Source: Anaerotruncus massiliensis (ex Togo et al. 2026) (lineage in GTDB: Bacteria > Bacillota > Clostridia > Oscillospirales > Ruminococcaceae). From it: a stretch of DNA of 64,000 nt. A program made the translations under genes and the position numbers. The stretch is from positions 1,039,501 through 1,103,500 of the forward strand of contig NZ_LT962687.1 in the NCBI RefSeq assembly GCF_900199635.1. The letters run 5' to 3'. Below the pieces are notes generated by a model. It ran no database searches. It was not told where the DNA came from and worked only from the letters and a program-made list of their open reading frames with translations. Below, one piece after another: positions 1-64,000 of the stretch (the first letter of the stretch is position 1; every line of letters starts with the position of its first letter).

Positions 1-1311
1 GTGGTCAACACCGCGACGGTGCACAGCGAGAGCTATAACGTCGGCGGCATCGTCGGCGAAAATAAGGAAAACGCCATCGTCATCCAATACTGCGAGAACC
101 GCGGGAAGGTCTCAAGCGCCGAACGCAACGCGGGCGGCGTCTCGAAGATGGAGATCGTCCGCTGCATCAACGAGGGGGAGGTCCGCCACAGCGGCAATAC
201 CGCCGGGAACGGAAACACGGGCGGCATCGTGGGCGGCGCGGGCGCCACCCGGATCGAGGAGTGCGACAACCGCGGGGCGGTCACCGCCGTCCCGCTGGGC
301 CTGGGCGGCATCGCCGGGCAGGCGACGGACGGAAGCGTGCTCGTCAACTGCCGCAACTCCGCGCCCGTGGGCGCGGCGGGAGGCCCCGGAACCGCGGGCG
401 GCATCGCCGGCGCGGCGGTGGGCAGCACGATCGAAACCTGCGAAAACAGCGGGGAGGTCCGCGCGGACGGCGGGACCGTCGGCGGGATCGTGGGGAGCCT
501 GCGGGCCGGCTCCCGCCTCGAGGACAGCAGGAATACCGCGCCCGTTGCGGGCGGCGCCAATACCGGCGGGCTCGCCGGCAAGGTGGATAACAGCGCCCTT
601 TGGCAGAGCGTCAACACCGGCGCGGTGGTGGGCGGCAGCCAGACGGGCGGGCTCGCGGGCTCGGCCGACGGTAAATCCACCCTGGAAAGCAGTGACAATA
701 CGGCGGCGGTGCGGGGTGATACGAATACCGGCGGCCTCGTCGGGAGCCTCGAAGGGGCGCTGGACGACTGCCTCAACCTCGGCGCGGTGGAAGGCAGGGC
801 CTCCTCGCGCGGCGGTCTTGCCGGGAAGCGGACGGACGACGCGGTTATCACCGACAGCTTCTACTATGCCGATCCGTCGGACGGCATCCGCTCGGTGGGC
901 GCGGGGACCGTCTACACCCCGGCCGACAGCCCCGCGGAGAACGAACCGCCCGCCGACCGGCGGCTGACGGCGGTCCTCTTTGAGGAAAACGGCGTCCCGG
1001 CGCCCGACTTCACCGACCGCGCGGCGGTGCGGGCGGCGCTGGAAAGCCTGCCGTGGCCGCTCGCGGTCATGGAGGAGGAAGAGGTCCCGCCGGACGATCC
1101 GCTCCCGCCCGAGGCTTCCACCCCGGAGGGGGAGGACGCGGCGCCTCCGGCGGATGATCCGTCCGGAGGCCCGTCCGAGGACGGTCCCTCCGGGTCCTCC
1201 TCCGAGGAAGCGGCCCCGGTGGAGCCTCCACCCGAGGAGGCGTCCTCATCCCCGGAGCCGTCCTCCGTCCCGGACGATCCCGCGGAGGGCGGGGAACCGC
1301 CCGCCTCATAG
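1..1311 (+). CDS. GLUG-repeat surface protein, C-terminal part (5' end outside window)
   Basis: The frame is open at the left edge, so the true start and any signal peptide lie outside the window; the GTG at position 1 need not be the start. About 300 residues consist of repeats of roughly 20-25 residues with the pattern GGI/LVG or GGIAG followed by a short polar strand, typical of GLUG-motif beta-helical proteins that are secreted or surface-bound. A Pro/Glu/Ser/Asp-rich tail of about 90 residues follows (from about residue 345). It ends without an LPXTG motif or membrane anchor, so if the protein is wall-attached the anchor must be N-terminal. Adhesion is a family-level inference only. A strong hairpin terminator follows the stop. 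Confidence 0.75.
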   Translation: MVNTATVHSESYNVGGIVGENKENAIVIQYCENRGKVSSAERNAGGVSKMEIVRCINEGEVRHSGNTAGNGNTGGIVGGAGATRIEECDNRGAVTAVPLGLGGIAGQATDGSVLVNCRNSAPVGAAGGPGTAGGIAGAAVGSTIETCENSGEVRADGGTVGGIVGSLRAGSRLEDSRNTAPVAGGANTGGLAGKVDNSALWQSVNTGAVVGGSQTGGLAGSADGKSTLESSDNTAAVRGDTNTGGLVGSLEGALDDCLNLGAVEGRASSRGGLAGKRTDDAVITDSFYYADPSDGIRSVGAGTVYTPADSPAENEPPADRRLTAVLFEENGVPAPDFTDRAAVRAALESLPWPLAVMEEEEVPPDDPLPPEASTPEGEDAAPPADDPSGGPSEDGPSGSSSEEAAPVEPPPEEASSSPEPSSVPDDPAEGGEPPAS

Positions 1312-1320
1312 AATGCGCGA

Positions 1321-1366
1321 AGCGCCCCCGGGTCCCACATGGTGGGAACCCGGGGGCGCTTTTTTG
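1321..1366 (+). terminator. Rho-independent terminator after GLUG gene
   Basis: An 18-bp GC-rich stem with a tiny loop (arms 1321-1338 and 1341-1360) is followed by six T. It separates the GLUG gene from the convergent prepilin operon. Confidence 0.85.
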
Positions 1367-1376
1367 CATGTCCGGA

Positions 1377-1865
1377 TCACGGCTCGGAGGCGGCGGGCTG
1401 GACCCCGTGCAGCCGGATGGGCCTGTCGGCGCTGTAGAGGCTGCCGCCCGTGCGGTCGCGCACGGCGATCGAGACGGTGCAGACCTCCCCGTCGAGGGAA
1501 AAGCGGAGGGTGACCTGCTGGCCCATGTAGTAGCCGGGGTCGTAGGCGAGCCCTTCGACAACCGGCGGGTCGGCGTTCCCGTCGACCGTCTTTTCCCCGT
1601 GACGGCCGGTGTAGGTGAGGACCGCGCCGTCCGCCGAGACGGAGACGCGGGAAGCGAAGGAGAGCTCGTTGCCAAGCGCCTCCTCGATGCTGTTGGAGAT
1701 CTTTTTCGCGTAGGAGAGGTCGATGCTGTGCGCGTGGATTTTCACAAAGCTCGGCAGCAGCGCGGCGATCCCCGCCATCAGCAGGGCGGAGACGGTCATC
1801 GCCACGATCATCTCGATGAGGGTGAAGCCCCTTTTTTTCCGCAGCAGGGCGCGCAGGCGGCTCAT
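1377..1865 (-). CDS. Type IV prepilin-like protein (GFTLIE)
   Basis: A 162-residue protein with a short basic leader, then the prepilin peptidase/N-methylation signature GFTLIE (residues 13-18) running into a hydrophobic helix to about residue 38. After cleavage before Phe the helix would pack into a pilus or pseudopilus. The C-terminal part is a soluble beta-rich domain without a recognised family. It is the last gene of a three-gene operon and overlaps the gene upstream by four bases. No pilus ATPase, platform protein or prepilin peptidase is in the window, so those must be elsewhere. It could be a minor pilin or a competence-type pseudopilin. Confidence 0.8.
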   Translation of the reverse strand: MSRLRALLRKKRGFTLIEMIVAMTVSALLMAGIAALLPSFVKIHAHSIDLSYAKKISNSIEEALGNELSFASRVSVSADGAVLTYTGRHGEKTVDGNADPPVVEGLAYDPGYYMGQQVTLRFSLDGEVCTVSIAVRDRTGGSLYSADRPIRLHGVQPAASEP

Positions 1866-2224
1866 GGCGTTCCCCCCGTTTCCGCGGGCGCGTAGACGAA
1901 TTTGCTCAGGCGCACCGTCCCGTCGCCGTTTGATACCTCGTAGGTCACAAGCCGTAGCTCCTCGTTCACCGTTCCGCCGCTGACGAGGGAGAAATCCCGC
2001 GTCTCGTAGGGCGCGGAAAGGTCCGCGCCCGCCTCCTCCGAGAGGGCGATGACCTGGTTGACCGCGTTTTCCGACTGCTGGGTACGGATCGTGATGCGCG
2101 ACGCGGTGACGAAGAGGGCCGCGACGACCGTCATCACGAGCGCGAAGAGCAGCACGCCGAGCACCGATTCGATCAGCGTAAAGCCCCGTTTATCCCGGAG
2201 CGGCTTCCCAATTTTCCGGCGCAT
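1862..2224 (-). CDS. Type IV prepilin-like protein (GFTLIES)
   Basis: A 120-residue protein with leader MRRKIGKPLRDKR followed by GFTLIES and a hydrophobic segment to about residue 43, the hallmark of class III signal peptides cut by prepilin peptidase. The downstream domain is only about 75 residues. It lies between a PilX-like protein (3 bases upstream) and a second prepilin that it overlaps (ATGA junction), so the three are probably translated together and assemble into one structure, most likely as minor pilins that prime a pilus tip. The exact role is inferred. Confidence 0.8.
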   Translation of the reverse strand: MRRKIGKPLRDKRGFTLIESVLGVLLFALVMTVVAALFVTASRITIRTQQSENAVNQVIALSEEAGADLSAPYETRDFSLVSGGTVNEELRLVTYEVSNGDGTVRLSKFVYAPAETGGTP

Positions 2225-2227
2225 GGC

Positions 2228-2818
2228 TCAGTCCCCCTTTACAAACTGGCGCAGCTTCCACTTCCCGGCGTCCGCCGCCGCGTCGAAGGTGCTGTGGAAC
2301 CGGATGACCACCTCCCGGCCGTCGAGCTGGCAGGTGACGGCCAGATCGGCCTCGAGCGTTCCGGAGGCGGTATATTTGCTGCGGTTGTCCGGGTCGGCGG
2401 GGTCCCGGCGGACGGTGACGTCCGAAAGGCAGAAGGAGGCGTCCATACGGACCGTCCGGCCGTCCGCGCCGGGGTCGGCCGGGTCCGCGACGGCGATCTT
2501 CTCCGATTCCAGGGCGTTCGCCGCGCCTCTCCCCGGCAAAAAGACCGAATCCCGGCCGTCGGGGATGCTGGCGGAAGCCGCGGCGGCCTGTTTCCACCCC
2601 GATACGAGCGGCTCGAACCGCCCCGCCTCCACCATGTCGTTGACCGATTCGGCCAGCGAGACGGCGTAGGCGTCGGTCTGCGCGCTGGCGAGCTTGCGCT
2701 CTGCGCTCTGCATGTTCGCGAGCGCCGCCGTCAGGAGGGTGAAGCCGAGCGCCGACAGAAAGGCGAAGACGCAGACGACCGTCAGCAGGACATATCCCTT
2801 TTTGTTTCCGGTGCGCAT
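2228..2818 (-). CDS. PilX-like membrane-anchored pilus accessory protein
   Basis: A 196-residue protein, first gene of the prepilin operon. It starts MRTGNKKGYVLL and has a hydrophobic helix at about residues 8-32, resembling PilX/PilV-type proteins that have the pilin-like helix but a degenerate cleavage motif (here GYVLLTVV instead of GFTLIE). The remainder is polar with no recognised domain. A GGAGG ribosome site lies 8-9 bases before the ATG and a consensus promoter about 45 bases upstream. The assignment rests on the N-terminal helix and the neighbours. Confidence 0.6.
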   Translation of the reverse strand: MRTGNKKGYVLLTVVCVFAFLSALGFTLLTAALANMQSAERKLASAQTDAYAVSLAESVNDMVEAGRFEPLVSGWKQAAAASASIPDGRDSVFLPGRGAANALESEKIAVADPADPGADGRTVRMDASFCLSDVTVRRDPADPDNRSKYTASGTLEADLAVTCQLDGREVVIRFHSTFDAAADAGKWKLRQFVKGD

Positions 2819-2863
2819 GGCCCCGCCTCCCCGTATGTTTCAGTTGCCCTGTTCCTACCTGTC

Positions 2864-2892
2864 ATCATACCAGAAACAGCGCCTTTTTTCAA
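2864..2892 (-). promoter_or_regulatory. Sigma-A promoter of the prepilin operon
   Basis: On the minus strand, TTGAAA (2887-2892) and TATGAT (2864-2869) are separated by exactly 17 bases, just upstream of the PilX-like gene. Confidence 0.75.
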
Positions 2893-3004
2893 CCGCGCAT
2901 CCCTTCCAGAATCAGGGCCCGGACTTGCGTGACCGCACAGAAAATGGTAGTGCAAACGTCCGCTCCACCCCGACTCCCCGCCCTATCCAAATGTGCGCTC
3001 TACC

Positions 3005-3148
3005 GGGGTGGATCTTGAAGCCGCCGGCGACCTCGGCATCAAAACGATCTGGGCGCTTTCGCTGCCCGGAAAAACCGCGCCGATCACCGCCGGAGAGATC
3101 ATCCTCGACACGATCGGCAACTGCCTGTCTGAACAGGAGGTGCTGTGA
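3005..3148 (+). pseudogene. dpaA: 3' remnant of dipicolinate synthase subunit A (dpaA)
   Basis: The 47 codons before dpaB translate to GVDLEAAGDLGIKTIWALSL and onward through LPGKTAPITAGEII, closely matching the conserved C-terminus of DpaA/SpoVFA, which is about 290-300 residues in sporeformers. Upstream of about 3005 the frame has no DpaA-like sequence and hits a TAG at 2948-2950, and the prepilin promoter lies only 112 bases away. Thus about 85% of the gene is missing. The remnant keeps its reading frame, its stop overlaps the dpaB start (TGATG), and it carries the dpaB ribosome site. It may be a real deletion or rearrangement, or an assembly misjoin. Confidence 0.8.
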
Positions 3149-3717
3149 TGGACAAATTAAAACTGGGCTTTGCCATGACCGGTTCCTTCTGTACCTGGGC
3201 GAAGGTGCTGCCGGTGATGGAGGAGCTTGCGGGGACCTACGACGTGTTCCCGATCCTCTCCCCGATTTCCTACGTCTCCGACAACCGCTTCGGCAAGGCC
3301 GCCGACTGGATCGATCGGATCGAGCGGGCGTGCGGCCGCAAGGTGTGGCACACGATCGAGGAGGTCGAGCCGATCGGCCCGAAAAACCTGCTCGACGCGA
3401 TGGTGATCGTCCCCTGCACGGGCAACACCCTCGGCAAGCTCGCCAACGGTGTGAACGACACCCCCGTGACGATGGCCGCGAAATCGAATCTGCGCAACGG
3501 GAACCCGCTTTTGCTGGCGGTGTCGACCAACGACGCGCTCTCCGGTTCGGCGCGCAACATCGGCGTGCTGATGAACGCCAAGAACGTCTATTTCGTCCCG
3601 ATGTCGCAGGACGACCCGGTCAAAAAGCCGACCTCGGTGGTGGCGCACTTCGACAAGGTGGGCGCGGCGCTCGAGGCCGCGCTCGCGGGAAAGCAGCTCC
3701 AGCCGGTCTATGCGTGA
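3148..3717 (+). CDS. dpaB: Dipicolinate synthase subunit B
   Basis: A 189-residue flavoprotein-fold protein matching DpaB/SpoVFB over its length: it starts MDKLKLGFAMTGSFCTW and has PISYVSDNRFGKA, IVPCTGNTLGKLANG and an SALSTNDALSG-type segment (VSTNDALSG). With DpaA it converts a dihydrodipicolinate precursor to dipicolinic acid in the mother cell, the main solute of the spore core. The ATG at 3148 overlaps the stop of the dpaA remnant and sits 7 bases after AGGAGG (3135-3140), so it is preferred to the in-frame GTG at 3145. Because its partner is truncated here, the gene may be silent or may rely on a dpaA copy elsewhere. Confidence 0.9.
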   Translation: MDKLKLGFAMTGSFCTWAKVLPVMEELAGTYDVFPILSPISYVSDNRFGKAADWIDRIERACGRKVWHTIEEVEPIGPKNLLDAMVIVPCTGNTLGKLANGVNDTPVTMAAKSNLRNGNPLLLAVSTNDALSGSARNIGVLMNAKNVYFVPMSQDDPVKKPTSVVAHFDKVGAALEAALAGKQLQPVYA

Positions 3718-3732
3718 CCCGATGAAACGATG

Positions 3733-3767
3733 AAGCCCCCGTCCGCGCAGGCGGACGGGGGCTTTTT
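3733..3767. terminator. Bidirectional terminator between dpaB and lipoprotein gene
   Basis: AAGCCCCCGTCCGC pairs with GCGGACGGGGGCTT around a four-base loop. T-runs on both strands serve two convergent genes. Confidence 0.8.
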
Positions 3768-3771
3768 GGCG

Positions 3772-5151
3772 TCACCGTTCCGGCAGGAGCCGGATGGTCC
3801 GTGCGATGCCGTCAAGCTGTTCGCCGGTGACGAGCCCCTCCTCGAAGGAGAACGCCACGTAGACGAGCAGCTTTTCATCGTAGGAGAGGATGGCCGGGCT
3901 GTAGCGTTCGGGCCTGTCCGCCATGCTGACTGCCTCCCATTCGGGGCCGTCCGCCTTGCACATCACCCGGCAGGTTGCGGTGCAGGTCGTCTCGGTCATC
4001 GTGACGGGGGTGTAGTCGTTGTCCCAGTTGACGACCGAACCGAGCATCAGCGGGCCGTAGATCATGCGGTGGAAGTTTTCCCCGGTCGTCGGCCCGGCGA
4101 AGGTGAAGGTCCCGTAGCCGACGCTGCCGACGCGGGTCTCCCCGTCATAGAGGTCCATCGGGGTGAAGAGGTCCGCGGCCGCCTCCGCCCGCGCGGGCCT
4201 GCGGACCGTCCAGCCCTCGGGCAGCGCCATGCGCAGCCGGAAGGGAGAATGCTCATAGATTTCGGCGTTGTAGTCGGTTTTCCCCTCCTGATAGGCGGGA
4301 AAGAGCACCTCTGCCTGCCGGAAGCCCGCCGGGGTCTCGATGGAGGGGACGGGCAGCGGCGGGCCGAAGGGACGCTCGCCCGCCGACAGCCTGATGCTGT
4401 CGGCAATTACGCGGAGCTGTTCGTCGGTGAGGGCGCTGTCGAGCAGTTCGATGCCGGTGAAGTAGAGCAGGTCGAGGTCGCAGCAGAGTACGCCTTTGTT
4501 ATAGTAGTCCGCGCCGTCCCCGAAAAGCCGCGCGGGGTAGCGGACCCGGCAGGTCGCGGAGACGGCCCGTCCCGTCTGCGCGACAAGGGTGTAGCTGTCG
4601 TCCCAGGTGCGAACGCCGGTCATCAGCCAGCGGTAGTAGCCCTGGTAATCGGCCGGGGGCGCGTCGAAGCCGTAGTCCTCCCACGCCTCGATCGGTTCGT
4701 CGTCAAAGCGGTCGTACCCCACGGTGCCGACGCACTGCCCGCCGCGATAGAGGTTGACCGGCCCGCGGAGCATCTCCGCATAGGTGCCCTCCCCTTCAGT
4801 GGGGAGCCGCGCGGTCCACCCCTCGGGGAGCAGCAGGTCGAGGGTGACGAGCTCCTCCGCGCGGTAATCCACCGCGCCGCTCCGGGCGGGCGGGAGCAGG
4901 TCGCCGTTTTCGTCCACGCGCAGGTCCTCGCCCGTCCCGACGCTCTCGCGGTTGTCCGGAAAGGCGATATGCACCTCGCAATAGCCCTCTGGTGCGGCGG
5001 AAACAGCCGCCGCTTCTTCCTCCGTCCCGGGCGCCTCCGCCGCGGACGCCGCCGGCGCCTCCTGCGGCGCGGGCTGGGCCGGCGCGCACCCGCCCAGCGA
5101 AAGCAGGAGGGCCGCGCACAGTCCCGCCGTGCGGGCAACGCTCTTTTTCAT
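3772..5151 (-). CDS. Lipoprotein with two tandem related domains
   Basis: A 459-residue predicted lipoprotein: MKKSVARTAG, a hydrophobic stretch, and lipobox LGGC (Cys about residue 22). An Ala/Pro/Glu-rich linker follows, then two similar halves. Each half has the same order of blocks: LPEGWT, then a G-V-Y segment (VGTVGYDRF / VGSVGYGTF), then W-D-x-(S/Y)-Y-T, then TATCRV-like strands, and a closing LxxIAxxIRL helix. The halves look like an internal duplication. No family was recognised; an extracytoplasmic binding or spore-envelope role is possible but unproven. The start was chosen for the signal peptide; the frame extends 29 codons further upstream without signal character. Confidence 0.7.
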   Translation of the reverse strand: MKKSVARTAGLCAALLLSLGGCAPAQPAPQEAPAASAAEAPGTEEEAAAVSAAPEGYCEVHIAFPDNRESVGTGEDLRVDENGDLLPPARSGAVDYRAEELVTLDLLLPEGWTARLPTEGEGTYAEMLRGPVNLYRGGQCVGTVGYDRFDDEPIEAWEDYGFDAPPADYQGYYRWLMTGVRTWDDSYTLVAQTGRAVSATCRVRYPARLFGDGADYYNKGVLCCDLDLLYFTGIELLDSALTDEQLRVIADSIRLSAGERPFGPPLPVPSIETPAGFRQAEVLFPAYQEGKTDYNAEIYEHSPFRLRMALPEGWTVRRPARAEAAADLFTPMDLYDGETRVGSVGYGTFTFAGPTTGENFHRMIYGPLMLGSVVNWDNDYTPVTMTETTCTATCRVMCKADGPEWEAVSMADRPERYSPAILSYDEKLLVYVAFSFEEGLVTGEQLDGIARTIRLLPER

Positions 5152-5184
5152 TCCGGTTCCCCCAATCCAATCCGATTTGAATTC

Positions 5185-5213
5185 AGTATACCTCCCGCCG
5201 GCGGGGGACGCAA
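5185..5213 (-). promoter_or_regulatory. Promoter of the duplicated-domain lipoprotein
   Basis: On the minus strand, TTGCGT (5208-5213) and TATACT (5185-5190) are 17 bases apart, about 35 bases upstream of the start codon. Confidence 0.6.
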
Positions 5214-5555
5214 GATGGAAAAAGGACCCGGAGGTCACGGCGGAGCGTTTTGCCGGGCGGAAGGAGGCTTTTCCGTGCCGCCGCGTCCGCGCCGGTTTTG
5301 GCGGCCGGGCGGAGGGCGGCGGCCTGCGGGACGGTCCTCAAAAGGGCGGACGGGGCGTCTTTTGGGGCCGGAAGGCTCAAAAACTTCCCTTTTTCAGTCA
5401 CAAAACTAAAAAAACGCCGATCGACTCGATCAAAAATAATTCCGCGAAATATCTAAAATGTTCGGTTAAATCGATCTTTCCGGAAGACAGACTTCACAAT
5501 TTAAGGCTGGTAACAGAAAAAGTTGCATGAATATAGGTAAAAATTTCTAAACATC
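5214..5555. other. Non-coding stretch between divergent genes
   Basis: GC-rich up to about 5390 and then AT-rich. I see no supported gene or RNA here; the open frames crossing it have no ribosome sites or recognisable protein features. Confidence 0.5.
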
Positions 5556-5584
5556 TTGCAACAATTTGGAAAGTATTCTATAAT
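5556..5584 (+). promoter_or_regulatory. Sigma-A promoter of the bactofilin gene
   Basis: TTGCAA (5556-5561) and TATAAT (5579-5584) are separated by 17 bases. The start codon is about 130 bases downstream, so the transcript has a long GC-rich leader with hairpin potential. Confidence 0.75.
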
Positions 5585-5716
5585 GAAGTTACATTTGATC
5601 AAGGTGCGCCGGGCTCGCGGTAGCGGCCCGCGGCTGGCGCGCGTGGGCGTTTTCCACCGGCCGGAGGTGGTCTTGTCCGGCATGGGTTTGAGAATGGAAA
5701 CGAGAGGATGGTAAAC

Positions 5717-6361
5717 ATGAGTGTAAAACGGATGCTGGCGACCCTGAAAAGCCTGTTTGGCATCGGCCTGATCGCCCCGGTGGCCCTGTCGGCCTTCGGC
5801 GGGTTCAGCATGCTGGCGGTGAACGAGGGCGGCAAAAAGGACCGCCGCCAGGCCCCGGCCGTGGAGGAGCCCGCGGCGGAGGAACCCGCGGCGAGCCCGG
5901 CGCCCGCCGCCAAGGGGATGCAAAAGACGACCGTTTCGGCGGGTACGTCGATCACCGGCACGATCTCGTCGGACGGGCATGTCGAAATGCTCGGCGAGAT
6001 GAAGGGGGATATCGACGCGAAGGGCAACGTCCGCATCTGCGGGCAGGTGACCGGGAACGTCCAGGGCAACAACATCGAGATGGTGGCCTGCCGGGTGCAG
6101 GGCAACGTCACGGCCTCCGCCATCCTGACGATGGACGGGGAGTCGGTGCTGGTCGGGGATATCGGCGCGGCGCGCGCCACGATCAACGGCCGCGTCAAGG
6201 GCAACGTCACGACGCGGGAGGCGGCGGTCTTCAACCAGAACGCCATGCTGCTGGGCGACGTCACCTCCGAGCTGGTCACCATCGATCAGGGCGCGGTCAT
6301 CCACGGCGCCCTCAAGGTGCTCCGCGACAAGGAGATCGAAAAGGCGTTTGAAAACCTCTGA
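5717..6361 (+). CDS. Bactofilin (polymer-forming cytoskeletal protein)
   Basis: A 214-residue protein with a central bactofilin domain (residues about 70-185). Repeating short strands, such as GTSITGTISSDGHVEMLGEM, GDIDAKGNVRICGQVTGNV and GDVTSELVTIDQGAVIHG, form the right-handed beta-helix that polymerises at the membrane. Ahead of it are an unusually hydrophobic segment (about residues 14-30) and a Pro/Ala/Glu-rich linker, so this version may be membrane-tethered. Start 5717 is preferred because GAGAGG (5702-5707) is 9 bases upstream; the in-frame ATG at 5708 abuts that site. The gene stands alone with its own promoter and terminator. Confidence 0.85.
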   Translation: MSVKRMLATLKSLFGIGLIAPVALSAFGGFSMLAVNEGGKKDRRQAPAVEEPAAEEPAASPAPAAKGMQKTTVSAGTSITGTISSDGHVEMLGEMKGDIDAKGNVRICGQVTGNVQGNNIEMVACRVQGNVTASAILTMDGESVLVGDIGAARATINGRVKGNVTTREAAVFNQNAMLLGDVTSELVTIDQGAVIHGALKVLRDKEIEKAFENL

Positions 6362-6373
6362 GCAAAATATCCG

Positions 6374-6412
6374 CGGGGCCCGTTCCGGATGCGGAACGGG
6401 CCCCGTTTTTTT
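6374..6412 (+). terminator. Terminator after bactofilin gene
   Basis: A 14-bp stem (CGGGGCCCGTTCCG and its complement, 6374-6405) with loop GATG and seven T. It lies between convergent genes. Confidence 0.85.
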
Positions 6413-6417
6413 GCCAT

Positions 6418-7841
<1,424 letters not shown>

Positions 7842-7845
<4 letters not shown>

Positions 7846-9299
7846 GGCTGTTTCCCTCCCTCGCTCTGTTCATAGGCGTAGGCGGCGCGGTAGAGGAGCT
7901 GTTCGGAAAACGGCCTTCCGATCAGCTGCATCCCGATGGGAAGCCCCCGCGCGCCGGTCCCGCAGGGCATCGACAGCGCGGGCAGACCGGCGATGTTGAC
8001 CGGCACCGTGCACACGTCGCCCATGTACATCTCAAGCGGGCTGTTCCGCTTTTCCCCGAGCCGGCAGGCCGTGGTGGGCGCGACGGGGGCCAGCAGGAAG
8101 TCGAACCGCTCGAAGACGCGCGCGAAATCCCGCTGGACGAGGGTGCGCACCTCGAGCGCCTTCTTATAGTAGGCGTCGTAATACCCCGCGCTCAGCACAA
8201 AGCTGCCGAGCAGGATGCGCCGTTTGACTTCCGCGCCGAATCCCTGACTGCGGCTCTCCCGGTAGAGCTCGCCGATGTCGCGGCAGCCCTCGGCGCGAAA
8301 GCCGCAGCGCACCCCGTCGAACCGGGCAAGGTTGGAGGACGCCTCGGCGGAGGAGAGCACATAGTAGGCGGACAGGGCGTGGCGCAGGGTGGGCAGCGAG
8401 ACCTCCTCCACCCGCACGCCGAGACGCTCATACCGCGCGGCGGCGGCCTTGACGGTGTCGGAGACCTCGGGGGCGATCCCCTCGCCAAAGAATTCCGCGG
8501 GGAGCGCGGCGTGCAGACCCCCGGCCTCCCGGCCGAGTTGGGAGCCGAAGCTCCCCCACTCCCGCGCAAGGCTGGTCGCGTCGCGCGGGTCGTGCCCGGC
8601 GATCACGTCGAGCAGCAGCGCGGAGTCCCGCACCGTCCGGGTGAGCGGCCCGATCTGGTCGAGGGAGGAGGCGAAGGCGACGAGCCCATAGCGGGAGACG
8701 GCGCCGTAGGTCGGCTTCATGCCGACCACGCCGCAGAAGGCGGCGGGCTGGCGGATGGAGCCGCCCGTGTCCGAGCCGAGCGCGCAGGGGGCCTCACAGG
8801 CGGCGACCGCCGCCGCCGAGCCGCCCGAGCTGCCGCCCGGCACGCGGGAGGGGTCCGCGGGGTTGCGGGTGATCTGGAAGAAGGAGCTCTCGGTGGTCGA
8901 GCCCATCGCGAATTCATCCATGTTGCACTTGCCGAGCGGTACCATCCGTCCGGCCTCCAGCCGTTCGACGACGTGCGCGTCGTAGGGCGGGGTGAAGCCC
9001 TCGAGCATCCGGGAGGCGCAGGTGGTGGGAGCGAAGCGGGTGCAGATGTTGTCCTTGAGCGCCACCGGAACGCCCGCCAGCGGCGGGAGCTCCTCACCCC
9101 GCAGGCGCGCCGCGTCCACCGCAGCGGCGCGGGCGCGCGCCGTGTCCGCCGTCACGGCCAGGTAGGCCCCGATCTCCGGGTCGCGGGATTCGATCTCGGA
9201 GAGGTAGGCCTCCGCCGCCTCGACGGCGGAGAGCTCCCGCCTCCGGAGCAGCGCGGAAAGCTTTGCGGCGCTCAGCCGCGTGATCTGCCGGTCTTTCAT
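7842..9299 (-). CDS. gatA: Asp-tRNA(Asn)/Glu-tRNA(Gln) amidotransferase subunit A
   Basis: A 485-residue amidase-signature protein. The Ser-cisSer-Lys triad is visible: Lys in VALKDNI (about residue 82), cis-Ser in VPGGSSGGSAAAVAA and nucleophile Ser in SDTGGSIRQPAAF (about residues 155-185). It hydrolyses glutamine and passes ammonia to GatB. The gene begins 12 bases after the stop of the AspRS-GatC fusion with GGAGGG before its ATG, and overlaps gatB, so all four activities come from one mRNA. Confidence 0.95.
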
Positions 9300-9311
9300 T
9301 TCATTCCCTCC

Positions 9312-11396
9312 TCATTCCACGACCTGCGGGACGAAGAAGCATCCGTCCCAGGTCTCGGGCGCGCCCGCGAGCAGGTCCGCGCGCGGCAGGGGCGTTCCGG
9401 CCCTGTCCGGCCGGAAGACGTTTTCCAGCGGCACCACATGGCCGGCGGGCGGGACCCCCTCGGTGTCCGCCTCCGCGAGCTGGCCGGCAAAGGCGACGAG
9501 CTCGGCCATCTGCCGTTCGAGCGCCTCCCGCTCCTCTGGCGCGACCCGCAGGCGGGCGAGGTTTGCCGCCGCGTCCACGTCGACGCGGGCCTGGCTGCGC
9601 CGCGCCTTGGCGGGGACGCCCACGCCCTCCCGGAGGAGCCCGGCCAGCCCGAGCGCATCGAGTTGCGCGGGGTCGACGGGGCCCGGCGCGCCGGTGAGTG
9701 GGCAGCGGGCATCCTTCGTCTTGGGGAAGGCGATCACGTCGCGCAGGGAGGGGGCCCCGAGCATCTGCATGACCAGCCGGTCGAGCCCGAACGCGAAGCC
9801 GCCGTGAGGCGGGGTGCCGTACTGGAAGGCGTTGACCAGAAAGCCGAACCGTTCCCCGATCTGCCCGTCGGAGAAGCCGAGCGCCTCAAACATCCGTTTC
9901 TGAACGTCGCGGCTGTGGATGCGGATGCTGCCGCTTCCGAGCTCGACGCCGTTGAGCACCACATCGTAGGCCTGCGCGCGTACCCGGGCGGGGTCGGTGA
10001 GCAGGTAGGGGAGGTCCTCGGGATAGGGCATCGTAAAGGGGTGGTGGGTCGCGACGTAGCGGCCCTCCTCCTCGGAATACTCGAACTGGGGGAAGTCGGT
10101 GACGAAGCAGAATTTGTAATCCCCGGGGTTCCTGCGCAGGCCGAGCAGGTCAGCGAGATCGAGCCGCAGGCCGCCGAGGGTGCGGCAGACGGTGGAGAAG
10201 CGGTCGGCGCAGAAGAGGATGAAGTCGCCCGGCCTGCCGTCCACCGCGTCGAGCAGCGCGGCAAAGTCCGCCTTGGAGAAGTATTTTGTCAGGACGGAGT
10301 AGGGCTCTCCGTCCTCCCGGAGGGCGATCCACGCCATCCCCCCGGCGCCGTAGGCGAGGGCCTTTTTGGTGAGCTCTTCAATCGTGCCGCGGGAAAAATC
10401 GCAGCGTCCCTTGACGTTGAGGGCGCGCACCACGCCGCCCGCCTCCACGGCCTTGCGGAAGACCGAAAAGCCGCAGCCGCGCGCAAGCTCGGTCACGTCG
10501 GCGATCGGCAGCCCGAAGCGCAGATCGGGCTTGTCGGAGCCGTAGCGGTCCATCGCCTCCCGCCAGGTGAGGCGGGGGAAGGGGGCGGGGAGCTCAATCC
10601 CCAGCGCCTCCCGGAAGAGGTGCCGGAACATTCGCTCGAGGTGCCGCAGGATATCCTCCTGGTCGACGAAGGAGAGCTCCATATCCACCTGCGTGAACTC
10701 GGGCTGGCGGTCGGCGCGCAGGTCCTCGTCGCGGAAGCACCGCGCGATCTGATAGTATCTGTCGACGCCGGCGACCATCAGGAGCTGCTTGAAGATCTGC
10801 GGCGACTGGGGCAGCGCGTAGAATTCCCCCTGGTGCACCCGGCTGGGCACGAGGTAGTCGCGCGCCCCCTCGGGTGTGGATTTGGTGAGCATCGGCGTCT
10901 CCACCGCTAGGAACCCCTCGCTTTCGAGGTAGTTGCTCACGAGGCGCGCGACCCGTGCGCGAAAGCGCAGGTTTTCGAGCAGCCCCGGGCGGCGCAGGTC
11001 GAGGAAGCGGTAGCGCAGCCGCACCTCCTCCCGCACGTCCGCCGCGTCCTCGAGCGGGAAGGGCAGGGGCCGCGCCTCGGAAAGCACCTCCATCCCGCGC
11101 GCGCAGAGCTCGAAGGCGCCGGTGGCGAGCCGGGGGTTGCGGGTCTCCTCGCTGCGCGGACGCAGCTCCCCCCGCACCGCGACCACCGATTCGACCCGCA
11201 GGCCCTCCGCCGCGGCAAAGTCCTCCCGCGAAAGGTTCTGCGCGTCGAACACCACCTGGAGCGTTCCCTCGCGATCCCGCAGGTCGATGAAGATGACGCC
11301 GCCCATGTCGCGCTTGTTCTGCGCCCAGCCCATGACGACGGCGGCGCGGCCCACGTCGGCTTCCCGCAGCGCGCCGCAGTAATCGGTTCGTTTCAT
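9312..11396 (-). CDS. aspS-gatC: Aspartyl-tRNA synthetase fused to GatC
   Basis: A 694-residue fusion. Residues 1 to about 590 are a complete bacterial-type AspRS: OB-fold anticodon domain (GWAQNKRDMGGVIFIDLRDREG in part), class II motif 2 (CFRDEDLRADRQPEFTQ), a GAD insertion, and motif 3 ending AFGLDRLVM. After a short linker, residues about 604-694 are a full GatC, with NLARLRVAPEE, DTEGVPP, VPLENVFRPD and the closing DGCFFVPQVVE. No separate gatC is present. The fusion should tether the enzyme that makes Asp-tRNA(Asn) to the amidotransferase that repairs it. In RDMGG the residue is Met where discriminating enzymes usually have Leu and non-discriminating ones often His, so specificity is unclear. 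Start 11396 has a GGAGGG site. Confidence 0.93.
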   Translation of the reverse strand: MKRTDYCGALREADVGRAAVVMGWAQNKRDMGGVIFIDLRDREGTLQVVFDAQNLSREDFAAAEGLRVESVVAVRGELRPRSEETRNPRLATGAFELCARGMEVLSEARPLPFPLEDAADVREEVRLRYRFLDLRRPGLLENLRFRARVARLVSNYLESEGFLAVETPMLTKSTPEGARDYLVPSRVHQGEFYALPQSPQIFKQLLMVAGVDRYYQIARCFRDEDLRADRQPEFTQVDMELSFVDQEDILRHLERMFRHLFREALGIELPAPFPRLTWREAMDRYGSDKPDLRFGLPIADVTELARGCGFSVFRKAVEAGGVVRALNVKGRCDFSRGTIEELTKKALAYGAGGMAWIALREDGEPYSVLTKYFSKADFAALLDAVDGRPGDFILFCADRFSTVCRTLGGLRLDLADLLGLRRNPGDYKFCFVTDFPQFEYSEEEGRYVATHHPFTMPYPEDLPYLLTDPARVRAQAYDVVLNGVELGSGSIRIHSRDVQKRMFEALGFSDGQIGERFGFLVNAFQYGTPPHGGFAFGLDRLVMQMLGAPSLRDVIAFPKTKDARCPLTGAPGPVDPAQLDALGLAGLLREGVGVPAKARRSQARVDVDAAANLARLRVAPEEREALERQMAELVAFAGQLAEADTEGVPPAGHVVPLENVFRPDRAGTPLPRADLLAGAPETWDGCFFVPQVVE

Positions 11397-11420
11397 AGCG
11401 ATCCCTCCAAAGATCGGACG

Positions 11421-11742
11421 AAAAAGGAGCGCCCTTCGTCCCTCATTTTGGGACGAAAGGCGCTCCTTCCGCGGTACCACCCAAATAGGGCGCCGGGGGC
11501 GCCCCACTCTTTCACCTATGGTTTGCGGCTGTAACGCGCCGCCCGGCGTCCGAGCCTACCGGCAAAATGCGTTCGGTCGGAAACTCGGGGATGTTCTTCC
11601 TCCCGTGCCTTGTACCGGGCTCCCACCTTTTCCCGGCTCTCTGTGACGCGGCGTCGGGGCTACTCTTCCCGTCATCGTCTTTGGCGGTTATAAAAAAAGA
11701 CGGCGCTTCCCAACGTGTGGTAAAAGCGCCGTTGCTTTTATA
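11421..11742 (-). promoter_or_regulatory. T-box leader of the aspS-gatC/gatA/gatB operon
   Basis: The minus strand carries the antiterminator signature GGGTGGTACCGCGG (11469-11482), which competes with a terminator (11421-11468) ending in a U-run. Upstream is a complete stem I: AGAGTA on the 5' side of the specifier loop, AGAGAGC, and a GGTGGGAG distal loop. The 3' side of the specifier loop reads GAA-GAAC-A (GAAC at 11593-11596), so both GAA (Glu) and AAC (Asn) are available. Uncharged tRNA(Asn), perhaps also tRNA(Glu), should stabilise antitermination and switch on the transamidation operon. Confidence 0.9.
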
Positions 11743-11748
11743 ACGGCC
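11683..11748 (-). terminator. Terminator-like hairpin at the very 5' end of the T-box transcript
   Basis: On the minus strand a 9-bp stem, ACGGCGCTT/AAGCGCCGT, is followed by seven T only about 15-50 bases after the predicted start site. The T-run and flanks can also pair with the upstream GGCCGTTATAAAAG, extending the stem. It could be an early attenuator or a 5' stabilising structure; nothing else in the region needs a terminator here. Confidence 0.45.
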
Positions 11749-11777
11749 ATTCTAGCAGGATGGGAGCGCGTTGTCAA
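11749..11777 (-). promoter_or_regulatory. Sigma-A promoter of the transamidation operon
   Basis: TTGACA (11772-11777) and TAGAAT (11749-11754) on the minus strand, 17 bases apart, immediately upstream of the T-box leader. Confidence 0.85.
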
Positions 11778-11846
11778 TCCCTTTTCGGAAATTTTTCCGC
11801 GGGGAATTCGGGGGACGGGCCTCCTTTTTCTGGCAAAAAGGTTGCG

Positions 11847-11875
11847 TTGACAACTATTTTTCCGCCTGATATAAT
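11847..11875 (+). promoter_or_regulatory. Sigma-A promoter of the MATE-marR operon
   Basis: TTGACA (11847-11852) and TATAAT (11870-11875), both perfect, with 17-base spacing, 26 bases before the start codon. A MarR operator may overlap it, but I cannot define one. Confidence 0.85.
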
Positions 11876-11901
11876 GGGAGGGAAAGAAAGGAAGCGGTTT
11901 C

Positions 11902-13278
11902 GTGCACAGCGACCAGAATCAGGCGGACAAATTCGCCAGAATGACCCAGACGCCCATTCCGCGGCTCATCACGACGCTGGCGGTCCCCACGATCATCAGC
12001 ATGATGATCACCTCGGTCTACAACATGGCGGACACCTTTTTCGTCGGCCGGATCGGCACCAGCGCGACCGGCGCGGTGGGCGTCGTCTTTTCGCTGATGG
12101 CGGTCATCCAGGCGATCGGGTTCATGTTCGGGCAGGGCTCGGGCAACTACATCGCCCGCAGCCTCGGCGGCCAGGATTTCCGGGACGCCTCGCGCATGTC
12201 CGCGACCGGTTTTTTCTCGGCGCTGATCGTGGGCGGACTCATCACCCTCTTCGGCCTTATCTTCCTCGACCCGCTCGTGCGGCTGCTCGGCGCGACCGAG
12301 ACGATCCTGCCCTACGCGCGGGATTACGCGCGGTACATCCTGCTCGGCGCGTCCTACATGACCGCGTCGCTCGTCCTCAATAACCAGCTGCGCTTCCAGG
12401 GCAGCGCCTCCTACGCGATGGTCGGCATCGCGGCGGGCGGCATCCTCAACATCGCGCTGGATCCGCTGTTTATTTTCGTCTTCCACATGGGCATCGCCGG
12501 GGCGGCGATCGCGACGGTCATCAGCCAGTTTGTGAGCTTCTGCATCCTGCTGGTCGGCTGTACGCGGGGCGGGAACATCCGCATCCATTTCCGGGACTTC
12601 ACCCCCCGCTGGGAGCTTTACCGCGAAATCCTGCGGGGCGGCCTGCCCTCCCTCTGGCGGCAGGGGCTGGCGAGCGTCGCCACCATCTGCCTCAACCTCG
12701 CCGCGGGCCCCTACGGCGACGCGGCGATCGCCGCGATGTCGATCGTCTCCCGCGTCAATATGTTCGCTTCCTCCGCGCTCATCGGCTTCGGACAGGGCTT
12801 CCAGCCGGTGTGCGGCTTCAATTACGGGGCCAGGCTCTATAAGCGGGTCCGCGAGGGATTCTGGTTCTGCGTGCGCGTGTCGGTCGTCGTGCTGGCGGTG
12901 CTGGCGGTGGCCGGGTTCATCTTCGCCCCCGGGATCATCGCGGTCTTCCGCGGGGAGGACGCGCTCGTCGTCGAGATCGGCGCGCGGGCGCTGCGCTTCC
13001 AGTGCGTGGCCTTCCCGCTCATGTCCTGGGTGATCATCAACAACATGCTCTGCCAGACGATCGGCAAGGCCGCCAAGGCGACCGTCCTCGCCATGGCGCG
13101 GCAGGGGCTCTTCTTCCTGCCGCTCATCCTCGTCCTGCCGCCGCTCTTCGGGGTGCTCGGCGTACAGCTCAGCCAGCCGCTCTCCGATCTGGCCACCTTC
13201 CTGCTCTCGGTGCAGATCGGCTTCACCGTCCTCCGTGAGCTCAAGGCGCAGGAGGAGGCGGAGGGAGGCGCGGCATGA
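11902..13278 (+). CDS. MATE family efflux transporter
   Basis: A 458-residue membrane protein with about 12 hydrophobic segments in two similar halves, of MepA/NorM type. Near the N-terminus is LAVPTIISMMITSVYNMADTFFVGRIG in part, and GFGQGFQPVCGFNYGA opens the second half. Such proteins export cationic drugs or metabolites using a Na+ or H+ gradient. The start is GTG, 8 bases after AAGGAAG, close to a perfect promoter. The stop overlaps the downstream marR start (ATGA), a pairing typical of a pump with its own repressor. Confidence 0.9.
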   Translation: MHSDQNQADKFARMTQTPIPRLITTLAVPTIISMMITSVYNMADTFFVGRIGTSATGAVGVVFSLMAVIQAIGFMFGQGSGNYIARSLGGQDFRDASRMSATGFFSALIVGGLITLFGLIFLDPLVRLLGATETILPYARDYARYILLGASYMTASLVLNNQLRFQGSASYAMVGIAAGGILNIALDPLFIFVFHMGIAGAAIATVISQFVSFCILLVGCTRGGNIRIHFRDFTPRWELYREILRGGLPSLWRQGLASVATICLNLAAGPYGDAAIAAMSIVSRVNMFASSALIGFGQGFQPVCGFNYGARLYKRVREGFWFCVRVSVVVLAVLAVAGFIFAPGIIAVFRGEDALVVEIGARALRFQCVAFPLMSWVIINNMLCQTIGKAAKATVLAMARQGLFFLPLILVLPPLFGVLGVQLSQPLSDLATFLLSVQIGFTVLRELKAQEEAEGGAA

Positions 13279-13721
13279 AAAAGGTGCGCCTCAACCGGGA
13301 TATCTCCATCCTCTACCGTTACGGGCAGCGGTTCTTCGCCTGCCGGCTCGCTCCGCTGGGGGTCGAGGTGGGGCAGCTCCCGGTGCTGATGCAGGTCTAC
13401 CAGATGCCCGGCACGACGCAGGACGCGCTGTCGGTGGGGCGGGGGTTTGACAAGGGGACGACCGCCCGCGTGGCGAAGTCGCTGGAGGACGCGGGGCTCC
13501 TGCGCCGGGAAACCGACCCCGACGACCGGCGGATCAACCACCTCTATCCCACCGGGCGGGCGCTCGCGCTGCGCCCGCAGGTGGAGGCGGTCATCGACGA
13601 GCTGCACGGGGTGCTCTACCGCGGACTGAGCGGGGAGGAGATCGCGCAGGCCTCCGCCCTCGTGGCCCGGATGCGACGCAACCTCGCCGATGAGATCGAC
13701 CGGCAGCGGTCGTCCAAATGA
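13275..13721 (+). CDS. MarR family transcriptional regulator
   Basis: A 148-residue winged-helix protein. Helix-turn-helix around residues 42-75 (TTQDALSVGRGFDKGTTARVAKSLEDAGLL) and the wing with the family motif DPDDRRINHLYPTG follow an N-terminal dimerisation helix. It overlaps the MATE gene by four bases and probably represses the shared promoter until a ligand binds. The ligand is unknown. Confidence 0.88.
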   Translation: MKKVRLNRDISILYRYGQRFFACRLAPLGVEVGQLPVLMQVYQMPGTTQDALSVGRGFDKGTTARVAKSLEDAGLLRRETDPDDRRINHLYPTGRALALRPQVEAVIDELHGVLYRGLSGEEIAQASALVARMRRNLADEIDRQRSSK

Positions 13722-13736
13722 GAATCAGAATGTAAA

Positions 13737-13776
13737 GCGGCGCGCCGTCCATCCGGACGGCGCGCCGCTTTTATTT
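13737..13776. terminator. Bidirectional terminator between marR and trpB2
   Basis: A 14-bp GC stem (GCGGCGCGCCGTCC with loop ATCC) followed by TTTTATTTT; it serves the two convergent genes. Confidence 0.8.
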
Positions 13777-13783
13777 TGGGTGC

Positions 13784-15166
13784 TTACCGGACGCCGGGGA
13801 TGGCGGGAAGCCCGTCGAAGCCCTTCTGCAGGTCGGCGTCGGTGGGGATGTAGTCGCTCATGACGCCGTCGTGGAAGGCGGAATAGGCGGTCATGTCGAA
13901 GTAGCCGGTGCCTGTGAGGCCGAAGAGGATGGTCTTTTCCTCGCCCGTCTCCTTGCAGCGCAGCGCCTCGTCGATCGCGGCGCGGATGGCGTGCGCGCTC
14001 TCGGGGGCGGGGAGGATGGTCTCCTGCTTGGCGAAGAAGACGGCGGCCTCGAACACCTTGGTCTGCTCGACCGACACGGCCTCCATGTAGCCGTCGTGGT
14101 AGAGCTTGGAGAGGATGGGGGACATGCCGTGGTAACGCAGCCCGCCCGCGTGGTTGGCGGAGGGGATGAAGCCGCAGCCGAGGGTGTACATGCGGGCGAG
14201 CGGGGTGATCCGGCCGGTATCGCAGAAGTCGTAGGCGTACCGCCCGCGGGTGAGGGAGGGGCAGGAGGCGGGCTCGACCGCGACGATGCGGGGGTCGGCT
14301 CTGCCGGTCAGCTTATCCTGCATGAAGGGGGCGATGAGGCCGCCGAGGTTGGAGCCGCCGCCCGCGCAGCCGATGATCACGTCGGGGTACTCGCCGATCA
14401 TCTCCATCGCGGTCTTGCTCTCAAGGCCGATGACCGACTGGTGGAGCAGCACCTGGTTGAGCACCGAGCCGAGCACATAGCGGTACCCCTCGGTGGAGAC
14501 GGCCTTTTCGACCGCCTCGGAGATGGCGCAGCCAAGGCTTCCGCCCGTCTCGGGGTCGGCGGCGAGGATGCGGCGCCCGGCCTCGGTGGTGTCGCTCGGG
14601 CTGGCGACCACGTCCGCGCCGAAGGTCTGGATGACCGCCTTGCGGAAGGGCTTCTGGTTGTAGGAGACCTTGACCATGTAGACGGTCAGCGGCAGCCCGA
14701 AATAGGAGCACGCCTCGGCGAGCGCGGTGCCCCACTGGCCGGCGCCCGTCTCGGTGGTAAGCCCCCTGAGCCCCTGCCGCTTGGCGTAGTAGGCCTGCGC
14801 CACGGCGGAGTTGAGCTTGTGGCTGCCGGAGGTGTTGTTGCCCTCGAACTTGTAGTAGATCTTCGCCGGGGTGCCCAGCGCGCGCTCCAGGCTGTAGGCG
14901 CGGATGAGCGGGGAGGGGCGGTACATTTTATAGAACTCGCGGATCTCTTCGGGAATGTCGACGTAGCGGGTCACGGCGTCGAGCTCCTGGTGCGCCAGCT
15001 CGTCGCAGAAGACGGGGCGCAGGTCGGCCTCGGTGACCGGCCGCATCGTCGCGGGATTGAGCATCGGGTCGGGCTGTTCCTTCATATCGGCGCGCAGGTT
15101 GTACCACTGGCGGGGAATCTGGTCCTCGGAGAGATAGATCCTGTGCGGCACGTTGTTCGATTTCAT
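13784..15166 (-). CDS. trpB2: TrpB2-type tryptophan synthase beta chain
   Basis: A 460-residue PLP enzyme of the TrpB2 class. The PLP lysine is in NNTSGSHKLNSAVAQ, followed by GAGQWGTALAEA, the phosphate-binding loop GCAGGGSNLGG and the C-terminal LFGLTGTGYFDM. It condenses indole with serine, or acts as a salvage enzyme. TrpB2 proteins carry an N-terminal extension and often lack a TrpA partner; no trpA or other trp gene is nearby. Start 15166 has a GGAG site. A T-box with UGG specifier precedes it, so expression should rise when tRNA(Trp) is uncharged, which supports a real tryptophan role. Confidence 0.93.
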   Translation of the reverse strand: MKSNNVPHRIYLSEDQIPRQWYNLRADMKEQPDPMLNPATMRPVTEADLRPVFCDELAHQELDAVTRYVDIPEEIREFYKMYRPSPLIRAYSLERALGTPAKIYYKFEGNNTSGSHKLNSAVAQAYYAKRQGLRGLTTETGAGQWGTALAEACSYFGLPLTVYMVKVSYNQKPFRKAVIQTFGADVVASPSDTTEAGRRILAADPETGGSLGCAISEAVEKAVSTEGYRYVLGSVLNQVLLHQSVIGLESKTAMEMIGEYPDVIIGCAGGGSNLGGLIAPFMQDKLTGRADPRIVAVEPASCPSLTRGRYAYDFCDTGRITPLARMYTLGCGFIPSANHAGGLRYHGMSPILSKLYHDGYMEAVSVEQTKVFEAAVFFAKQETILPAPESAHAIRAAIDEALRCKETGEEKTILFGLTGTGYFDMTAYSAFHDGVMSDYIPTDADLQKGFDGLPAIPGVR

Positions 15167-15218
15167 GGCGGGTGCTCCTTTCAGATGTTGGATTTGCAAA
15201 CAAACGGGCAAACAAAAA

Positions 15219-15500
15219 AGGCTTTTGCCCCAGCGACTGCTGGGACAAAAGCCTTGGCTTCTGCGGTACCACCCAAATTGGCGTCGAAACGCCCGCTCAT
15301 TCCGCATACTGACATATGCGCTTCCTGGATAACGGGTGAAGATCCCGTCGGGCACTACTCGGGAAATCCCTTTCGTCCCGCCCTCGCGAGTCCATTCAGC
15401 CCGGGCCCTCCCGCCGCAATCGCACCGCCTGCGGCTCTCTGTGGGGATGGCGAACGCGCCTACTCTTCTCGGTCGTCGGTTTGCCGTTCGTTTGATTTAG
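15219..15500 (-). promoter_or_regulatory. Trp-specific T-box leader of trpB2
   Basis: Antiterminator motif GGGTGGTACCGCAG (15261-15274, minus strand) and a competing terminator (15219-15255; AAGGCTTTTG/CAAAAGCCTT arms) before a T-run. In stem I, AGAGTA faces GAA-TGG-A, giving UGG (15392-15394), the Trp codon, as specifier; the AGAGAGC motif is also present. Confidence 0.93.
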
Positions 15501-15504
15501 AGAG

Positions 15505-15533
15505 ATTATACAGCGGCGGGAAGGATTTGTCAA
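15505..15533 (-). promoter_or_regulatory. Sigma-A promoter of trpB2
   Basis: Perfect TTGACA (15528-15533) and TATAAT (15505-15510) on the minus strand, 17 bases apart, just upstream of the T-box. Confidence 0.9.
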
Positions 15534-15625
15534 CCACGATTTTTTCGCTAAAGGGAAACCTTACAACAGGGTGTCAAAAATTGACATGACATTTGTTGGA
15601 TATTACCAGATTCAAATGTCGCATA

Positions 15626-15654
15626 TTGCAGAAAAATGGAAAATATATTATAAT
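15626..15654 (+). promoter_or_regulatory. Promoter of the ICMT/GH3/HD-GYP operon
   Basis: TTGCAG (15626-15631) and TATAAT (15649-15654), spacing 17, in an AT-rich stretch about 57 bases before the first gene. Confidence 0.75.
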
Positions 15655-15710
15655 TAAATTTACCAACTTATGGACAAACTGTGACAATGTGACAGGAGAA
15701 AACCGATTTG

Positions 15711-16298
15711 ATGATCCTACTGCTGGGATGCCTGAGTTTCCTGCTTTTCGTGCTCGGCGATCTGAACAGCGTCAACTGGGGAGTGCGCGCGCTGCGGCCC
15801 TGTTTTTTTGCCGGGTGCCTGCTGCTGGCGGGTTCCACGGCGGCGCTGCTCATCACCGCGCGCCCACGTTTCCTGCTCCCCGCGCCGCTGCGCGGGCTGG
15901 CCGGTTTTTTGGGCGCTCTGTTCCTCCTCCTGCTCGTCTACTCCCTCTTTTTCGCGCTTCCCTTCCAGCAGACCTATCTGGAGGAGGCCGCCGAGCGCCG
16001 CGCGTACGACCGCGGGGTCTACGCCCTCTGCCGGCACCCGGGGGTGCTCTGGTTCATCCTGTTTTACCTCTGCTGCTGGCTGGTGCGGGGCTCGGACGCG
16101 CTCTTTTGGGCGTGGGTCCTCTTCAGCCTGCTCAACGTGGGATATATCGTGCTGCAGGACCTTTACATCTTCCCGCGCACCTTCGGCAACTACGGCGAAT
16201 ACCGGAAGACCACCCCCTTTTTGATCCCGAACCGCGCCAGCATGCGGCGCTGCGCGGCAACGATAAAGGCAGGAGAGGAGCATGGGCGTGAACTTTGA
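15711..16298 (+). CDS. ICMT-like integral membrane methyltransferase
   Basis: A 195-residue protein with about five hydrophobic helices. The C-terminal third (YDRGVYALCRHPGVLWF and, later, FGNYGEYRKTTPFLIPN) matches the S-adenosylmethionine-binding region of isoprenylcysteine carboxyl methyltransferase-like and phospholipid N-methyltransferase-like membrane enzymes: an RHPxY-type turn followed by Y-x-E-Y. It is the first gene of a three-gene operon and overlaps the GH3 gene by 17 bases. The substrate is unknown; a lipid or a product of the next gene is possible. ATG 15711 was chosen; TTG 15708 is better spaced (8 bases) from AGGAGA. Confidence 0.6.
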   Translation: MILLLGCLSFLLFVLGDLNSVNWGVRALRPCFFAGCLLLAGSTAALLITARPRFLLPAPLRGLAGFLGALFLLLLVYSLFFALPFQQTYLEEAAERRAYDRGVYALCRHPGVLWFILFYLCCWLVRGSDALFWAWVLFSLLNVGYIVLQDLYIFPRTFGNYGEYRKTTPFLIPNRASMRRCAATIKAGEEHGREL

Positions 16299-17913
16299 GG
16301 AGAAGCTCAGGAACCAGCAGTACGACGATCTCTGGCAGGAGTACTGCGGATTCCTGGACCTGGATATCGGCGGCTACATGCAGATCCAGAGAAGGCTGAT
16401 GGAGGAGCAGATCGGGCTGTGGAGCGCGAGCGCGCTCGGCAAAAAGCTCCTCGACGGCGGCAGGCCCCGGACGGTCGAGGAGTTCCGCCGCGCGGTTCCG
16501 CTGACGACCTTCGAGGACTACGCCGACGTCCTGCTGCAAAAGCGCAGCGAAATGCTGCCCGCCGAGCCGGTGGTCTGGATCCAGACCACCTGGGAGGGCG
16601 GCAAACACCCGATCAAGCTCGCGCCCTATACGCGCGGAATGCTCGACGTCTTCAAGCGCAACATGGTGGCGGCGCTCATGCTGGCCACCAGCAAGCGCCC
16701 CGGCCAGTTTTCCATCGCGCCCTGCGACCGGACCCTCTACGGGCTGGCGCCGCTGCCCTATGTGACGGGACTGTTCCCGCTGATGCTCGACGAGGAGCTG
16801 CCCCTGCGGTTTTTGCCGCCGGTGGACGAGGCAGTGAGGATGTCGTTCGGCGAGCGCAACAAAAAGGGCTTCGCGCTCGGCCTGCAAAACGGACTCGACC
16901 TCTTTTTCGGGCTGAGCAGCGTCATCAGCTATATCACCACGAGCTTCACTGCGGGGGGCGGGAAATCCAAAACGAACCTGCTCCAGTATTCCCCCGCCAT
17001 GGTCTGCCGCTACCTCGCGGCCTCCTACCGCGCGAAGCGGGACGGCCGCACCGTGCAGCCGAAGGACATCTTCCGCCTCAAGGCGCTCATCTGCGCGGGC
17101 ACCGACACAAGCTACTACAAGCCCTCGCTCGAGGAGGCGTGGGGGGTGCGTCCGATGGAGATTTACGCGGGCACCGAGCCGACGCTGATGGCGACCGAGA
17201 CGTGGGCGCGCAACGGCCTCGTCTTTTTCCCTGACAACTGCTTTTATGAGTTCATTCCGGAGGGAGAGATGTATAAAAATCTTGACGACCGGACCTACCA
17301 GCCCAAGACCTGCCTGATGGACGAGCTGACCGCCAACCAGAATTACGAGGTGGTCATCACGGTGCTCAAGGGGGGCGCATTCGTCCGCTACCGGGTGGGG
17401 GACGTCTTCCGGTGCCTCAGCACGGGCGGCGAGCAGGAGGGGGCGCGCCTGCCGCGCTTCACCTTCGTGGACCGGATCCCCACCGTCATCGACATCGGCG
17501 GCTTCACCCGCATCACCGAGGACACGATCTCCGACGTGGTGCGCCTGTCGGGGCTGGGCATCCACGACTGGGCGGCGCGCAAGGAGTACAGCGCGGACAA
17601 CCGCCCCTACCTGCACCTCTACCTCGAGATCGCCTCCGGGTCGCTCGAGGTGATGGCGGTGAGCAAGCAGCTGCTCCGCGAGCATCTGAGCGTCTACTTC
17701 AAGTACTTTGACAACGACTACAACGACCTGAAAAAGATGCTCGGCATCGAGCCGCTGCAGATCACCATCCTGCGCACCGGCACCTTCGACGCCTTCCGTC
17801 GGGCGACCGGGCAGGAGGTCCGCCGGATCAACGAGTCGAGCTTCCGCATCTCCGAGCTGCTGCGTTTCCAGGAGCGGGACTATCCGCTGGAAAGGGGAGT
17901 CGTGACGCCATGA
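16282..17913 (+). CDS. GH3-type acyl-acid amido synthetase (ANL superfamily)
   Basis: A 543-residue protein of the GH3 adenylate-forming family, best known from plants, where it joins amino acids to auxin or jasmonate through an acyl-AMP. Visible motifs are IQTTWEGGKHPIKL (N-terminal ATP loop, substituted relative to the plant SSGTSxG form), ICAGTDTSYYKP, YAGTEP (about residues 295-300) and RYRVGDVF (about 369-376). Family length is normal (about 540-600). It overlaps the methyltransferase by 17 bases and the HD-GYP gene by 4, so the three are tightly coupled. The acid and amine substrates cannot be read from sequence; bacterial homologues are mostly uncharacterised. Confidence 0.75.
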   Translation: MGVNFEEKLRNQQYDDLWQEYCGFLDLDIGGYMQIQRRLMEEQIGLWSASALGKKLLDGGRPRTVEEFRRAVPLTTFEDYADVLLQKRSEMLPAEPVVWIQTTWEGGKHPIKLAPYTRGMLDVFKRNMVAALMLATSKRPGQFSIAPCDRTLYGLAPLPYVTGLFPLMLDEELPLRFLPPVDEAVRMSFGERNKKGFALGLQNGLDLFFGLSSVISYITTSFTAGGGKSKTNLLQYSPAMVCRYLAASYRAKRDGRTVQPKDIFRLKALICAGTDTSYYKPSLEEAWGVRPMEIYAGTEPTLMATETWARNGLVFFPDNCFYEFIPEGEMYKNLDDRTYQPKTCLMDELTANQNYEVVITVLKGGAFVRYRVGDVFRCLSTGGEQEGARLPRFTFVDRIPTVIDIGGFTRITEDTISDVVRLSGLGIHDWAARKEYSADNRPYLHLYLEIASGSLEVMAVSKQLLREHLSVYFKYFDNDYNDLKKMLGIEPLQITILRTGTFDAFRRATGQEVRRINESSFRISELLRFQERDYPLERGVVTP

Positions 17914-20429
17914 TCCAGATTCCGTTCCTCTATGTCCCGATCGCGGGCGTCTGCTGCTACACCATCCTGCTGCTCGCGCTGGCCGCCGCCAAAAAGAACC
18001 GGCTCATCCGCTCCTTCATGAACCTGCTGGGCTGCTACCTGCTCTGGACGGCCGGATCGATGCTCATGCGGCTGCAGTTCTACCCCGGCTTTGAGCTGTG
18101 GTACGAGGTCTCGATCCTCAGCCTCTTCTGCATCCCGCTGCTCCTCTACAATTTCATCTTCAACTTCGTCGACGCGAAGGGCCTCTTCTTAAAGCGGCTG
18201 TGGACGGGCCTGACCGCCGCCACCCTCGTGCTGACCCACTTCGAGGTCTTCCTCAAGCGGCCCGTCTTCATCGACCTCGGCAACGGGACGGGCGTTTTCC
18301 GCTACGATACCGGCTGGGAAATCGCCATCCCCTGCGTGCTCTTTTTCTTCATCATCCTCTCGTCGGCGGTGATGCTCTTCAAGTCGCGGGAGCTCACCTC
18401 CGCCTGGACCCGCCCGATCGTGGTGGGCATCTGCTTTCTCTTTCTGGGCAACGTCCTGTCGATCGTGCCGGGCAACATCTTCCCGTGGGACACCCTGTCG
18501 GGCATCATCAACGCGGGCTACATGTTCTACGCCCTCTACCGCAAGCGGCTCTTCAGGCTGACGCTGCTCGTATCGCGCGGCACGATGCTCGCGGCCAGCG
18601 CGGTGCTCGTGTCGGTGCTCTTCGCCTACTGGGCGGGCCCGCTCGAGCGGATGATTCTCGACTATTTCCCGCAGGTCCGGGGCTACCAGACGCTGATCAT
18701 CGCGATCCTCTTCGCGGGGATCATCCTCGCCTCCTACAAGCTCCTCTATCGGGTGATGGACAACCTCTTCGTACGGGATACGCAGGTGCGCGCGCAGCAC
18801 CTCAAGGAGTTCAGCCTGCGCGCGTCCAAGAGCCTCAACCTCGACGAGATCCTGCGCGAGCTGGTCGAGGTGGTCAAGGACACCGTCTCGGTCGAGAAGG
18901 TCTACGTCTGCCTCGAGGACAGCGGCGGCGAGACCTACCGCACCGCCTATTCGGCCAGCCCGCTCGACGTGAAATCCTTTTCCCTCCAGGCGGCCAACCC
19001 CTGCATCCAGTGGTTCCAGGAGCACGACGGCTGCCTGATGCTCCGGGACTTTCAGCGCAGCGTGCTCTATAAATCGATGTGGGAGTCGGAGAAGCAGATG
19101 CTGGCGAACATGCACATCGAGTGCATCGTGCCGCTCAAGAGCGACAGCGACCTCGTGGGCATTCTGCTGCTCTCCACCAAGCCCAAAAAGGGCGGTTACT
19201 CCTTCGACGACATCGCCTTCCTCGAATCGGTGCAGTCGGTGGCGTCGATCGCGATCAAAAACGCGAACCTCTACAAGAAGGCGTACGACGAGTCGCGCAT
19301 CGATCCGCTGACCGGCCTGCTCAACCGGAAGTCCTTCTACGAGAAGCTGGGGGAGGAGTTCGAGCGGTGCAAGAACCACTCGATCGCGCTCGTCATCCTC
19401 AACCTCGACGACTTCAAGCTCTTCAACCAGCTCTACGGCAACCGCGAGGGGGATGCGGCGCTCCAGCATGTGGCGCGGATCATCTCCACGACGCTGGGGA
19501 GCAACGGCTCCGCGGCGCGGTACGGGGGGAAGGAGTTCGCGCTCATCCTGCCCTTCTTCGACACGATGAAGGCGCTCAACCTCGCGGCCGACATCAAGGG
19601 ACAGATCGCCAACATGAACCGCGGCGTGGAGGGGGAGAGCCTCAAGGTCATCACCCTCAGCGGCGGCGTGTGCGTCTACCCCTACGCGGCCTCCAACCTC
19701 GCGCAGCTCATCAGCAACGCCGACATGGCGGTCTACAACGCCAAGCGCAGCGGCAAGAACAAGATCATCGCCTATTCGCTCGAGTCGCCCCTCTCCCAGG
19801 CGCCGATGGAATCCCCGCTCATCGAGGGCGGCCGCTACGAGGAATACGCGCCGACCATCTTCGCGCTGACCGCCGCGATCGACGCCAAGGACCACTACAC
19901 CTTCAACCACTCGCAGAACGTGGCGGAGTACTCCACCGCGCTCGCGCGGGCGATCGGGCTGAACGCCGACCATGTCAAGATCATCTACGAGGCCGCGCTG
20001 CTGCACGATATCGGCAAGATCGGCATCCCCGAGCACATCCTGACCAAGCCGGGGCGGCTGACCCCCGAGGAATACAGCATCATGCAGAAGCATGTGGAGA
20101 ACTCGGTGGCGATGATCCGCCACCTGCCCTCGCTCGACTACGTGATCCCGGCCGCAATCGGCCACCACGAGCGGTGGGACGGCAAGGGCTACCCGCGGCG
20201 GATCGCGGGGGAGGACATCCCGCTGTCCGCGCGCTGCCTGGCGATCGCGGACGCCTTCGACGCGATGACGACCGCGCGCTCCTACAAGCCGGCGATGCCA
20301 GTGGAGTTTGCGATCGCGGAGATCGAACGCGGGGCGGGCACCCAGTTCGACCCCAAGCTCGCGCCTGTCTTCGTGGAGTTGGTGCGGTCGGGGAAGGTCC
20401 TCCCGAAGGAGGCCGCCCCCGCAAAATAG
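17910..20429 (+). CDS. 7TM-GAF-GGDEF-HD-GYP signalling protein
   Basis: An 839-residue membrane receptor. Seven hydrophobic helices (residues about 5-285) resemble the histidine-kinase N-terminal 7TM module. A GAF domain (about 310-465), a GGDEF domain (about 470-630) and an HD-GYP domain (about 650-825) follow. HD-GYP residues are intact: HDIGKIGIP and HHERWDGKGYP, so cyclic-di-GMP hydrolysis is expected. The GGDEF signature reads GGKEF (about 538-542), losing the metal-binding acidic residue, so cyclase activity is unlikely; it may bind GTP and regulate. Third gene of the GH3 operon (ATGA overlap), which suggests that the receptor senses, or controls the response to, the compound made by its neighbours. 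Confidence 0.9.
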   Translation: MIQIPFLYVPIAGVCCYTILLLALAAAKKNRLIRSFMNLLGCYLLWTAGSMLMRLQFYPGFELWYEVSILSLFCIPLLLYNFIFNFVDAKGLFLKRLWTGLTAATLVLTHFEVFLKRPVFIDLGNGTGVFRYDTGWEIAIPCVLFFFIILSSAVMLFKSRELTSAWTRPIVVGICFLFLGNVLSIVPGNIFPWDTLSGIINAGYMFYALYRKRLFRLTLLVSRGTMLAASAVLVSVLFAYWAGPLERMILDYFPQVRGYQTLIIAILFAGIILASYKLLYRVMDNLFVRDTQVRAQHLKEFSLRASKSLNLDEILRELVEVVKDTVSVEKVYVCLEDSGGETYRTAYSASPLDVKSFSLQAANPCIQWFQEHDGCLMLRDFQRSVLYKSMWESEKQMLANMHIECIVPLKSDSDLVGILLLSTKPKKGGYSFDDIAFLESVQSVASIAIKNANLYKKAYDESRIDPLTGLLNRKSFYEKLGEEFERCKNHSIALVILNLDDFKLFNQLYGNREGDAALQHVARIISTTLGSNGSAARYGGKEFALILPFFDTMKALNLAADIKGQIANMNRGVEGESLKVITLSGGVCVYPYAASNLAQLISNADMAVYNAKRSGKNKIIAYSLESPLSQAPMESPLIEGGRYEEYAPTIFALTAAIDAKDHYTFNHSQNVAEYSTALARAIGLNADHVKIIYEAALLHDIGKIGIPEHILTKPGRLTPEEYSIMQKHVENSVAMIRHLPSLDYVIPAAIGHHERWDGKGYPRRIAGEDIPLSARCLAIADAFDAMTTARSYKPAMPVEFAIAEIERGAGTQFDPKLAPVFVELVRSGKVLPKEAAPAK

Positions 20430-20437
20430 GAGAAACC

Positions 20438-20475
20438 GGACGCCCGGACCGTTTACGCGGTCCGGGCGTCCTTGT
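20438..20475 (+). terminator. Hairpin after the HD-GYP gene
   Basis: GGACGCCCGGACC pairs perfectly with GGTCCGGGCGTCC (20438-20471). The following T-run is short (TTGT), so termination may be partial. Confidence 0.55.
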
Positions 20476-20567
20476 CGTATCCGCCAAAAACCGGCCGCAC
20501 GGCGGCTTTCAGCGTGGCGGATACGGAAAAAGTAGAGGTAATATTGCACAAAAATCATTAAAAGAAC

Positions 20568-20595
20568 TTGCGAATTACGCCGAAAGGTCTATAAT
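20568..20595 (+). promoter_or_regulatory. Promoter of the cation/proton antiporter gene
   Basis: TTGCGA (20568-20573) and TATAAT (20590-20595), spacing 16, with the start codon about 52 bases downstream. Confidence 0.7.
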
Positions 20596-20647
20596 AAATA
20601 ACTGTGAAAAAAGTGTGAGAAAACGGGAAAGGAAAGAGGAGAATCGA

Positions 20648-21961
20648 ATGTCATACAAATTTCTGATGGACATCGCGCTTATTCTGGTGAGCACGAAGGT
20701 TCTGGGGCTCCTGACGAAACGCTACCAGATGCCCCAGGTCGTCGGCGCTCTGCTCGCGGGGCTGATCCTCGGCCCGGCGATGCTCAACGTCCTGCAGGCG
20801 ACCGACTTTCTGGCGCAGGTGTCCGAACTGGGCGTCATCGTCATCATGTTTACCGCCGGTATGGGCACCGACATCCAGGAACTGAAAAAGACCGGGAAGG
20901 CGGGATTTGTCGTCGCGCTGTGCGGCGTGCTCGTCCCGCTCGCGATGGGCGCGGGGCTGGCCTTCTTCTTCAACCGGGGCGAATTCGCGCACCCCGGAAG
21001 CGTCCTGCTCCAGAACATCTTCATCGGCGTCATCCTGACCGCCACCTCGGTCAGCATCACGGTCGAGACTCTCAAGGAGCTCGGCAAGCTCTCCACCAGG
21101 GTGGGCAACACGATCTTAGCAGCCGCCCTCATCGACGACATCCTCGGCCTGATCGCGCTGACCGTCGTGACAAGCCTGGCGGGCGCGCAGGTCAGCATGG
21201 TGGTCGTCTTTGTCAAGATCGTCGCCTTTTTCGTCTTCGTGGGTGTGGTCGGCGTACTCGTCAGCAGGCTGCTCGGCTGGTATATGACCAAGGTCATGCA
21301 CGACAAGGACCTGCACCGTTTCCCCCTGCTGGCCTTTGTCCTCTGCCTTGTGATGGCCTTTTGCGCCGAGGAGTTTTTCGGCGTCGCGGACATCATCGGC
21401 GCCTTTTCCGCGGGTGTGATCATCGCCACCACCCCCAAGGCAAAATACATCGAATCGAAATTTTCCCCGCTCTCCTACCTGCTGCTGACCCCGATCTTCT
21501 TCGCGAGCATCGGCATCAAGGTCGTGCTGCCCAAGATGGACGCGGCGATCGTGCTCTTCGCGGTGATGATGGTGCTTGTGGCGGTCGTCTCCAAGCTGAT
21601 CGGCTGCGGGCTCGGCGCGAAGCTCTGCGGATTCACCAACCGCCAGTGCGTGCAGGTCGGCTTCGGCATGGCCTGCCGCGGCGAGGTCGCGTTGATCGTC
21701 GCCAACAAGGGCATGGCGATGGGGCTCATGCCGCCCGCCTTCTTCGGCCCGGTGATCATCATGGTGGTCTGCGCGGCGATGCTGACGCCCATCCTGCTCA
21801 AGCTGGTCTTCAAGCCCACCAAGGGCGAGGCCCCCGAGGAGATGGAGCAGAGCGACCTGGTCGACCGCTACGACGAGGTCGAACAGCTCGACTACGTGTC
21901 GCAGGGACTGCTGGCCGCCAACGACAAGCTGCGTGAAAAGAACCAGAAGAAAAAGGACTAG
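20648..21961 (+). CDS. CPA2-family cation/proton antiporter
   Basis: A 437-residue membrane protein with about 12-13 helices. It has the CPA2 pattern: an N-terminal half with QMPQVVGALLAGLILGP, a GVILTATSVSITVETL segment, the ion-binding pair in AALIDDILGLIAL (about residues 160-172), and GMACRGEVALIVANKG near the C-terminal core. A charged tail of about 40 residues follows, without a TrkA-N domain. It probably exchanges Na+ or K+ for H+. AGAGGAG lies 8 bases before the ATG. The gene has its own promoter and terminator. Confidence 0.9.
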   Translation: MSYKFLMDIALILVSTKVLGLLTKRYQMPQVVGALLAGLILGPAMLNVLQATDFLAQVSELGVIVIMFTAGMGTDIQELKKTGKAGFVVALCGVLVPLAMGAGLAFFFNRGEFAHPGSVLLQNIFIGVILTATSVSITVETLKELGKLSTRVGNTILAAALIDDILGLIALTVVTSLAGAQVSMVVVFVKIVAFFVFVGVVGVLVSRLLGWYMTKVMHDKDLHRFPLLAFVLCLVMAFCAEEFFGVADIIGAFSAGVIIATTPKAKYIESKFSPLSYLLLTPIFFASIGIKVVLPKMDAAIVLFAVMMVLVAVVSKLIGCGLGAKLCGFTNRQCVQVGFGMACRGEVALIVANKGMAMGLMPPAFFGPVIIMVVCAAMLTPILLKLVFKPTKGEAPEEMEQSDLVDRYDEVEQLDYVSQGLLAANDKLREKNQKKKD

Positions 21962-21971
21962 GAACCAAAAT

Positions 21972-22006
21972 AAAAAGCCCCCGGCCGGCGGCCGGGGGCT
22001 TTTTTG
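21972..22006. terminator. Terminator between antiporter and M23 genes
   Basis: AAAAGCCCCCGGC and GCCGGGGGCTTTTTT arms around CGGCG; A/T runs on both sides make it usable from either strand. Confidence 0.8.
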
Positions 22007-22016
22007 CTGCTGCGCG

Positions 22017-23210
22017 TCAGACGCCGGAATCGAAGGCGGTCCACGGGTTCACGAAAACGTTGTTCACCGCCAGCGCGAAGTGCAGGTGCGGCCCAGTCGA
22101 ATAGCCGGTGGTGCCCACCTCGCCGATCTTGTCGCCCTTTTTGACGGCGTCGCCGGCGGAGACGGAGAGAGAATCCATATGGTAGTAGAAGCTCTTGAGG
22201 CCGTAGCCGTGCTCGATGACGACCGTGTTGCCGGTGAGCTGGATGCGCTCGGCGAAGAGCACGCGGCCGTTGTTGGCGGCGAGCACGTCGGTGCCCGTTT
22301 TGGCGGCGATGTCGATCCCTCCGTGGCGGGAGGGGGTCGGGTCGTCGTTGGTGTAGCGGATGCAGCCGAACTGGGTGGTGATCTCGCCGGAGACCGGCTG
22401 GAGGAAGGGGTTCTCCCAGTACTGCACCGGGTCGGCGACCGCCTTGAGCGGCTCGACCTTCTCCTCCCATTCGGCGTTGGCGGCGGCGGAGAGCGCCGTC
22501 TCCTCCGCCGTGGCGGCGTCCATCTCGAGGTACTGCACCTCGAATTCCCGCTGCTCGACGACGATCTCGCGGGTGAGGACCTCATCCCCCGCCGTGACGG
22601 TGAGGCCGTAAACGCCCGCCGGGGTGGTGTAGCGCACCGGCAGCAGCGCGATCTGGCTGCCGTCTCCGGCGGAGAAGAAGCGGGGCGAGAATCCGAGGTC
22701 GCTTTCGGCGGAAAGTTCCGCGCCGTCGGCGTAGAGGGCGCGCAGGACGACCGTCTCCCCCTGCCGCGCGGCGGCGTTCAACGAGAGCTGCACCGGGAAC
22801 GCGCAGTCGACCGTGAAGCGGTAGACGGTCCCGCCGGCGGCGGCCTCGTAGGCATAGCCGCCGTTTCGCGCCGGCAGAAAACCGCCAAGCTCCCCCGACT
22901 CCCCCGCGAAGACGGTCCCGCCCCCTGCGTCGGTCACGGTGACGGCGTACCCGCCGGGAAGAAGCGGCAGCTCCGCCGGGTCGGAGACCGGAAAGACGGG
23001 CGCTACCGCGCCCGCTTCCACCAGCTCGGCCCGATCCCCGAGGGAGACGGCGAGCGGCGGGGCGGGGTCGGGCGCCTCCGGCGCGGCCGAAACGGCGGAC
23101 TCCGCCGTGGAAGGAGCCCGACGCGCTTCCGGGGAGGGCAGGCGGGCGGCGCAGGCCGTCAGCAGAAAAGCCGCGGCCAGGGCGAGGACGCGGACGAAAT
23201 GACGCTTCAT
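22017..23210 (-). CDS. M23 (LytM) peptidoglycan endopeptidase, lipoprotein
   Basis: A 397-residue protein with signal peptide and lipobox LTAC (Cys about residue 20). A Ser/Ala/Pro-rich linker and an all-beta region of about 190 residues lead to a C-terminal M23 domain (about residues 285-390). The zinc ligands are intact: HGGIDIA and GPHLHFAL, with the YYHM strand between. It should cut peptide cross-links in peptidoglycan from the outer membrane-facing side. AAAGGAGG lies 8 bases before the ATG. A role in division or sporulation is possible but not shown by context. Confidence 0.88.
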   Translation of the reverse strand: MKRHFVRVLALAAAFLLTACAARLPSPEARRAPSTAESAVSAAPEAPDPAPPLAVSLGDRAELVEAGAVAPVFPVSDPAELPLLPGGYAVTVTDAGGGTVFAGESGELGGFLPARNGGYAYEAAAGGTVYRFTVDCAFPVQLSLNAAARQGETVVLRALYADGAELSAESDLGFSPRFFSAGDGSQIALLPVRYTTPAGVYGLTVTAGDEVLTREIVVEQREFEVQYLEMDAATAEETALSAAANAEWEEKVEPLKAVADPVQYWENPFLQPVSGEITTQFGCIRYTNDDPTPSRHGGIDIAAKTGTDVLAANNGRVLFAERIQLTGNTVVIEHGYGLKSFYYHMDSLSVSAGDAVKKGDKIGEVGTTGYSTGPHLHFALAVNNVFVNPWTAFDSGV

Positions 23211-23370
23211 GTGAAAACCTCCTTTGCGGGGATATCCTTTTTTCCATCCTATCATGGATTGCGTCCGGGCTCAACCGCCCGGGCATGGAAAAATTGAAAA
23301 AACAGGCAGGAAAATCTCCCCTTCCCGCCGCGGATATGCTATACTGTGGAAAAAGGCGGGAGGGCTGAAT

Positions 23371-24345
23371 ATGTACGACGTAGTGGCGGTCGGCGAACTG
23401 CTGATCGATTTTACCCCGGCTGGAACGAGCGATCGCGGAGCGGCGCTCTTTGCGCGCAACCCGGGCGGGGCGCCCGCGAACGTGCTCGCGGCGGTCACCC
23501 GCCTCGGCGGAAAGACCGCTTTTATCGGCAAGGTGGGGGAGGACGGCTTCGGGCGGTTCCTCCGGGACACCCTCGACGGCCTGGGGATCGACGTCTCGGG
23601 GCTCGTCATGACGGGGGAGGTTCCGACCACCCTCGCCTTCGTCCAGCTCGACGAGCACGGAGACCGCTCCTTCAGCTTCTACCGCAAGCCGGGCGCGGAC
23701 ATCATGCTCTCGCCCGGAGAGGTGATGCGGGAGCTCACCGGACAGGCGCGGATCATGCATTTCGGCTCGGTGTCGCTCACCGACGAGCCAAGCCGTTCGG
23801 CGACCCTCGCGGCGGTGCGCGCCGCGAAGGAGGCCGGCGCGGTCGTCAGCTACGACCCCAATTACCGCCCGCTCCTGTGGGAAAGCCCCGGCGAGGCGAA
23901 GCGGTGGATGCGCGAGGGGCTCTCCCTCGCGGACATCGTGAAGGTGTCCGACGAGGAGCTTACGCTGCTCACCGGCGAAACCGACCTCGAACGCGGCTCC
24001 CGAAAGCTCCTGGAGGCGGGCGCGTCCCTCGCGCTCGTCTCGCTGGGCGCGAAGGGGGCGTTCTTCCGGCTCGGGGAGCTGTGCGGGCGCCAGCCGACCT
24101 TCGACGTCAGGACGGTCGACACCAACGGCGCGGGGGATTCCTTCTTCGGGGCGGTGCTCTACCGCCTCTGCGGAAAGTCCCTCGCGGAGATCCGGAGCCT
24201 CACCCGTGAGGAGCTGGAGGACGTCCTCTCCTTCGGCAACGCGGCGGGTTCGATGACGACCACCCGCCCGGGCGCGATCCCCGCGCTGCCCACGATGGAG
24301 GAGGTGCTCGCCTGCCGCGCGCACACGCCGCTCCTGCTGAAATAG
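23371..24345 (+). CDS. PfkB-family carbohydrate kinase (fructokinase-like)
   Basis: A 324-residue ribokinase-fold sugar kinase. The N-terminal signature GGAPANVLAAVTRLGGKTAFIGKVG and the C-terminal signature DTNGAGDSFFGA (catalytic Asp about residue 256) are both complete. Closest in style to fructokinases: VVAVGELLIDFTP at the start and YDPNYRPLLW in the middle. It phosphorylates a sugar with ATP; fructose is likely but not certain, as no sugar transporter is adjacent. A GGGAGG site precedes the ATG. Confidence 0.85.
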   Translation: MYDVVAVGELLIDFTPAGTSDRGAALFARNPGGAPANVLAAVTRLGGKTAFIGKVGEDGFGRFLRDTLDGLGIDVSGLVMTGEVPTTLAFVQLDEHGDRSFSFYRKPGADIMLSPGEVMRELTGQARIMHFGSVSLTDEPSRSATLAAVRAAKEAGAVVSYDPNYRPLLWESPGEAKRWMREGLSLADIVKVSDEELTLLTGETDLERGSRKLLEAGASLALVSLGAKGAFFRLGELCGRQPTFDVRTVDTNGAGDSFFGAVLYRLCGKSLAEIRSLTREELEDVLSFGNAAGSMTTTRPGAIPALPTMEEVLACRAHTPLLLK

Positions 24346-24352
24346 GGTATGG

Positions 24353-24391
24353 AAAGCCCCCCGCCGTCCGCCGGACGGCGGGGGGCTTTTT
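24353..24391. terminator. Bidirectional terminator between PfkB kinase and P-type ATPase
   Basis: An 18-base arm (AAAGCCCCCCGCCGTCCG) and its complement form a near loop-free stem with A/T tracts on both ends. Confidence 0.8.
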
Positions 24392-24396
24392 GGACG

Positions 24397-27075
24397 TTAC
24401 CGCGCGGAGGCAAGCTCGCTGGCGGTGGCGACCGTGTGCCGGACGGTGCGGTTTTTGACGCCGAGGATGACGCCGGACACGATCGGGACGAAGACGCAGT
24501 AGGAGGCGACGGTCACGAGCTGGGAGAGGGTGAGGGGGACGGCGCGGAACATTGGGGCCAGCAAGGGGTTGTAGATCGCGAAATACATGATCACGGCGGA
24601 GCTGAGCACCGCGCCCACAAGCTTGAGGTTGTTGAAGGGGTTGATCGCGAAGATGCTCTTCGTCTCGCTCTTGCACTCGAAGACGTGGATGAGCTGCATC
24701 ATGACGAGCGCGAGCAGCGCGCCGGTACGGGCGGTGTGCAGGTCGCCGCAGGAGCGGATGAGGGAGGTGAACACCCCGAGGGTGCAGATGCCGATCAGCA
24801 GCCCGCGGATGACGATCGTAAAGCCGAGCCCGTTCGAGAAGACCGATTCGTCGGCGCGGCGGGGTTTTTCGCGCATGACGTCCTTGTCGGGGGGCTCGAG
24901 GCCGAGGGCGATGGCGGGCAGCCCGTCGGTGGCGAGGTTCACGAGCAGGATCTGGATGGGCAGCAGCGGGACCGGCATGCCCATGAGCATGGCGAAGAAC
25001 ATCGTGACGACCTCGCCGATGTTGCAGGAGAAGAGGTAGCGGATGAACTTGCGGATGTTGCGGTAGATGACGCGGCCCTCCTCGACGGCGGACACCAGCG
25101 TGGCGAAGTTGTCGTCCATCAGGATGACCGAAGACGCCTCCTTGGTGACGTCGGTGCCGGTGACGCCCATCGAAACGCCGATGTCCGCCTCCTTGACGGC
25201 GGGCGCGTCGTTGACTCCGTCGCCCGTCATCGCCACGACGTTGCCCTGCTTTTTAAGGGCGCGCACGATCCGCAGTTTGTGCGCGGGGGTGACCCGTGCG
25301 AAGACGGAGATGCGCTTGATTTCCCGGGCAAGCGCCTCGTCGCTCATCCCGTCGAGCTCGCTTCCGGTGACGACCCGGTCGCCCGGCTGGTAGATCGAAA
25401 GCTCGGCGGCGACCGCCTTGGCGGTCACGGCGTGGTCGCCGGTGATCATGACCGGCCGGATGCCCGCCTCGCGGCATTTGGCGACCGCGCCGTAGGCCTC
25501 TTTGCGGGGCGGGTCGAGCATGCCGGCGAGCCCCGCGAAGATCAGCCCCTGCTCGCCGCGGTCGTCGGGGGAGGAGGCCTCCCGGTAGGCGAAGCCGAGC
25601 ACGCGCAGCGCGCGTCCCGCCATCGCCTCGTTTTGGGCGGCGATCTGCCTGCGCAGCTCGGGGGTGAGCGGGACGATCCCGGATTTGGTGGCGCACCGGG
25701 TGCACCGCTTCTGGAGGATGTCGGGCGCGCCCTTGGTGAAGAGGAACCGCCTGCCGTCCTCCCGGCGGACGATGACGGACATCATCTTGCGGGTGGAGTC
25801 GAAGGGGATCTCCCCCTCGACCTCGTAGGGACGGGATTCCCGGTAGAGCCCCGCCTTGGCGGCCATGACGAGCAGGGCGGCCTCGGTCGGTTCTCCGAAC
25901 ACCTCGAGCTCGCCGCCCTTGGAGAGCCCCACCAGCCCGCGCAGCCCCTCCCGCTTTGGGGTGACGGAGGCGTTGTTGCAGAGCAGCGCCACGTCGAGCA
26001 GCATGGCGGCGGAGGGGAAGTCGCAGGGCTCGACGACGCGCCCGTTGAGGGTAAACTGCCCGGTGCTCTCGTTGCCCGCGCCGCTCACCTCCAGGCGGCA
26101 GTCGAGGGTCTGGACCGCCTTGACGGTCATGCGGTTCTCGGTGAGGGTCCCGGTCTTATCCGAGCAGATGACGTTGGCGCAGCCGAGCGTCTCGACGGCG
26201 TGCAGCCGCCGGATGAGGGCGCCCCGCTTGACCATCCGCCCGACCGAGAGGGCAAGCGCGATCGTGACGACGGCGGGCAGGCCCTCGGGGATGGCGGCGA
26301 CGGCCAGCGAGATGCCGGTGAGCAGCATATTAAAGGGGTCCTCGCCGCGCAGGATGCCGGTGACGGCGACGACGCCGCAGATGACGAGGCAGGCCACGCC
26401 GATGACCTTGCCCATCTGGGCGAGGCGCTTCTGGAGGGGGGTGGGCTGCGCCTCGATGCCGCCGAGCATGTCCGCGATCTTACCCATTTCGGTGTCCGCG
26501 CCGGTGGCGGAGGCGCGGCAGATCGCCTTGCCCTGGGTGACGAGGGTGCCCATGTAGACGAGGTTCTTTTTGGCGGGGGCGGCAGGGTCGGCGGCGGGGG
26601 ACTTTTCCACGCCGGCGGATTCGCCGCTGAGCATCGATTCGTCGCAGAGGATGCCGCCGCCCCCGAGGATGCAGCCGTCGGCGGGGACGCGGTCGCCCGC
26701 CTTGAGGCAGAAGATGTCCTGCGGGACCACCTCGCTGGCGGGGATGCTCCGGGCCTGCCCGTCGCGCACGACGACCGCCCAGGGCGCGGAGAGCTCGCCG
26801 AGCTTTTCGAGGGTGCGCTCGGTGCGGTACTCCTGGAAGAAGCCGAGCAGGGCGTTGATAAAGACGATCGCGACGATGGTGAGCGCCTCGGTGTATTCCC
26901 CCATCAGCGCCGAGACGACCGTCGCCGCGAGCAGGATCATGATCATGGCGTCGCGGAACTGCCCCGCAAAGATTTTAAGCATACCGGCTTTCTTGCCCGC
27001 GCGGATGCGGTTTTCCCCGTGCTCGGCGAGCAGTTTTTCGGCCTGTCGGCCGGTCAGTCCTTGATAGTCCTCCAT
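24397..27075 (-). CDS. Calcium-transporting P-type ATPase (type IIA-like)
   Basis: An 892-residue P2-type ATPase. Order: N-terminal cation ATPase domain, actuator loop with LSGESAGVEKSP, TM4 with VAAIPEGLPAVV, phosphorylation site SDKTGTLTEN (about residue 330), nucleotide-binding domain, hinge GDGVNDAPAVKEAD, and the C-terminal six-helix region containing NLATDGLPA in TM6. PEGLP and the N-x-x-T-D of TM6 are the calcium-site signatures of SERCA-like pumps, so calcium efflux is the best call; Mn2+ or a Na+/K+ variant is less likely. ATG 27075 is used; the frame extends 19 codons upstream without a better ribosome site, and AAAGGA is a rather distant 12 bases away. Confidence 0.9.
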   Translation of the reverse strand: MEDYQGLTGRQAEKLLAEHGENRIRAGKKAGMLKIFAGQFRDAMIMILLAATVVSALMGEYTEALTIVAIVFINALLGFFQEYRTERTLEKLGELSAPWAVVVRDGQARSIPASEVVPQDIFCLKAGDRVPADGCILGGGGILCDESMLSGESAGVEKSPAADPAAPAKKNLVYMGTLVTQGKAICRASATGADTEMGKIADMLGGIEAQPTPLQKRLAQMGKVIGVACLVICGVVAVTGILRGEDPFNMLLTGISLAVAAIPEGLPAVVTIALALSVGRMVKRGALIRRLHAVETLGCANVICSDKTGTLTENRMTVKAVQTLDCRLEVSGAGNESTGQFTLNGRVVEPCDFPSAAMLLDVALLCNNASVTPKREGLRGLVGLSKGGELEVFGEPTEAALLVMAAKAGLYRESRPYEVEGEIPFDSTRKMMSVIVRREDGRRFLFTKGAPDILQKRCTRCATKSGIVPLTPELRRQIAAQNEAMAGRALRVLGFAYREASSPDDRGEQGLIFAGLAGMLDPPRKEAYGAVAKCREAGIRPVMITGDHAVTAKAVAAELSIYQPGDRVVTGSELDGMSDEALAREIKRISVFARVTPAHKLRIVRALKKQGNVVAMTGDGVNDAPAVKEADIGVSMGVTGTDVTKEASSVILMDDNFATLVSAVEEGRVIYRNIRKFIRYLFSCNIGEVVTMFFAMLMGMPVPLLPIQILLVNLATDGLPAIALGLEPPDKDVMREKPRRADESVFSNGLGFTIVIRGLLIGICTLGVFTSLIRSCGDLHTARTGALLALVMMQLIHVFECKSETKSIFAINPFNNLKLVGAVLSSAVIMYFAIYNPLLAPMFRAVPLTLSQLVTVASYCVFVPIVSGVILGVKNRTVRHTVATASELASAR

Positions 27076-27172
27076 AGGATGTTTCAGTCCTTTCCCGTCA
27101 ATACTCTTGTCCCTAATATCTATTCCGGACACGTATGGGATATGCCTTCGCGGGGAAGGGCGGAGGGACGCG

Positions 27173-27208
27173 AAACGCCCGCCCCGCGCAGGCGGGGCGG
27201 GCGTTTTT
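27173..27208. terminator. Hairpin between the RND operon and the P-type ATPase gene
   Basis: ACGCCCGCCCCGC/GCGGGGCGGGCGT stem. The strong T-run is on the plus strand; reading from the RND gene only three T follow, so it may be a weak terminator there. Confidence 0.5.
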
Positions 27209-27225
27209 ATACGCAGAAATGCGGG

Positions 27226-30200
27226 TCAGAACTGCGAAAGCTCCTCTGGGGAGAGATCGCTCGCGGGCGGCTTCAGCGCCGCCTCGGGGTCGGTGTCGTT
27301 GTTCTTGCGGGGTTTGCCCCGGAAGAGCAGGTAGAAGGTCGGCAGAAGCAGCAGCGTCAGCACGGTGGAGGCGGTCAGGCCGCCGATGATGACGATTGCC
27401 ATGCCCTGCATCGCCTCGGCGCTCTCGCCGATCGCAAGGGCCATCGGGAGCATCGAGAGGACGGTGGTCAGCGTGGTCATCAGGATGGGGCGCAGGCGGC
27501 TGCGGCCCGCGTAGATGAGCGCGGTCTCGGCGTCCATGCTGCCCCGGTAGCTATTGGCGGTATCGATGAAGAGGATACCGTTGTTGACGACGGTGCCGAC
27601 GAGCATCAGGAAGCCCATCAGCGAGGGCATGCTCATCGTCACGCCCGACAGCAGCATCAGCCCAAAGGAGCCGATGAGGGAGAAGGGAACGCAGATCATG
27701 ACGATGATCGAGAAGCGCGCGGATTCAAACTGCATCGCCATGACCATGAAGACGAGCAGGATTGCGGTGAGGATGGCCCCGCCGAGGGCGGAGAACTCCT
27801 CGTTCATGCTCTCCATCATGTCGCTCGTGGCGATCGAAACGCCGGTGGGCAGGATGCCCTCGACCGACTTGGTGACCTCCTGCGTGATCTTCGCGGCGTT
27901 CCTCTCGGCGGCGGTGGTGAGCTGGCCGGAGACGGTCACGATGTACTGGTTGTTCTGGCGGTCGATCTGGAGGGGCGCGTTGGAGTACTCGATCGTCGCG
28001 ATGTCCAGGAGCGGCACCTGCCGCCCGCCGGGGGCGGTGAGCATCAGCCCGGACAGGTCCGCGACCGTCTGGTAGCGGTCCTTGGGGTACTCGATGCGGA
28101 TGTCGTACTCCTGCCCGTTGACGCGCAGCGTGTCGGGGGAGTTGCCCTCCATGATGTTGTAGACGGTGCCGATGACCTGCTTCGGGGTGAGCCCGACGGC
28201 GGTCGCCTTGATCGGGTCGACCTTGATCTCCGCCTGCGGGTCGCCGGAGGAGACGGTCGAGGTGACGCGCACGACTTCGCCGCGCCCGCGCAGCTGCTCT
28301 TCGATCTGCCTGGAGACGCCGCGCAGGGTGTCGAGGTCGTTGCCCTGGATATTCACGTCGACGCTCGAGCCGCCGCCCATCATCGACATCATGCTCGAGG
28401 CGCTCACGTCGACGTCGTAGCCGACCGTGTTGGCGGTTTGGGCGCGCCAGATGTCGACCCATTCCTTGGTGCTCTTTTCACGGTCTCCCCGGAGATAGAC
28501 GGAGATCGAACCGCCCCCGCCCGACGAGAGCATTGAGCTGCCGCCGCTCGACAGGGAATACCGTTCCACGTCGGGGCATTCGGCGACCATCGTTTCGAGG
28601 TCGGTGAGGATCCTGTCGACCTCCGCGAGCTTGAGCCCCGGCTTGGTGTCGACCGAGATCGAGATGGAGCCCTGGTCGATGTCGGGCATCAGCTGCATCG
28701 GGATGAAGAAGACCATCCCGACCGAAACGACGAGCAGCACGACGGAGACGATGACGACCAGCGCCTTGTGGCGGAAGGTCTTTTTTAGGAAGCCGCCGTA
28801 GGAGACCTCCACCTTTTTGAGCCAGAGGCCGAACCTGCCCTCCCGCTCGACCGGCTTGAGGCGGCAGAACATGAGCGGGACGATGGTCAGCGCGGAGATG
28901 AGCGACGCGGTCAGCGAGAAGATGATCGTGAAGCCCAGCTGGCGGAACATCTGTCCGGACAGGCCCTTCAGGATGCTGATGGGCAGGAAGACGACGATGG
29001 TGGTGATCGTCGAGGCGATGATCGAGCTGGTGACGAACTTCGCGCCCTCGAGCGCGGCCTCCCGGTGGGTGAGCTGGCGCTCCTGCCGCTGGAAGCAGCT
29101 TTCGAGCACGACGATCGAGTTGTCGACCATCATGCCGACGCCGATGATGAGCCCTCCGAGGGAGACGACGTTGAAGGAGAAGCCCATCATGTTCATAAGG
29201 ATGAGGGTGGTGAGCACCGAGACGGGGATCGAGCTTCCGACGATGAGGGAGGCGCGCCAGTCCCGGAAGAAGAGGAAGAGCACGATCATGCAGAGGATGA
29301 CCGCGCCGATCAGCGTCTGGATGACCGTCTTGATCGAAGCGAGGATCTGCTCGCTCGAGTCGTTGATGACCGACATCTCGACGCCGATGTTGCTGTCGTT
29401 GATCTTGTTCATCGTGTCGATGACCGCGCGGGAGACGTCGACGGTGCCGGCGCTCTGCCGCTTGGTGATCGAGATCATGACCGTCTCATGGCCGTTATAG
29501 CGGCTGATCGAGCCGGCCTCCTCGGTGCCCTGGTAGACGTTCGCCACGTCGGACAGGTGGATGACCTGGCCGGTGGGGAGGGTGATGGGGATGTTTTTGA
29601 GCGATTCGACGGTGTTGTAGCTGACGCCGCCGCGCAGGGAGAGCTCCTGGTCGCCGCGGTCGACGCTGCCGGCCGGGATGGAGAAGTCGGCGGCGCCCAC
29701 GAACCCGATGATCGTGTTCATGTCGAGCTTATACTGCTTGAGGCGCTCCTCGTTGAGGGTGACGCTGATGTAGTCCTTCTGTCCGCCCATCACGTCGGCG
29801 GTGGCCACGCCCGAGAGCTTTTCAAACTCGGGCTTGACGTCGTCGTCGATGAGACGGAGCAGGTCGACGTCGCCCGTGGCGTTGGCGGAGAGGACGATGC
29901 TCGGCATCATGTCCATGCTGACCTCGATGATGGTCGGGGTCTGGGCGTCGTCCGGCAGGGTGCTCTTATACATGTCGAGCTTCTCCTGCAGATCCATGTG
30001 CGCCACGTCCATGTTGGCGCCGTAGTCCATCTCGAGCATGACGAGCGACATGTTCTCCTTGGACTGCGAGGTGACGTTCTTGACGCCGCTGAGGCTCGCG
30101 GCCGAGTCCTCGATGACCGAGGTGACGAGGTCGTTGACCTCCTCAGGCCCCGCGCCCGGATAGATGGTGAGGATGATCATGGCGGGCATCTCCATGTCGG

Positions 30201-30312
30201 GCATGAGCTCGAGCGGAGCCCCGAGCATGGCCGAAAAGCCGAAGACCACCAGCGCCAGCACGACGATGAACATCGACACAGGGCGCCTGATCGCAAGTTT
30301 CGTTAAATTCAT
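27226..30312 (-). CDS. RND-family efflux transporter (HAE1/AcrB-like)
   Basis: A 1028-residue protein with the RND layout: TM1 near the start (RRPVSMFIVVLALVVFG), a large extracytoplasmic loop, TMs 2-6 with GGLIIGVGMMVDNSIVVLES (single proton-relay Asp), a second loop and TMs 8-12. It exports drugs or lipophilic compounds by proton antiport. It follows its adaptor gene by six bases. No TolC-type outer-membrane factor is nearby, consistent with a single-membrane Firmicute in which the pump releases substrate outside directly. The divergent two-component system probably controls it. Confidence 0.92.
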   Translation of the reverse strand: MNLTKLAIRRPVSMFIVVLALVVFGFSAMLGAPLELMPDMEMPAMIILTIYPGAGPEEVNDLVTSVIEDSAASLSGVKNVTSQSKENMSLVMLEMDYGANMDVAHMDLQEKLDMYKSTLPDDAQTPTIIEVSMDMMPSIVLSANATGDVDLLRLIDDDVKPEFEKLSGVATADVMGGQKDYISVTLNEERLKQYKLDMNTIIGFVGAADFSIPAGSVDRGDQELSLRGGVSYNTVESLKNIPITLPTGQVIHLSDVANVYQGTEEAGSISRYNGHETVMISITKRQSAGTVDVSRAVIDTMNKINDSNIGVEMSVINDSSEQILASIKTVIQTLIGAVILCMIVLFLFFRDWRASLIVGSSIPVSVLTTLILMNMMGFSFNVVSLGGLIIGVGMMVDNSIVVLESCFQRQERQLTHREAALEGAKFVTSSIIASTITTIVVFLPISILKGLSGQMFRQLGFTIIFSLTASLISALTIVPLMFCRLKPVEREGRFGLWLKKVEVSYGGFLKKTFRHKALVVIVSVVLLVVSVGMVFFIPMQLMPDIDQGSISISVDTKPGLKLAEVDRILTDLETMVAECPDVERYSLSSGGSSMLSSGGGGSISVYLRGDREKSTKEWVDIWRAQTANTVGYDVDVSASSMMSMMGGGSSVDVNIQGNDLDTLRGVSRQIEEQLRGRGEVVRVTSTVSSGDPQAEIKVDPIKATAVGLTPKQVIGTVYNIMEGNSPDTLRVNGQEYDIRIEYPKDRYQTVADLSGLMLTAPGGRQVPLLDIATIEYSNAPLQIDRQNNQYIVTVSGQLTTAAERNAAKITQEVTKSVEGILPTGVSIATSDMMESMNEEFSALGGAILTAILLVFMVMAMQFESARFSIIVMICVPFSLIGSFGLMLLSGVTMSMPSLMGFLMLVGTVVNNGILFIDTANSYRGSMDAETALIYAGRSRLRPILMTTLTTVLSMLPMALAIGESAEAMQGMAIVIIGGLTASTVLTLLLLPTFYLLFRGKPRKNNDTDPEAALKPPASDLSPEELSQF

Positions 30313-30318
30313 AGGGCG

Positions 30319-31917
30319 TCAGTCCTCCTGTGCGCCGCCGGAAGCGGCGTCGTCCGGCTCGGCCTGCTGGCCTTCGGAAGCGGCTTTTGCGGAGGACGCC
30401 TCCTCCGCGGCGTCCTCTCCGGAGGAGGCCTCTTCGGAGGCGGCGCCGGAAGAGGCGGCCGCGGCCTCGGCCGCCGGGACGACGGCGGCGCCGTCGGTGA
30501 GGTTGGGGTGCCAGGTGGAGATGATCCGGGAGGCGGCGGTCAGGCCGGACGTGACCTCGACCGACTCCTCGTTGGAGATGCCCGTCTCGATAAAGGTTTT
30601 GACCGCGCGGCCGTTCTCGAGCAGGTAGACATACGCCGCGCCGTCCTCATAGTAGACGACGCTCTGCGGGATGAGCAGGCTGCCGCGCGCCTTGGCGGTG
30701 TCGGCGGTGACCTTGACCGAAAGCCCGGTCAGAAGGGCGCCGTCGTCCTCGTCGGCGGAGGCTTTCACCTTGAAGAGTCCGGTGGCGGGGTCGACCATCG
30801 TGCCGACCTCGGCGATGGTGCCCTCATAGGTCCTGCGGCCGTTTTCGATCGTGACCTTGTCGCCGGCCGCCATCTGGTCGACCGCGTCGGCGGGGACGTA
30901 GAAGGTGACCATGAGGGTTGATTTGTTGGAGACGGTGTAGGCGGGGCTCGACTGGGAGACCAGCCCCTGCTCGGAGACGTTTTTCTGCTCGATCACGCCG
31001 TCGATCGGGGAGGTGACGCGGGTGTATTCGAGCTGCTTGGCCTGCGCCTCAAAGGCGGCGGTCGCCTGCCCGAGGGAGGCCTTGGCGACCTTGATCGCGT
31101 CGTTATGTACCGCGTCCTTGGTCAGCTCGTAGATCTGCTCGGCCGACTCGTAGGCGGTCTGCGCGTTGCGCACGGCGGTGCGGAGCTGCTTGTGCTGCGC
31201 GTCGTCGCCGTCGTCGAGGTCGTTGTAGTTGGCGCGCATCATCAGGTACTGGGCTTCCGCCTGGTCGTAGGAGGCCTCGAGCCCCTGCTTCTGCGCCAGC
31301 AGACGTGCGACTTCATCCGGGTCCCCGGCCTCCTGCGCCTGCTTGATCGCCGCGTCTTTTTCGGCGATCTGCTGCTTCAGGCTCTGCATCGACTGCTGGA
31401 AGGCGGCCATGCCGTTCGAGATGTCGTCCATCGAGTCCTCGGTGCCGTCGTTGTAGTCCCGCAGGCTCTGGCGGGCGTTCGAATAGGCGTTCTGCGCCTG
31501 CTTGAGCTGGCTTTCGAGCTGGATCATCTGCATGTCGAAGGAGCTGCCGAGCGCCTGGTCCATCTGGGCCTGCGCGCTCATGAGCTGCGCCTGCGCGATG
31601 TTCACCGACAGCTGGATGTCGGAGGGGTCGACTTCAAAGAGGAGCTCGCCCTTTTTGACCTCGTCCCCGACGTTCTTATGGACGGCCAGCACGGTGCCGG
31701 CGACCTTCGGGAAGACGCTGACGAGCTCATCCGGTTCCACGGTGCCGATGAACTCGGTGCTGAGGGAGAGGTCCCCCGTTTCGGCGGTCACGGTTTCCAC
31801 ATAGATGCTTTTTTCCTGGGCGGCCGTCTCCGCGGCCTTGGGGGCACAGCCGGCGGTTCCGGCCATCAGACAGACCGCCGTCAGGCAGGCTGCGAAGCGC
31901 GTGCGGTTTTGGTTCAT
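30319..31917 (-). CDS. RND/HlyD-type membrane fusion adaptor, lipoprotein
   Basis: A 532-residue adaptor. Signal peptide and lipobox AGTAGC (Cys about residue 24); first half of the biotinyl-lipoyl domain (GTVLAVHKNVGDEVKKGELLFEVDPSD); a long coiled-coil hairpin rich in Gln/Ala (about residues 100-290); second lipoyl half (VTSPIDGVIEQKNVSEQG); beta-barrel and membrane-proximal domains; and an Ala/Ser/Glu tail of about 60 residues. It links the RND pump to its surroundings or stabilises it. The coiled coil is long for a Gram-positive adaptor. First gene of the operon, with GGAGGG before ATG 31917. Confidence 0.9.
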   Translation of the reverse strand: MNQNRTRFAACLTAVCLMAGTAGCAPKAAETAAQEKSIYVETVTAETGDLSLSTEFIGTVEPDELVSVFPKVAGTVLAVHKNVGDEVKKGELLFEVDPSDIQLSVNIAQAQLMSAQAQMDQALGSSFDMQMIQLESQLKQAQNAYSNARQSLRDYNDGTEDSMDDISNGMAAFQQSMQSLKQQIAEKDAAIKQAQEAGDPDEVARLLAQKQGLEASYDQAEAQYLMMRANYNDLDDGDDAQHKQLRTAVRNAQTAYESAEQIYELTKDAVHNDAIKVAKASLGQATAAFEAQAKQLEYTRVTSPIDGVIEQKNVSEQGLVSQSSPAYTVSNKSTLMVTFYVPADAVDQMAAGDKVTIENGRRTYEGTIAEVGTMVDPATGLFKVKASADEDDGALLTGLSVKVTADTAKARGSLLIPQSVVYYEDGAAYVYLLENGRAVKTFIETGISNEESVEVTSGLTAASRIISTWHPNLTDGAAVVPAAEAAAASSGAASEEASSGEDAAEEASSAKAASEGQQAEPDDAASGGAQED

Positions 31918-32093
31918 GCGGATATCCCTCCAAATAATATAACAAAAATACAACAGGCTTAATCATAGTCCTTCTGTATGAACTTTTTTTGAACTCCCGA
32001 ACCCGTAGAGCGGACTTTGGCGGAAATTTAACCTTTTGTTCATAAAAATCCGATATACTCAACATGGACTTGTGAAACTTTCTTAGGGGCGTG

Positions 32094-32774
32094 ATGCGGA
32101 TGTTCCATATTCTGGTGGCGGAGGACGATTACAGTCTGCGGGAATTGATGAGCGACTACCTGGCGGAAAACGGATACCAGGTCTATCAGGCGAAAAACGG
32201 CGCGGAGGCGCTCGCGGTCATGGAGGACGCGCACATCGACCTGCTGATCTGCGACATCATGATGGCGGAGCTGGACGGCTACCGGCTGACGCAGGAGCTG
32301 CGGCAGGCGGGGTACACGCTGCCGGTCATCATGGTGACCGCCCGGGAGACGCTGGAGGACAAGCACCAAGGCTTTCTGGCGGGCACCGACGACTATATGG
32401 TCAAGCCGGTCGATTTCGAGGAGCTGCTCTGGCGGGTGTCGGCGCTGCTGCGGCGGGCGCAGATGGCCAGCGGCCACAAGCTACGCATCGGCGACATCGA
32501 GCTCGACTACGACGCGCTCTCGGTGACCGACGAGCACGGCACCGCGGTGCTGCCCAAAAAGGAGTTTCAGCTCCTGTTCAAGCTCCTGAACGCCCCCGGC
32601 AAGACCTTTACCCGCCAGCAGTTGATGGACGACATCTGGGGGCTTGACTCCGACGCGGACGAGCGCACGGTGGACGTGCACATCAAGCGCCTGCGGGAAA
32701 AATTCGGCGGCCTGCGGCAGTTCAAGCTCGTGACGGTGCGCGGGCTGGGCTACCGTGCGGAGAAGCTGGTATGA
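32094..32774 (+). CDS. OmpR/PhoB-family response regulator
   Basis: A 226-residue two-domain regulator. Receiver domain with acidic pocket VAEDDY, phosphoacceptor Asp in LLICDIMM (about residue 54), switch Thr in VTARE and Lys in YMVKPVDF; winged-helix DNA-binding domain from about residue 130 ending VTVRGLGYRAEKLV. It overlaps the sensor kinase by four bases and is divergent from the RND operon, its likely target. The start may be 32094 or 32100; both follow AGGGG. Confidence 0.92.
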   Translation: MRMFHILVAEDDYSLRELMSDYLAENGYQVYQAKNGAEALAVMEDAHIDLLICDIMMAELDGYRLTQELRQAGYTLPVIMVTARETLEDKHQGFLAGTDDYMVKPVDFEELLWRVSALLRRAQMASGHKLRIGDIELDYDALSVTDEHGTAVLPKKEFQLLFKLLNAPGKTFTRQQLMDDIWGLDSDADERTVDVHIKRLREKFGGLRQFKLVTVRGLGYRAEKLV

Positions 32775-34114
32775 ACGCGGGTAAAAGGGACGGCCGCGAG
32801 ACGGCCGACATCCTGCGGATCCACTCGGTGCGCTTCAAATACCTGGTGACCCTCTTCGTGGTCATCTTCCTGGCGTGCGGAATCACCTATCTGGTCACCT
32901 TCATCAACATCTGGGGCAGGATGCAGCAGTCGGCCGAACTGCAGATCCAGTCGGTCGTGGACATCTTCGCGGGGTTCATGGACCGCTCCGGCCTGACGAC
33001 GCGGGACATCGTCGACGAGCTGAGAAAGCGCCTCGACGTCGTGGAGGTCTACGAGCGCGCGGATGAGCTGCCCGGACCCTTTTCCGGCGCCGCGCTCGAG
33101 CCGGGAAAGCTCGAGATGCGCACGGTGGAGGGACGTTTTGAAGGGGCGGTGCGGATGCCGGACGGCTACCTGTACCTTTCGGTCACGCCCCCGCCGGGCC
33201 AGTTCACGGGAATCCGGAAGCTGGTGCTACAGACCCTCTTCCTCTGCGCGGCGATCGCGAGCCTCGGCGCGGTGGTCGCCATCCACCGCGCCATCCGCCC
33301 GCTGCAAAAGCTCAACCAGGCCATCCGGCAGGTGGCGCGCGGCAACTTCGACGTGCACGTCGACTTTGAGAGCCGCGACGAAATGGGGGTCGTGGTGCGC
33401 AACTTCAACTGGATGGTCGGGGAGCTGCGCAACATCGAATATCTCCGCAAGGACTTTGTGAGCAGCGTCTCCCACGAGTTCAAGACCCCGATCGCCGCGA
33501 TCCAGGGGAGCGTCAAGCTGCTGACCTCGGCCCCCTATGGGAAGCTCAGCGAGGAGAAATTCCAGAAGTACACCCGCCTGATCTCCGACGAGACCGACCG
33601 CATGGCGAGCCTCTCCTCCAATCTGCTGCGCCTGTCCAGGCTGGAAAACCAGTCGACCGCGGAAAACCCCACCGTCTTTTCCCTCGACGAACAGATCAGG
33701 CGCTGCATCCTGCTGCTGGAAAACCAGTGGCACGCCAGGCACATCGACCTCGACATCCAGCTTGACCGGGCGGACTACCGGGGGGACGAGGAGCTCGTGC
33801 AGCAGCTCTGGCTGAACCTGCTCTCCAACGCGATCAAGTTTACCGGCGAGGGGGGCAATATCTCGGTCAAGCTGCGCCGGGTCGTCGGCGGGCTGCGGGT
33901 GGAGATCGCCGACGACGGGATCGGCATGTCTCCCGAGACGCAGCAGCGCATCTTTGAGAAGTTTTACCAGGGGGACGGCTCCCACTCCCGCGAGGGCAAC
34001 GGCCTCGGGCTTTCGATCGTCAAACGGATCCTCGACCTGCACGGCGGCGCGATCAAATACGAGAGCGCGCCGGGCGCGGGGACGACCTGCACGGTGACGC
34101 TGCCCGACCGGTAA
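32771..34114 (+). CDS. Sensor histidine kinase
   Basis: A 447-residue membrane kinase. TM1 at about residues 24-46, an extracytoplasmic sensor of about 110 residues, TM2 at about 155-175, HAMP (about 177-228), HisKA with phosphoacceptor His in SSVSHEFKTPIAAI (about residue 236) and a HATPase domain with N-box LLSNAIKFTGEGG, DDGIGM and GNGLGLSIVK. It is translated with the response regulator (GTATGA junction). The signal is unknown; the adjacent divergent RND pump suggests membrane-active compounds. Confidence 0.92.
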   Translation: MNAGKRDGRETADILRIHSVRFKYLVTLFVVIFLACGITYLVTFINIWGRMQQSAELQIQSVVDIFAGFMDRSGLTTRDIVDELRKRLDVVEVYERADELPGPFSGAALEPGKLEMRTVEGRFEGAVRMPDGYLYLSVTPPPGQFTGIRKLVLQTLFLCAAIASLGAVVAIHRAIRPLQKLNQAIRQVARGNFDVHVDFESRDEMGVVVRNFNWMVGELRNIEYLRKDFVSSVSHEFKTPIAAIQGSVKLLTSAPYGKLSEEKFQKYTRLISDETDRMASLSSNLLRLSRLENQSTAENPTVFSLDEQIRRCILLLENQWHARHIDLDIQLDRADYRGDEELVQQLWLNLLSNAIKFTGEGGNISVKLRRVVGGLRVEIADDGIGMSPETQQRIFEKFYQGDGSHSREGNGLGLSIVKRILDLHGGAIKYESAPGAGTTCTVTLPDR

Positions 34115-34130
34115 AATTTTCTTCCCGGGG

Positions 34131-34159
34131 ATGCAATACACGCCGGGACATGCTATGAT
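34131..34159 (+). promoter_or_regulatory. Probable extended -10 promoter of the dehydrogenase gene
   Basis: TGCTATGAT (TATGAT at 34154-34159) has an extended -10; the -35 position holds ATGCAA, a weak match, with 17-base spacing. Confidence 0.45.
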
Positions 34160-34204
34160 ATCCATGAGAATACCGGCCCCCGGGCCGCTGCAAGGAGGAT
34201 TCCC

Positions 34205-35149
34205 ATGAAACTGGTGATTCTGGAGCCGCTGGGCGTGGAAAAGGAAAAACTGCTGGCGATGGCGGAGAAGGCCGCCGCCGGGCGGATCGAAATCGTTTCT
34301 TACGACACCCGCGCCGAGGACGTGCCCACGCTCATCGAGCGCAGCCGGGACGCGGACGCGGTCGTGCTCTCCAACCTGCCCTATCCGCGCGAGGTGATCG
34401 AGCGGTGCCCCGCCCTCAAGCTGATCCTGGTGGCGTTTACCGGCGTCGACCATGTCGCGATGGACACCTGCCGGGAACGCGGCGTCACCGTCTGCAACTG
34501 CGCGGGCTATTCCACCGTCGCGGTGGCCGACCTCGTGTTCGGGCTGCTGATCGCCCTCTGCCGCAGCATCCTTCCCTGCGACCGGGCGGTGCGGGAGGGC
34601 GGCACCAAGGCGGGGCTTATCGGGACCGAGCTGGAGGGCAAGAAGTTCGGGATCGTCGGCGCCGGGGCGATTGGCCTGCGCGTCGCGCGCATCGCCGAGG
34701 CGTTCGGATGCGAGGTGGTCGTCTACAGCCGTACCCAAAAGCCGGAGACGGGGCTGCGCTATGTCGGTCTCGACGAGTTGCTCTCCGGCTGCGACGTCGT
34801 GTCGCTGCACGTGCCGCTCAACGACGGGACGCGCGGGCTCATCGGCGCGCGGGAGCTGGGCCTCATGAAGAAAACCGCCTTCCTCATCAACACGGCGCGC
34901 GGCCCGGTGGTGGACAGCGCGGCGCTCGCGAAGGCGCTGTCCGATGGGGTGATCGCGGGCGCGGGGATCGACGTCTTCGAGACCGAGCCGCCCATCCCGC
35001 GGGACCATCCGCTCTTTTCCGCCCCCAACCTGGTCGCGACGCCGCACGTCGCGTTCGCCACGAAGGAGGCGCTTGAAAAGCGCGCGGTGATCGTCTTCGA
35101 GAACCTCGCGGCGTGGCTGGACGGCGCGCCGGAAAACGTCGTCCGGTAA
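34205..35149 (+). CDS. D-2-hydroxyacid dehydrogenase
   Basis: A 314-residue NAD(P)-dependent dehydrogenase. The Rossmann motif GIVGAGAIGLRVARI (about residue 149) lies between the split catalytic domain; the catalytic Arg is in INTARGPVVD (about 235), Glu in DVFETEPPIP (about 264) and His in ATPHVAF (about 283). It reduces a 2-oxoacid to the D-hydroxyacid or the reverse, for example hydroxypyruvate/glycerate or a branched-chain 2-oxoacid. The substrate cannot be fixed. AAGGAGG lies before the ATG. It has its own promoter and terminator. Confidence 0.88.
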   Translation: MKLVILEPLGVEKEKLLAMAEKAAAGRIEIVSYDTRAEDVPTLIERSRDADAVVLSNLPYPREVIERCPALKLILVAFTGVDHVAMDTCRERGVTVCNCAGYSTVAVADLVFGLLIALCRSILPCDRAVREGGTKAGLIGTELEGKKFGIVGAGAIGLRVARIAEAFGCEVVVYSRTQKPETGLRYVGLDELLSGCDVVSLHVPLNDGTRGLIGARELGLMKKTAFLINTARGPVVDSAALAKALSDGVIAGAGIDVFETEPPIPRDHPLFSAPNLVATPHVAFATKEALEKRAVIVFENLAAWLDGAPENVVR

Positions 35150-35157
35150 GAACTGCA

Positions 35158-35189
35158 AAAGGCGGGACCCATTTATGGGTCCCGCCTTT
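35158..35189. terminator. Bidirectional terminator between dehydrogenase and XRE-cupin genes
   Basis: AAAGGCGGGACCC/GGGTCCCGCCTTT stem with loop ATTTAT, adjoining both convergent stops. Confidence 0.75.
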
Positions 35190-35190
35190 G

Positions 35191-35742
35191 TTATCTTCCG
35201 TAAAAGATGACCATGCTCAACTCCACGGTTTCGGTTCCGGCGTTGCGGTAGCCGTGGGGACGGTCCGCGGCGAAGCGGATGGAGTCCCCGGGGCCGAGCG
35301 GGTAGTCCGTGCCGTCGACCGAAACGGCCGCATCCCCGGAAAAGACGGTGATGCTCTCCTCGGTGCCGGGCAGGTGGGGAGCCGCCTCAAGATGTCCGCC
35401 CGGTTCGATTTCGATGCGATAGAGCTCGAAGGGATGCGTTTCGTCGAAGGGGAAAACGGGGTAGTTGCGGTAGTTGCCCGCGTCCTCCAGAAGCGGGGAG
35501 GCCTCCGCCGCGCGCACGACGGAGGTGCCCCCCTCCGCGCGCTCGAGCAGGGCGGAGAAGGAAATTTTCAGGCCGTTCGCGATCTTCCACAGGACCGAGA
35601 TGGTGGGGTTGACATCCCCGCGCTCGATCTGCCCGAGCATGCTTTTTGAGACGCCGGTGAGCTGCGCGGCGGCGTCCAGACTCAGCTTCCGGTCGTCCCG
35701 GAGCCGCCTGAGGTTGCAGGCGACGGTTTCTTTTACATCCAT
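35191..35742 (-). CDS. XRE-family regulator with C-terminal cupin domain
   Basis: A 183-residue regulator: lambda-repressor-type HTH at residues about 8-62 (LSLDAAAQLTGVSKSMLGQIERGDVNPTIS in part), then a cupin barrel (about 100-183; HLPGTEESITVFSG and DSIRFAADRPHGYRN). Proteins of this type sense small polar molecules and often control amino-acid or polyamine transport. It is divergent from a LysE-type exporter and probably represses it through the repeats between them. Start 35742 has a GGGAGG site; the frame extends further upstream into the operator region. Confidence 0.88.
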   Translation of the reverse strand: MDVKETVACNLRRLRDDRKLSLDAAAQLTGVSKSMLGQIERGDVNPTISVLWKIANGLKISFSALLERAEGGTSVVRAAEASPLLEDAGNYRNYPVFPFDETHPFELYRIEIEPGGHLEAAPHLPGTEESITVFSGDAAVSVDGTDYPLGPGDSIRFAADRPHGYRNAGTETVELSMVIFYGR

Positions 35743-35762
35743 GGCGTCCTCCCAGTCCGAAC

Positions 35763-35791
35763 TTGACAATATAATGCACATGATATACAAT
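35763..35791 (+). promoter_or_regulatory. Promoter of the LysE-family exporter
   Basis: TTGACA (35763-35768) and TACAAT (35786-35791), spacing 17, overlapped by the direct repeat. Confidence 0.65.
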
Positions 35792-35809
35792 ATAGTGCAT
35801 ATCATATCC
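35771..35809. repeat. Imperfect 18-bp direct repeat, candidate XRE-cupin operator
   Basis: ATAATGCACATGATATAC (35771-35788) and ATAGTGCATATCATATCC (35792-35809) match at 14 of 18 positions and repeat every 21 bases, two helical turns. They cover the exporter promoter. Confidence 0.5.
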
Positions 35810-35862
35810 TGCACAAAAAGATGACTATATTATACATCTGTTTGCCGAGGAGGTCAACCGCC

Positions 35863-36441
35863 ATGTTCCATCCTGCGTCGTTTCTGGCCTATATCTTCGT
35901 CACCGCCTTTACGCCCGGCCCCAACACGATCCTGTCGATGTCCAACGCGGGACGGCTCGGCTTTCGCCGCAGCTTCCCCTTCAATCTAGGAATCTGGGCG
36001 GGATTTTCGGTGCTGATGCTGCTCTGTGGGGTGTTCTGCGGCGCGCTCTACACCTTTCTCCCGCGGATCAGGCCGTTCATGCTGGTGCTCGGCGCGGCCT
36101 ACATGCTCTGGCTCGCGTGGCGGACGCTGTGCAGCTCCTCCCGCCTCGAGGAAAGGAAGGGGGGCGCGGGCTTCCTGGACGGTATGCTGCTGCAGTTCGT
36201 GAACGTGAAGGTGATCATCTACGGCGTCACCTCCCTGTCCGCCTATGTCCTCCCTTATTTCCGCCAGCCGCTTGTCGTGGCCGGCTTTGCACTCCTGCTG
36301 GCCTTTGTCGGCTTCCTTGGGACGGTTTGCTGGGCGCTCTTCGGCAGCCTCTTCCACCGCCTTTTCTCTGAACATGCCCGCGTGGTCAACCTCGTGATGG
36401 CGCTCCTGCTCGTCTGCTGCGCGGTGTCCCTCTTTCTCTGA
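35863..36441 (+). CDS. LysE/RhtB-family amino acid exporter
   Basis: A 192-residue membrane protein with about six helices. The N-terminus has the family signature FTPGPNTILSMSNAGRLGFRR, with a further conserved region around GMLLQFVNVKVIIYG. Members export basic or neutral amino acids or homoserine-like compounds. GAGGAGG lies 9-10 bases before the ATG. The divergent XRE-cupin gene is the likely regulator. Confidence 0.88.
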   Translation: MFHPASFLAYIFVTAFTPGPNTILSMSNAGRLGFRRSFPFNLGIWAGFSVLMLLCGVFCGALYTFLPRIRPFMLVLGAAYMLWLAWRTLCSSSRLEERKGGAGFLDGMLLQFVNVKVIIYGVTSLSAYVLPYFRQPLVVAGFALLLAFVGFLGTVCWALFGSLFHRLFSEHARVVNLVMALLLVCCAVSLFL

Positions 36442-36457
36442 GCATCTGCGGGGGAAA

Positions 36458-36502
36458 CGAAAAATAGCTGCGGCCGCCCCGCGTAAGCGGGGCGGCCGCA
36501 GC
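36458..36502 (-). terminator. Terminator at the end of the carbamoyltransferase-cyclase operon
   Basis: A 16-bp stem (GCTGCGGCCGCCCCGC, arms 36467-36482 and 36487-36502) with loop GTAA, followed on the minus strand by TATTTTTC. Confidence 0.75.
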
Positions 36503-36541
36503 CGTGAGGAAGACACGAACCGTAATTTACGGAGAGATCAA

Positions 36542-37342
36542 TCAGACATCGTCGAAGCCGGTGAAGGCAACGATACGGCTGATGCAGCTCTCGCCCTCGG
36601 TGAACTTCCAGGGGAAGCAGCCGATGACGCAGCGCTTGTTGCTCAGCTCGTCGATCTGGCCGCCCAGGCACTCGGCGTGGATCGCCTCGTAGGGCTGGCA
36701 GAAGAGCTGGATGTGCATGGCCTGGTAGTTCTTCGGCCACTCGTAGATCTCGTTGAGGTGTTTGCCATAGCGCTCCATGAAGATCTTGTCGCAGGCCTCG
36801 GCCTCCATAGGCTCCCAGTCACGGATCTTGGTGTTCATCGGATGGTCGGCGGAACCGCAGTCGACGCCGATCCACTTGATTTCCATGTCGCGGACCCACT
36901 GGATGAAGTCCATCGACGGGCCGGGGTGACGCAGCATGTAGCGCTTCTCATCCGCGGTCGGCTGATCGAAGCCGTATTTGTGGTAGCCGGTGTTGATGAT
37001 CAGGATATCGCCCTTGTGGACGTCGGCGCGGTCGGTGATGTCCTTCGGGGTGTAGATGCCGAAATCCTGCGCCATATCGGACAAGTCGACCACGACGCCG
37101 GGGGCGCACAGCTTGGTCAGCTCGAGGGACGCGATGTCGCGGCCGGCGGTATCAAAATGCAGGGGGCCGTCGAGATGGGTGCCGACATGGTTGGAATGGG
37201 TCACCAGCTGGCCGTTCGCACCGTTCGGCGCCAGGCGTTTGAAGAATTTCATCTGCATGGGCTCATAGGTCGGCCACGGCGGGGTGAGGATACCAATCGG
37301 GATGCTCAGGTCATAGATTTTCACGTCGCTCCACTTGCTCAT
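36542..37342 (-). CDS. Cyclase-family metal-dependent hydrolase (KynB/isatin hydrolase fold)
   Basis: A 266-residue protein with the family motif HxGTHxDxPxHF (HVGTHLDGPLHF, about residues 52-63), whose His and Asp bind the metal, and further metal/active-site positions in IGVDCGSADHP. Relatives include kynurenine formamidase and isatin hydrolase, which open amide bonds, the latter in a ring. Here it ends the operon of AllF/AllG/AllH homologues. I infer that it hydrolyses a cyclic or linear amide/ureide intermediate, possibly the ring formed by the molybdenum hydroxylase. It has a strong AAGGAGG site, and a TTGTAT/ATACAA dyad lies 24 bases upstream, so it may be transcribed separately. Confidence 0.8.
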   Translation of the reverse strand: MSKWSDVKIYDLSIPIGILTPPWPTYEPMQMKFFKRLAPNGANGQLVTHSNHVGTHLDGPLHFDTAGRDIASLELTKLCAPGVVVDLSDMAQDFGIYTPKDITDRADVHKGDILIINTGYHKYGFDQPTADEKRYMLRHPGPSMDFIQWVRDMEIKWIGVDCGSADHPMNTKIRDWEPMEAEACDKIFMERYGKHLNEIYEWPKNYQAMHIQLFCQPYEAIHAECLGGQIDELSNKRCVIGCFPWKFTEGESCISRIVAFTGFDDV

Positions 37343-37365
37343 AAAATTGCCTCCTTAAGATTGAA

Positions 37366-37383
37366 TTGTATGTAGGTATACAA
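37366..37383. promoter_or_regulatory. Candidate regulator box A (TGTA-N8-TACA)
   Basis: TTGTATGTAGGTATACAA, a dyad of TTGTAT and ATACAA, just upstream of the cyclase gene. Similar dyads lie before pucR and in the xdh intergenic region. Confidence 0.45.
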
Positions 37384-37434
37384 ACGACTGTTTTCAGGTC
37401 CCCATGGGGACAGGATACGGGAGAGGGGAAGGAA

Positions 37435-38685
37435 TTATTCCATCCACTCGCCGCACGCCTCAAGCGCATCCTCGAAGCACTTCATCGGCGGGCTGACGAT
37501 ACCGGCGCCGACCTGGCCGACGCCCATGTCCTTGTGGGCGATACCGGTGTTGATGATCGGGCGGATGCCGGTCTCGATGACCTTGCGGATGTCGATGCCG
37601 GTGGCGCTGCCGCGGAAGTTGAGGGCCGGGATCTGGTAGGTGTTGCCCTCGCCCTCGGTGATCTCATACATCTGGGTGGAGTACTTGATGGAATCGGCCA
37701 CGGTGCCGCCGACGAACTGGACGATCGCGGGGGCCGCCGCCATGCAGAAGCCGCCGATGCCGGTGGTCTCGGTGATGCAGCTGTCGCCGACGTCCGGGTT
37801 GGCGTCCGCCTGGGTGTAGCCGGGGAAGTAGAGGCCGTCGATGATCTCCGCGGGAGCGGTGAACCAGCGGTTGCCGAAGCCGGAGACGCGGATGCCGAAT
37901 TCCGTTCCGTTGCGGGCCATCGTGTAGACGATGGTGCAGTAGGGGATGTTGCCCACGGGGTCCATGGTGGATTTGCAGGCGGGCATCGTGAGGTTCAGGA
38001 AGGTGTGGTCGTTGGAGTTGAGGAACTCGAGAACCTTGACGATCTTCTCCAGCGGGAAGTGGGTCTGCGCGATCGCGGGAGCGAGCTCACGGATCAGCAG
38101 GGAGGTGCCGGCCTTATTGCGGTTGTGGCCCTCGTCGCCCATCTGCAGGACCTGCGCGATCATCGTCTTGAGGTTGATCTCGCCGTGGATGGCGATGGCT
38201 TCCTTGACGATCGGGTAGAACTCGTTCTGGATCCATTTCAGGCGGTCGATGACCTCGTCGCCGAAGGCGCCGAAGCGGAGAACCTTGCCGAGGCCCTCGT
38301 TCACGGTGCAGTACGCGTAGTTGCCGGAGGTCTTGTTGACGACCTTCCAGACAGGCATCGAATAGGTCACGATACCGGCCATCGGGCCGACCGCGTTGTG
38401 GTGGTGGCAGGAGTCAAAGGTGATCTCGCCCGAGGCGGCCAGCTTTTCGGCCTCCTCCTTGTTGGCGGCGAGGCCCTCGTAGATGAGGCCGCCGATGACG
38501 GCGCCGCGGACCGGGCCGCACATTTTATCCCAGGTGACCGGCGGGCCGGCGTGAAGGATGGTCTTCTTGGTCATACCGGGGATGTCCTCTCCGGCAGTGC
38601 CCATCCCGACGAGCGTCGGCTGCGCGCCGAGGATGCGTTTTAACGCCTCCGCGTTGGCTTGGTTGATCTTTTCGCCCAACGTCAT
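37435..38685 (-). CDS. allG: AllG/YlbE homologue (DUF1116), carbamoyltransferase subunit
   Basis: A 416-residue protein aligned by eye with E. coli YlbE (about 419 residues). Shared blocks include ILHAGPPVTWDKMCGPVRGA, CHHHNAVGPMAGI, CTVNEGLGKVLRFGAFG, GIRVSGFGNRWFTAP and INTGIAHKDMGVGQVGAGI. YlbE (AllG) has been reported to work with FdrA (AllF) and YlbF (AllH) as an oxamate carbamoyltransferase, moving a carbamoyl group from a ureido acid (oxalurate) to phosphate. All three homologues are here in one operon. The substrate in this organism may differ. A ribosome site AGGAGG lies before the ATG. Confidence 0.82.
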   Translation of the reverse strand: MTLGEKINQANAEALKRILGAQPTLVGMGTAGEDIPGMTKKTILHAGPPVTWDKMCGPVRGAVIGGLIYEGLAANKEEAEKLAASGEITFDSCHHHNAVGPMAGIVTYSMPVWKVVNKTSGNYAYCTVNEGLGKVLRFGAFGDEVIDRLKWIQNEFYPIVKEAIAIHGEINLKTMIAQVLQMGDEGHNRNKAGTSLLIRELAPAIAQTHFPLEKIVKVLEFLNSNDHTFLNLTMPACKSTMDPVGNIPYCTIVYTMARNGTEFGIRVSGFGNRWFTAPAEIIDGLYFPGYTQADANPDVGDSCITETTGIGGFCMAAAPAIVQFVGGTVADSIKYSTQMYEITEGEGNTYQIPALNFRGSATGIDIRKVIETGIRPIINTGIAHKDMGVGQVGAGIVSPPMKCFEDALEACGEWME

Positions 38686-38733
38686 TGTAAATTCCTCCTG
38701 TTATCTGAAATTTGTGAATGGAACCGCGAAGAT

Positions 38734-38904
38734 TTATTTGAGCATTCCGAGCAGGGACGCCATCTTCTTGTTTCCGCCGGCGACCGGCTTCCAGTCGACG
38801 TGGATCGCTTCCTGCTTCTGGGTCTTGAGGTCCTCGTAGAAGGACTCGATGCCAAGGTTGACGATGTGCAGCTTTTTATTGAAGAGTTCGTTGAGTTTGC
38901 TCAT
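38734..38904 (-). CDS. 56-residue conserved-looking partner protein of the AllF/AllG system
   Basis: A small protein starting MSKLNELFNKKLHIVNLGIE with downstream HVDWKPVAGGNKK. AAGGGGG lies 8-9 bases before the ATG, it begins 14 bases after allF and ends about 50 bases before allG, so it is well placed for translation. I do not recognise a named family. The VNLGIESF...HVDWKP pattern reads like a domain that some larger FdrA/DUF1116 proteins carry at a terminus, so this may be a split-off fourth subunit. That relation is from memory and uncertain. Confidence 0.6.
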   Translation of the reverse strand: MSKLNELFNKKLHIVNLGIESFYEDLKTQKQEAIHVDWKPVAGGNKKMASLLGMLK

Positions 38905-38917
38905 GTTCCTGACCCCC

Positions 38918-40471
38918 TTACTTGATGTTCGAGATGATCCGCTCAACAAGGCGGGTCGCCTGCGAGTTGGTGGGCATCACGACCGCGCCCGCGTCGCGCA
39001 GCTGCTGCTGCGTCTTGGAGAGGGACTGCGGGTCCTCCTCGGTGCCGCAGACGGAGGTGATGACGCTCAGGTAGCGGCCGTCCTTCTCGGCGTTCGCCTT
39101 GGCGGTGCGGATGGCGTCGGCAAGGTCCTCGGCCGGGTTGGGATGGGAGCCGTAGCCGATGACGCAGTCCGCGAGGATGACGGCGACCGTCGGGTCGAGC
39201 GACTCCTTGACCACGCGCTCGGCGCGCAGGGACGGGTCGATCATCGGATGCGGGCGGCCGCGGGTGAAGTCGTCGTCGCCGTAGTCGAGGCAGGTGTTCT
39301 CGACGCCCACGTTGACGTCCTCGAGCTTGAATTCGGGCTTCAGCGGGATGTTGGAATAGACGCCGCCGAACGCCTTGGTGAGCATCTTCATCGCCTCGTC
39401 GCAGAGGGTGCCGCCGGTGTAGAGGCCGCGGACGTACTTCTGCGTGGGAGCGAACTTGGCGGTCTCCGCCTTGACGATCGCGTCGATCTCGGCGTCGGGG
39501 GCCGAGAAGCCGGTGAAGTCGACGACCGGCTCGCCCTTGGAGAGGGCGACCGCCTTGCGGGCCGCGTCCTCGAGGGAGAGGGCGGGGATGAGGCCGTATT
39601 TTTTGACCTGCTCGGGATCGCCGCCGACGAAGCAGACGACGACCGGCTTGCCGGAAGCGGCGGCCTGCTTGAGAATCTTATCCGCGATCTCCTCGGCCGG
39701 AGGCTTGGAGGTCAGCGCGATGACCTTGGTCTTGGGGTCCTGGATGAGGGCGTCGAGCGCGAAGGTCATCATGAGACCGCCGATCTCGATCTTGAGGTCG
39801 CGGCCGCCGGTGCCGATGACCTGCGAGACGCCGCCGCCGAACTGGCCGATCAGCGAGGAGAGCTCCTGGGTGCCGGTGCCGGAGGCGCCGACGATGCCGA
39901 TGTCGCCCGGGCGGATGACGTTCGCGAAGGCGAGCGGGACGTTGTTGATGATCGCGGTGCCGCAGTCGGGGCCCATCATGAGCAGCTCCTTGGAGACGGC
40001 TTTCTCCTTGAGGCGCTTCTCCTCCTCGATCGTGACGTTGTCGCTGAAGAGCATGACGTTGATGTCGTGGTCGAGGCACTCGTCCGCGACGCCGGCGGCA
40101 TACTTGCCGGGGACGGAGATGATCGCCAGGTTGAGCTGGTCATCCATCTTGATGGCGGAGGAGAGGGTCGGCGGATAGTAGTTGGCGCTGCTGTTCTCCT
40201 TCTTTTTGGTCAGCAGTTCGTCGACCTTCGCAAGGGCGGCGGCCATGACGTCGTCGTTTTCGCACCTGATGGCGACGAAGAAGTCGTTGGCGGTGATCGT
40301 CTCGAACTCGGGCGTCACAAGGCCGAGGTTGTGGGCGATGTCCCGGTTGAGGTCGGTGCCCATGCCGACGAGGGCCTCCTCGACGCCGTCGAGTTTCTTG
40401 AGGTCCTTGGAGATGAGCATGAGGGTTACCGAGTCGTAATAGGTATTCTGCTTGATATCCAGCTTAACCAA
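38918..40471 (-). CDS. fdrA: AllF/FdrA homologue, carbamoyltransferase subunit
   Basis: A 517-residue protein of the FdrA family (E. coli about 555), built like succinyl-CoA synthetase alpha plus beta parts. Visible blocks: LMMGPDCGTAIINNVPLAFAN, GIVGASGTGTQELSSLIGQ, QVIGTGGRDL, LYTGGTLCDEA and FTRGRPHPMIDPSLR. It is thought to be the catalytic/phosphate-handling part of the AllFGH complex. The best start is TTG at 40471, eight bases after GGAGG; the first in-frame ATG (40549) would overlap the upstream gene by 59 bases and lacks a ribosome site. Confidence 0.85.
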   Translation of the reverse strand: MVKLDIKQNTYYDSVTLMLISKDLKKLDGVEEALVGMGTDLNRDIAHNLGLVTPEFETITANDFFVAIRCENDDVMAAALAKVDELLTKKKENSSANYYPPTLSSAIKMDDQLNLAIISVPGKYAAGVADECLDHDINVMLFSDNVTIEEEKRLKEKAVSKELLMMGPDCGTAIINNVPLAFANVIRPGDIGIVGASGTGTQELSSLIGQFGGGVSQVIGTGGRDLKIEIGGLMMTFALDALIQDPKTKVIALTSKPPAEEIADKILKQAAASGKPVVVCFVGGDPEQVKKYGLIPALSLEDAARKAVALSKGEPVVDFTGFSAPDAEIDAIVKAETAKFAPTQKYVRGLYTGGTLCDEAMKMLTKAFGGVYSNIPLKPEFKLEDVNVGVENTCLDYGDDDFTRGRPHPMIDPSLRAERVVKESLDPTVAVILADCVIGYGSHPNPAEDLADAIRTAKANAEKDGRYLSVITSVCGTEEDPQSLSKTQQQLRDAGAVVMPTNSQATRLVERIISNIK

Positions 40472-40490
40472 TGCCGATTCCTCCAATATG

Positions 40491-41420
40491 TTAGATTTTT
40501 GCGCCGAAATAGATACCGCTGAGGATGTCCGTCCCGGACGTTTCCCCAAAGGTTATGACTCTGGAAGCAGCGCTTTCGAGCGACTGCGTGGGTCCGTTTG
40601 AAAAGAGCTGCCCGACCGTGTCGAGCACGTCCGCGGAGAGCAGGCCCTGCGATGAGCGGATGAGGAAGCTGCCGCTGATGACGTTGGTTTTGACGCGCGC
40701 GGCGCAGCCCATGCGCTGGGTGATGTCCATCGTGCGGAGCACGCGGCCCCGCGCGCCGCCCCGGGCGAGCATCGCCGCCATCATCCCGCACAGAAAGTCG
40801 TCGGAGGAGGGGGTGAGGCCCGGCCCGCAGCCGGCCATCGCGCCGGCCGCCGCGGAGATTTCCACGATCTGCCCCGTGTGCAGCGCGTCGAAGAGGCGCC
40901 GGACGCGGGGAAGCAGAAAAGCGGTGTAGTGGTTGTGGGGGAAGCGCTCCGCATAATCCGCGGAAGACCCCTCCTCCAGGTGGAAGACGAGCGGCGCCAT
41001 GCCCTCCGGCTTGCCCTCCTCGCCGATGACCCCCGCGAGGCGTTCGAGCCTGTCGGACAGGTCGGGCGGGACGATCAGCTCCTTGCGTTCGAGCACCGAA
41101 AGGTCGGTGTCCAGGGCGTTCGTCAGATCCACGTGCAGCATCCCGGCGGACGCCTCCCCCGGCAGGAGCATCGCGCTCATATCGGGCCGCAGCCCGAGGG
41201 CGGGGAAGGGGATGTCGGTGTCGATGCGCACCGAAAAGGGATAGAGCGGGCGGCATTTGGGAAGCAGCGTCACGAGCCCGAGGGGGGTGACAAGGTTGAC
41301 CGCCCGGTCAAAAACGGAGTGAACGGTTGCGGGACAGCCCCCGGCGGGGATCGATCTGCGCAGGCTGTGGCAGACCTCCAGTGCCGGGACCGCGCCTTCA
41401 TCTGTCTCTCTGCACATCAT
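40491..41420 (-). CDS. allH: AllH/YlbF homologue (DUF2877), carbamoyltransferase subunit
   Basis: A 309-residue protein with the DUF2877 signature: MAGCGPGLTPSSDDFLCGMMA (21-residue region at about 195-215) and TNVISGSFLIRSSQG near the C-terminus. YlbF/AllH is the third subunit described with FdrA and YlbE. It overlaps the 3' end of pucR by 23 bases and precedes fdrA by 19, so pucR, allH and fdrA are probably one transcript. Two adjacent ATGs (41418-41420 and 41415-41417 on the minus strand) are possible starts, neither with a strong ribosome site, as expected for coupled translation. Confidence 0.8.
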   Translation of the reverse strand: MMCRETDEGAVPALEVCHSLRRSIPAGGCPATVHSVFDRAVNLVTPLGLVTLLPKCRPLYPFSVRIDTDIPFPALGLRPDMSAMLLPGEASAGMLHVDLTNALDTDLSVLERKELIVPPDLSDRLERLAGVIGEEGKPEGMAPLVFHLEEGSSADYAERFPHNHYTAFLLPRVRRLFDALHTGQIVEISAAAGAMAGCGPGLTPSSDDFLCGMMAAMLARGGARGRVLRTMDITQRMGCAARVKTNVISGSFLIRSSQGLLSADVLDTVGQLFSNGPTQSLESAASRVITFGETSGTDILSGIYFGAKI

Positions 41421-43065
41421 AAATCTTCAGCGCGATCTGCAGATTGAGAAGCTGGTCGGCGTTGTCGAAGCTCACGCCGGCAAGTTCCTTGATCCGCTGG
41501 ATGCGGTAGGCGACGGTGTTGTAGTGGACGCCCAGCTCCTCCGCGAGTTTTTTGAGGTTGCCCCCGCACTTGAAGTAGGTCTGGAGCGTCCGCACGAGCT
41601 CGGAGTCGTGGTCGCGGTCGTAGTCGACGAGGACCTTGAGGGTCTCGGTGTAGAAGGACTGCAGCTCGTTCTGGAGGGTGTCGCAGGAGAGGAAGCGGTA
41701 GACACCCATATCCTCGAAATAGTGGACCCGCACCCCGCCCACCGAACCGCACCCGGCGGCACGCTTGGCTTCGGAGCAGCTTTTCCACAGGTCCGCGGTG
41801 TCGGGGTAGGCCCTGCCGATCCCGATGCTGATGAACTCGAGCAGCCCGTCATCCGCGAGCGCCTTGCCGAAGACCTCCATGAACTGGGAGACCTCCTGCT
41901 TGCAGAGCGCGGGAGAACGGGAGCTCTGCTCAAAGACGAGCACGATGTTGTCGCACTTGTTGACGAAGAGCAGCTTGTAGGAGGCGCTGCGCGACAGGCG
42001 GCGCAGGACGCGCACGATGTTGTTGTTCATCTTGTAGAGCGCGCCGTTGGAAAGGGAGAGGGAGTTGTGCGAATTAATCACCTGGACCACCGCCACCTGG
42101 TGGATGGCCTCGATGTCGAAATCGAAGTATTCGGCGTTGGCCAGCGCCTTGCGCTGGCTGAGCTCGTCGTTGACGAGCAGGTCGTCGAGGAAGGAGACCT
42201 TGTGGTTGTTCTCCATCTCGAAGAGGGAGATCTTTTTGAGCATCTCCAGCGCGATCAGCGAGGTGGAGGCTTCGATGACGGCCAGGTCCACGCTGGTGAC
42301 CTCGCGGTTGTCCTCCCACATGAAGATGTAGCCGTAGAGCTTCTTGTCGCTGTAGATGGGGACGGTGATCTTGCTGCACTCCCGCCCGTCCACCTTGCAC
42401 AGCTCCCGCCAGCTCAGGGCGTTGTCGCTGCCGTGCCGCTCGCCGGAATTGTCCCGCACGCAGTTTTCCATCTGGCGGTAGATCGCGTCGCGGCGGCTGT
42501 AGGTGGCGGAGATGACGTAGGAGGAGAAGAACTCGTTGTAGATGGCGACGCTGTTGCCGTAGCGGTTGTGCAGCGTCTGGGTGATCGCCTGAAGGTTCCC
42601 GCCGCTGAGCATCGTCGCGGTGAGCGACTTCTGCAGGTCGTAGATGTCCATGAGCACCTGCGCCTGGTTGTTGACGATGGTGGTCAGCACGGGGGTGATG
42701 ATCTTGGAGAAGGAAACCTCCGGCGGGATCTCAAAGATGGGGAAGGAGAGCGCGTTGGCGGCGTTGATGACCGCCTGCGGGGTTTCGCGAATATACCGCT
42801 TGGGCTTGATGCCCAGCCCCACGACGCCGCGGCTGTTGAGGGCGGGGACCAGCTCGACGAGCTTTTCCACATCGTCCTTGATCGAATAGGCGGTGGTGAC
42901 GATCAGCTCCCCGCCGCTCACCCAGTCGATGATGTCGGGCACCTCCATGACGTTCATCGAGGTGACGACGCGGTCGAGGCCGCCCCTGCCCGCGATCAGC
43001 TTGGCGCCCTGGAGAACCTCCATCTCGAGCACCGACCTGACAGAAATGCCGTATGTTTTATCCAT
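41398..43065 (-). CDS. pucR: PucR-family transcriptional regulator
   Basis: A 555-residue regulator: N-terminal PucR/PurC-like ligand domain (VRSVLEMEVLQGAKLIAGRGGLDR in part, residues about 8-130), a central GAF-like region, a GGDEF-like CdaR region, and the C-terminal HTH_30 (LAEELGVHYNTVAYRIQRIKEL, about 510-532). In Bacillus PucR senses purine-catabolic intermediates and activates the degradation genes. Its place as first gene of the allH-fdrA-allG set, facing a molybdenum hydroxylase and nucleobase permease, argues for the same kind of role here. AGGAGG lies nine bases before the ATG. Confidence 0.9.
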   Translation of the reverse strand: MDKTYGISVRSVLEMEVLQGAKLIAGRGGLDRVVTSMNVMEVPDIIDWVSGGELIVTTAYSIKDDVEKLVELVPALNSRGVVGLGIKPKRYIRETPQAVINAANALSFPIFEIPPEVSFSKIITPVLTTIVNNQAQVLMDIYDLQKSLTATMLSGGNLQAITQTLHNRYGNSVAIYNEFFSSYVISATYSRRDAIYRQMENCVRDNSGERHGSDNALSWRELCKVDGRECSKITVPIYSDKKLYGYIFMWEDNREVTSVDLAVIEASTSLIALEMLKKISLFEMENNHKVSFLDDLLVNDELSQRKALANAEYFDFDIEAIHQVAVVQVINSHNSLSLSNGALYKMNNNIVRVLRRLSRSASYKLLFVNKCDNIVLVFEQSSRSPALCKQEVSQFMEVFGKALADDGLLEFISIGIGRAYPDTADLWKSCSEAKRAAGCGSVGGVRVHYFEDMGVYRFLSCDTLQNELQSFYTETLKVLVDYDRDHDSELVRTLQTYFKCGGNLKKLAEELGVHYNTVAYRIQRIKELAGVSFDNADQLLNLQIALKIYDVQRDR

Positions 43066-43108
43066 GGGGGAACCTCCTAACGGACCGGCTTACCCTGTCA
43101 TTACTTTC

Positions 43109-43136
43109 ATCATACTATTAAAAAAAGCGAAGTCAA
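43109..43136 (-). promoter_or_regulatory. Promoter of the pucR operon
   Basis: TTGACT (43131-43136) and TATGAT (43109-43114) on the minus strand, spacing 16. Confidence 0.65.
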
Positions 43137-43142
43137 CATTTG

Positions 43143-43159
43143 TTGTGTAAAATATACAA
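43143..43159. promoter_or_regulatory. Candidate regulator box B upstream of the pucR promoter
   Basis: TTGTGTAAAATATACAA, a dyad ending 6 bases upstream of the -35 box, a usual activator position. It resembles boxes A and C. Confidence 0.45.
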
Positions 43160-43401
43160 TGTAGAAAAATTCGCTTTGTTTTGATCGACTTTGACATAGG
43201 AGTTTTTCAATATAAATGGCCCAAAAAATTGTGAAAATAGCCAAAGAAGTCGGAAAAATAAACGAATTGTTAAAGAAATGCCAATTTTTAGAGCGCAAAA
43301 CGCTGTGGAACTTTTACAACCTCACAAAACCTTCTCAGGAGGGGCCGCCGTCCCGCCCGCCTGACGGGCGGGACAGCGGCACAGGGGGAGGGACACGCAA
43401 A
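43160..43401. other. Intergenic region upstream of pucR, no gene seen
   Basis: AT-rich to about 43330. A hairpin GTCCCGCCCG/CGGGCGGGAC (43350-43374) follows the carboxyltransferase stop on the minus strand but lacks a T-run, so read-through into the pucR operon is possible. No supported ORF. Confidence 0.5.
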
Positions 43402-44922
<1,521 letters not shown>

Positions 44923-44996
44923 TTTGGTTCCATCCCTTCATAGTCTGGTACCGGCGCGGCGGCCGGGAGTTTCGCCGGGAAGCCCGGCGGGGGCCG

Positions 44997-46508
44997 TCAC
45001 GCGAGCGGCGGCGTGGAAAGGGGCGGGCGGCGCAGGTGGCTGTGCTGCTCGAACCCATAGGCGATCGAAATGAGCTGCGGCTCCGCGAAGGGGCGCCCGA
45101 GAATCTCCATGCCGACCGGCACGCCGATGGGGGCGTCGTCCGAGGGGGTGGAGAAGCCGGCGGGCACGACGACTGCGGGATAGCCGGTCACCGAGCCGAT
45201 GACGCCGTTGCGCTCCTGCTGGCTGCCGCCCGTCTTGCAGACGAGCTGCTGCTGGTGCGGGTAGACGATCGCGTCGATCGCGTATTCGTCCATGATCGCG
45301 AGCACCTGCTTCTGGAGCTCGGCGCGCTTTTTGAGGCGCTCGTTGTAGGCGGGGGTTCCCACGTCGTAGCCCATCGCCTCGTCGAGGTTGCTCTTGAGGC
45401 CGGGGTGGTACTTGCCGCTGGCGAGCACGTCGGCCAGCGAGTGGATGGGGGCCGCGTCGCCGAAGCCCTCGAGGTACTGGCCGAGGTGGGTCTTGAGGTC
45501 GTGAATATGTACGCTGACGTTCTTGACGAGGTAGCCCGAGTCGATCTTTTCGGAGATGTCGACAAGCTCCGCGCCGGCGTCCCGCATAATCTGAAGGCTC
45601 TTTTCCATGCAGGCGTTGACCTCGCGGTGCAGGTCGTCGTCGGGGCCGAAGAAGCTGCGCAGCACGCCGATGCGCCTGCCGCGCAGGCCCTCGTCGTCGA
45701 GGTAATCGAGGTAGCTCGCCGGGATCTTGCCGAGGCAGGCCTCGGTGACGGGGTCCTTCGGGTCGCTGCCGGCGATCACGTCGAGCACGGCGGCGGCGTC
45801 CGCCACGGTGCGCGCGAGCGGGCCCGCGGTGTCCTGCGTCAGCGAATAGGGAACGATGCCGTCCCGGCTCACCAGCCCGATGGTGGGGCGGATGCCCACG
45901 AGGGAGCAGGCGGAGGAGGGGGAGCGGATCGAGTTGATCGTGTCGGTGCCGATGCCGACGATGCCGTAGTTGGCCGCCAGCCCCGCGCCCGTGCCGCCCG
46001 ACGAGCCGCCGGGAGTGCGGGTGTGGTCGTAGGGGTTGTAGCTCTGGCCGAGGATCGAGCTGATCGTTTCGCCCCAGACGGCGAACTCATGCAGGTTCGT
46101 CTTGGCGATGATGACCGCCCCCGCCTCGCGGAGCTTTTTGGTGATATAGGCGTCCTTGTGGGTCTCGAACCCCTCGAGGGAGAGGGAGCCCGCGGTGGTC
46201 GGCATGTCGAAGGTTTCGCAGTTGTCCTTGAGCAGGACGGGGATGCCGTGGAGCGGGCCGGTCAGCCCGTCGGCCTGGAACCGCTCGTCGAGGCGGTCGG
46301 CCTCCTCGAGCGCGTGGGGGTTCACGAGGATGACCGCGTTGAGCTCGGGGCCCTTTTTGTCGTAGGCCTCGATGCGGGCGAGGCAGCCCTCGATGAGCCG
46401 GCGGCAGGTGAGGCGCCCGTCGAGCATCGCCTCATGGACGGAGGCGACGGTCGCCTCCTCGAGCACGAAGGGTTTCCCGTTGTGGTTCTCGCATCTCTCG
46501 TCGGTCAT
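44997..46508 (-). CDS. Amidase-signature family hydrolase
   Basis: A 503-residue amidase. The Ser-Ser-Lys triad is intact: Lys in VLLKDNCETF, cis-Ser in PGGSSGGTGAG and nucleophile Ser in GTDTINSIRSPSS (the GGS of GatA is replaced by INS). It is distinct from gatA in this window and lacks its partners. Given the cluster it may cut a ureido or amide acid such as ureidomalonate, malonamate or oxamate; these are hypotheses. ATG 46508 lies 8 bases after GGAG; an in-frame GTG at 46517 overlaps the stop of the CoA-transferase gene. Confidence 0.85.
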   Translation of the reverse strand: MTDERCENHNGKPFVLEEATVASVHEAMLDGRLTCRRLIEGCLARIEAYDKKGPELNAVILVNPHALEEADRLDERFQADGLTGPLHGIPVLLKDNCETFDMPTTAGSLSLEGFETHKDAYITKKLREAGAVIIAKTNLHEFAVWGETISSILGQSYNPYDHTRTPGGSSGGTGAGLAANYGIVGIGTDTINSIRSPSSACSLVGIRPTIGLVSRDGIVPYSLTQDTAGPLARTVADAAAVLDVIAGSDPKDPVTEACLGKIPASYLDYLDDEGLRGRRIGVLRSFFGPDDDLHREVNACMEKSLQIMRDAGAELVDISEKIDSGYLVKNVSVHIHDLKTHLGQYLEGFGDAAPIHSLADVLASGKYHPGLKSNLDEAMGYDVGTPAYNERLKKRAELQKQVLAIMDEYAIDAIVYPHQQQLVCKTGGSQQERNGVIGSVTGYPAVVVPAGFSTPSDDAPIGVPVGMEILGRPFAEPQLISIAYGFEQHSHLRRPPLSTPPLA

Positions 46509-46513
46509 GGCGC

Positions 46514-47719
46514 TCACTCCTTCTTCGGCAGCGTGTCGATGTAGGCCTTGATGTCGTCCTCCGAATAGCCGAGGATGTCGCGCAGGACCTCGACGTTGTG
46601 TTCGCCGACCTGCGGGGCGGGCTCGCTGGGGAGCTCATCCTCGGGCGGGACGGTGCTCAGCTTGACCGGGTTGCCCGCGACCTTGACCTTGCCCATGTGG
46701 GTCTGCTCGACTTCGACGAGCATGTTGCGGTAGTTGATCTGCGGGTCCTCGAACAGCCGGTCGATCGAGTTGATCGGGCCGCAGGGGATGCCGTTGTCGA
46801 CGAAGATCTTGAGCCACTCGTCGGTGGTTTTGTCCTTGATCCGCTCCTGCATCAGGTCGCTGAGCTCCTGCATATGCTTGTTGCGCTCGGGGTTGGTGGA
46901 GAACTTGGGATCGTTGATGAGCTCCTGGCGGCCGGTGACCTCGCAGAACTTGGCGAAGAGCTTGTTGTTGCCGGCGGCGACGATGACCCAGCTGTCCTTG
47001 GTGCGGTAGGCCTCGAAGGGGGTGATGGACGGGTGCTTGAGTCCGAGCGGCCGCGCGACCTGGCCGGTCGCGGAGTACTTGGCGATGGCGTTCTCGAGAA
47101 TGGCGACCTGGCAGTCGAGCATCGAGATGTCGACAAGCTGGCCCTCGCCGGTCTTTTCGCGCTCATAGAGGGCGGCCAGCGCGCCGTAGGCGCCCATCAT
47201 GCCGGCGATGATGTCGCCGATCGAGGTGCCGACGCGCACGGGGTTTCCGTTCGGCTCGCCGGTGATGCTCATGACGCCGCCCATCGCCTGGACGATCATA
47301 TCGTAGGCCGGCCTGCCGGAATAGGGCCCGGTCTGGCCGAAGCCGGAGATTGCAACATAGACGCAGCGGGGATTGATCTTCTTGACGTCCTCATAGCCGA
47401 AGCCCATCTTGTCGAGCGCGCCGGGCTTAAAGTTCTGAACGAACACGTCCACGTTCTTGACCAGGTCGGTCAGCACCTTTTTGCCCTCGGGGGTCTTGGC
47501 GTTGACTTCGAGGCTCTTCTTGCCGCGGTTGATGCTCAGGAAGTAGATGCTCTGCCCTTCCACGTAGGGGCCGTAGGCGCGGGCGTCGTCGCCCGAACCG
47601 GGCATCTCGCAGTGGATGACCTCGGCGCCGAGGTTGCGCAGCATCATGCCGCAGTAGGGGCCCGCGAGGACCTTGGTCATATCCAGCACCTTGATGCCGC
47701 TCAGTGGTTTGGTTGTCAT
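46514..47719 (-). CDS. Class III (CaiB/BaiF/Frc-type) CoA-transferase
   Basis: A 401-residue protein of the family III CoA-transferases: start LSGIKVLDMTKVLAGPYCGMMLRNLGAEV in part, the RGKKS loop, GFGQTGPYSGRPAYD and catalytic Asp in LVDISMLDCQVA (about residue 179). Such enzymes move CoA between carboxylic acids, for example formyl-CoA and oxalate. Here it is the first gene of an operon with an amidase and a carboxyltransferase, so it probably activates the acid released by the amidase. Malonate or oxalate are candidate acceptors. GGGAGG precedes the ATG. Confidence 0.88.
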   Translation of the reverse strand: MTTKPLSGIKVLDMTKVLAGPYCGMMLRNLGAEVIHCEMPGSGDDARAYGPYVEGQSIYFLSINRGKKSLEVNAKTPEGKKVLTDLVKNVDVFVQNFKPGALDKMGFGYEDVKKINPRCVYVAISGFGQTGPYSGRPAYDMIVQAMGGVMSITGEPNGNPVRVGTSIGDIIAGMMGAYGALAALYEREKTGEGQLVDISMLDCQVAILENAIAKYSATGQVARPLGLKHPSITPFEAYRTKDSWVIVAAGNNKLFAKFCEVTGRQELINDPKFSTNPERNKHMQELSDLMQERIKDKTTDEWLKIFVDNGIPCGPINSIDRLFEDPQINYRNMLVEVEQTHMGKVKVAGNPVKLSTVPPEDELPSEPAPQVGEHNVEVLRDILGYSEDDIKAYIDTLPKKE

Positions 47720-48417
47720 AGTGTGATTCCTCCCGTTTCATATAATGTATACAATCTTCCACGGCCGGCCGCCGTTTGCCGCGCCGGCCCTATGAGAAAG
47801 CCGGCCCCGCCGGCGGTTTTTGAGACGAAATCAATTACCTGTTGTAATAACTCCATATCATGTGCTATACTTACAGCAATAAATCCATGGGAATCTTGTG
47901 GATTCTTCCCAAAATGCCGCGCATCCGTCCCATCCGCCCCGCAGGGTCACGAAAAGAGGACGGGAAGGAGCCTTCCGCTGCCGGCCGGACGATTTTGCAT
48001 GGTAAAGAAGGAAATTCTTTCTTTTCGATGTGACCGCGGCCGTTTTCAAGGGGAAATCTAGTTTGTAGGTTATCTACATTATAGTGGATAATCCCCAACT
48101 TGTAAACTGGAGGAAATGCCTTTTGATCACAGAAAATGTTGATAATATTTATGCATTTCGCCCAATATTACAAAAAACGCAATTTTTTTCGGGCAAACTG
48201 CATTGTGATTTTTTCAGCATATCGGGGATTTTTTAATAGGTGCGTAAACAAACATGGCCTTCAAAAATCATAAGTATGACCAAGCCAAATATGCGATTCC
48301 CAAAAAACCTGACGGTCCGCCATAAAATGTTGTGAAGTTTTTATAAATCGATATGATCGAAAATGCCTAAATTCTCTTGCGAAATCTATTCATTACAGAA
48401 AATTTGGAAAAAATCGA
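47720..48417. other. AT-rich divergent control region with dyads, no gene seen
   Basis: From about 48050 the region is far more AT-rich than its surroundings. It holds TGTATACA (47746-47753) just upstream of the CoA-transferase gene, box C TTGTAGGTTATCTACA (48063-48078; TGTA-N7-TACA) and a dyad TCGAT-ATG-ATCGA (48348-48360). No convincing promoter was found for the minus-strand operon, as expected if an activator is needed. No small ORF with a ribosome site stands out. Confidence 0.5.
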
Positions 48418-48446
48418 TTGATATGATTTGCCCATCTCAGTATAAT
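48418..48446 (+). promoter_or_regulatory. Promoter of the molybdenum hydroxylase operon
   Basis: TTGATA (48418-48423) and TATAAT (48441-48446), spacing 17, 44 bases before the first gene. Confidence 0.75.
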
Positions 48447-48490
48447 AAGGTTAGTGGTAGTGACATTATGCCTAAAAAGGAGTGCTTATC

Positions 48491-49327
48491 GTGAAACAAT
48501 TTAATTATTTAGCACCAAAATCCTTGCCCGAAGCACTTGCATTCCTGGCGGAGCACGGGGACTCCGCCGTGGTTTTTAACGGCGGCACCGACGTCGTCGT
48601 GCGGCTTCGCGACAACCTGATCGCCCCTGAGTACGTGATCGACATCAAGAAGATCCCCGGCCTGGACACGATCACGTTCGACGAAAAGACCGGCCTCACC
48701 ATCGGCGCCTGCGTCACGATGAACGAGATCGGCGCCAACGAGTTCGTCCAGAAGTACTATCCCTACCTCGGCAAGGCGGCGCTGTCGGTCGGCTCCAAGC
48801 AGGTGCGCAACCGCGCGACCTGCATCGGCAACATCGTCAACGCCTCCCCGCTGGCCGATACCGGCACCCCGCTGCTCGCCAACGACGCTGTGATCCTGGC
48901 CGAGGGCCCGGAGGGCAAGCGGGAGATCCCCATCCGTGAATTCTTCATCTTCGTGCGCAAGACCGCGCTGAAAAAGGATGAGATCGTCACCGCCATCCGG
49001 GTGCCCTACCATGCGGGCTCGGAGGGCGTGTACACCAAGATCTCCCGCCGCCGCGAGGTCGACCTCTCCACCGTCTGCGCCACCGTGGTGCGGGACGGGG
49101 ACGACTGGCGCATCGCGTTCGGCTCCGTCGCGCCCACCCCTCTGCGGCTCGTCAAGACCGAGGAGCTGCTCCGCGGCAAAAAGCTGGACGGCGCGCTGAT
49201 CGAGCAGGCGGCCGAGCTGGCCAAGACCGAGGTCGCGCCGATCGACGACGTGCGCGCCTCCAAGGAGTACCGCGTCACCATCGTGGGGCTGATCGTCAAG
49301 AGAAGCCTCGAAGCCCTGGCGAAATAA
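48491..49327 (+). CDS. Molybdenum hydroxylase FAD-binding subunit (XdhB-like)
   Basis: A 278-residue FAD subunit of the xanthine dehydrogenase family. FAD-binding blocks NGGTDVVVRLRD (about residues 31-42) and CIGNIVNASPLADTGTPLLA (about 112-131) are clear, with a CO-dehydrogenase flavoprotein C-terminal domain after. It passes electrons from the Fe-S subunit to NAD or another acceptor. GTG 48491 is eight bases after AAAGGAG; another GTG is three codons earlier. First of three genes encoding a complete enzyme. Confidence 0.92.
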   Translation: MKQFNYLAPKSLPEALAFLAEHGDSAVVFNGGTDVVVRLRDNLIAPEYVIDIKKIPGLDTITFDEKTGLTIGACVTMNEIGANEFVQKYYPYLGKAALSVGSKQVRNRATCIGNIVNASPLADTGTPLLANDAVILAEGPEGKREIPIREFFIFVRKTALKKDEIVTAIRVPYHAGSEGVYTKISRRREVDLSTVCATVVRDGDDWRIAFGSVAPTPLRLVKTEELLRGKKLDGALIEQAAELAKTEVAPIDDVRASKEYRVTIVGLIVKRSLEALAK

Positions 49328-49340
49328 GGAGGGGATACAT

Positions 49341-49826
49341 ATGAAATACCAGGTCAATTTCTTCGTCAACGAGGAGCCGGTCGAGCTCTACGTCGACGCC
49401 AATAAAACGATGCTCACCGTCCTGCGCGAGGAGCTCGACCTCACGGGCGCCAAGGAAGGCTGCGGCGCCGGCGAGTGCGGCGCGTGCACCGTCATCATGG
49501 ACGGCAAGCCGGTCAACGCCTGCCTCGTGCTGGCGCCCGAGCTGGACGGCAAACACATCACCACCGTCGAGGGGCTGGCCGACCGCAAGGGCAACCTCTC
49601 CCCGCTGCAGGAAGCGTTCATCAAGCATGCCGCGCTCCAGTGCGGCTTCTGCACGCCGGGCTTCCTGATGACCGCCACGGCGCTCCTGAAGGAGAATCCG
49701 CACCCGACCCGCGACGAGATCAAGGCGGGCATCAGCGGCAACCTCTGCCGCTGCACCGGCTACAAACGGATCATCGAGGCCATCGAGGACGTTGCGGCAC
49801 ATACGGAAGGAGGCGAGCGCAAATGA
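49341..49826 (+). CDS. Molybdenum hydroxylase [2Fe-2S] subunit
   Basis: A 161-residue protein with two [2Fe-2S] clusters: plant-ferredoxin type CGAGECGACTV...C (about residues 42-62) and the helical-domain CGFCTPGF...CRCTGY motif (about 100-138). It relays electrons between the molybdenum site and FAD. It follows the FAD gene by 13 bases with AGGAGG, and its stop overlaps the start of the large subunit (ATGA). Confidence 0.95.
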   Translation: MKYQVNFFVNEEPVELYVDANKTMLTVLREELDLTGAKEGCGAGECGACTVIMDGKPVNACLVLAPELDGKHITTVEGLADRKGNLSPLQEAFIKHAALQCGFCTPGFLMTATALLKENPHPTRDEIKAGISGNLCRCTGYKRIIEAIEDVAAHTEGGERK

Positions 49827-52138
49827 GGACAGTCGGAACAACGATCGACAGGGTTGACGGCGTCAAAAAGGTCACCGGCCAGGCGAAATACGTGGACGAC
49901 ATCAGGATGTCCCGGATGCTCTACGCCCAGGTGAAGCGCAGCCCCTACGCGCACGCGAAAATCCTGAGCATCGACACGTCGGAGGCGGAGAAGCTGCCGG
50001 GCGTGAAGAGCGTCATCACGGGCGACTATTATAAGAAACGCGGCGGCCTCTACCTCGAGGACAAAAACTTCCTCGCGGTGGGCACCGCGAAATACCGCGG
50101 CGAAGCCGTCGCGGCGGTGGCGGCTGAGACGCTGGACATCGCGAAGGCGGCGGTCGAGCTGATCAAGGTGGAGTACGAGGAGCTGCCGGCGGTCACCAAC
50201 CCGGTCGAGGGCATGAAGCCGGACGCGCCGCTCATCCATCCCGACCTGGGCACCTACAAGGTCGCCCCGATCTTCCACCCGGTGCCGGGCACCAACATCT
50301 CCCACCACTACAAACTCCGCAAGGGTGACGTCGACAAGGGCTTTGCCGAGGCGGATTACGTCGCGGAGCACACCTTCTATATCCCGCACGTCCAGCACGT
50401 GCCCATCGAGCCGCACGTGGCCGTCGCGCAGTACGAGGCGGACGGAAAGCTCACCGTGTGGGCGAGCTGCCAGTCCCCCTTCGCGGTGCGCCAGGCGCTG
50501 GCGACCTCCTTCGACATCCCGCTCAACAAGGTGCGGGTCATCTCCCCGTATGTCGGCGGCGGCTTCGGCTCCAAGGCGGGCACCACCCTCGAAGGCATCG
50601 TCATCCCGCTCTCGATGCTCAACTGCGGGCGCCCGGTCAAGATGACCTACACCCGTGAGGAGGAGTTCGAGGACGCGTATGTCCGCCAGGGCGTCTATGC
50701 GACCCTCAAGACCGGCGTGCGCAAGTCGGACGGCAAGATCCTCGCCCAGAAGATCGAGTATGTCTGGGACGGCGGCGCTTACACCGAGTACGGCGTCAAC
50801 ATCGTCAAGGCGGCTGGCATCGCCTGCCCCGGCCCCTACGACATCGACAACATCTGGTGCGACAGCTACTGCGTCTACACCAACCATCCGGTCGGCGGCC
50901 CGTACAGGGGCTTCGGCATGTGTGAGATCCACTTCGCCATCGAGCAGAACCTCGATATGATCGCGCACGAGATCGGCATGTCGGAGGTCGACATCCGCCG
51001 GGTCAACGGACTGCGGGCGGGCGGCGCCACCGCGACCGGCCAGATCCTCGAGGACTGCGGCTATCAGGACTGCCTCGAGACGGTTGTCAAGGAACTCGAG
51101 TACGACAAGCCCTGCGAGCAGGTCGCGCCCAACCTCATCCGTGCCAAGGGCATCGCGGGCGGCTGGAAATCGCCGTCTCAGCCCACTGACGTGGCCTCGG
51201 CCGCGATCATCCGCATGAACGAGGACGGCACCTTTATGCTCATGACGAGCGGCCAGGACATCGGCCAGGGCTCCGACACGGTGCTCACCCAGATCGCCGC
51301 CGAGGTGCTCGACATCGATCCGAGCAAGATCACCATCCGCACCGGCGACACCGACCACACCCCTTACGAGTGGCAGACGGTCGCGAGCCGCACCACCTAC
51401 TGCGCGGGCAACGCGGTCAAACTGGCCGCCGAGGACGCGAAGAACGAGATCCTCGAGTTGGCGCAGATCAAGTTCGGATGCAGCAAGCGCGACCTCGAGC
51501 TCAAGGACGGCTATGTGGTGCATAAGATCCACAAGGATAAAAAGGTCCCGTTGAGCACCTTCGCGCTCGGGCTCACCCTGCCCGACGCGTCGGGCATCCA
51601 CGGCCCGCTGATCGGCAAGGGCTCCTTCGTGGTCCCGAACAACGTGGGCTACGACCAGGAGACCGGCCAGAGCCCCAAGCCGGTGGCCTTCTGGACGGTC
51701 GGCGTCAACGGCGCCGAGGTCGAGGTCAACACCGACACGGGCGAGATCCGCGTGCTCAAGATGATCTCCTGCTTCGACCCCGGAAAGGTCATCAACCCGG
51801 CGCTCTACGACGCGCAGGTGGAGGGCGCGATGGTGCAGGCCCTGGGCACGGCGCTCTTTGAGGAGCTGATGCTCAAGGACGGGCGGATTCTCAACCGCAA
51901 CTTCGTCGACTACAAGATCCCGACCGCGGACGACATGCCCGAACTGACGGTGCGCGTCGCGGAGCACGAGGAGCCGACGGGCCCGTACGGAGCGCGCGGC
52001 ATCGGCGAGCCGGTCATGGTACCGGGCGCGCCGGCGATCGCCAACGCGGTGGCCAACGCGATCGGGTGCCGGTTCTTCCGGATGCCGATCAGGGCCGACG
52101 ACGTGCTCAAGGCGCTCAAGGAGAAGAAAGCCCAGTAG
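49823..52138 (+). CDS. Molybdenum hydroxylase catalytic subunit (XdhA-like)
   Basis: A 771-residue molybdopterin-binding subunit of the xanthine dehydrogenase family. Motifs: PYVGGGFGSKAG, the substrate-pocket GGPYRGFGMCEIHFAIEQ, the molybdopterin contact GQDIGQGSDTVLTQIAAE, and the catalytic Glu in GARGIGEPVM (about residue 736). It hydroxylates an N-heterocycle with water as oxygen source. Substrate is open: xanthine, hypoxanthine, uracil/thymine or nicotinate are all possible in this family. The downstream permease with UraA-type residues favours a pyrimidine. No molybdenum insertion factor (XdhC type) lies nearby. Confidence 0.92.
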   Translation: MRTVGTTIDRVDGVKKVTGQAKYVDDIRMSRMLYAQVKRSPYAHAKILSIDTSEAEKLPGVKSVITGDYYKKRGGLYLEDKNFLAVGTAKYRGEAVAAVAAETLDIAKAAVELIKVEYEELPAVTNPVEGMKPDAPLIHPDLGTYKVAPIFHPVPGTNISHHYKLRKGDVDKGFAEADYVAEHTFYIPHVQHVPIEPHVAVAQYEADGKLTVWASCQSPFAVRQALATSFDIPLNKVRVISPYVGGGFGSKAGTTLEGIVIPLSMLNCGRPVKMTYTREEEFEDAYVRQGVYATLKTGVRKSDGKILAQKIEYVWDGGAYTEYGVNIVKAAGIACPGPYDIDNIWCDSYCVYTNHPVGGPYRGFGMCEIHFAIEQNLDMIAHEIGMSEVDIRRVNGLRAGGATATGQILEDCGYQDCLETVVKELEYDKPCEQVAPNLIRAKGIAGGWKSPSQPTDVASAAIIRMNEDGTFMLMTSGQDIGQGSDTVLTQIAAEVLDIDPSKITIRTGDTDHTPYEWQTVASRTTYCAGNAVKLAAEDAKNEILELAQIKFGCSKRDLELKDGYVVHKIHKDKKVPLSTFALGLTLPDASGIHGPLIGKGSFVVPNNVGYDQETGQSPKPVAFWTVGVNGAEVEVNTDTGEIRVLKMISCFDPGKVINPALYDAQVEGAMVQALGTALFEELMLKDGRILNRNFVDYKIPTADDMPELTVRVAEHEEPTGPYGARGIGEPVMVPGAPAIANAVANAIGCRFFRMPIRADDVLKALKEKKAQ

Positions 52139-52157
52139 GCTTAAAGAAAATAAGGAC

Positions 52158-52200
52158 CGGGCGGCCGCGGCCATGCGGCCCGGCCGCCCGGAGGTGTGTT
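52158..52200 (+). terminator. GC-rich hairpin between hydroxylase and permease genes
   Basis: CCGGGCGGCCG/CGGCCGCCCGG stem with T-run delayed by seven bases (AGGTGTGTTTTT). It may be a partial terminator that lowers permease expression. Confidence 0.4.
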
Positions 52201-52290
52201 TTTGGACAGCATGGCGGTATAAAGGGCCCCGGCCCTGAAATACATAGAGAAATGGAGACAAGGCTAATACTATGTTGAGGAGGTAAGTCA

Positions 52291-53622
52291 ATGGCCAATA
52301 CCAATCGAGGAATCTATAATGCCCCGCAGGAACTCGGCTGGCCGAAAACGGTTGTTTTGGGCTTGCAGCACGTCTTTGCGATGTTTGGCGCAACGGTTAT
52401 CGTCCCGATCATCACAGGATTGAACGTACAGGTAACGCTCTTCTGCGCCGGTATCGGCACGCTGCTTTTCCACTTTATCACCAAGCGGAAAGCGCCTGTG
52501 TTCCTGGGCTCTTCCTTCGCGTTCCTCGGCGGTTTCGCGGCTGTCAAGGCACTGCCGCTGACCAATTCCGCCGGCGTTGCGCTGACGGAGGCTGAAAAGC
52601 TCCCGTACGCCTGCGGCGGTATCGTCTGCGCCGGTCTGGTCTATGTTATTCTGGCGGCGCTGATCCGCGCGTGCGGCATCAAGCGGATCATGCACTTCTT
52701 CCCGCCGGTCGTTACCGGCCCGATCATCATCCTCATCGGCCTGATCCTCGCTCCGAACGCGATCAACGACGCGAGCGGCAACTGGCTGCTGGCAGTCGTC
52801 GCGATCATCGTGATCCTTGTGGCAAACGTCTTTGGCCGCGGCATGGTCAAAATCATCCCGATCCTGCTTGGTATCATCGCTTCCTATCTTGTGGCGCTGG
52901 TCACCGGGCATGTTGACTTCTCCGCCTTGGCGGCGGCGAACTTTGTCGGTATCGCGCCGTTCACCCTTGCGAAGTTTGACGTAAGCGCCATTCTGATCAT
53001 GGTCCCGATCTCGCTGGCCTCCATGATGGAGCATGTCGGCGACATCGCGGCGGTCAGCGCGACCTGCGAGCGCAACTTCCTGGCGAACCCCGGCCTGCAC
53101 CGCACCCTCATCGGCGACGGTCTTGCCACGAGCCTTGCCGGCCTCATCGGCGGCCCGGCGAACACCACCTACAGTGAGAACACCGGCGTTCTGGCGCTGA
53201 CCAAGGTCTACGACCCGATCGTCATGGAAATCGCCGCCGTTGTGGCGATCCTGCTCTCCTTCATCCCGAAGTTCGGTGAGTTCGTCCATACCATCCCGAC
53301 TGCGACGATCGGCGGCGTTTCCTTCATCCTCTACGGCATGATCTCCGCCATCGGCGTACGCAACCTGGTTGAGAACCAGGTCGACCTGACCGAGTCCCGC
53401 AACGTTCTGATTGCGGCGATCATCCTCGTCAGCGGCCTCGGCTTCAACAACATCGGCGGCATCTCCTTCCAGATCGGCGGGGCGGGCTTCACGCTCAGCG
53501 GCCTTGCGATCGCGGCAATCCTCGGTATCCTGCTGAATGCGATTCTTCCCGGAAACGACTATATCTTTAACGAGGAAGAATACGAGACCGTGGCTACCAA
53601 GGATCTGAATGCGGACCTCTAA
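52291..53622 (+). CDS. NCS2 nucleobase permease, uracil (UraA) type
   Basis: A 443-residue permease with about 14 helices. LQHVFAMFGATVIVPI and APVFLGSSFAFLGG match UraA closely. The uracil-binding glutamates are present in MEHVGD (UraA Glu241) and NTTYSENTGV (UraA Glu290); xanthine/urate permeases of the family usually have a Gln-Asn pair at the second site. So uracil or a related pyrimidine is the likeliest substrate, brought in with H+ or Na+. GAGGAGG precedes the ATG. Base use is a little less GC-rich than in neighbours. It probably feeds the adjacent hydroxylase. Confidence 0.88.
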   Translation: MANTNRGIYNAPQELGWPKTVVLGLQHVFAMFGATVIVPIITGLNVQVTLFCAGIGTLLFHFITKRKAPVFLGSSFAFLGGFAAVKALPLTNSAGVALTEAEKLPYACGGIVCAGLVYVILAALIRACGIKRIMHFFPPVVTGPIIILIGLILAPNAINDASGNWLLAVVAIIVILVANVFGRGMVKIIPILLGIIASYLVALVTGHVDFSALAAANFVGIAPFTLAKFDVSAILIMVPISLASMMEHVGDIAAVSATCERNFLANPGLHRTLIGDGLATSLAGLIGGPANTTYSENTGVLALTKVYDPIVMEIAAVVAILLSFIPKFGEFVHTIPTATIGGVSFILYGMISAIGVRNLVENQVDLTESRNVLIAAIILVSGLGFNNIGGISFQIGGAGFTLSGLAIAAILGILLNAILPGNDYIFNEEEYETVATKDLNADL

Positions 53623-53684
53623 AAACCATCAGAAGTCTGTGAGATTTTGCTCCATTTCTCTGCAAACTTACAGAAATCGGGGTT

Positions 53685-53725
53685 GGGCGGCTCTTTCCGG
53701 CGACGGAAAGGGCCGCCCTTCCTTT
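53685..53725 (+). terminator. Terminator after the permease gene
   Basis: GGGCGGCTCTTTCC pairs with GGAAAGGGCCGCCC (one G-U pair) around GGCGAC, followed by TTCCTTTT. Confidence 0.65.
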
Positions 53726-53885
53726 TGCTGGAAGGCGGCGCGGGCGCCCCACCGGGATTTCACACAGATTTTACATTGCGGCACGGTCCGCTCCCCGGCA
53801 AACTGCCAAAATGTAAAAATTGGCTTGCAATTTTTATGCACAAGGTGCAGAATGATTGCAGATTATGAGAAGGTGCGGTTTGCTG

Positions 53886-55211
53886 ATGTTTACGAGAAGA
53901 GATTTGGTGCGGCTGATCATCCCGCTGATCATCGAGCAGGTGCTCGCGGCGACGGTCGGCATCGCGGATACCTTCATGGTGTCGAGCGTGGGGGAGGCGG
54001 CGGTCTCGGGCGTCTCGCTGGTCGATTCGATCAACCTGCTGCTGCTCAACGTCTTCGCGGCGCTCTCGACGGGCGGGTCGATCGTGGCGTCCCAGTATCT
54101 CGGGCGGGAGGACCAGCCCAGCGCGAACGCGGCGGCCAAGCAGCTTTTGACCGTGACGACGCTCGTCTCCTTCGGGCTGGTCGCCGTCTGCATGCCGGGC
54201 AGCAAATTCATCCTGCACGCCCTCTTCGGCAGCGCGGACGCCGCGGTCATGGGGAACGCCGAGGTGTATTTCCTGCTTTCGGCGCTCTCCTATCCCTTCA
54301 TGGCGGTCTATAACGCCTGCGCCGCGCTCTTCCGCGCGCAGGGAAACTCAAAGATCTCGATGATGGCGGCGCTCGTCATGAACATCGTCAACATCTCCTT
54401 CAACGCGCTCTTCATTTACGGGCTGCGGCTGGGCGCGGCGGGCGCGGCGCTCGGCTCGCTGATCGCGCGCGGAGTGTCGGCGGCGTTCCTGCTGGCGGTG
54501 CTCTGCCACCACAATAACCGCATCTACCTCGACGAACTCAAAAAGCTCGAGTGGCACCCGGCGATGATCAAAAGCATCCTGCGCATCGGGGTGCCCAACG
54601 GGCTGGAGAACAGCATGTTCCACATCGGCAAGCTGATGGTGGCGGGGCTGATTACGACCTTCGGAACGGTGGCGATCGCGGCGAACGCGGTGGGCAACAG
54701 CGTCATGACGATGTCCCAGATGCCGGGTGCGGCGGTCAGCCTGGCGATGGTGACGGTCGTGGGGCAGTGCGTGGGCGCGGGGGAGTTCCCACAGGCCAAA
54801 AAATACATGCTGGGGCTGGTCGGCGCGGCGCACGGGATGAACCTGCTGCTCAACCTGATCCTGATTTTTGCGCTGCACCCGATCATCGAGCTGTTCGGGC
54901 TTTCGGCGGCGACGGCGGAGGCGGCCTGGCAGATCTGCCTCGTTTGCGCGCTCGGCAACATCCTCTTCTGGCCGATGTCCTTCGCCCTGCCGAACGGCCT
55001 GCGCGCCGCCAACGACGTGAAGTACACGATGATCACGTCGGTCGTATCGATGTGGGTGTTCCGGGTGATCTTCAGCTATATCCTCGGCCGCTATCTCGGG
55101 CTGGGGCTGCTCGGGGTGTGGGTCGCGATGATCATCGACTGGGTCTTCCGCGCGGCCATGTTTATGGCCCGCCTGCTGCGCGGCAGATGGATGAACCGCC
55201 AGCTGATCTGA
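53886..55211 (+). CDS. MATE family efflux transporter (second copy)
   Basis: A 441-residue membrane protein with about 12 helices in two halves; LVRLIIPLIIEQVLAATVGIADTF in part and VGQCVGAGEFPQAKKY are typical of NorM/DinF-like MATE proteins. It is only distantly similar to the MATE protein at 11.9 kb and has no regulator beside it. ATG 53886 lies 10 bases after AGAAGGTG; upstream in-frame ATGs lack ribosome sites. The substrate is unknown; its position just after the permease may be incidental. Confidence 0.88.
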   Translation: MFTRRDLVRLIIPLIIEQVLAATVGIADTFMVSSVGEAAVSGVSLVDSINLLLLNVFAALSTGGSIVASQYLGREDQPSANAAAKQLLTVTTLVSFGLVAVCMPGSKFILHALFGSADAAVMGNAEVYFLLSALSYPFMAVYNACAALFRAQGNSKISMMAALVMNIVNISFNALFIYGLRLGAAGAALGSLIARGVSAAFLLAVLCHHNNRIYLDELKKLEWHPAMIKSILRIGVPNGLENSMFHIGKLMVAGLITTFGTVAIAANAVGNSVMTMSQMPGAAVSLAMVTVVGQCVGAGEFPQAKKYMLGLVGAAHGMNLLLNLILIFALHPIIELFGLSAATAEAAWQICLVCALGNILFWPMSFALPNGLRAANDVKYTMITSVVSMWVFRVIFSYILGRYLGLGLLGVWVAMIIDWVFRAAMFMARLLRGRWMNRQLI

Positions 55212-55217
55212 ACACGT

Positions 55218-55251
55218 AAAAAGCGTGCGGCGAAAGCCGCACGCTTTTTTT
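55218..55251. terminator. Bidirectional terminator between MATE and gerQ-like genes
   Basis: AAAAAGCGTGCGGC/GCCGCACGCTTTTTTT stem with GAAA loop, next to both convergent stops. Confidence 0.85.
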
Positions 55252-55257
55252 GCTGGT

Positions 55258-55719
55258 TTACCGGCTCATGCGGGGATAGCCCCTGCCGCCCATGCCGGGG
55301 CCGGGGAATCCGCCGCCCGGGGCGCCCGAACCGCCGGGGACGGGATTGGTCATGGTGCCGGGGACCGCCTGCGGGGGCAGGTAGCGCTGTCCGGCCGCGC
55401 CGGGCAGGTCCTGCCGCGGCCTGAGACGGGTGTCGACAAAGGTGACGAACTTGAGGGAGTAGAGGTCGCAGACGGTATACTGCTCCTCGCTCGGCTGGTA
55501 AAGGGTGATGTAGTTGATACCGCCCGAATAGAGGTAGCCCTCCTTGCGTTCCAGGCTGTTGGTGCCGATCAGGAATTCGCAGATCACATAGGCGCCGAGG
55601 TTCGCCTGCAGGATGGAGGAAAAGGAGCCGAGAAAAACCTCCTCGTTATTCTGCGGGTTCTCCTCCGCCTGCTGGCTTTCGAATGGCCCGAAGTTCAGGT
55701 TGTTGTCGCCGTTTGCCAT
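55258..55719 (-). CDS. gerQ: GerQ-like spore coat protein
   Basis: A 153-residue protein. Its middle (about residues 28-95; LGSFSSILQANLGAYVICEF and later YLYSGGINYITLYQPSEEQY) resembles the core domain of GerQ/YwdL, the coat protein that is cross-linked and needed for CwlJ function in Bacillus spores. The Gly/Pro/Met-rich tail of about 40 residues is unusual. It directly follows a cwlJ-type gene, the same pairing and order as in Bacillus, which supports the call. Ribosome site GGGG before ATG 55719. Confidence 0.75.
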   Translation of the reverse strand: MANGDNNLNFGPFESQQAEENPQNNEEVFLGSFSSILQANLGAYVICEFLIGTNSLERKEGYLYSGGINYITLYQPSEEQYTVCDLYSLKFVTFVDTRLRPRQDLPGAAGQRYLPPQAVPGTMTNPVPGGSGAPGGGFPGPGMGGRGYPRMSR

Positions 55720-55734
55720 ATGATACCCCTCTTT

Positions 55735-56175
55735 CTATGTTTCGTAATAAGCGTCGGTGGGATTGTAAAAACAGTGGTCGCCGATCCGCGTGACCAGATA
55801 GCCGATGCTGCTGGGGAAATTCTGCCGGCAGCTGGCGGAGAAGGGGTTGAAAAACCAGAGCGCCTGCCCCAGGTCCATCAGGCGGTTGCCGGCGATCGCC
55901 CAATCGGCAATGTCGTAGTGGATCTGTTCGGGCCGCATGTTGTAGACGTTCTGGGCGTTGTAGGAGCCCCGTTCGGTCTCGGACATGCAGACGAACTGCC
56001 CCGTCTGGTAGAGGATTTTGCGGATGCTGCCCTGCCCGATGCGCTTGTATTCCCCGCCCGGCGCGTTCACGCGGTTCATCACGACGCTGGCCACCGCCTT
56101 CATCCCGGTGTCCCCCTCTCCGCCCGCCTCGCACTGGATCAGCCGGGCAAACAGTTCCCGGTCCGTCAGCGGCAT
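55735..56175 (-). CDS. cwlJ: CwlJ/SleB-type spore cortex-lytic hydrolase
   Basis: A 146-residue Hydrolase_2 domain protein without a signal peptide, the size of B. subtilis CwlJ (about 142). Conserved blocks are ARLIQCEAGGEGDTGMKAVASVV in part, with the active-site Glu (about residue 17), MNRVN, and LWFFNP near the C-terminus. It is expected to be made in the mother cell and to degrade cortex peptidoglycan in germination. GGAGGG lies before ATG 56175. Paired with the gerQ-like gene 15 bases downstream. Confidence 0.88.
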   Translation of the reverse strand: MPLTDRELFARLIQCEAGGEGDTGMKAVASVVMNRVNAPGGEYKRIGQGSIRKILYQTGQFVCMSETERGSYNAQNVYNMRPEQIHYDIADWAIAGNRLMDLGQALWFFNPFSASCRQNFPSSIGYLVTRIGDHCFYNPTDAYYET

Positions 56176-56269
56176 GGAAAGCCCTCCTTCCGTTTTCACA
56201 TTTCACTGCGGGCGAAAAGCCCGCCCGGTATCATGGATATGACGGGCTTGCCTGTCCCTATGCGCGATT

Positions 56270-57766
56270 TTACACGCGGCGCGGGTCGCAGCCCGCCAGG
56301 TGCAGGAGGAGGAGATAACACCCGGCGGAAACCAGGGCAAGCAGGAGTGCGAACCCGATGGGGGAGCCGGGCAGCGGCAGCCCCGCGCGGGAGAGGATGC
56401 GCGCGGCGAGCACCGAGATGGCGGCGCAGAGCAGGGGCTTCACGACCCGCTCGGTGATGTCGACCTCGAACTTTGCGACACGGATGAGTCTCCCGAGGCT
56501 GAGGGAGAAGTTGAAGACCTCGCTCAAAACGATGACGAGGATATAGCCCTTGATGCCGAGGACGGGCAGCAGCAGGTAGACGAGCACCATGCTGATGGCG
56601 GCGTCGGCGACGTTGTAGCGCATGACCGAGAGCTGTTCGTCCATCCCCTTGAGCATACAGTCGACGGCGGTGTCGAGGTACATGACGGGGATGACGGGCG
56701 CGAGCAGGCGGATGTAGACGCCCACGTCGGGGTTCTGCGACACCGCCGCGCCGATTTCATGGGAGAAGGCGAAGAGCACGCCGCACACCCCGATCGAGCA
56801 GCACAGGTTAAGGGCGAACATCCGCTGGATGAGGTGGGAGATGCTCTGCCCGCGGCTGTGGCGCTGGGCGATCTCGGGGACGATGAGGCTGGAAAAGGAG
56901 TTGAGGAAGGCGGCGGGGAAGAGGATGACCGGCAGGGCGATGCCGTGCACCGCGCCGAAGACGGCGAAGGAGGCGCCCGCCGCGAGCCCGCCCGCCTGAA
57001 GCCGGACGGGGACGAGCAGGTTTTTGACGGTGGCGAGCCCCGAGCGCAGGTAGGAGCTCATCGCCATGGGCAGCGCGATGCCGAACAGCCGTCCGGTCAG
57101 GCGGTTTTTGGGCGCGCCCTTCCGGCGGAAGCCCCGGCTGTCCCCGAGGTAGAGGACCAGAGAACTCACGAAGGAGAGCCCCTCGGCGATCACGCCCGAG
57201 CCGGTGATGGCGAGGCAGGCGTATTCAAGGCCGGGCGGCATCAGGAAGGTGAGGCCGACGATCGAGAGGCTGATCTTCAAAAACTGCTCGAAGATCTGCG
57301 AGGCGGCGGATTTGGCCACCCGTCCGACGGCGGTAAAGTAACCGTTCAGCGCGCAGGACATCGCGATGAAGGGCATCGAGAGCGCCATGGTCTTGAGGGG
57401 ACGGACGGTCTGGACGCTGCCGAGGCAGGTCTCCCCGATGAAGGGCGCGGCGAAAAAGAGGAAGAGGGATGCCGCGCCGCCAAAGAGCAGCGCGTAGCCG
57501 AAGCAGCGGCGCATCGCGCCCTTGACGTTGCCGTTGGGGCTGGCGGCCTCCTCCGCGACGAGCCGCGTCGACGCGAGGTTGATGCCCGACGCCGCGAAGG
57601 TGACGGTGAAGGAATAGACCGACATGATGAGCTGGAAGACGCCCATCCCCTCCGCGCCGATCTTACCGGAGATATAGAGGTTGAACCAGACGCCCACGGC
57701 GTTCATGAGCAGCGAGGTCGCGGTCATGATCATGGCGTTGAGGAAAAAACGCTGTATTTTTTTCAT
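56270..57766 (-). CDS. SpoVB-like polysaccharide/lipid flippase
   Basis: A 498-residue MOP-superfamily membrane protein with about 14 helices, starting MKKIQRFFLNAMIMTATSLL. Its layout (YISGKIGAEGMGVFQLIMSVY; FEQFLKISLSI; CMLKGMDEQLSVMRYN) is that of stage V sporulation protein B and its paralogues, which flip lipid-linked peptidoglycan or polysaccharide precursors. Next to cwlJ/gerQ it may act in spore cortex formation, but sporeformers carry several paralogues, so a vegetative role cannot be excluded. Confidence 0.82.
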   Translation of the reverse strand: MKKIQRFFLNAMIMTATSLLMNAVGVWFNLYISGKIGAEGMGVFQLIMSVYSFTVTFAASGINLASTRLVAEEAASPNGNVKGAMRRCFGYALLFGGAASLFLFFAAPFIGETCLGSVQTVRPLKTMALSMPFIAMSCALNGYFTAVGRVAKSAASQIFEQFLKISLSIVGLTFLMPPGLEYACLAITGSGVIAEGLSFVSSLVLYLGDSRGFRRKGAPKNRLTGRLFGIALPMAMSSYLRSGLATVKNLLVPVRLQAGGLAAGASFAVFGAVHGIALPVILFPAAFLNSFSSLIVPEIAQRHSRGQSISHLIQRMFALNLCCSIGVCGVLFAFSHEIGAAVSQNPDVGVYIRLLAPVIPVMYLDTAVDCMLKGMDEQLSVMRYNVADAAISMVLVYLLLPVLGIKGYILVIVLSEVFNFSLSLGRLIRVAKFEVDITERVVKPLLCAAISVLAARILSRAGLPLPGSPIGFALLLALVSAGCYLLLLHLAGCDPRRV

Positions 57767-57903
57767 AGTTTCACCACGGACTTGTTTGATAATAAGGTAT
57801 ATGAAAAAACCGCGGCAAAAAGCCCAACCCAACCTTTCCCTTTTTAGAACGCCCTTTTTTTGCACAAACTAGCGGTATCAACTGCGAGAAAAGGAGCGTT
57901 CCC

Positions 57904-58740
57904 ATGAAAACTACCATGCGATGGACCGCCCTGCTGCTTACGGCCGCGCTGCTCGTCTCCTGCGCGGGCTGCAAAAAATCCGGCGGCCAGGGCACGACCC
58001 AGGACGGCGAATACGACCAGTCGGGGAACTACCGCCCGGCGCTTCCGAACGTCTCCGCAGAGCTGGCGGACGCGGTCAGGCAGAATTCCGACGTGGTCGG
58101 CTGGCTCACCCTGCCCAACACCACGATCAACGAGGCGGTCGTGCAGACGACCAACAATGACTATTACCTGCGGCGGGACGTCAAAAAGAACTATGCCTAC
58201 GAGGGCTGCTACTATATGGACTACGAGAGCGTGATGTTCGACAACGGCGCGGACCTGGCGCAGAACACGATCATCTACGGCCACAACCTCGGCAGTCCGA
58301 TGGGGGTGAAGGACGACCCCGAGGGCGCCAAATTCGCGCAGCTTTTGAAGCTCGAGGACATCGAGCTCGCTAAAAAGACCCCCTATGTCTACCTGACCAC
58401 CGAGGGCGCGGCCCACGTCTTTGAAATCTTCGCGGTCTTTTACTGCGAGGCGGAGACCTCGCCCGTGCCCTACCACATGGCCGAGTATTCCGACGAGCGT
58501 TTCAATGCCCTCATCGGCGACGTGAAGGCGCGGTCGGAATATGCCTACGACGTCGAGGTGACGCCGGAGGACCGGATCCTCTCCCTTTCGACCTGCAGCT
58601 ACAAATACGGCACCTATACCCAGAACCCCGACCAGCGCTTCGTCGTGATGGGACGGCTTGTGCGGGAGGGGGAGGGTTACCACGAGACGGCGAATCTCGT
58701 CAAGAATGAAAATCCCAAGCTCCCCGCCTTTGTGAAGTAG
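57904..58740 (+). CDS. Class B sortase with lipoprotein-type signal
   Basis: A 278-residue sortase. Catalytic residues are visible: His in IIYGHNLGSPMG (about residue 127), Cys in LSLSTCSYKYGTY (about 230) and Arg in NPDQRFVVMGRL (about 243). The long segment between His and Cys fits class B. Unusually the N-terminus (LLTAALLVSCAGCKK) contains a lipobox, so it may be lipid-anchored instead of held by an uncleaved helix. The substrate is unknown: no sorting-signal protein or pilin operon is adjacent. AAAAGGAG precedes the ATG; own terminator downstream. Confidence 0.88.
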   Translation: MKTTMRWTALLLTAALLVSCAGCKKSGGQGTTQDGEYDQSGNYRPALPNVSAELADAVRQNSDVVGWLTLPNTTINEAVVQTTNNDYYLRRDVKKNYAYEGCYYMDYESVMFDNGADLAQNTIIYGHNLGSPMGVKDDPEGAKFAQLLKLEDIELAKKTPYVYLTTEGAAHVFEIFAVFYCEAETSPVPYHMAEYSDERFNALIGDVKARSEYAYDVEVTPEDRILSLSTCSYKYGTYTQNPDQRFVVMGRLVREGEGYHETANLVKNENPKLPAFVK

Positions 58741-58749
58741 CGGGCGCGT

Positions 58750-58789
58750 AAAAAAGCCGCCTCCCGGAAGGCCCGGGAGGCGGCTTTTT
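58750..58789. terminator. Bidirectional terminator between sortase and YczE genes
   Basis: AAAAAGCCGCCTCCCGG/CCGGGAGGCGGCTTTTT stem with loop AAGGC. Confidence 0.85.
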
Positions 58790-58799
58790 GGTTCCGTTA

Positions 58800-59459
58800 T
58801 CACGCGGATTCGGCCTGCGGCGTCAGGCGGCGCAGGATGGAATAGAGCAGCCGCGCGGTGCGCGGCATGAAAAACTGGACAATCGGCCCGGTGAGCAGGG
58901 CGGTGATCACGGTGCCCACCCCGATGACGCCGCCGAGCAGGAGCCCGCTGACGACGAAGGTGAGGTCGACCGCGACGCGCATCCAGCGGAACTGGAGGTG
59001 CAGCTTGTCGCTCAGGAGGATCGCCAGCGAATCGTTCGCGCCGACGCCGACGCTCGCGTTGATGGAGGCGGAAAGCCCAAGCGCGATGAGCGCGCAGCTC
59101 GCCAGCACGATGACGACGCGCACCGGGAAGGGCAGGCCCTCGTGGATGACGCCGCGGAGCAGGCGGCTTGCGGCGTCGATCATCGGCCCGGTGATAAAGA
59201 GGGCGGCGAAGGTGCCCGCGCGGATATATTTGCGGTCGATGAAGAAATAGAGGACCAGCAGGGTGAAGTTGATGGCGATGTGGGCGGCGCCGTTGGAGAT
59301 GTGGGCGGTGCGCGCCACCCCCTGCATGAGCATGCTGAACGGGTCGGTCCCGATGCCGGACAGGACGAACGCCGAGCAGCCGAGCGCGCAAACGGCGGTG
59401 CCGAGGCAGAAGTAGAGGACCCGCAGGATGAATTCGCGCGCCGGATAGGCTGGTTTCAT
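58800..59459 (-). CDS. YczE-like integral membrane protein
   Basis: A 219-residue protein with about five to six helices. VLSGIGTDPFSMLMQGVA and SVGVGANDSLAILLSD are the paired repeats typical of the YczE/YyaS family; YitT proteins are related in overall shape. The biochemical role is unknown (B. subtilis YczE affects a peptide-antibiotic synthetase). The next gene upstream, 30 bases away, is YitT-like, so the two may be co-transcribed. Confidence 0.75.
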   Translation of the reverse strand: MKPAYPAREFILRVLYFCLGTAVCALGCSAFVLSGIGTDPFSMLMQGVARTAHISNGAAHIAINFTLLVLYFFIDRKYIRAGTFAALFITGPMIDAASRLLRGVIHEGLPFPVRVVIVLASCALIALGLSASINASVGVGANDSLAILLSDKLHLQFRWMRVAVDLTFVVSGLLLGGVIGVGTVITALLTGPIVQFFMPRTARLLYSILRRLTPQAESA

Positions 59460-59489
59460 GGTCGGACACTCCTTGTCGGGCGTAATGGG

Positions 59490-60332
59490 TCAGCTGTTGA
59501 GGAAGCCCTTGCCGATGATCTCCGACGTGTTGGAGATCAGGATGAAAGCGTTCGGCTCGGTGGCGCGGACGAATTGGCGCAGCGCCATGGCCTGTGGACG
59601 CTTGAGCGCGGTGAATACGATCGCCTTTTTGCCGTGGGTGAAGGCGCCCTGCGCCTCGCAGACGGTCGCGCTGCGCTTGAGCACATGCACGATGAAATGG
59701 CAGATGGGCTCGGGATTGTCGCAGATGATGTTGAAGTATTTGCAGAGGTTGATCGACTCGATGACGTTGTCGATGACGAGGGATTTGACCATGAGGCCGA
59801 CGAAGGAGAAGAGGCCGGTCTTGATGTCGAAGACGAAGCAGGCGGAGAGCGCCACGATCAGGTCGGTAAAGAAGAGGGCGGCGCCGATGTCGGTGCTCGT
59901 GTGCTTTTTTAAGATCATGGCGACGATGTCGGTGCCGCCGCTCGACGCGCCGATGTTGAAAAGGATGGCCGACCCGAAGGCGGGCAGCGCGATCGCGTAG
60001 CAGAGCTCGAGCAGCGGCTGGTCGGTGAGCGGGGCGGACATGGGGCAGAACCGCTGGAGCAGCGACAGCCCGACCGACAGGAGCACGCTCGAGTAGGCGG
60101 TCATGAGGCCGAACCCCCTGCCGAGGAAGCAGAAGCCGACGGCAAGCAACGCCATGCTGATGACGAAGTTGATCGACGCGGCGGAAAAGGGCATGACGCG
60201 CGCGAGCACGACCGCGATGCCGGTCACGCCGCCGAAGGAGAAGTTATTGGGGAATTTAAAGAAATAGGTGCCCGCCACAATAATCAGGGTGCTGACGGTG
60301 ATCAGCAGGAACTTCTTGATTTTTGGTGCCAT
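59490..60332 (-). CDS. YitT family membrane protein with DUF2179 domain
   Basis: A 280-residue protein: five helices with the repeated SFGGVTGIA and GASSGGTDIVAMIL motifs of YitT proteins (residues about 5-200), then a cytoplasmic DUF2179 domain (about 220-280) ending PNAFILISNTSEIIGKGF. The function of the family is not settled; transport or sensing has been proposed. AGGAAGG precedes the ATG. Confidence 0.85.
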   Translation of the reverse strand: MAPKIKKFLLITVSTLIIVAGTYFFKFPNNFSFGGVTGIAVVLARVMPFSAASINFVISMALLAVGFCFLGRGFGLMTAYSSVLLSVGLSLLQRFCPMSAPLTDQPLLELCYAIALPAFGSAILFNIGASSGGTDIVAMILKKHTSTDIGAALFFTDLIVALSACFVFDIKTGLFSFVGLMVKSLVIDNVIESINLCKYFNIICDNPEPICHFIVHVLKRSATVCEAQGAFTHGKKAIVFTALKRPQAMALRQFVRATEPNAFILISNTSEIIGKGFLNS

Positions 60333-60499
60333 AACCTTCCTCCCGCCGCGGCCGGACGCCGCGCCGTATTTTGTTCCCGGCGCCGGCGGGGCGCCGTTTC
60401 GTCTTTTTGGACTCCCCGCCGCCCGCCCGCAAAAGGGCCGCGCGCCTTCGGCGCGCAAAAATACCCGCGGCGCGGGCATTTTTCTTTTGCGGGCGAAGC

Positions 60500-61324
60500 T
60501 CAGAGCAGGAACCGTTCGATCGCCCGGGCGACGCAGTCGTCGTCGTTGGAGGGGCCGACCCAGTCCGCGACCGCCTTGATGTCGTCGTCGGCGTTGGCGG
60601 GGGCGGCGGCCAGCCCGGCGAAGGTGAGCATCTCCAGGTCGTTGCGGCTGTCCCCGACGGCCATGACCTCGTCGGGCGCGACGCCCAGGTATTCGCAGAG
60701 GAAGCGCAGGCCGTCCCCCTTGTCTGTGCCGGCGGCGTTGATTTCGATGTTCTGCGCGACCGACGAGGTGAGGGCGACCCCCTCCACCCCGCGCATCGCT
60801 TCCCAAACCGCCCGCTGGTGTTCGGGCGGCAGGTAGGGGACGTTGAATTTCTCGACCGGCGCGGCGGGATGCAGCAGGTATTCCCGCTGGTCCTCGACGG
60901 TGCGGCGGCCGCGCAGGAGGTTTTTCATCCGGCTCTCGGAAAAGCCGGAGGCTTCGATATAGGGGATGCGGCCCCGTTCGACGTAGTCGAAGCCGCCGCT
61001 GTAGATTTCGATAAAGACGGGAAAGGGCGCGAGCGCGTCGAAGACGCGCAGCGCCGTGTCCATGGGGATGGGGTTGGCGTAGAGGGGGGCCTCCCTGCGC
61101 AGGTCGAAGACGGAGGCGCCGTTGCAGGTGACGGCGTAATGGAGCCCCGGCGTCTGCTCGATGGCCTCGGGCAGGCGGTGGCGCATCCGGCCGGTGGCGG
61201 TCACAACGAACACGCCGCGCGCGTTGGCGGCCTCGATGGCCGCGCGGTTTGCGGGGGAGACGGTCACATGGTCGCTTTTAAGCGTCGTGCCGTCCATATC
61301 CAGGGCGAGGAGTTTGATCTTCAT
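60500..61324 (-). CDS. HAD-superfamily Cof-type phosphatase
   Basis: A 274-residue HAD hydrolase of the Cof/YxeH class: motif I LLALDMDGTTL (nucleophile Asp about residue 8), motif II VTATGR, motif III Lys in the GTDKGDGL loop and motif IV AVGDSRNDLEML (about 218-229), with a type IIB cap between. It dephosphorylates sugar phosphates, flavin or pyridoxal phosphates; the substrate cannot be told. GGAAGGGAAG precedes the ATG. Hairpins at 60439-60480 may end the transcript. Confidence 0.88.
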   Translation of the reverse strand: MKIKLLALDMDGTTLKSDHVTVSPANRAAIEAANARGVFVVTATGRMRHRLPEAIEQTPGLHYAVTCNGASVFDLRREAPLYANPIPMDTALRVFDALAPFPVFIEIYSGGFDYVERGRIPYIEASGFSESRMKNLLRGRRTVEDQREYLLHPAAPVEKFNVPYLPPEHQRAVWEAMRGVEGVALTSSVAQNIEINAAGTDKGDGLRFLCEYLGVAPDEVMAVGDSRNDLEMLTFAGLAAAPANADDDIKAVADWVGPSNDDDCVARAIERFLL

Positions 61325-61450
61325 GCGGTTCTTCCCTTCCAATTCGATTCCAGCTACCATTATACACGCATGGGAAGCCGGACACAACCGGAAATTGACG
61401 GGGCGGCGCAAGGCTGGTACAATGAATAAAACAGCTTGACCGGGAGGGAC

Positions 61451-62278
61451 ATGGATTTGTACAGTTGTCCGGTATGCGGCGGGAGACTCGCGTGGGGGGA
61501 GCACGCCTGCCGGTGCCCGGAGGGGCACTCCTTCGACATCGCCGCGCAGGGCTATGTCAACCTTCTGCTCGCCAACCAAAAGAGCAGCCCCAACCCGGGG
61601 GACAACGCGGAGATGGTCGCGGGGCGCACCCGGTTCCTCGACAGCGGCAGCTACGCCCCGCTCTCCGACGCGCTGAACGGGACGGTTCTCGCTCTCTGCG
61701 GGGACGCGCCCCGCATCCTCGACGCGGGCTGCGGGGAGGGCTATTACGCCGCCCGCCTCTTTGAAGCGCTGGAAGGGGCGGGGAGGGCTCCCGCCCTCTT
61801 CGGCGTCGACCTGTCGAAGCCCGCCGTCCGGCACGCGGCCCGCCGCTGCCGCGGGGGCCGCTTCGCGGTCGCAAGCCTCTTCGCGCTGCCGCTCGCGGAC
61901 GGGAGCGCCGACCTCGTCTACAACGTCTTTTCCCCCCTCTGCCCGCGGGAATTTTCCCGCGTGCTCGCCCCGGGCGGGCATTTCGTCGCCGCCTATCCGG
62001 CGGCCCGGCACCTGTGGGGGCTCAAAAGCGTCCTCTACGACGCGCCCTATGAAAACGCGGACAAGTCCTTCGAACTGGAGGGGTTCCATATCACGGACCG
62101 CCGCCGCGTGCGCTATTCCTTTACGCTGGAGGGGAGCGCCCTCATCGAGAGCCTCTTTTCGATGACTCCCTATTACTATAAGACCCCGGCGGAGGGGGCG
62201 GCCCGGCTCGCGGCGCTGGAAACCCTCACGACCGAGGCGGATTTCTGGGTGGTCGCCTACGGGAAGGGGGAGGCGTGA
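61451..62278 (+). CDS. rlmA: RlmA-type 23S rRNA (guanine-N1)-methyltransferase
   Basis: A 275-residue methyltransferase. N-terminal zinc finger C-x2-C-x10-C-x3-H (CPVCGG ... CRCPEGHSFD), linker GYVNLLLANQKSSPNPGDN typical of RlmA, and a Rossmann SAM-binding domain with LDAGCGEGYYAARLF (about residues 94-108). It methylates G745 or G748 in helix 35 of 23S rRNA; some forms alter macrolide or tylosin sensitivity. ATG 61451 is close to its GGGAGG site (3 bases), so TTG 61457 is a possible alternative start. Its stop overlaps the next start (TGATG). Confidence 0.85.
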   Translation: MDLYSCPVCGGRLAWGEHACRCPEGHSFDIAAQGYVNLLLANQKSSPNPGDNAEMVAGRTRFLDSGSYAPLSDALNGTVLALCGDAPRILDAGCGEGYYAARLFEALEGAGRAPALFGVDLSKPAVRHAARRCRGGRFAVASLFALPLADGSADLVYNVFSPLCPREFSRVLAPGGHFVAAYPAARHLWGLKSVLYDAPYENADKSFELEGFHITDRRRVRYSFTLEGSALIESLFSMTPYYYKTPAEGAARLAALETLTTEADFWVVAYGKGEA

Positions 62279-62772
62279 TGGAAAACGCCGTCTGGGTCGC
62301 GCGCACCGGCGCGCGGGACCTCTCGGCGGCGGCCCGCGCGCTGCTTGCGCGCGCGCTTGGCCTGCCCGAGCCCCCGCGCGTCGAAAAGGACGCGCGGGGA
62401 AAGCCCTTTCTGCCGGATTTCCCGGGAATTCAAATCAGCATCTCCCACACGCGTGGCGCGGTGGCGGTCGCACTCTCGGAACGCCCCGCCGGCGTGGACG
62501 TGGAACCGGCCTCCCGCACGCTGCACGACTGGTTCCCCGCGCGGTTCTTTACCGGCGCCGAGCGTTCCCTCGCGGACTGCCCGGAGGAGGTGATCGCGGT
62601 GTGGACCCGCAAGGAGGCGCTTCTCAAACGGGATGGGCGGGGGATCACCCTGCCGCTGCGTGAGGTCGAAACGGCCGGCCGGGACGACCTCGTGACCCGG
62701 CGCGTCGGGGACTATGTGGTCTCCTTCTGCGGCGAGCCCGCCGCCTTTTCCCTCATCGAAACCACGCTCTGA
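62278..62772 (+). CDS. 4'-phosphopantetheinyl transferase
   Basis: A 164-residue Sfp-superfamily protein. The magnesium and CoA motifs are visible: ISISHTRGAVAVAL, AGVDVEPA (about residues 82-89) and VWTRKEALLK (about 115-124). It attaches phosphopantetheine from CoA to carrier proteins. It is shorter than Sfp (about 224), losing part of the second half, so it may serve the housekeeping acyl carrier protein. Translation is coupled to rlmA (TGATG; GGGGGAGG before the ATG). Confidence 0.85.
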   Translation: MENAVWVARTGARDLSAAARALLARALGLPEPPRVEKDARGKPFLPDFPGIQISISHTRGAVAVALSERPAGVDVEPASRTLHDWFPARFFTGAERSLADCPEEVIAVWTRKEALLKRDGRGITLPLREVETAGRDDLVTRRVGDYVVSFCGEPAAFSLIETTL

Positions 62773-62780
62773 CAGGAAAC

Positions 62781-62805
62781 GGTCCGCCATTGGCGGACTG
62801 TTTTT
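62781..62805 (+). terminator. Terminator after the phosphopantetheinyl transferase gene
   Basis: GTCCGCC/GGCGGAC stem with loop ATT, then TGTTTTT. Confidence 0.7.
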
Positions 62806-62825
62806 GTAATCCTGCACGATTCTGG

Positions 62826-62854
62826 TTGAAGAAAGTGGAAAAATATTGTATAAT
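62826..62854 (+). promoter_or_regulatory. Promoter of the PPK2-family gene
   Basis: TTGAAG (62826-62831) and TATAAT (62849-62854), spacing 17. The leader contains an 8-bp hairpin, TGTGCCCG/CGGGCACA (62878-62913). Confidence 0.8.
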
Positions 62855-62930
62855 CGAGAGTAACAACCCTCCGCTCATGTGCCCGCGGCAAAAATCTCTC
62901 CGCACCGGGCACAATAGGAGGAAGCTCGGA

Positions 62931-62948
62931 ATGAAAAGCGAGGAATAA
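62931..62948 (+). CDS. Five-codon leader ORF (MKSEE) before the PPK2 gene
   Basis: ATG AAA AGC GAG GAA TAA follows a strong AGGAGG site at usual spacing, and its stop is directly abutted by the PPK2 ATG. The GAGGA within it can serve as the ribosome site for that ATG. Probably a translational-coupling ORF. Confidence 0.5.
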   Translation: MKSEE

Positions 62949-64000
62949 ATGATGCTGGAAAATCTGGATTTGGATGTTCGGATGGAAAAAGAGGAGTGGG
63001 ACGCGGTGTCCGACGGCCTGAAACAGAAGCTCGGCGTGCTTCAGCAGCGCATCCGCGCGCTGAAGATCCCGATGGTGCTTGTCTTTGAAGGGTGGGGCGC
63101 CTCCGGCAAGGGGGACAAGATCTCCCGCCTGATCACCAACCTCGACCCGCGCGGTTTTTCGGTGCACAGCATCCTCGCGCCGACGGCGGACGAGCGGCGG
63201 TATCCGTGGATGCGGCCCTTCTGGCAGGCGCTGCCCACCTACGGGGACACGGCGATCTTTGACCGGAGCTGGTACCGCGCGGTTTCGGTGGCGCGGGATG
63301 AGGAACGCCTCACCCGCCGCGATCTCAACCACCGGTTCGACGAGATCGTGGACTTTGAGCAGCAGATTACCGACGACGGGTACGTGCTGGTGAAATTCTT
63401 CTTCCACATCTCCAAGAAGGAGCAGAAGAAGCGGCTCAAATTGCTGGACGATCAGAAATCGACCCGCTGGCGCGTGACAAAGGCCGATTGGGACCACAAC
63501 CGCCGGTATGGCGAATATCTGGAAATTTTCGATGAGATGATCTCCCGCACCGACCGGCACAACGCCCCCTGGACGGTGGTGGCATCGACCGACCGCCGCT
63601 ATGCGACCTGGAAGGTCTTTACCACTGTGATCGGCGCGATGGAGCAGGCGATCGAGCGCAAGGAGAACGGCTATGAAAAGCCGTTCACCGGCATCCGCGT
63701 GTCGGACGACATCAAGACGCTGCCCGCGCCGCGCCTGCGGGAGATCGACCTAAGCGTCACCATCGCGGAGGACGACTACCGCAAAGAGCTCAAGGACTGC
63801 CAGAAGCGCCTCTCCGAGCTGCACAACGAGCTCTACCGCCGCCGCATCCCGATGATCCTCGCCTACGAGGGCTGGGACGCGGCGGGCAAGGGCGGCAACA
63901 TCAAGCGGGTGGCGGCGGCGCTCGACGCGCGCGGCTACGAGGTCATCCCGATCGCCGCGCCGACCGCCCTGGAAAAAAACCATCCGCACCTCTGGCGGTT
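62949..64000 (+). CDS. Double-domain PPK2 enzyme, polyphosphate:AMP phosphotransferase-like (3' end outside window)
   Basis: 350 codons are visible and the frame is open at the right edge. Two PPK2 modules in tandem are recognisable. The first has Walker A FEGWGASGKGDKISRL (about residues 47-62), lid/Walker B IFDRSWYRAV (about 103-112) and ends near residue 230. The second begins about residue 270 with YEGWDAAGKGGNIKRV. Two-domain PPK2 proteins (class II) use polyphosphate to phosphorylate AMP to ADP; usually only the C-terminal module is active. The first of two adjacent ATGs was chosen because it abuts the mini-ORF stop. Confidence 0.88.
   Translation, partial: MMLENLDLDVRMEKEEWDAVSDGLKQKLGVLQQRIRALKIPMVLVFEGWGASGKGDKISRLITNLDPRGFSVHSILAPTADERRYPWMRPFWQALPTYGDTAIFDRSWYRAVSVARDEERLTRRDLNHRFDEIVDFEQQITDDGYVLVKFFFHISKKEQKKRLKLLDDQKSTRWRVTKADWDHNRRYGEYLEIFDEMISRTDRHNAPWTVVASTDRRYATWKVFTTVIGAMEQAIERKENGYEKPFTGIRVSDDIKTLPAPRLREIDLSVTIAEDDYRKELKDCQKRLSELHNELYRRRIPMILAYEGWDAAGKGGNIKRVAAALDARGYEVIPIAAPTALEKNHPHLWR

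What the first reader, a model, noticed from the sequence alone, without database searches (positions are those of the whole stretch)
36542..53622. Candidate undescribed N-heterocycle (pyrimidine?) catabolic island
Seen: genes for a cyclase-family hydrolase, AllF/AllG/AllH homologues, PucR, acyl-CoA carboxyltransferase, amidase, class III CoA-transferase, a complete molybdenum hydroxylase and a nucleobase permease lie together. Known: AllFGH homologues transfer a carbamoyl group of a ureido acid to phosphate, hydroxylases of this family oxidise purine or pyrimidine rings, and oxidative uracil breakdown in aerobes goes through barbiturate and ureidomalonate to malonate. Inference: uracil (permease) to barbiturate (hydroxylase), ring opening (cyclase or amidase), carbamoyl transfer giving carbamoyl phosphate and hence ATP, malonate to malonyl-CoA (CoA-transferase), then acetyl-CoA plus CO2 (carboxyltransferase). 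This would be an anaerobic, energy-yielding pyrimidine route. No allantoinase, allantoate hydrolase, dihydropyrimidinase or carbamate kinase is present, so it is not the classic allantoin or reductive pyrimidine cluster.
Basis: partly seen in the sequence, partly recalled or inferred. Interest (0 to 1): 0.88.

Follow-up and report, generated by a model that had tools for sequence, protein, structure and literature searches.

The report
Putative anaerobic uracil fermentation cluster
A gut bacterium carries a neatly bounded set of genes, shared by many oxygen-free bacteria, that probably breaks the RNA base uracil down to acetate in a way that yields energy, by a route for which I found no description.

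Summary
The gene set is real and sharply bounded: two divergent units, each ending at a strong terminator-like stem. The genome is near Anaerotruncus colihominis. The permease is of uracil type. Five of the 50 loci carry malonate decarboxylase alpha (three checked, all over cut-off); 12 of 80 carry a carbamate kinase. The window's AllG lies outside the E. coli, allantoin-type branch. Best reading: uracil to barbiturate to ureidomalonate; AllFGH yields carbamoyl phosphate plus malonamate; the amidase yields malonate; malonyl-CoA is decarboxylated to acetyl-CoA. Carbamate kinase, biotin carrier and sodium-pump genes lie elsewhere in this genome. Against: nothing was assayed, the hydroxylase's substrate is unnamed, four of the five malonate decarboxylase loci lack a recognisable AllH, thymine is not excluded. 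New variant of oxidative pyrimidine catabolism; ten library searches listed no description.

The parts
36466..36503 (-). terminator-like stem (17 pairs) closing the minus unit
   Evidence: consensus scan
36542..37342 (-). cyclase-family metal hydrolase (PF04199); proposed barbiturate ring opener
   Evidence: Pfam 118.5 bits, cut-off 23.1; metal-site motif invariant in 35 aligned sequences; model nearest isatin hydrolase
37435..38685 (-). AllG homologue; transcarbamylase subunit
   Evidence: PF06545 326 bits, cut-off 27; 48% to E. coli AllG
38918..40549 (-). AllF (FdrA) homologue; transcarbamylase subunit
   Evidence: NF004760 506 bits, cut-off 433; 40% to E. coli AllF
40491..41420 (-). AllH homologue; transcarbamylase subunit
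   Evidence: PF11392 77.5 bits, cut-off 25; 32% to E. coli AllH over 115 residues
41398..43065 (-). PucR-family regulator
   Evidence: PF07905 129 bits, cut-off 33.5
43402..44922 (-). biotin-type carboxyltransferase; proposed malonyl-CoA decarboxylase subunit
   Evidence: PF01039 638 bits; mmdA 852 bits, under the 999 cut-off
44997..46517 (-). amidase-signature enzyme; proposed malonamate amidase
   Evidence: PF01425 316 bits; no NCBIfam equivalog cut-off reached among those shown
46514..47719 (-). class III CoA-transferase; proposed malonate CoA-transferase
   Evidence: PF02515 438 bits; succinate-glutarate 364 of 750, oxalate 355 of 522 bits
47720..48481 (.). divergent promoter region
   Evidence: 11-of-12 promoter-like matches at 48106-48078 (minus) and 48418-48446 (plus)
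48482..49327 (+). Mo hydroxylase, FAD subunit
   Evidence: PF00941 159 bits
49341..49826 (+). Mo hydroxylase, 2Fe-2S subunit
   Evidence: PF01799 117 bits
49823..52138 (+). Mo hydroxylase, molybdopterin subunit; proposed uracil hydroxylase
   Evidence: PF02738 257 and PF20256 251 bits; start
52291..53622 (+). NCS2 permease of uracil type
   Evidence: uracil permease model 319, RutG 300, xanthine permease 215 bits; tree and Glu at the UraA 290 column
53685..53718 (+). terminator-like stem (15 pairs) closing the plus unit
   Evidence: consensus scan

Best explanation
The island encodes an anaerobic, energy-conserving oxidative route for pyrimidine bases, most likely uracil. The permease takes uracil up. 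The three-subunit Mo hydroxylase oxidises it with water, not O2, to barbiturate. The cyclase-family metal hydrolase opens the ring to ureidomalonate. AllFGH moves the carbamoyl group of ureidomalonate (oxalurate plus one CH2) to phosphate, giving carbamoyl phosphate and malonamate. A carbamate kinase encoded elsewhere turns carbamoyl phosphate into ATP. The amidase splits malonamate to malonate and ammonia. The class III CoA-transferase makes malonyl-CoA, and the carboxyltransferase, with a biotin carrier and sodium-pump subunits encoded elsewhere, decarboxylates it to acetyl-CoA. Shown here: the genes, their order, their recurrence in relatives, the permease type, and malonate decarboxylase and carbamate kinase genes in some related loci. 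Inferred: every reaction and the order of steps.
For: Recurrence: of 50 loci of at least 17 kb (out of 80 kept from 95 found by AllG), cyclase in 50, AllF 49, some Mo hydroxylase subunit 42, an NCS2 permease 40, PucR-like 38, AllH-like 43; permease, hydroxylase and cyclase together in 35. Of 391 genomes of the class, all 8 with a Mo subunit at 58% identity or more and all 13 with the cyclase (E<=1e-20) are among the 24 with AllG. Malonate end: MdcA in 5 of 50 loci; the three checked pass the curated cut-off of 789 (L050 967, L053 804, L059 806 bits); in L050 it is next to the Na+-malonate decarboxylase subunit TIGR03136 (650, cut-off 597), in L059 with sodium-pump beta, a gamma-like protein and a biotin carrier. 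MdcA over cut-off is in only 1 of 391 class genomes. CoA-transferase (25), thiolase (9) and MdcA (5) never share a long locus, nor do amidase (10) and nitrilase (8). Permease: on the UraA/RutG side of the tree; Glu at the UraA Glu290 column in the window and in 41 of 45 other locus permeases, Gln in XanQ, XanP, UacT; the Clostridium variant has a permease in E. coli UraA's own clade. Carbamate kinase in 12 of 80 loci, the one checked over cut-off. Cyclase model nearest isatin hydrolases. Contrast: 12 AllG loci at 50% identity or less show no cyclase and no hydroxylase; the three nearest to E. coli AllG have M20-family and in one case allantoinase-like genes.
Against: No activity is known for any member. 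The Mo subunit passes no equivalog cut-off, and its best matches (4-hydroxybenzoyl-CoA reductase, xanthine dehydrogenase) do not name uracil. Four of the five MdcA loci (L053, L056, L059, L060), close relatives of each other, have no recognisable AllH in the stretch held. 32 of 50 long loci have neither amidase nor nitrilase, 11 of 50 none of the three endings, 8 of 50 no hydroxylase in reach. The window genome has no MdcA; its biotin carrier lies between a second carboxyltransferase and an OadA-like gene at 493-497 kb and its pump subunits at 728 and 2197 kb, so the last step borrows parts. The CoA-transferase is nearly as close to the oxalate enzyme. L038, L050 and L086 also carry purine-type (Gln) permeases. 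By sequence the cyclase's best solved relatives are a Bacillus hydrolase and kynurenine formamidases, at 36 bits or less. Chance of no overlap: amidase/nitrilase P 0.14, CoA-transferase/MdcA 0.025, CoA-transferase/thiolase 0.0008, none corrected for descent.
Confidence: 0.62

Rival explanations
1. Same chemistry, but the main substrate is thymine: 5-methylbarbiturate, ureidomethylmalonate, methylmalonamate, methylmalonate, methylmalonyl-CoA, then propionyl-CoA.
For: The carboxyltransferase is nearest the methylmalonyl-CoA decarboxylase model (852 bits, cut-off 999); the gamma-like and biotin-carrier proteins of L059 also resemble methylmalonyl-CoA decarboxylase subunits.
Against: MdcA and TIGR03136 in related loci are malonate-specific models; permease nearest uracil carriers. 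Both bases may be used.
Confidence: 0.1
2. A purine, hydantoin or parabanate route in which AllFGH acts on oxalurate as in E. coli, and oxamate goes to oxalate and oxalyl-CoA.
For: AllFGH homology; CoA-transferase 355 of 522 bits with the oxalate enzyme; some loci carry Gln-type permeases.
Against: Uracil-type permease in most loci; separate AllG branch; no allantoin genes in the island; malonate decarboxylase in five related loci.
Confidence: 0.1
3. A purine ring route: the hydroxylase makes xanthine or urate, the cyclase opens the pyrimidine half, and AllFGH takes the carbamoyl group from a ureido-imidazole acid.
For: Mo hydroxylase and PucR are often purine-linked (recalled); XdhC-type 2Fe-2S subunit scores 203 of 217 bits.
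Against: Does not explain CoA-transferase, carboxyltransferase or MdcA; permease type; the genome has another, more purine-like region.
Confidence: 0.06
4. Two independent systems that only share a neighbourhood: a nucleobase hydroxylase unit and an AllFGH-CoA unit for an unrelated ureido acid or amide.
For: The two units are divergent in the window; 8 of 50 long loci lack the hydroxylase in reach.
Against: Hydroxylase, permease and AllFG-cyclase lie in one gene order on one strand in many loci and co-occur across 391 genomes.
Confidence: 0.08

Closest known systems
Oxidative pyrimidine catabolism of aerobes (uracil/thymine dehydrogenase, barbiturase, ureidomalonase; Soong et al. 2001 and 2002, seen only as reference-list entries)
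   Same: Proposed intermediates barbiturate and ureidomalonate, end product malonate (pathway recalled)
   Different: Ring opener is a cyclase-family protein, not the AtzD/barbiturase family; carbamoyl transfer to phosphate instead of hydrolysis to urea; an added amidase and malonyl-CoA decarboxylation; anaerobic hosts
E. coli allFGHK anaerobic allantoin operon (PMC11326118)
   Same: Homologous AllF, AllG, AllH; carbamate kinase in some relatives' clusters
   Different: Separate AllG branch; no allantoin genes; linked to hydroxylase, cyclase, uracil-type permease and, in some relatives, malonate decarboxylase
Na+-translocating malonate decarboxylase (Malonomonas rubra type, recalled)
   Same: MdcA and sodium-pump subunits lie in the same loci as AllF, AllG and cyclase in L050, L053, L056, L059, L060
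   Different: In the window a class III CoA-transferase is present and MdcA is absent from the genome; pump and biotin carrier are elsewhere
Isatin hydrolase / kynurenine formamidase (PF04199)
   Same: Fold and metal-site motif; hydrolysis of an amide, cyclic in isatin hydrolase
   Different: 17-21% identity to isatin hydrolases in the structural alignment; proposed substrate barbiturate
Rut pathway and reductive pyrimidine pathway
   Same: Uracil as substrate; permease on the UraA/RutG side
   Different: No RutA-like monooxygenase, dihydropyrimidine dehydrogenase or dihydropyrimidinase among the island's genes

Membership tests
Oxamic transcarbamylase (AllFGH of E. coli) | Three adjacent genes homologous to allF, allG, allH | tested here: met
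   40%, 48% and 32% (over 115 residues) identity
Oxamic transcarbamylase (AllFGH of E. coli) | Groups with E. coli AllG | tested here: not met
   E. coli AllG sits with L123, L127, L128 (99); the window lies in the 84-row branch (SH-aLRT 89); quick tree with long branches
Oxamic transcarbamylase (AllFGH of E. coli) | Allantoin genes adjacent | tested here: not met
   None among the island genes
Oxamic transcarbamylase (AllFGH of E. coli) | Carbamoyl transfer with oxamate/oxalurate | not testable with these tools
   Needs an assay
Oxidative pyrimidine pathway | Pyrimidine-type uptake | tested here: met
   (sequence only)
Oxidative pyrimidine pathway | AtzD/barbiturase-family ring opener | tested here: inconclusive
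   No PF09663 match in 391 class genomes including the window's, but no control genome rang either
Oxidative pyrimidine pathway | Ends at malonate | tested here: inconclusive
   Gene context in 5 of 50 related loci says malonate; in the window only CoA-transferase and carboxyltransferase; no assay
Oxidative pyrimidine pathway | Hydroxylase oxidises uracil to barbiturate | not testable with these tools
   Sequence does not name the substrate
NCS2 uracil permease | Groups with UraA/RutG and has Glu at the UraA 290 column | tested here: met
   the uracil permease equivalog cut-off itself is not reached (319 of 477 bits)
Xanthine dehydrogenase (XdhABC) | Reaches the curated equivalog scores | tested here: not met
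   XdhA 556 of 780, XdhB 217 of 310, XdhC 203 of 217 bits
Na+-malonate decarboxylase | MdcA/MadA subunit | tested here: not met
   No match in the window genome; present in five related loci
Methylmalonyl-CoA decarboxylase | mmdA curated score | tested here: not met
   852 bits, cut-off 999
Classic allantoin or reductive pyrimidine cluster | Allantoinase or dihydropyrimidinase in the cluster | tested here: not met
   None in the island; a hydantoinase-family gene is about 1.1 Mb away

The most novel reading that the evidence does not exclude
A complete, undescribed fermentation of uracil to acetate, CO2 and ammonia that conserves energy twice (carbamoyl phosphate to ATP, and sodium-pumping malonyl decarboxylation), using four enzymes with new activities: a Mo uracil hydroxylase, an isatin-hydrolase-like barbiturase, a ureidomalonate transcarbamylase of the AllFGH kind and a malonamate amidase; it is spread over Clostridia and several other phyla, with three interchangeable endings.
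Probability: 0.48. Interest if true: 0.86.

Novelty: new variant of a known kind. Interest (0 to 1): 0.73.

Why it matters
RNA bases are abundant in the gut and in sediments, yet the pyrimidine routes described for anaerobes are reductive (recalled). An oxidative route that makes ATP by transcarbamylation would explain how anaerobes can live on uracil, would give a large branch of AllFGH homologues a job other than allantoin breakdown, and gives testable functions to a Mo hydroxylase, a cyclase-family hydrolase and an amidase at once. It may also bear on the fate of uracil-like drugs in the gut; that is speculation.

Tried and rejected
Considered and set aside: an allantoin/oxalurate cluster (permease type, AllG branch, malonate decarboxylase in relatives); a reductive pyrimidine cluster (no such genes in the island); ring opening by the amidase (in only 10 of 50 long loci, cyclase in 50); RNA elements (no Rfam match at gathering score between 36000 and 54500). 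Led nowhere or stayed weak: naming the hydroxylase's substrate from sequence; the ORF picking takes the longest frames and fails on GC-rich stretches (long antisense ORFs), so I repeated the contrast by tblastn. The thiolase variant's third protein has a GNAT-like fold (model pLDDT 71, TM about 0.4 to 0.55), which does not settle its role. The missing AllH of the four MdcA loci was looked for in the genes after the permease and not found. The absence of AtzD/barbiturase is not proved because no control rang. One search returned mostly unrelated papers.

Limits of counts: the 80 loci were fetched with the window's own AllG and are biased to close relatives (the best 80 of 95). 30 of the 80 are shorter than 17 kb and are left out of the 50-locus counts. 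L036 and L097 are near-copies of the window's locus; L036 counts as without hydroxylase because its stretch ends before it. Presence means a tblastn match of 60 bits or more with the window protein, or membership of a BLAST cluster; the permease count mixes several NCS2 kinds, and some PucR-like hits are weak or on the other strand. The window's AllH finds only 15 of 80 loci, its relatives find 43 of the 50 long ones. P values are uncorrected for descent; 5 of the 8 hydroxylase genomes are one family.


Full report
What is there. The island runs from 36542 to 53622 and has two divergent units. The minus unit reads CoA-transferase III, amidase, carboxyltransferase, PucR, AllH, AllF, AllG, cyclase-family hydrolase; the plus unit reads the FAD, 2Fe-2S and Mo subunits of a molybdenum hydroxylase, then an NCS2 permease. 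Gaps inside the units run from -59 to 336 bases. Terminator-like stems of 17 and 15 pairs lie just beyond the last gene of each unit, and the 762-base divergent gap holds an 11-of-12 promoter-like match for each strand. The flanks hold efflux genes, a two-component system, a LysE-family and a MATE-family exporter. The genome has 3.15 Mb in 7 contigs; the nearest AllG among the loci is that of Anaerotruncus colihominis, 92%.

Recurrence. One scan of genome contigs with the window's AllG gave 95 relatives, of which the best 80 were kept. In the 50 loci of 17 kb or more: cyclase in 50, AllF 49, some Mo hydroxylase subunit in 42, an NCS2 permease in 40, PucR-like in 38, CoA-transferase in 25, amidase in 10, nitrilase-family enzyme in 8, thiolase in 9, carboxyltransferase in 6, MdcA in 5, carbamate kinase in 8, AllH-like in 43. 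Permease, hydroxylase and cyclase together: 35 of 50. The carriers are mostly Clostridia, with some labelled Bacteroidota, Chlorobiota, Ignavibacteriota, Spirochaetota, Elusimicrobiota and Riflebacteria. Independently, in 391 genomes of the same class, 24 have AllG; all 8 genomes with the Mo subunit at 58% identity or more and all 13 with a cyclase match at E<=1e-20 are among those 24. Four of the 8 have the Mo gene on the same contig within about 12 kb of AllG, one has it 37 kb away, three have it on other contigs of draft assemblies.

A contrast set. Twelve AllG loci with 50% identity or less to the window's show no cyclase and no hydroxylase in the stretch held (4 to 20 kb); one of them, L130, has an amidase at 45%. 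The three that group with E. coli AllG (L123, L127, L128) have M20-family hydrolases, and L128 also an amidohydrolase and an allantoin/cytosine-type permease, as expected for allantoin breakdown. So the window's kind of AllFGH is a separate branch with a separate context. E. [quoted passage not shown] abstract and Discussion read).

Which substrate. The permease scores 319 bits with the uracil permease model, 300 with RutG and 215 with xanthine permease, under the equivalog cut-offs of all three; its nearest solved relatives are UraA structures. In a tree of 51 permeases it falls with UraA and RutG, apart from XanQ, XanP and UacT. At the UraA Glu290 column the window and 41 of 45 other locus permeases have Glu, 2 have Gln and 2 Ala; the three purine carriers of E. 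coli have Gln. A further shorter Gln-type permease is in L050. That this position marks substrate type is recalled; the letters are from the calls. In the Clostridium variant the permease is a different one, in UraA's own clade, so two different uracil-type carriers have been joined to the same AllFG-cyclase core.

Which end product. In four closely related loci labelled Lachnospiraceae or Clostridia (L053, L056, L059, L060) the order is MdcA, carboxyltransferase, gamma-like protein, biotin carrier, sodium-pump beta, amidase, AllF, AllG, cyclase, hydroxylase, permease (identities of the small subunits checked in L059 only). MdcA of L059 and L053 passes the curated malonate decarboxylase cut-off (806 and 804, cut-off 789). 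These four loci have no recognisable AllH in the stretch held, and the genes after the permease are not it; this speaks against taking them as full copies, or means AllH is elsewhere or dispensable. In another lineage, L050, which has AllH, MdcA (967) lies next to the Na+-malonate decarboxylase subunit TIGR03136 (650, cut-off 597), about 5 kb from AllF on the other strand. MdcA over cut-off occurs in only 1 of 391 class genomes, one without AllG. Long loci with MdcA, with CoA-transferase and with the thiolase module do not overlap (5, 25, 9 of 50), as if these were alternative ways to deal with one product; 11 of 50 have none of the three. A malonate decarboxylase fits ureidomalonate chemistry and is not called for by oxalate.

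The steps. Ureidomalonate differs from oxalurate by one CH2 (established chemistry). A transcarbamylase working on it as AllFGH works on oxalurate yields carbamoyl phosphate and malonamate. Malonamate then needs an amidase: the window has one of the amidase-signature family, other loci have a nitrilase-family enzyme (10 and 8 of 50, none with both, 32 with neither; P of no overlap 0.14). For ring opening the cyclase-family protein is the constant partner; its metal-site pattern is invariant in 35 aligned sequences, and its model (pLDDT 81) matches isatin hydrolases best (E 2e-12, TM about 0.65), enzymes that hydrolyse a cyclic amide; by sequence alone its best solved relatives are a Bacillus hydrolase and kynurenine formamidases, weakly. 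The CoA-transferase is nearest to dicarboxylate CoA-transferases, the oxalate enzyme among them. The carboxyltransferase resembles mmdA but misses its cut-off.

What is missing from the island. Carbamate kinase is at 2163 kb, in a region with further Mo hydroxylase genes, an NCS2 permease and a hydantoinase-family gene, probably for purines. A biotin carrier lies between a second carboxyltransferase and an OadA-like gene at 493-497 kb (one other biotin/lipoyl match is at 1167 kb). A gamma-like protein (34 bits, cut-off 36) and sodium-pump beta subunit are at 728 kb, a second beta at 2197 kb. Whether these serve the island's carboxyltransferase is inference.

Novelty. Ten searches of the held library listed no paper, by title and start of abstract, on an anaerobic oxidative pyrimidine route or on AllFGH homologues in one. 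PMC12625717 (passages) and PMC3364942 (passages) treat AllFGH or its genes in allantoin/oxalurate breakdown. The library lacks most subscription journals, so a description elsewhere is possible. I judge this a new variant of oxidative pyrimidine catabolism, with confidence 0.62 for the route as drawn and no step shown by experiment.

Noticed in passing
L124, L125, L129, L148: A second, paralogous set: AllG about 56-60% and cyclase about 43% identical to the window's, with a nitrilase-family enzyme and a different permease in some; genome G020 has both sets. Perhaps for a different base or heterocycle.
   Followed up: partly
L072, L074-L077, L080, L086, L108, L109 and others: In Clostridium species and in loci labelled Bacteroidota/Chlorobiota a thiolase, a small BbsA-like protein and a protein with a GNAT-like fold are present and the CoA-transferase is not; role unknown.
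   Followed up: partly
20 of 50 long loci, e.g. L052:14164-14979: YqeB, and in fewer loci XdhC, MobA-like and YqeC genes, travel with the cluster; YqeB is named for selenium-dependent Mo enzymes, so the hydroxylase may be selenium-dependent in some hosts.
   Followed up: no
L053, L056, L058, L059, L060: AllF and AllG without a recognisable AllH, beside malonate decarboxylase genes: AllH may be dispensable or replaced.
   Followed up: partly
L099-L101, L104-L106: Riflebacteria and kin keep AllFG and cyclase without a hydroxylase in the stretch held.
   Followed up: no
Own genome C7:2163116-2192976 (L143-L145): Carbamate kinase, further Mo hydroxylase genes, an NCS2 permease and a hydantoinase-family gene in one region, probably a purine cluster.
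   Followed up: partly
window 27226-34114: RND-type pump (AcrB family) with HlyD-type adaptor in a Clostridia genome, beside a two-component system.
   Followed up: no
L107: A contig labelled Lutibacter sp. B2 (Bacteroidota) carries a Clostridia-like copy of the cluster: mislabelled or contaminating sequence, or transfer.
   Followed up: no
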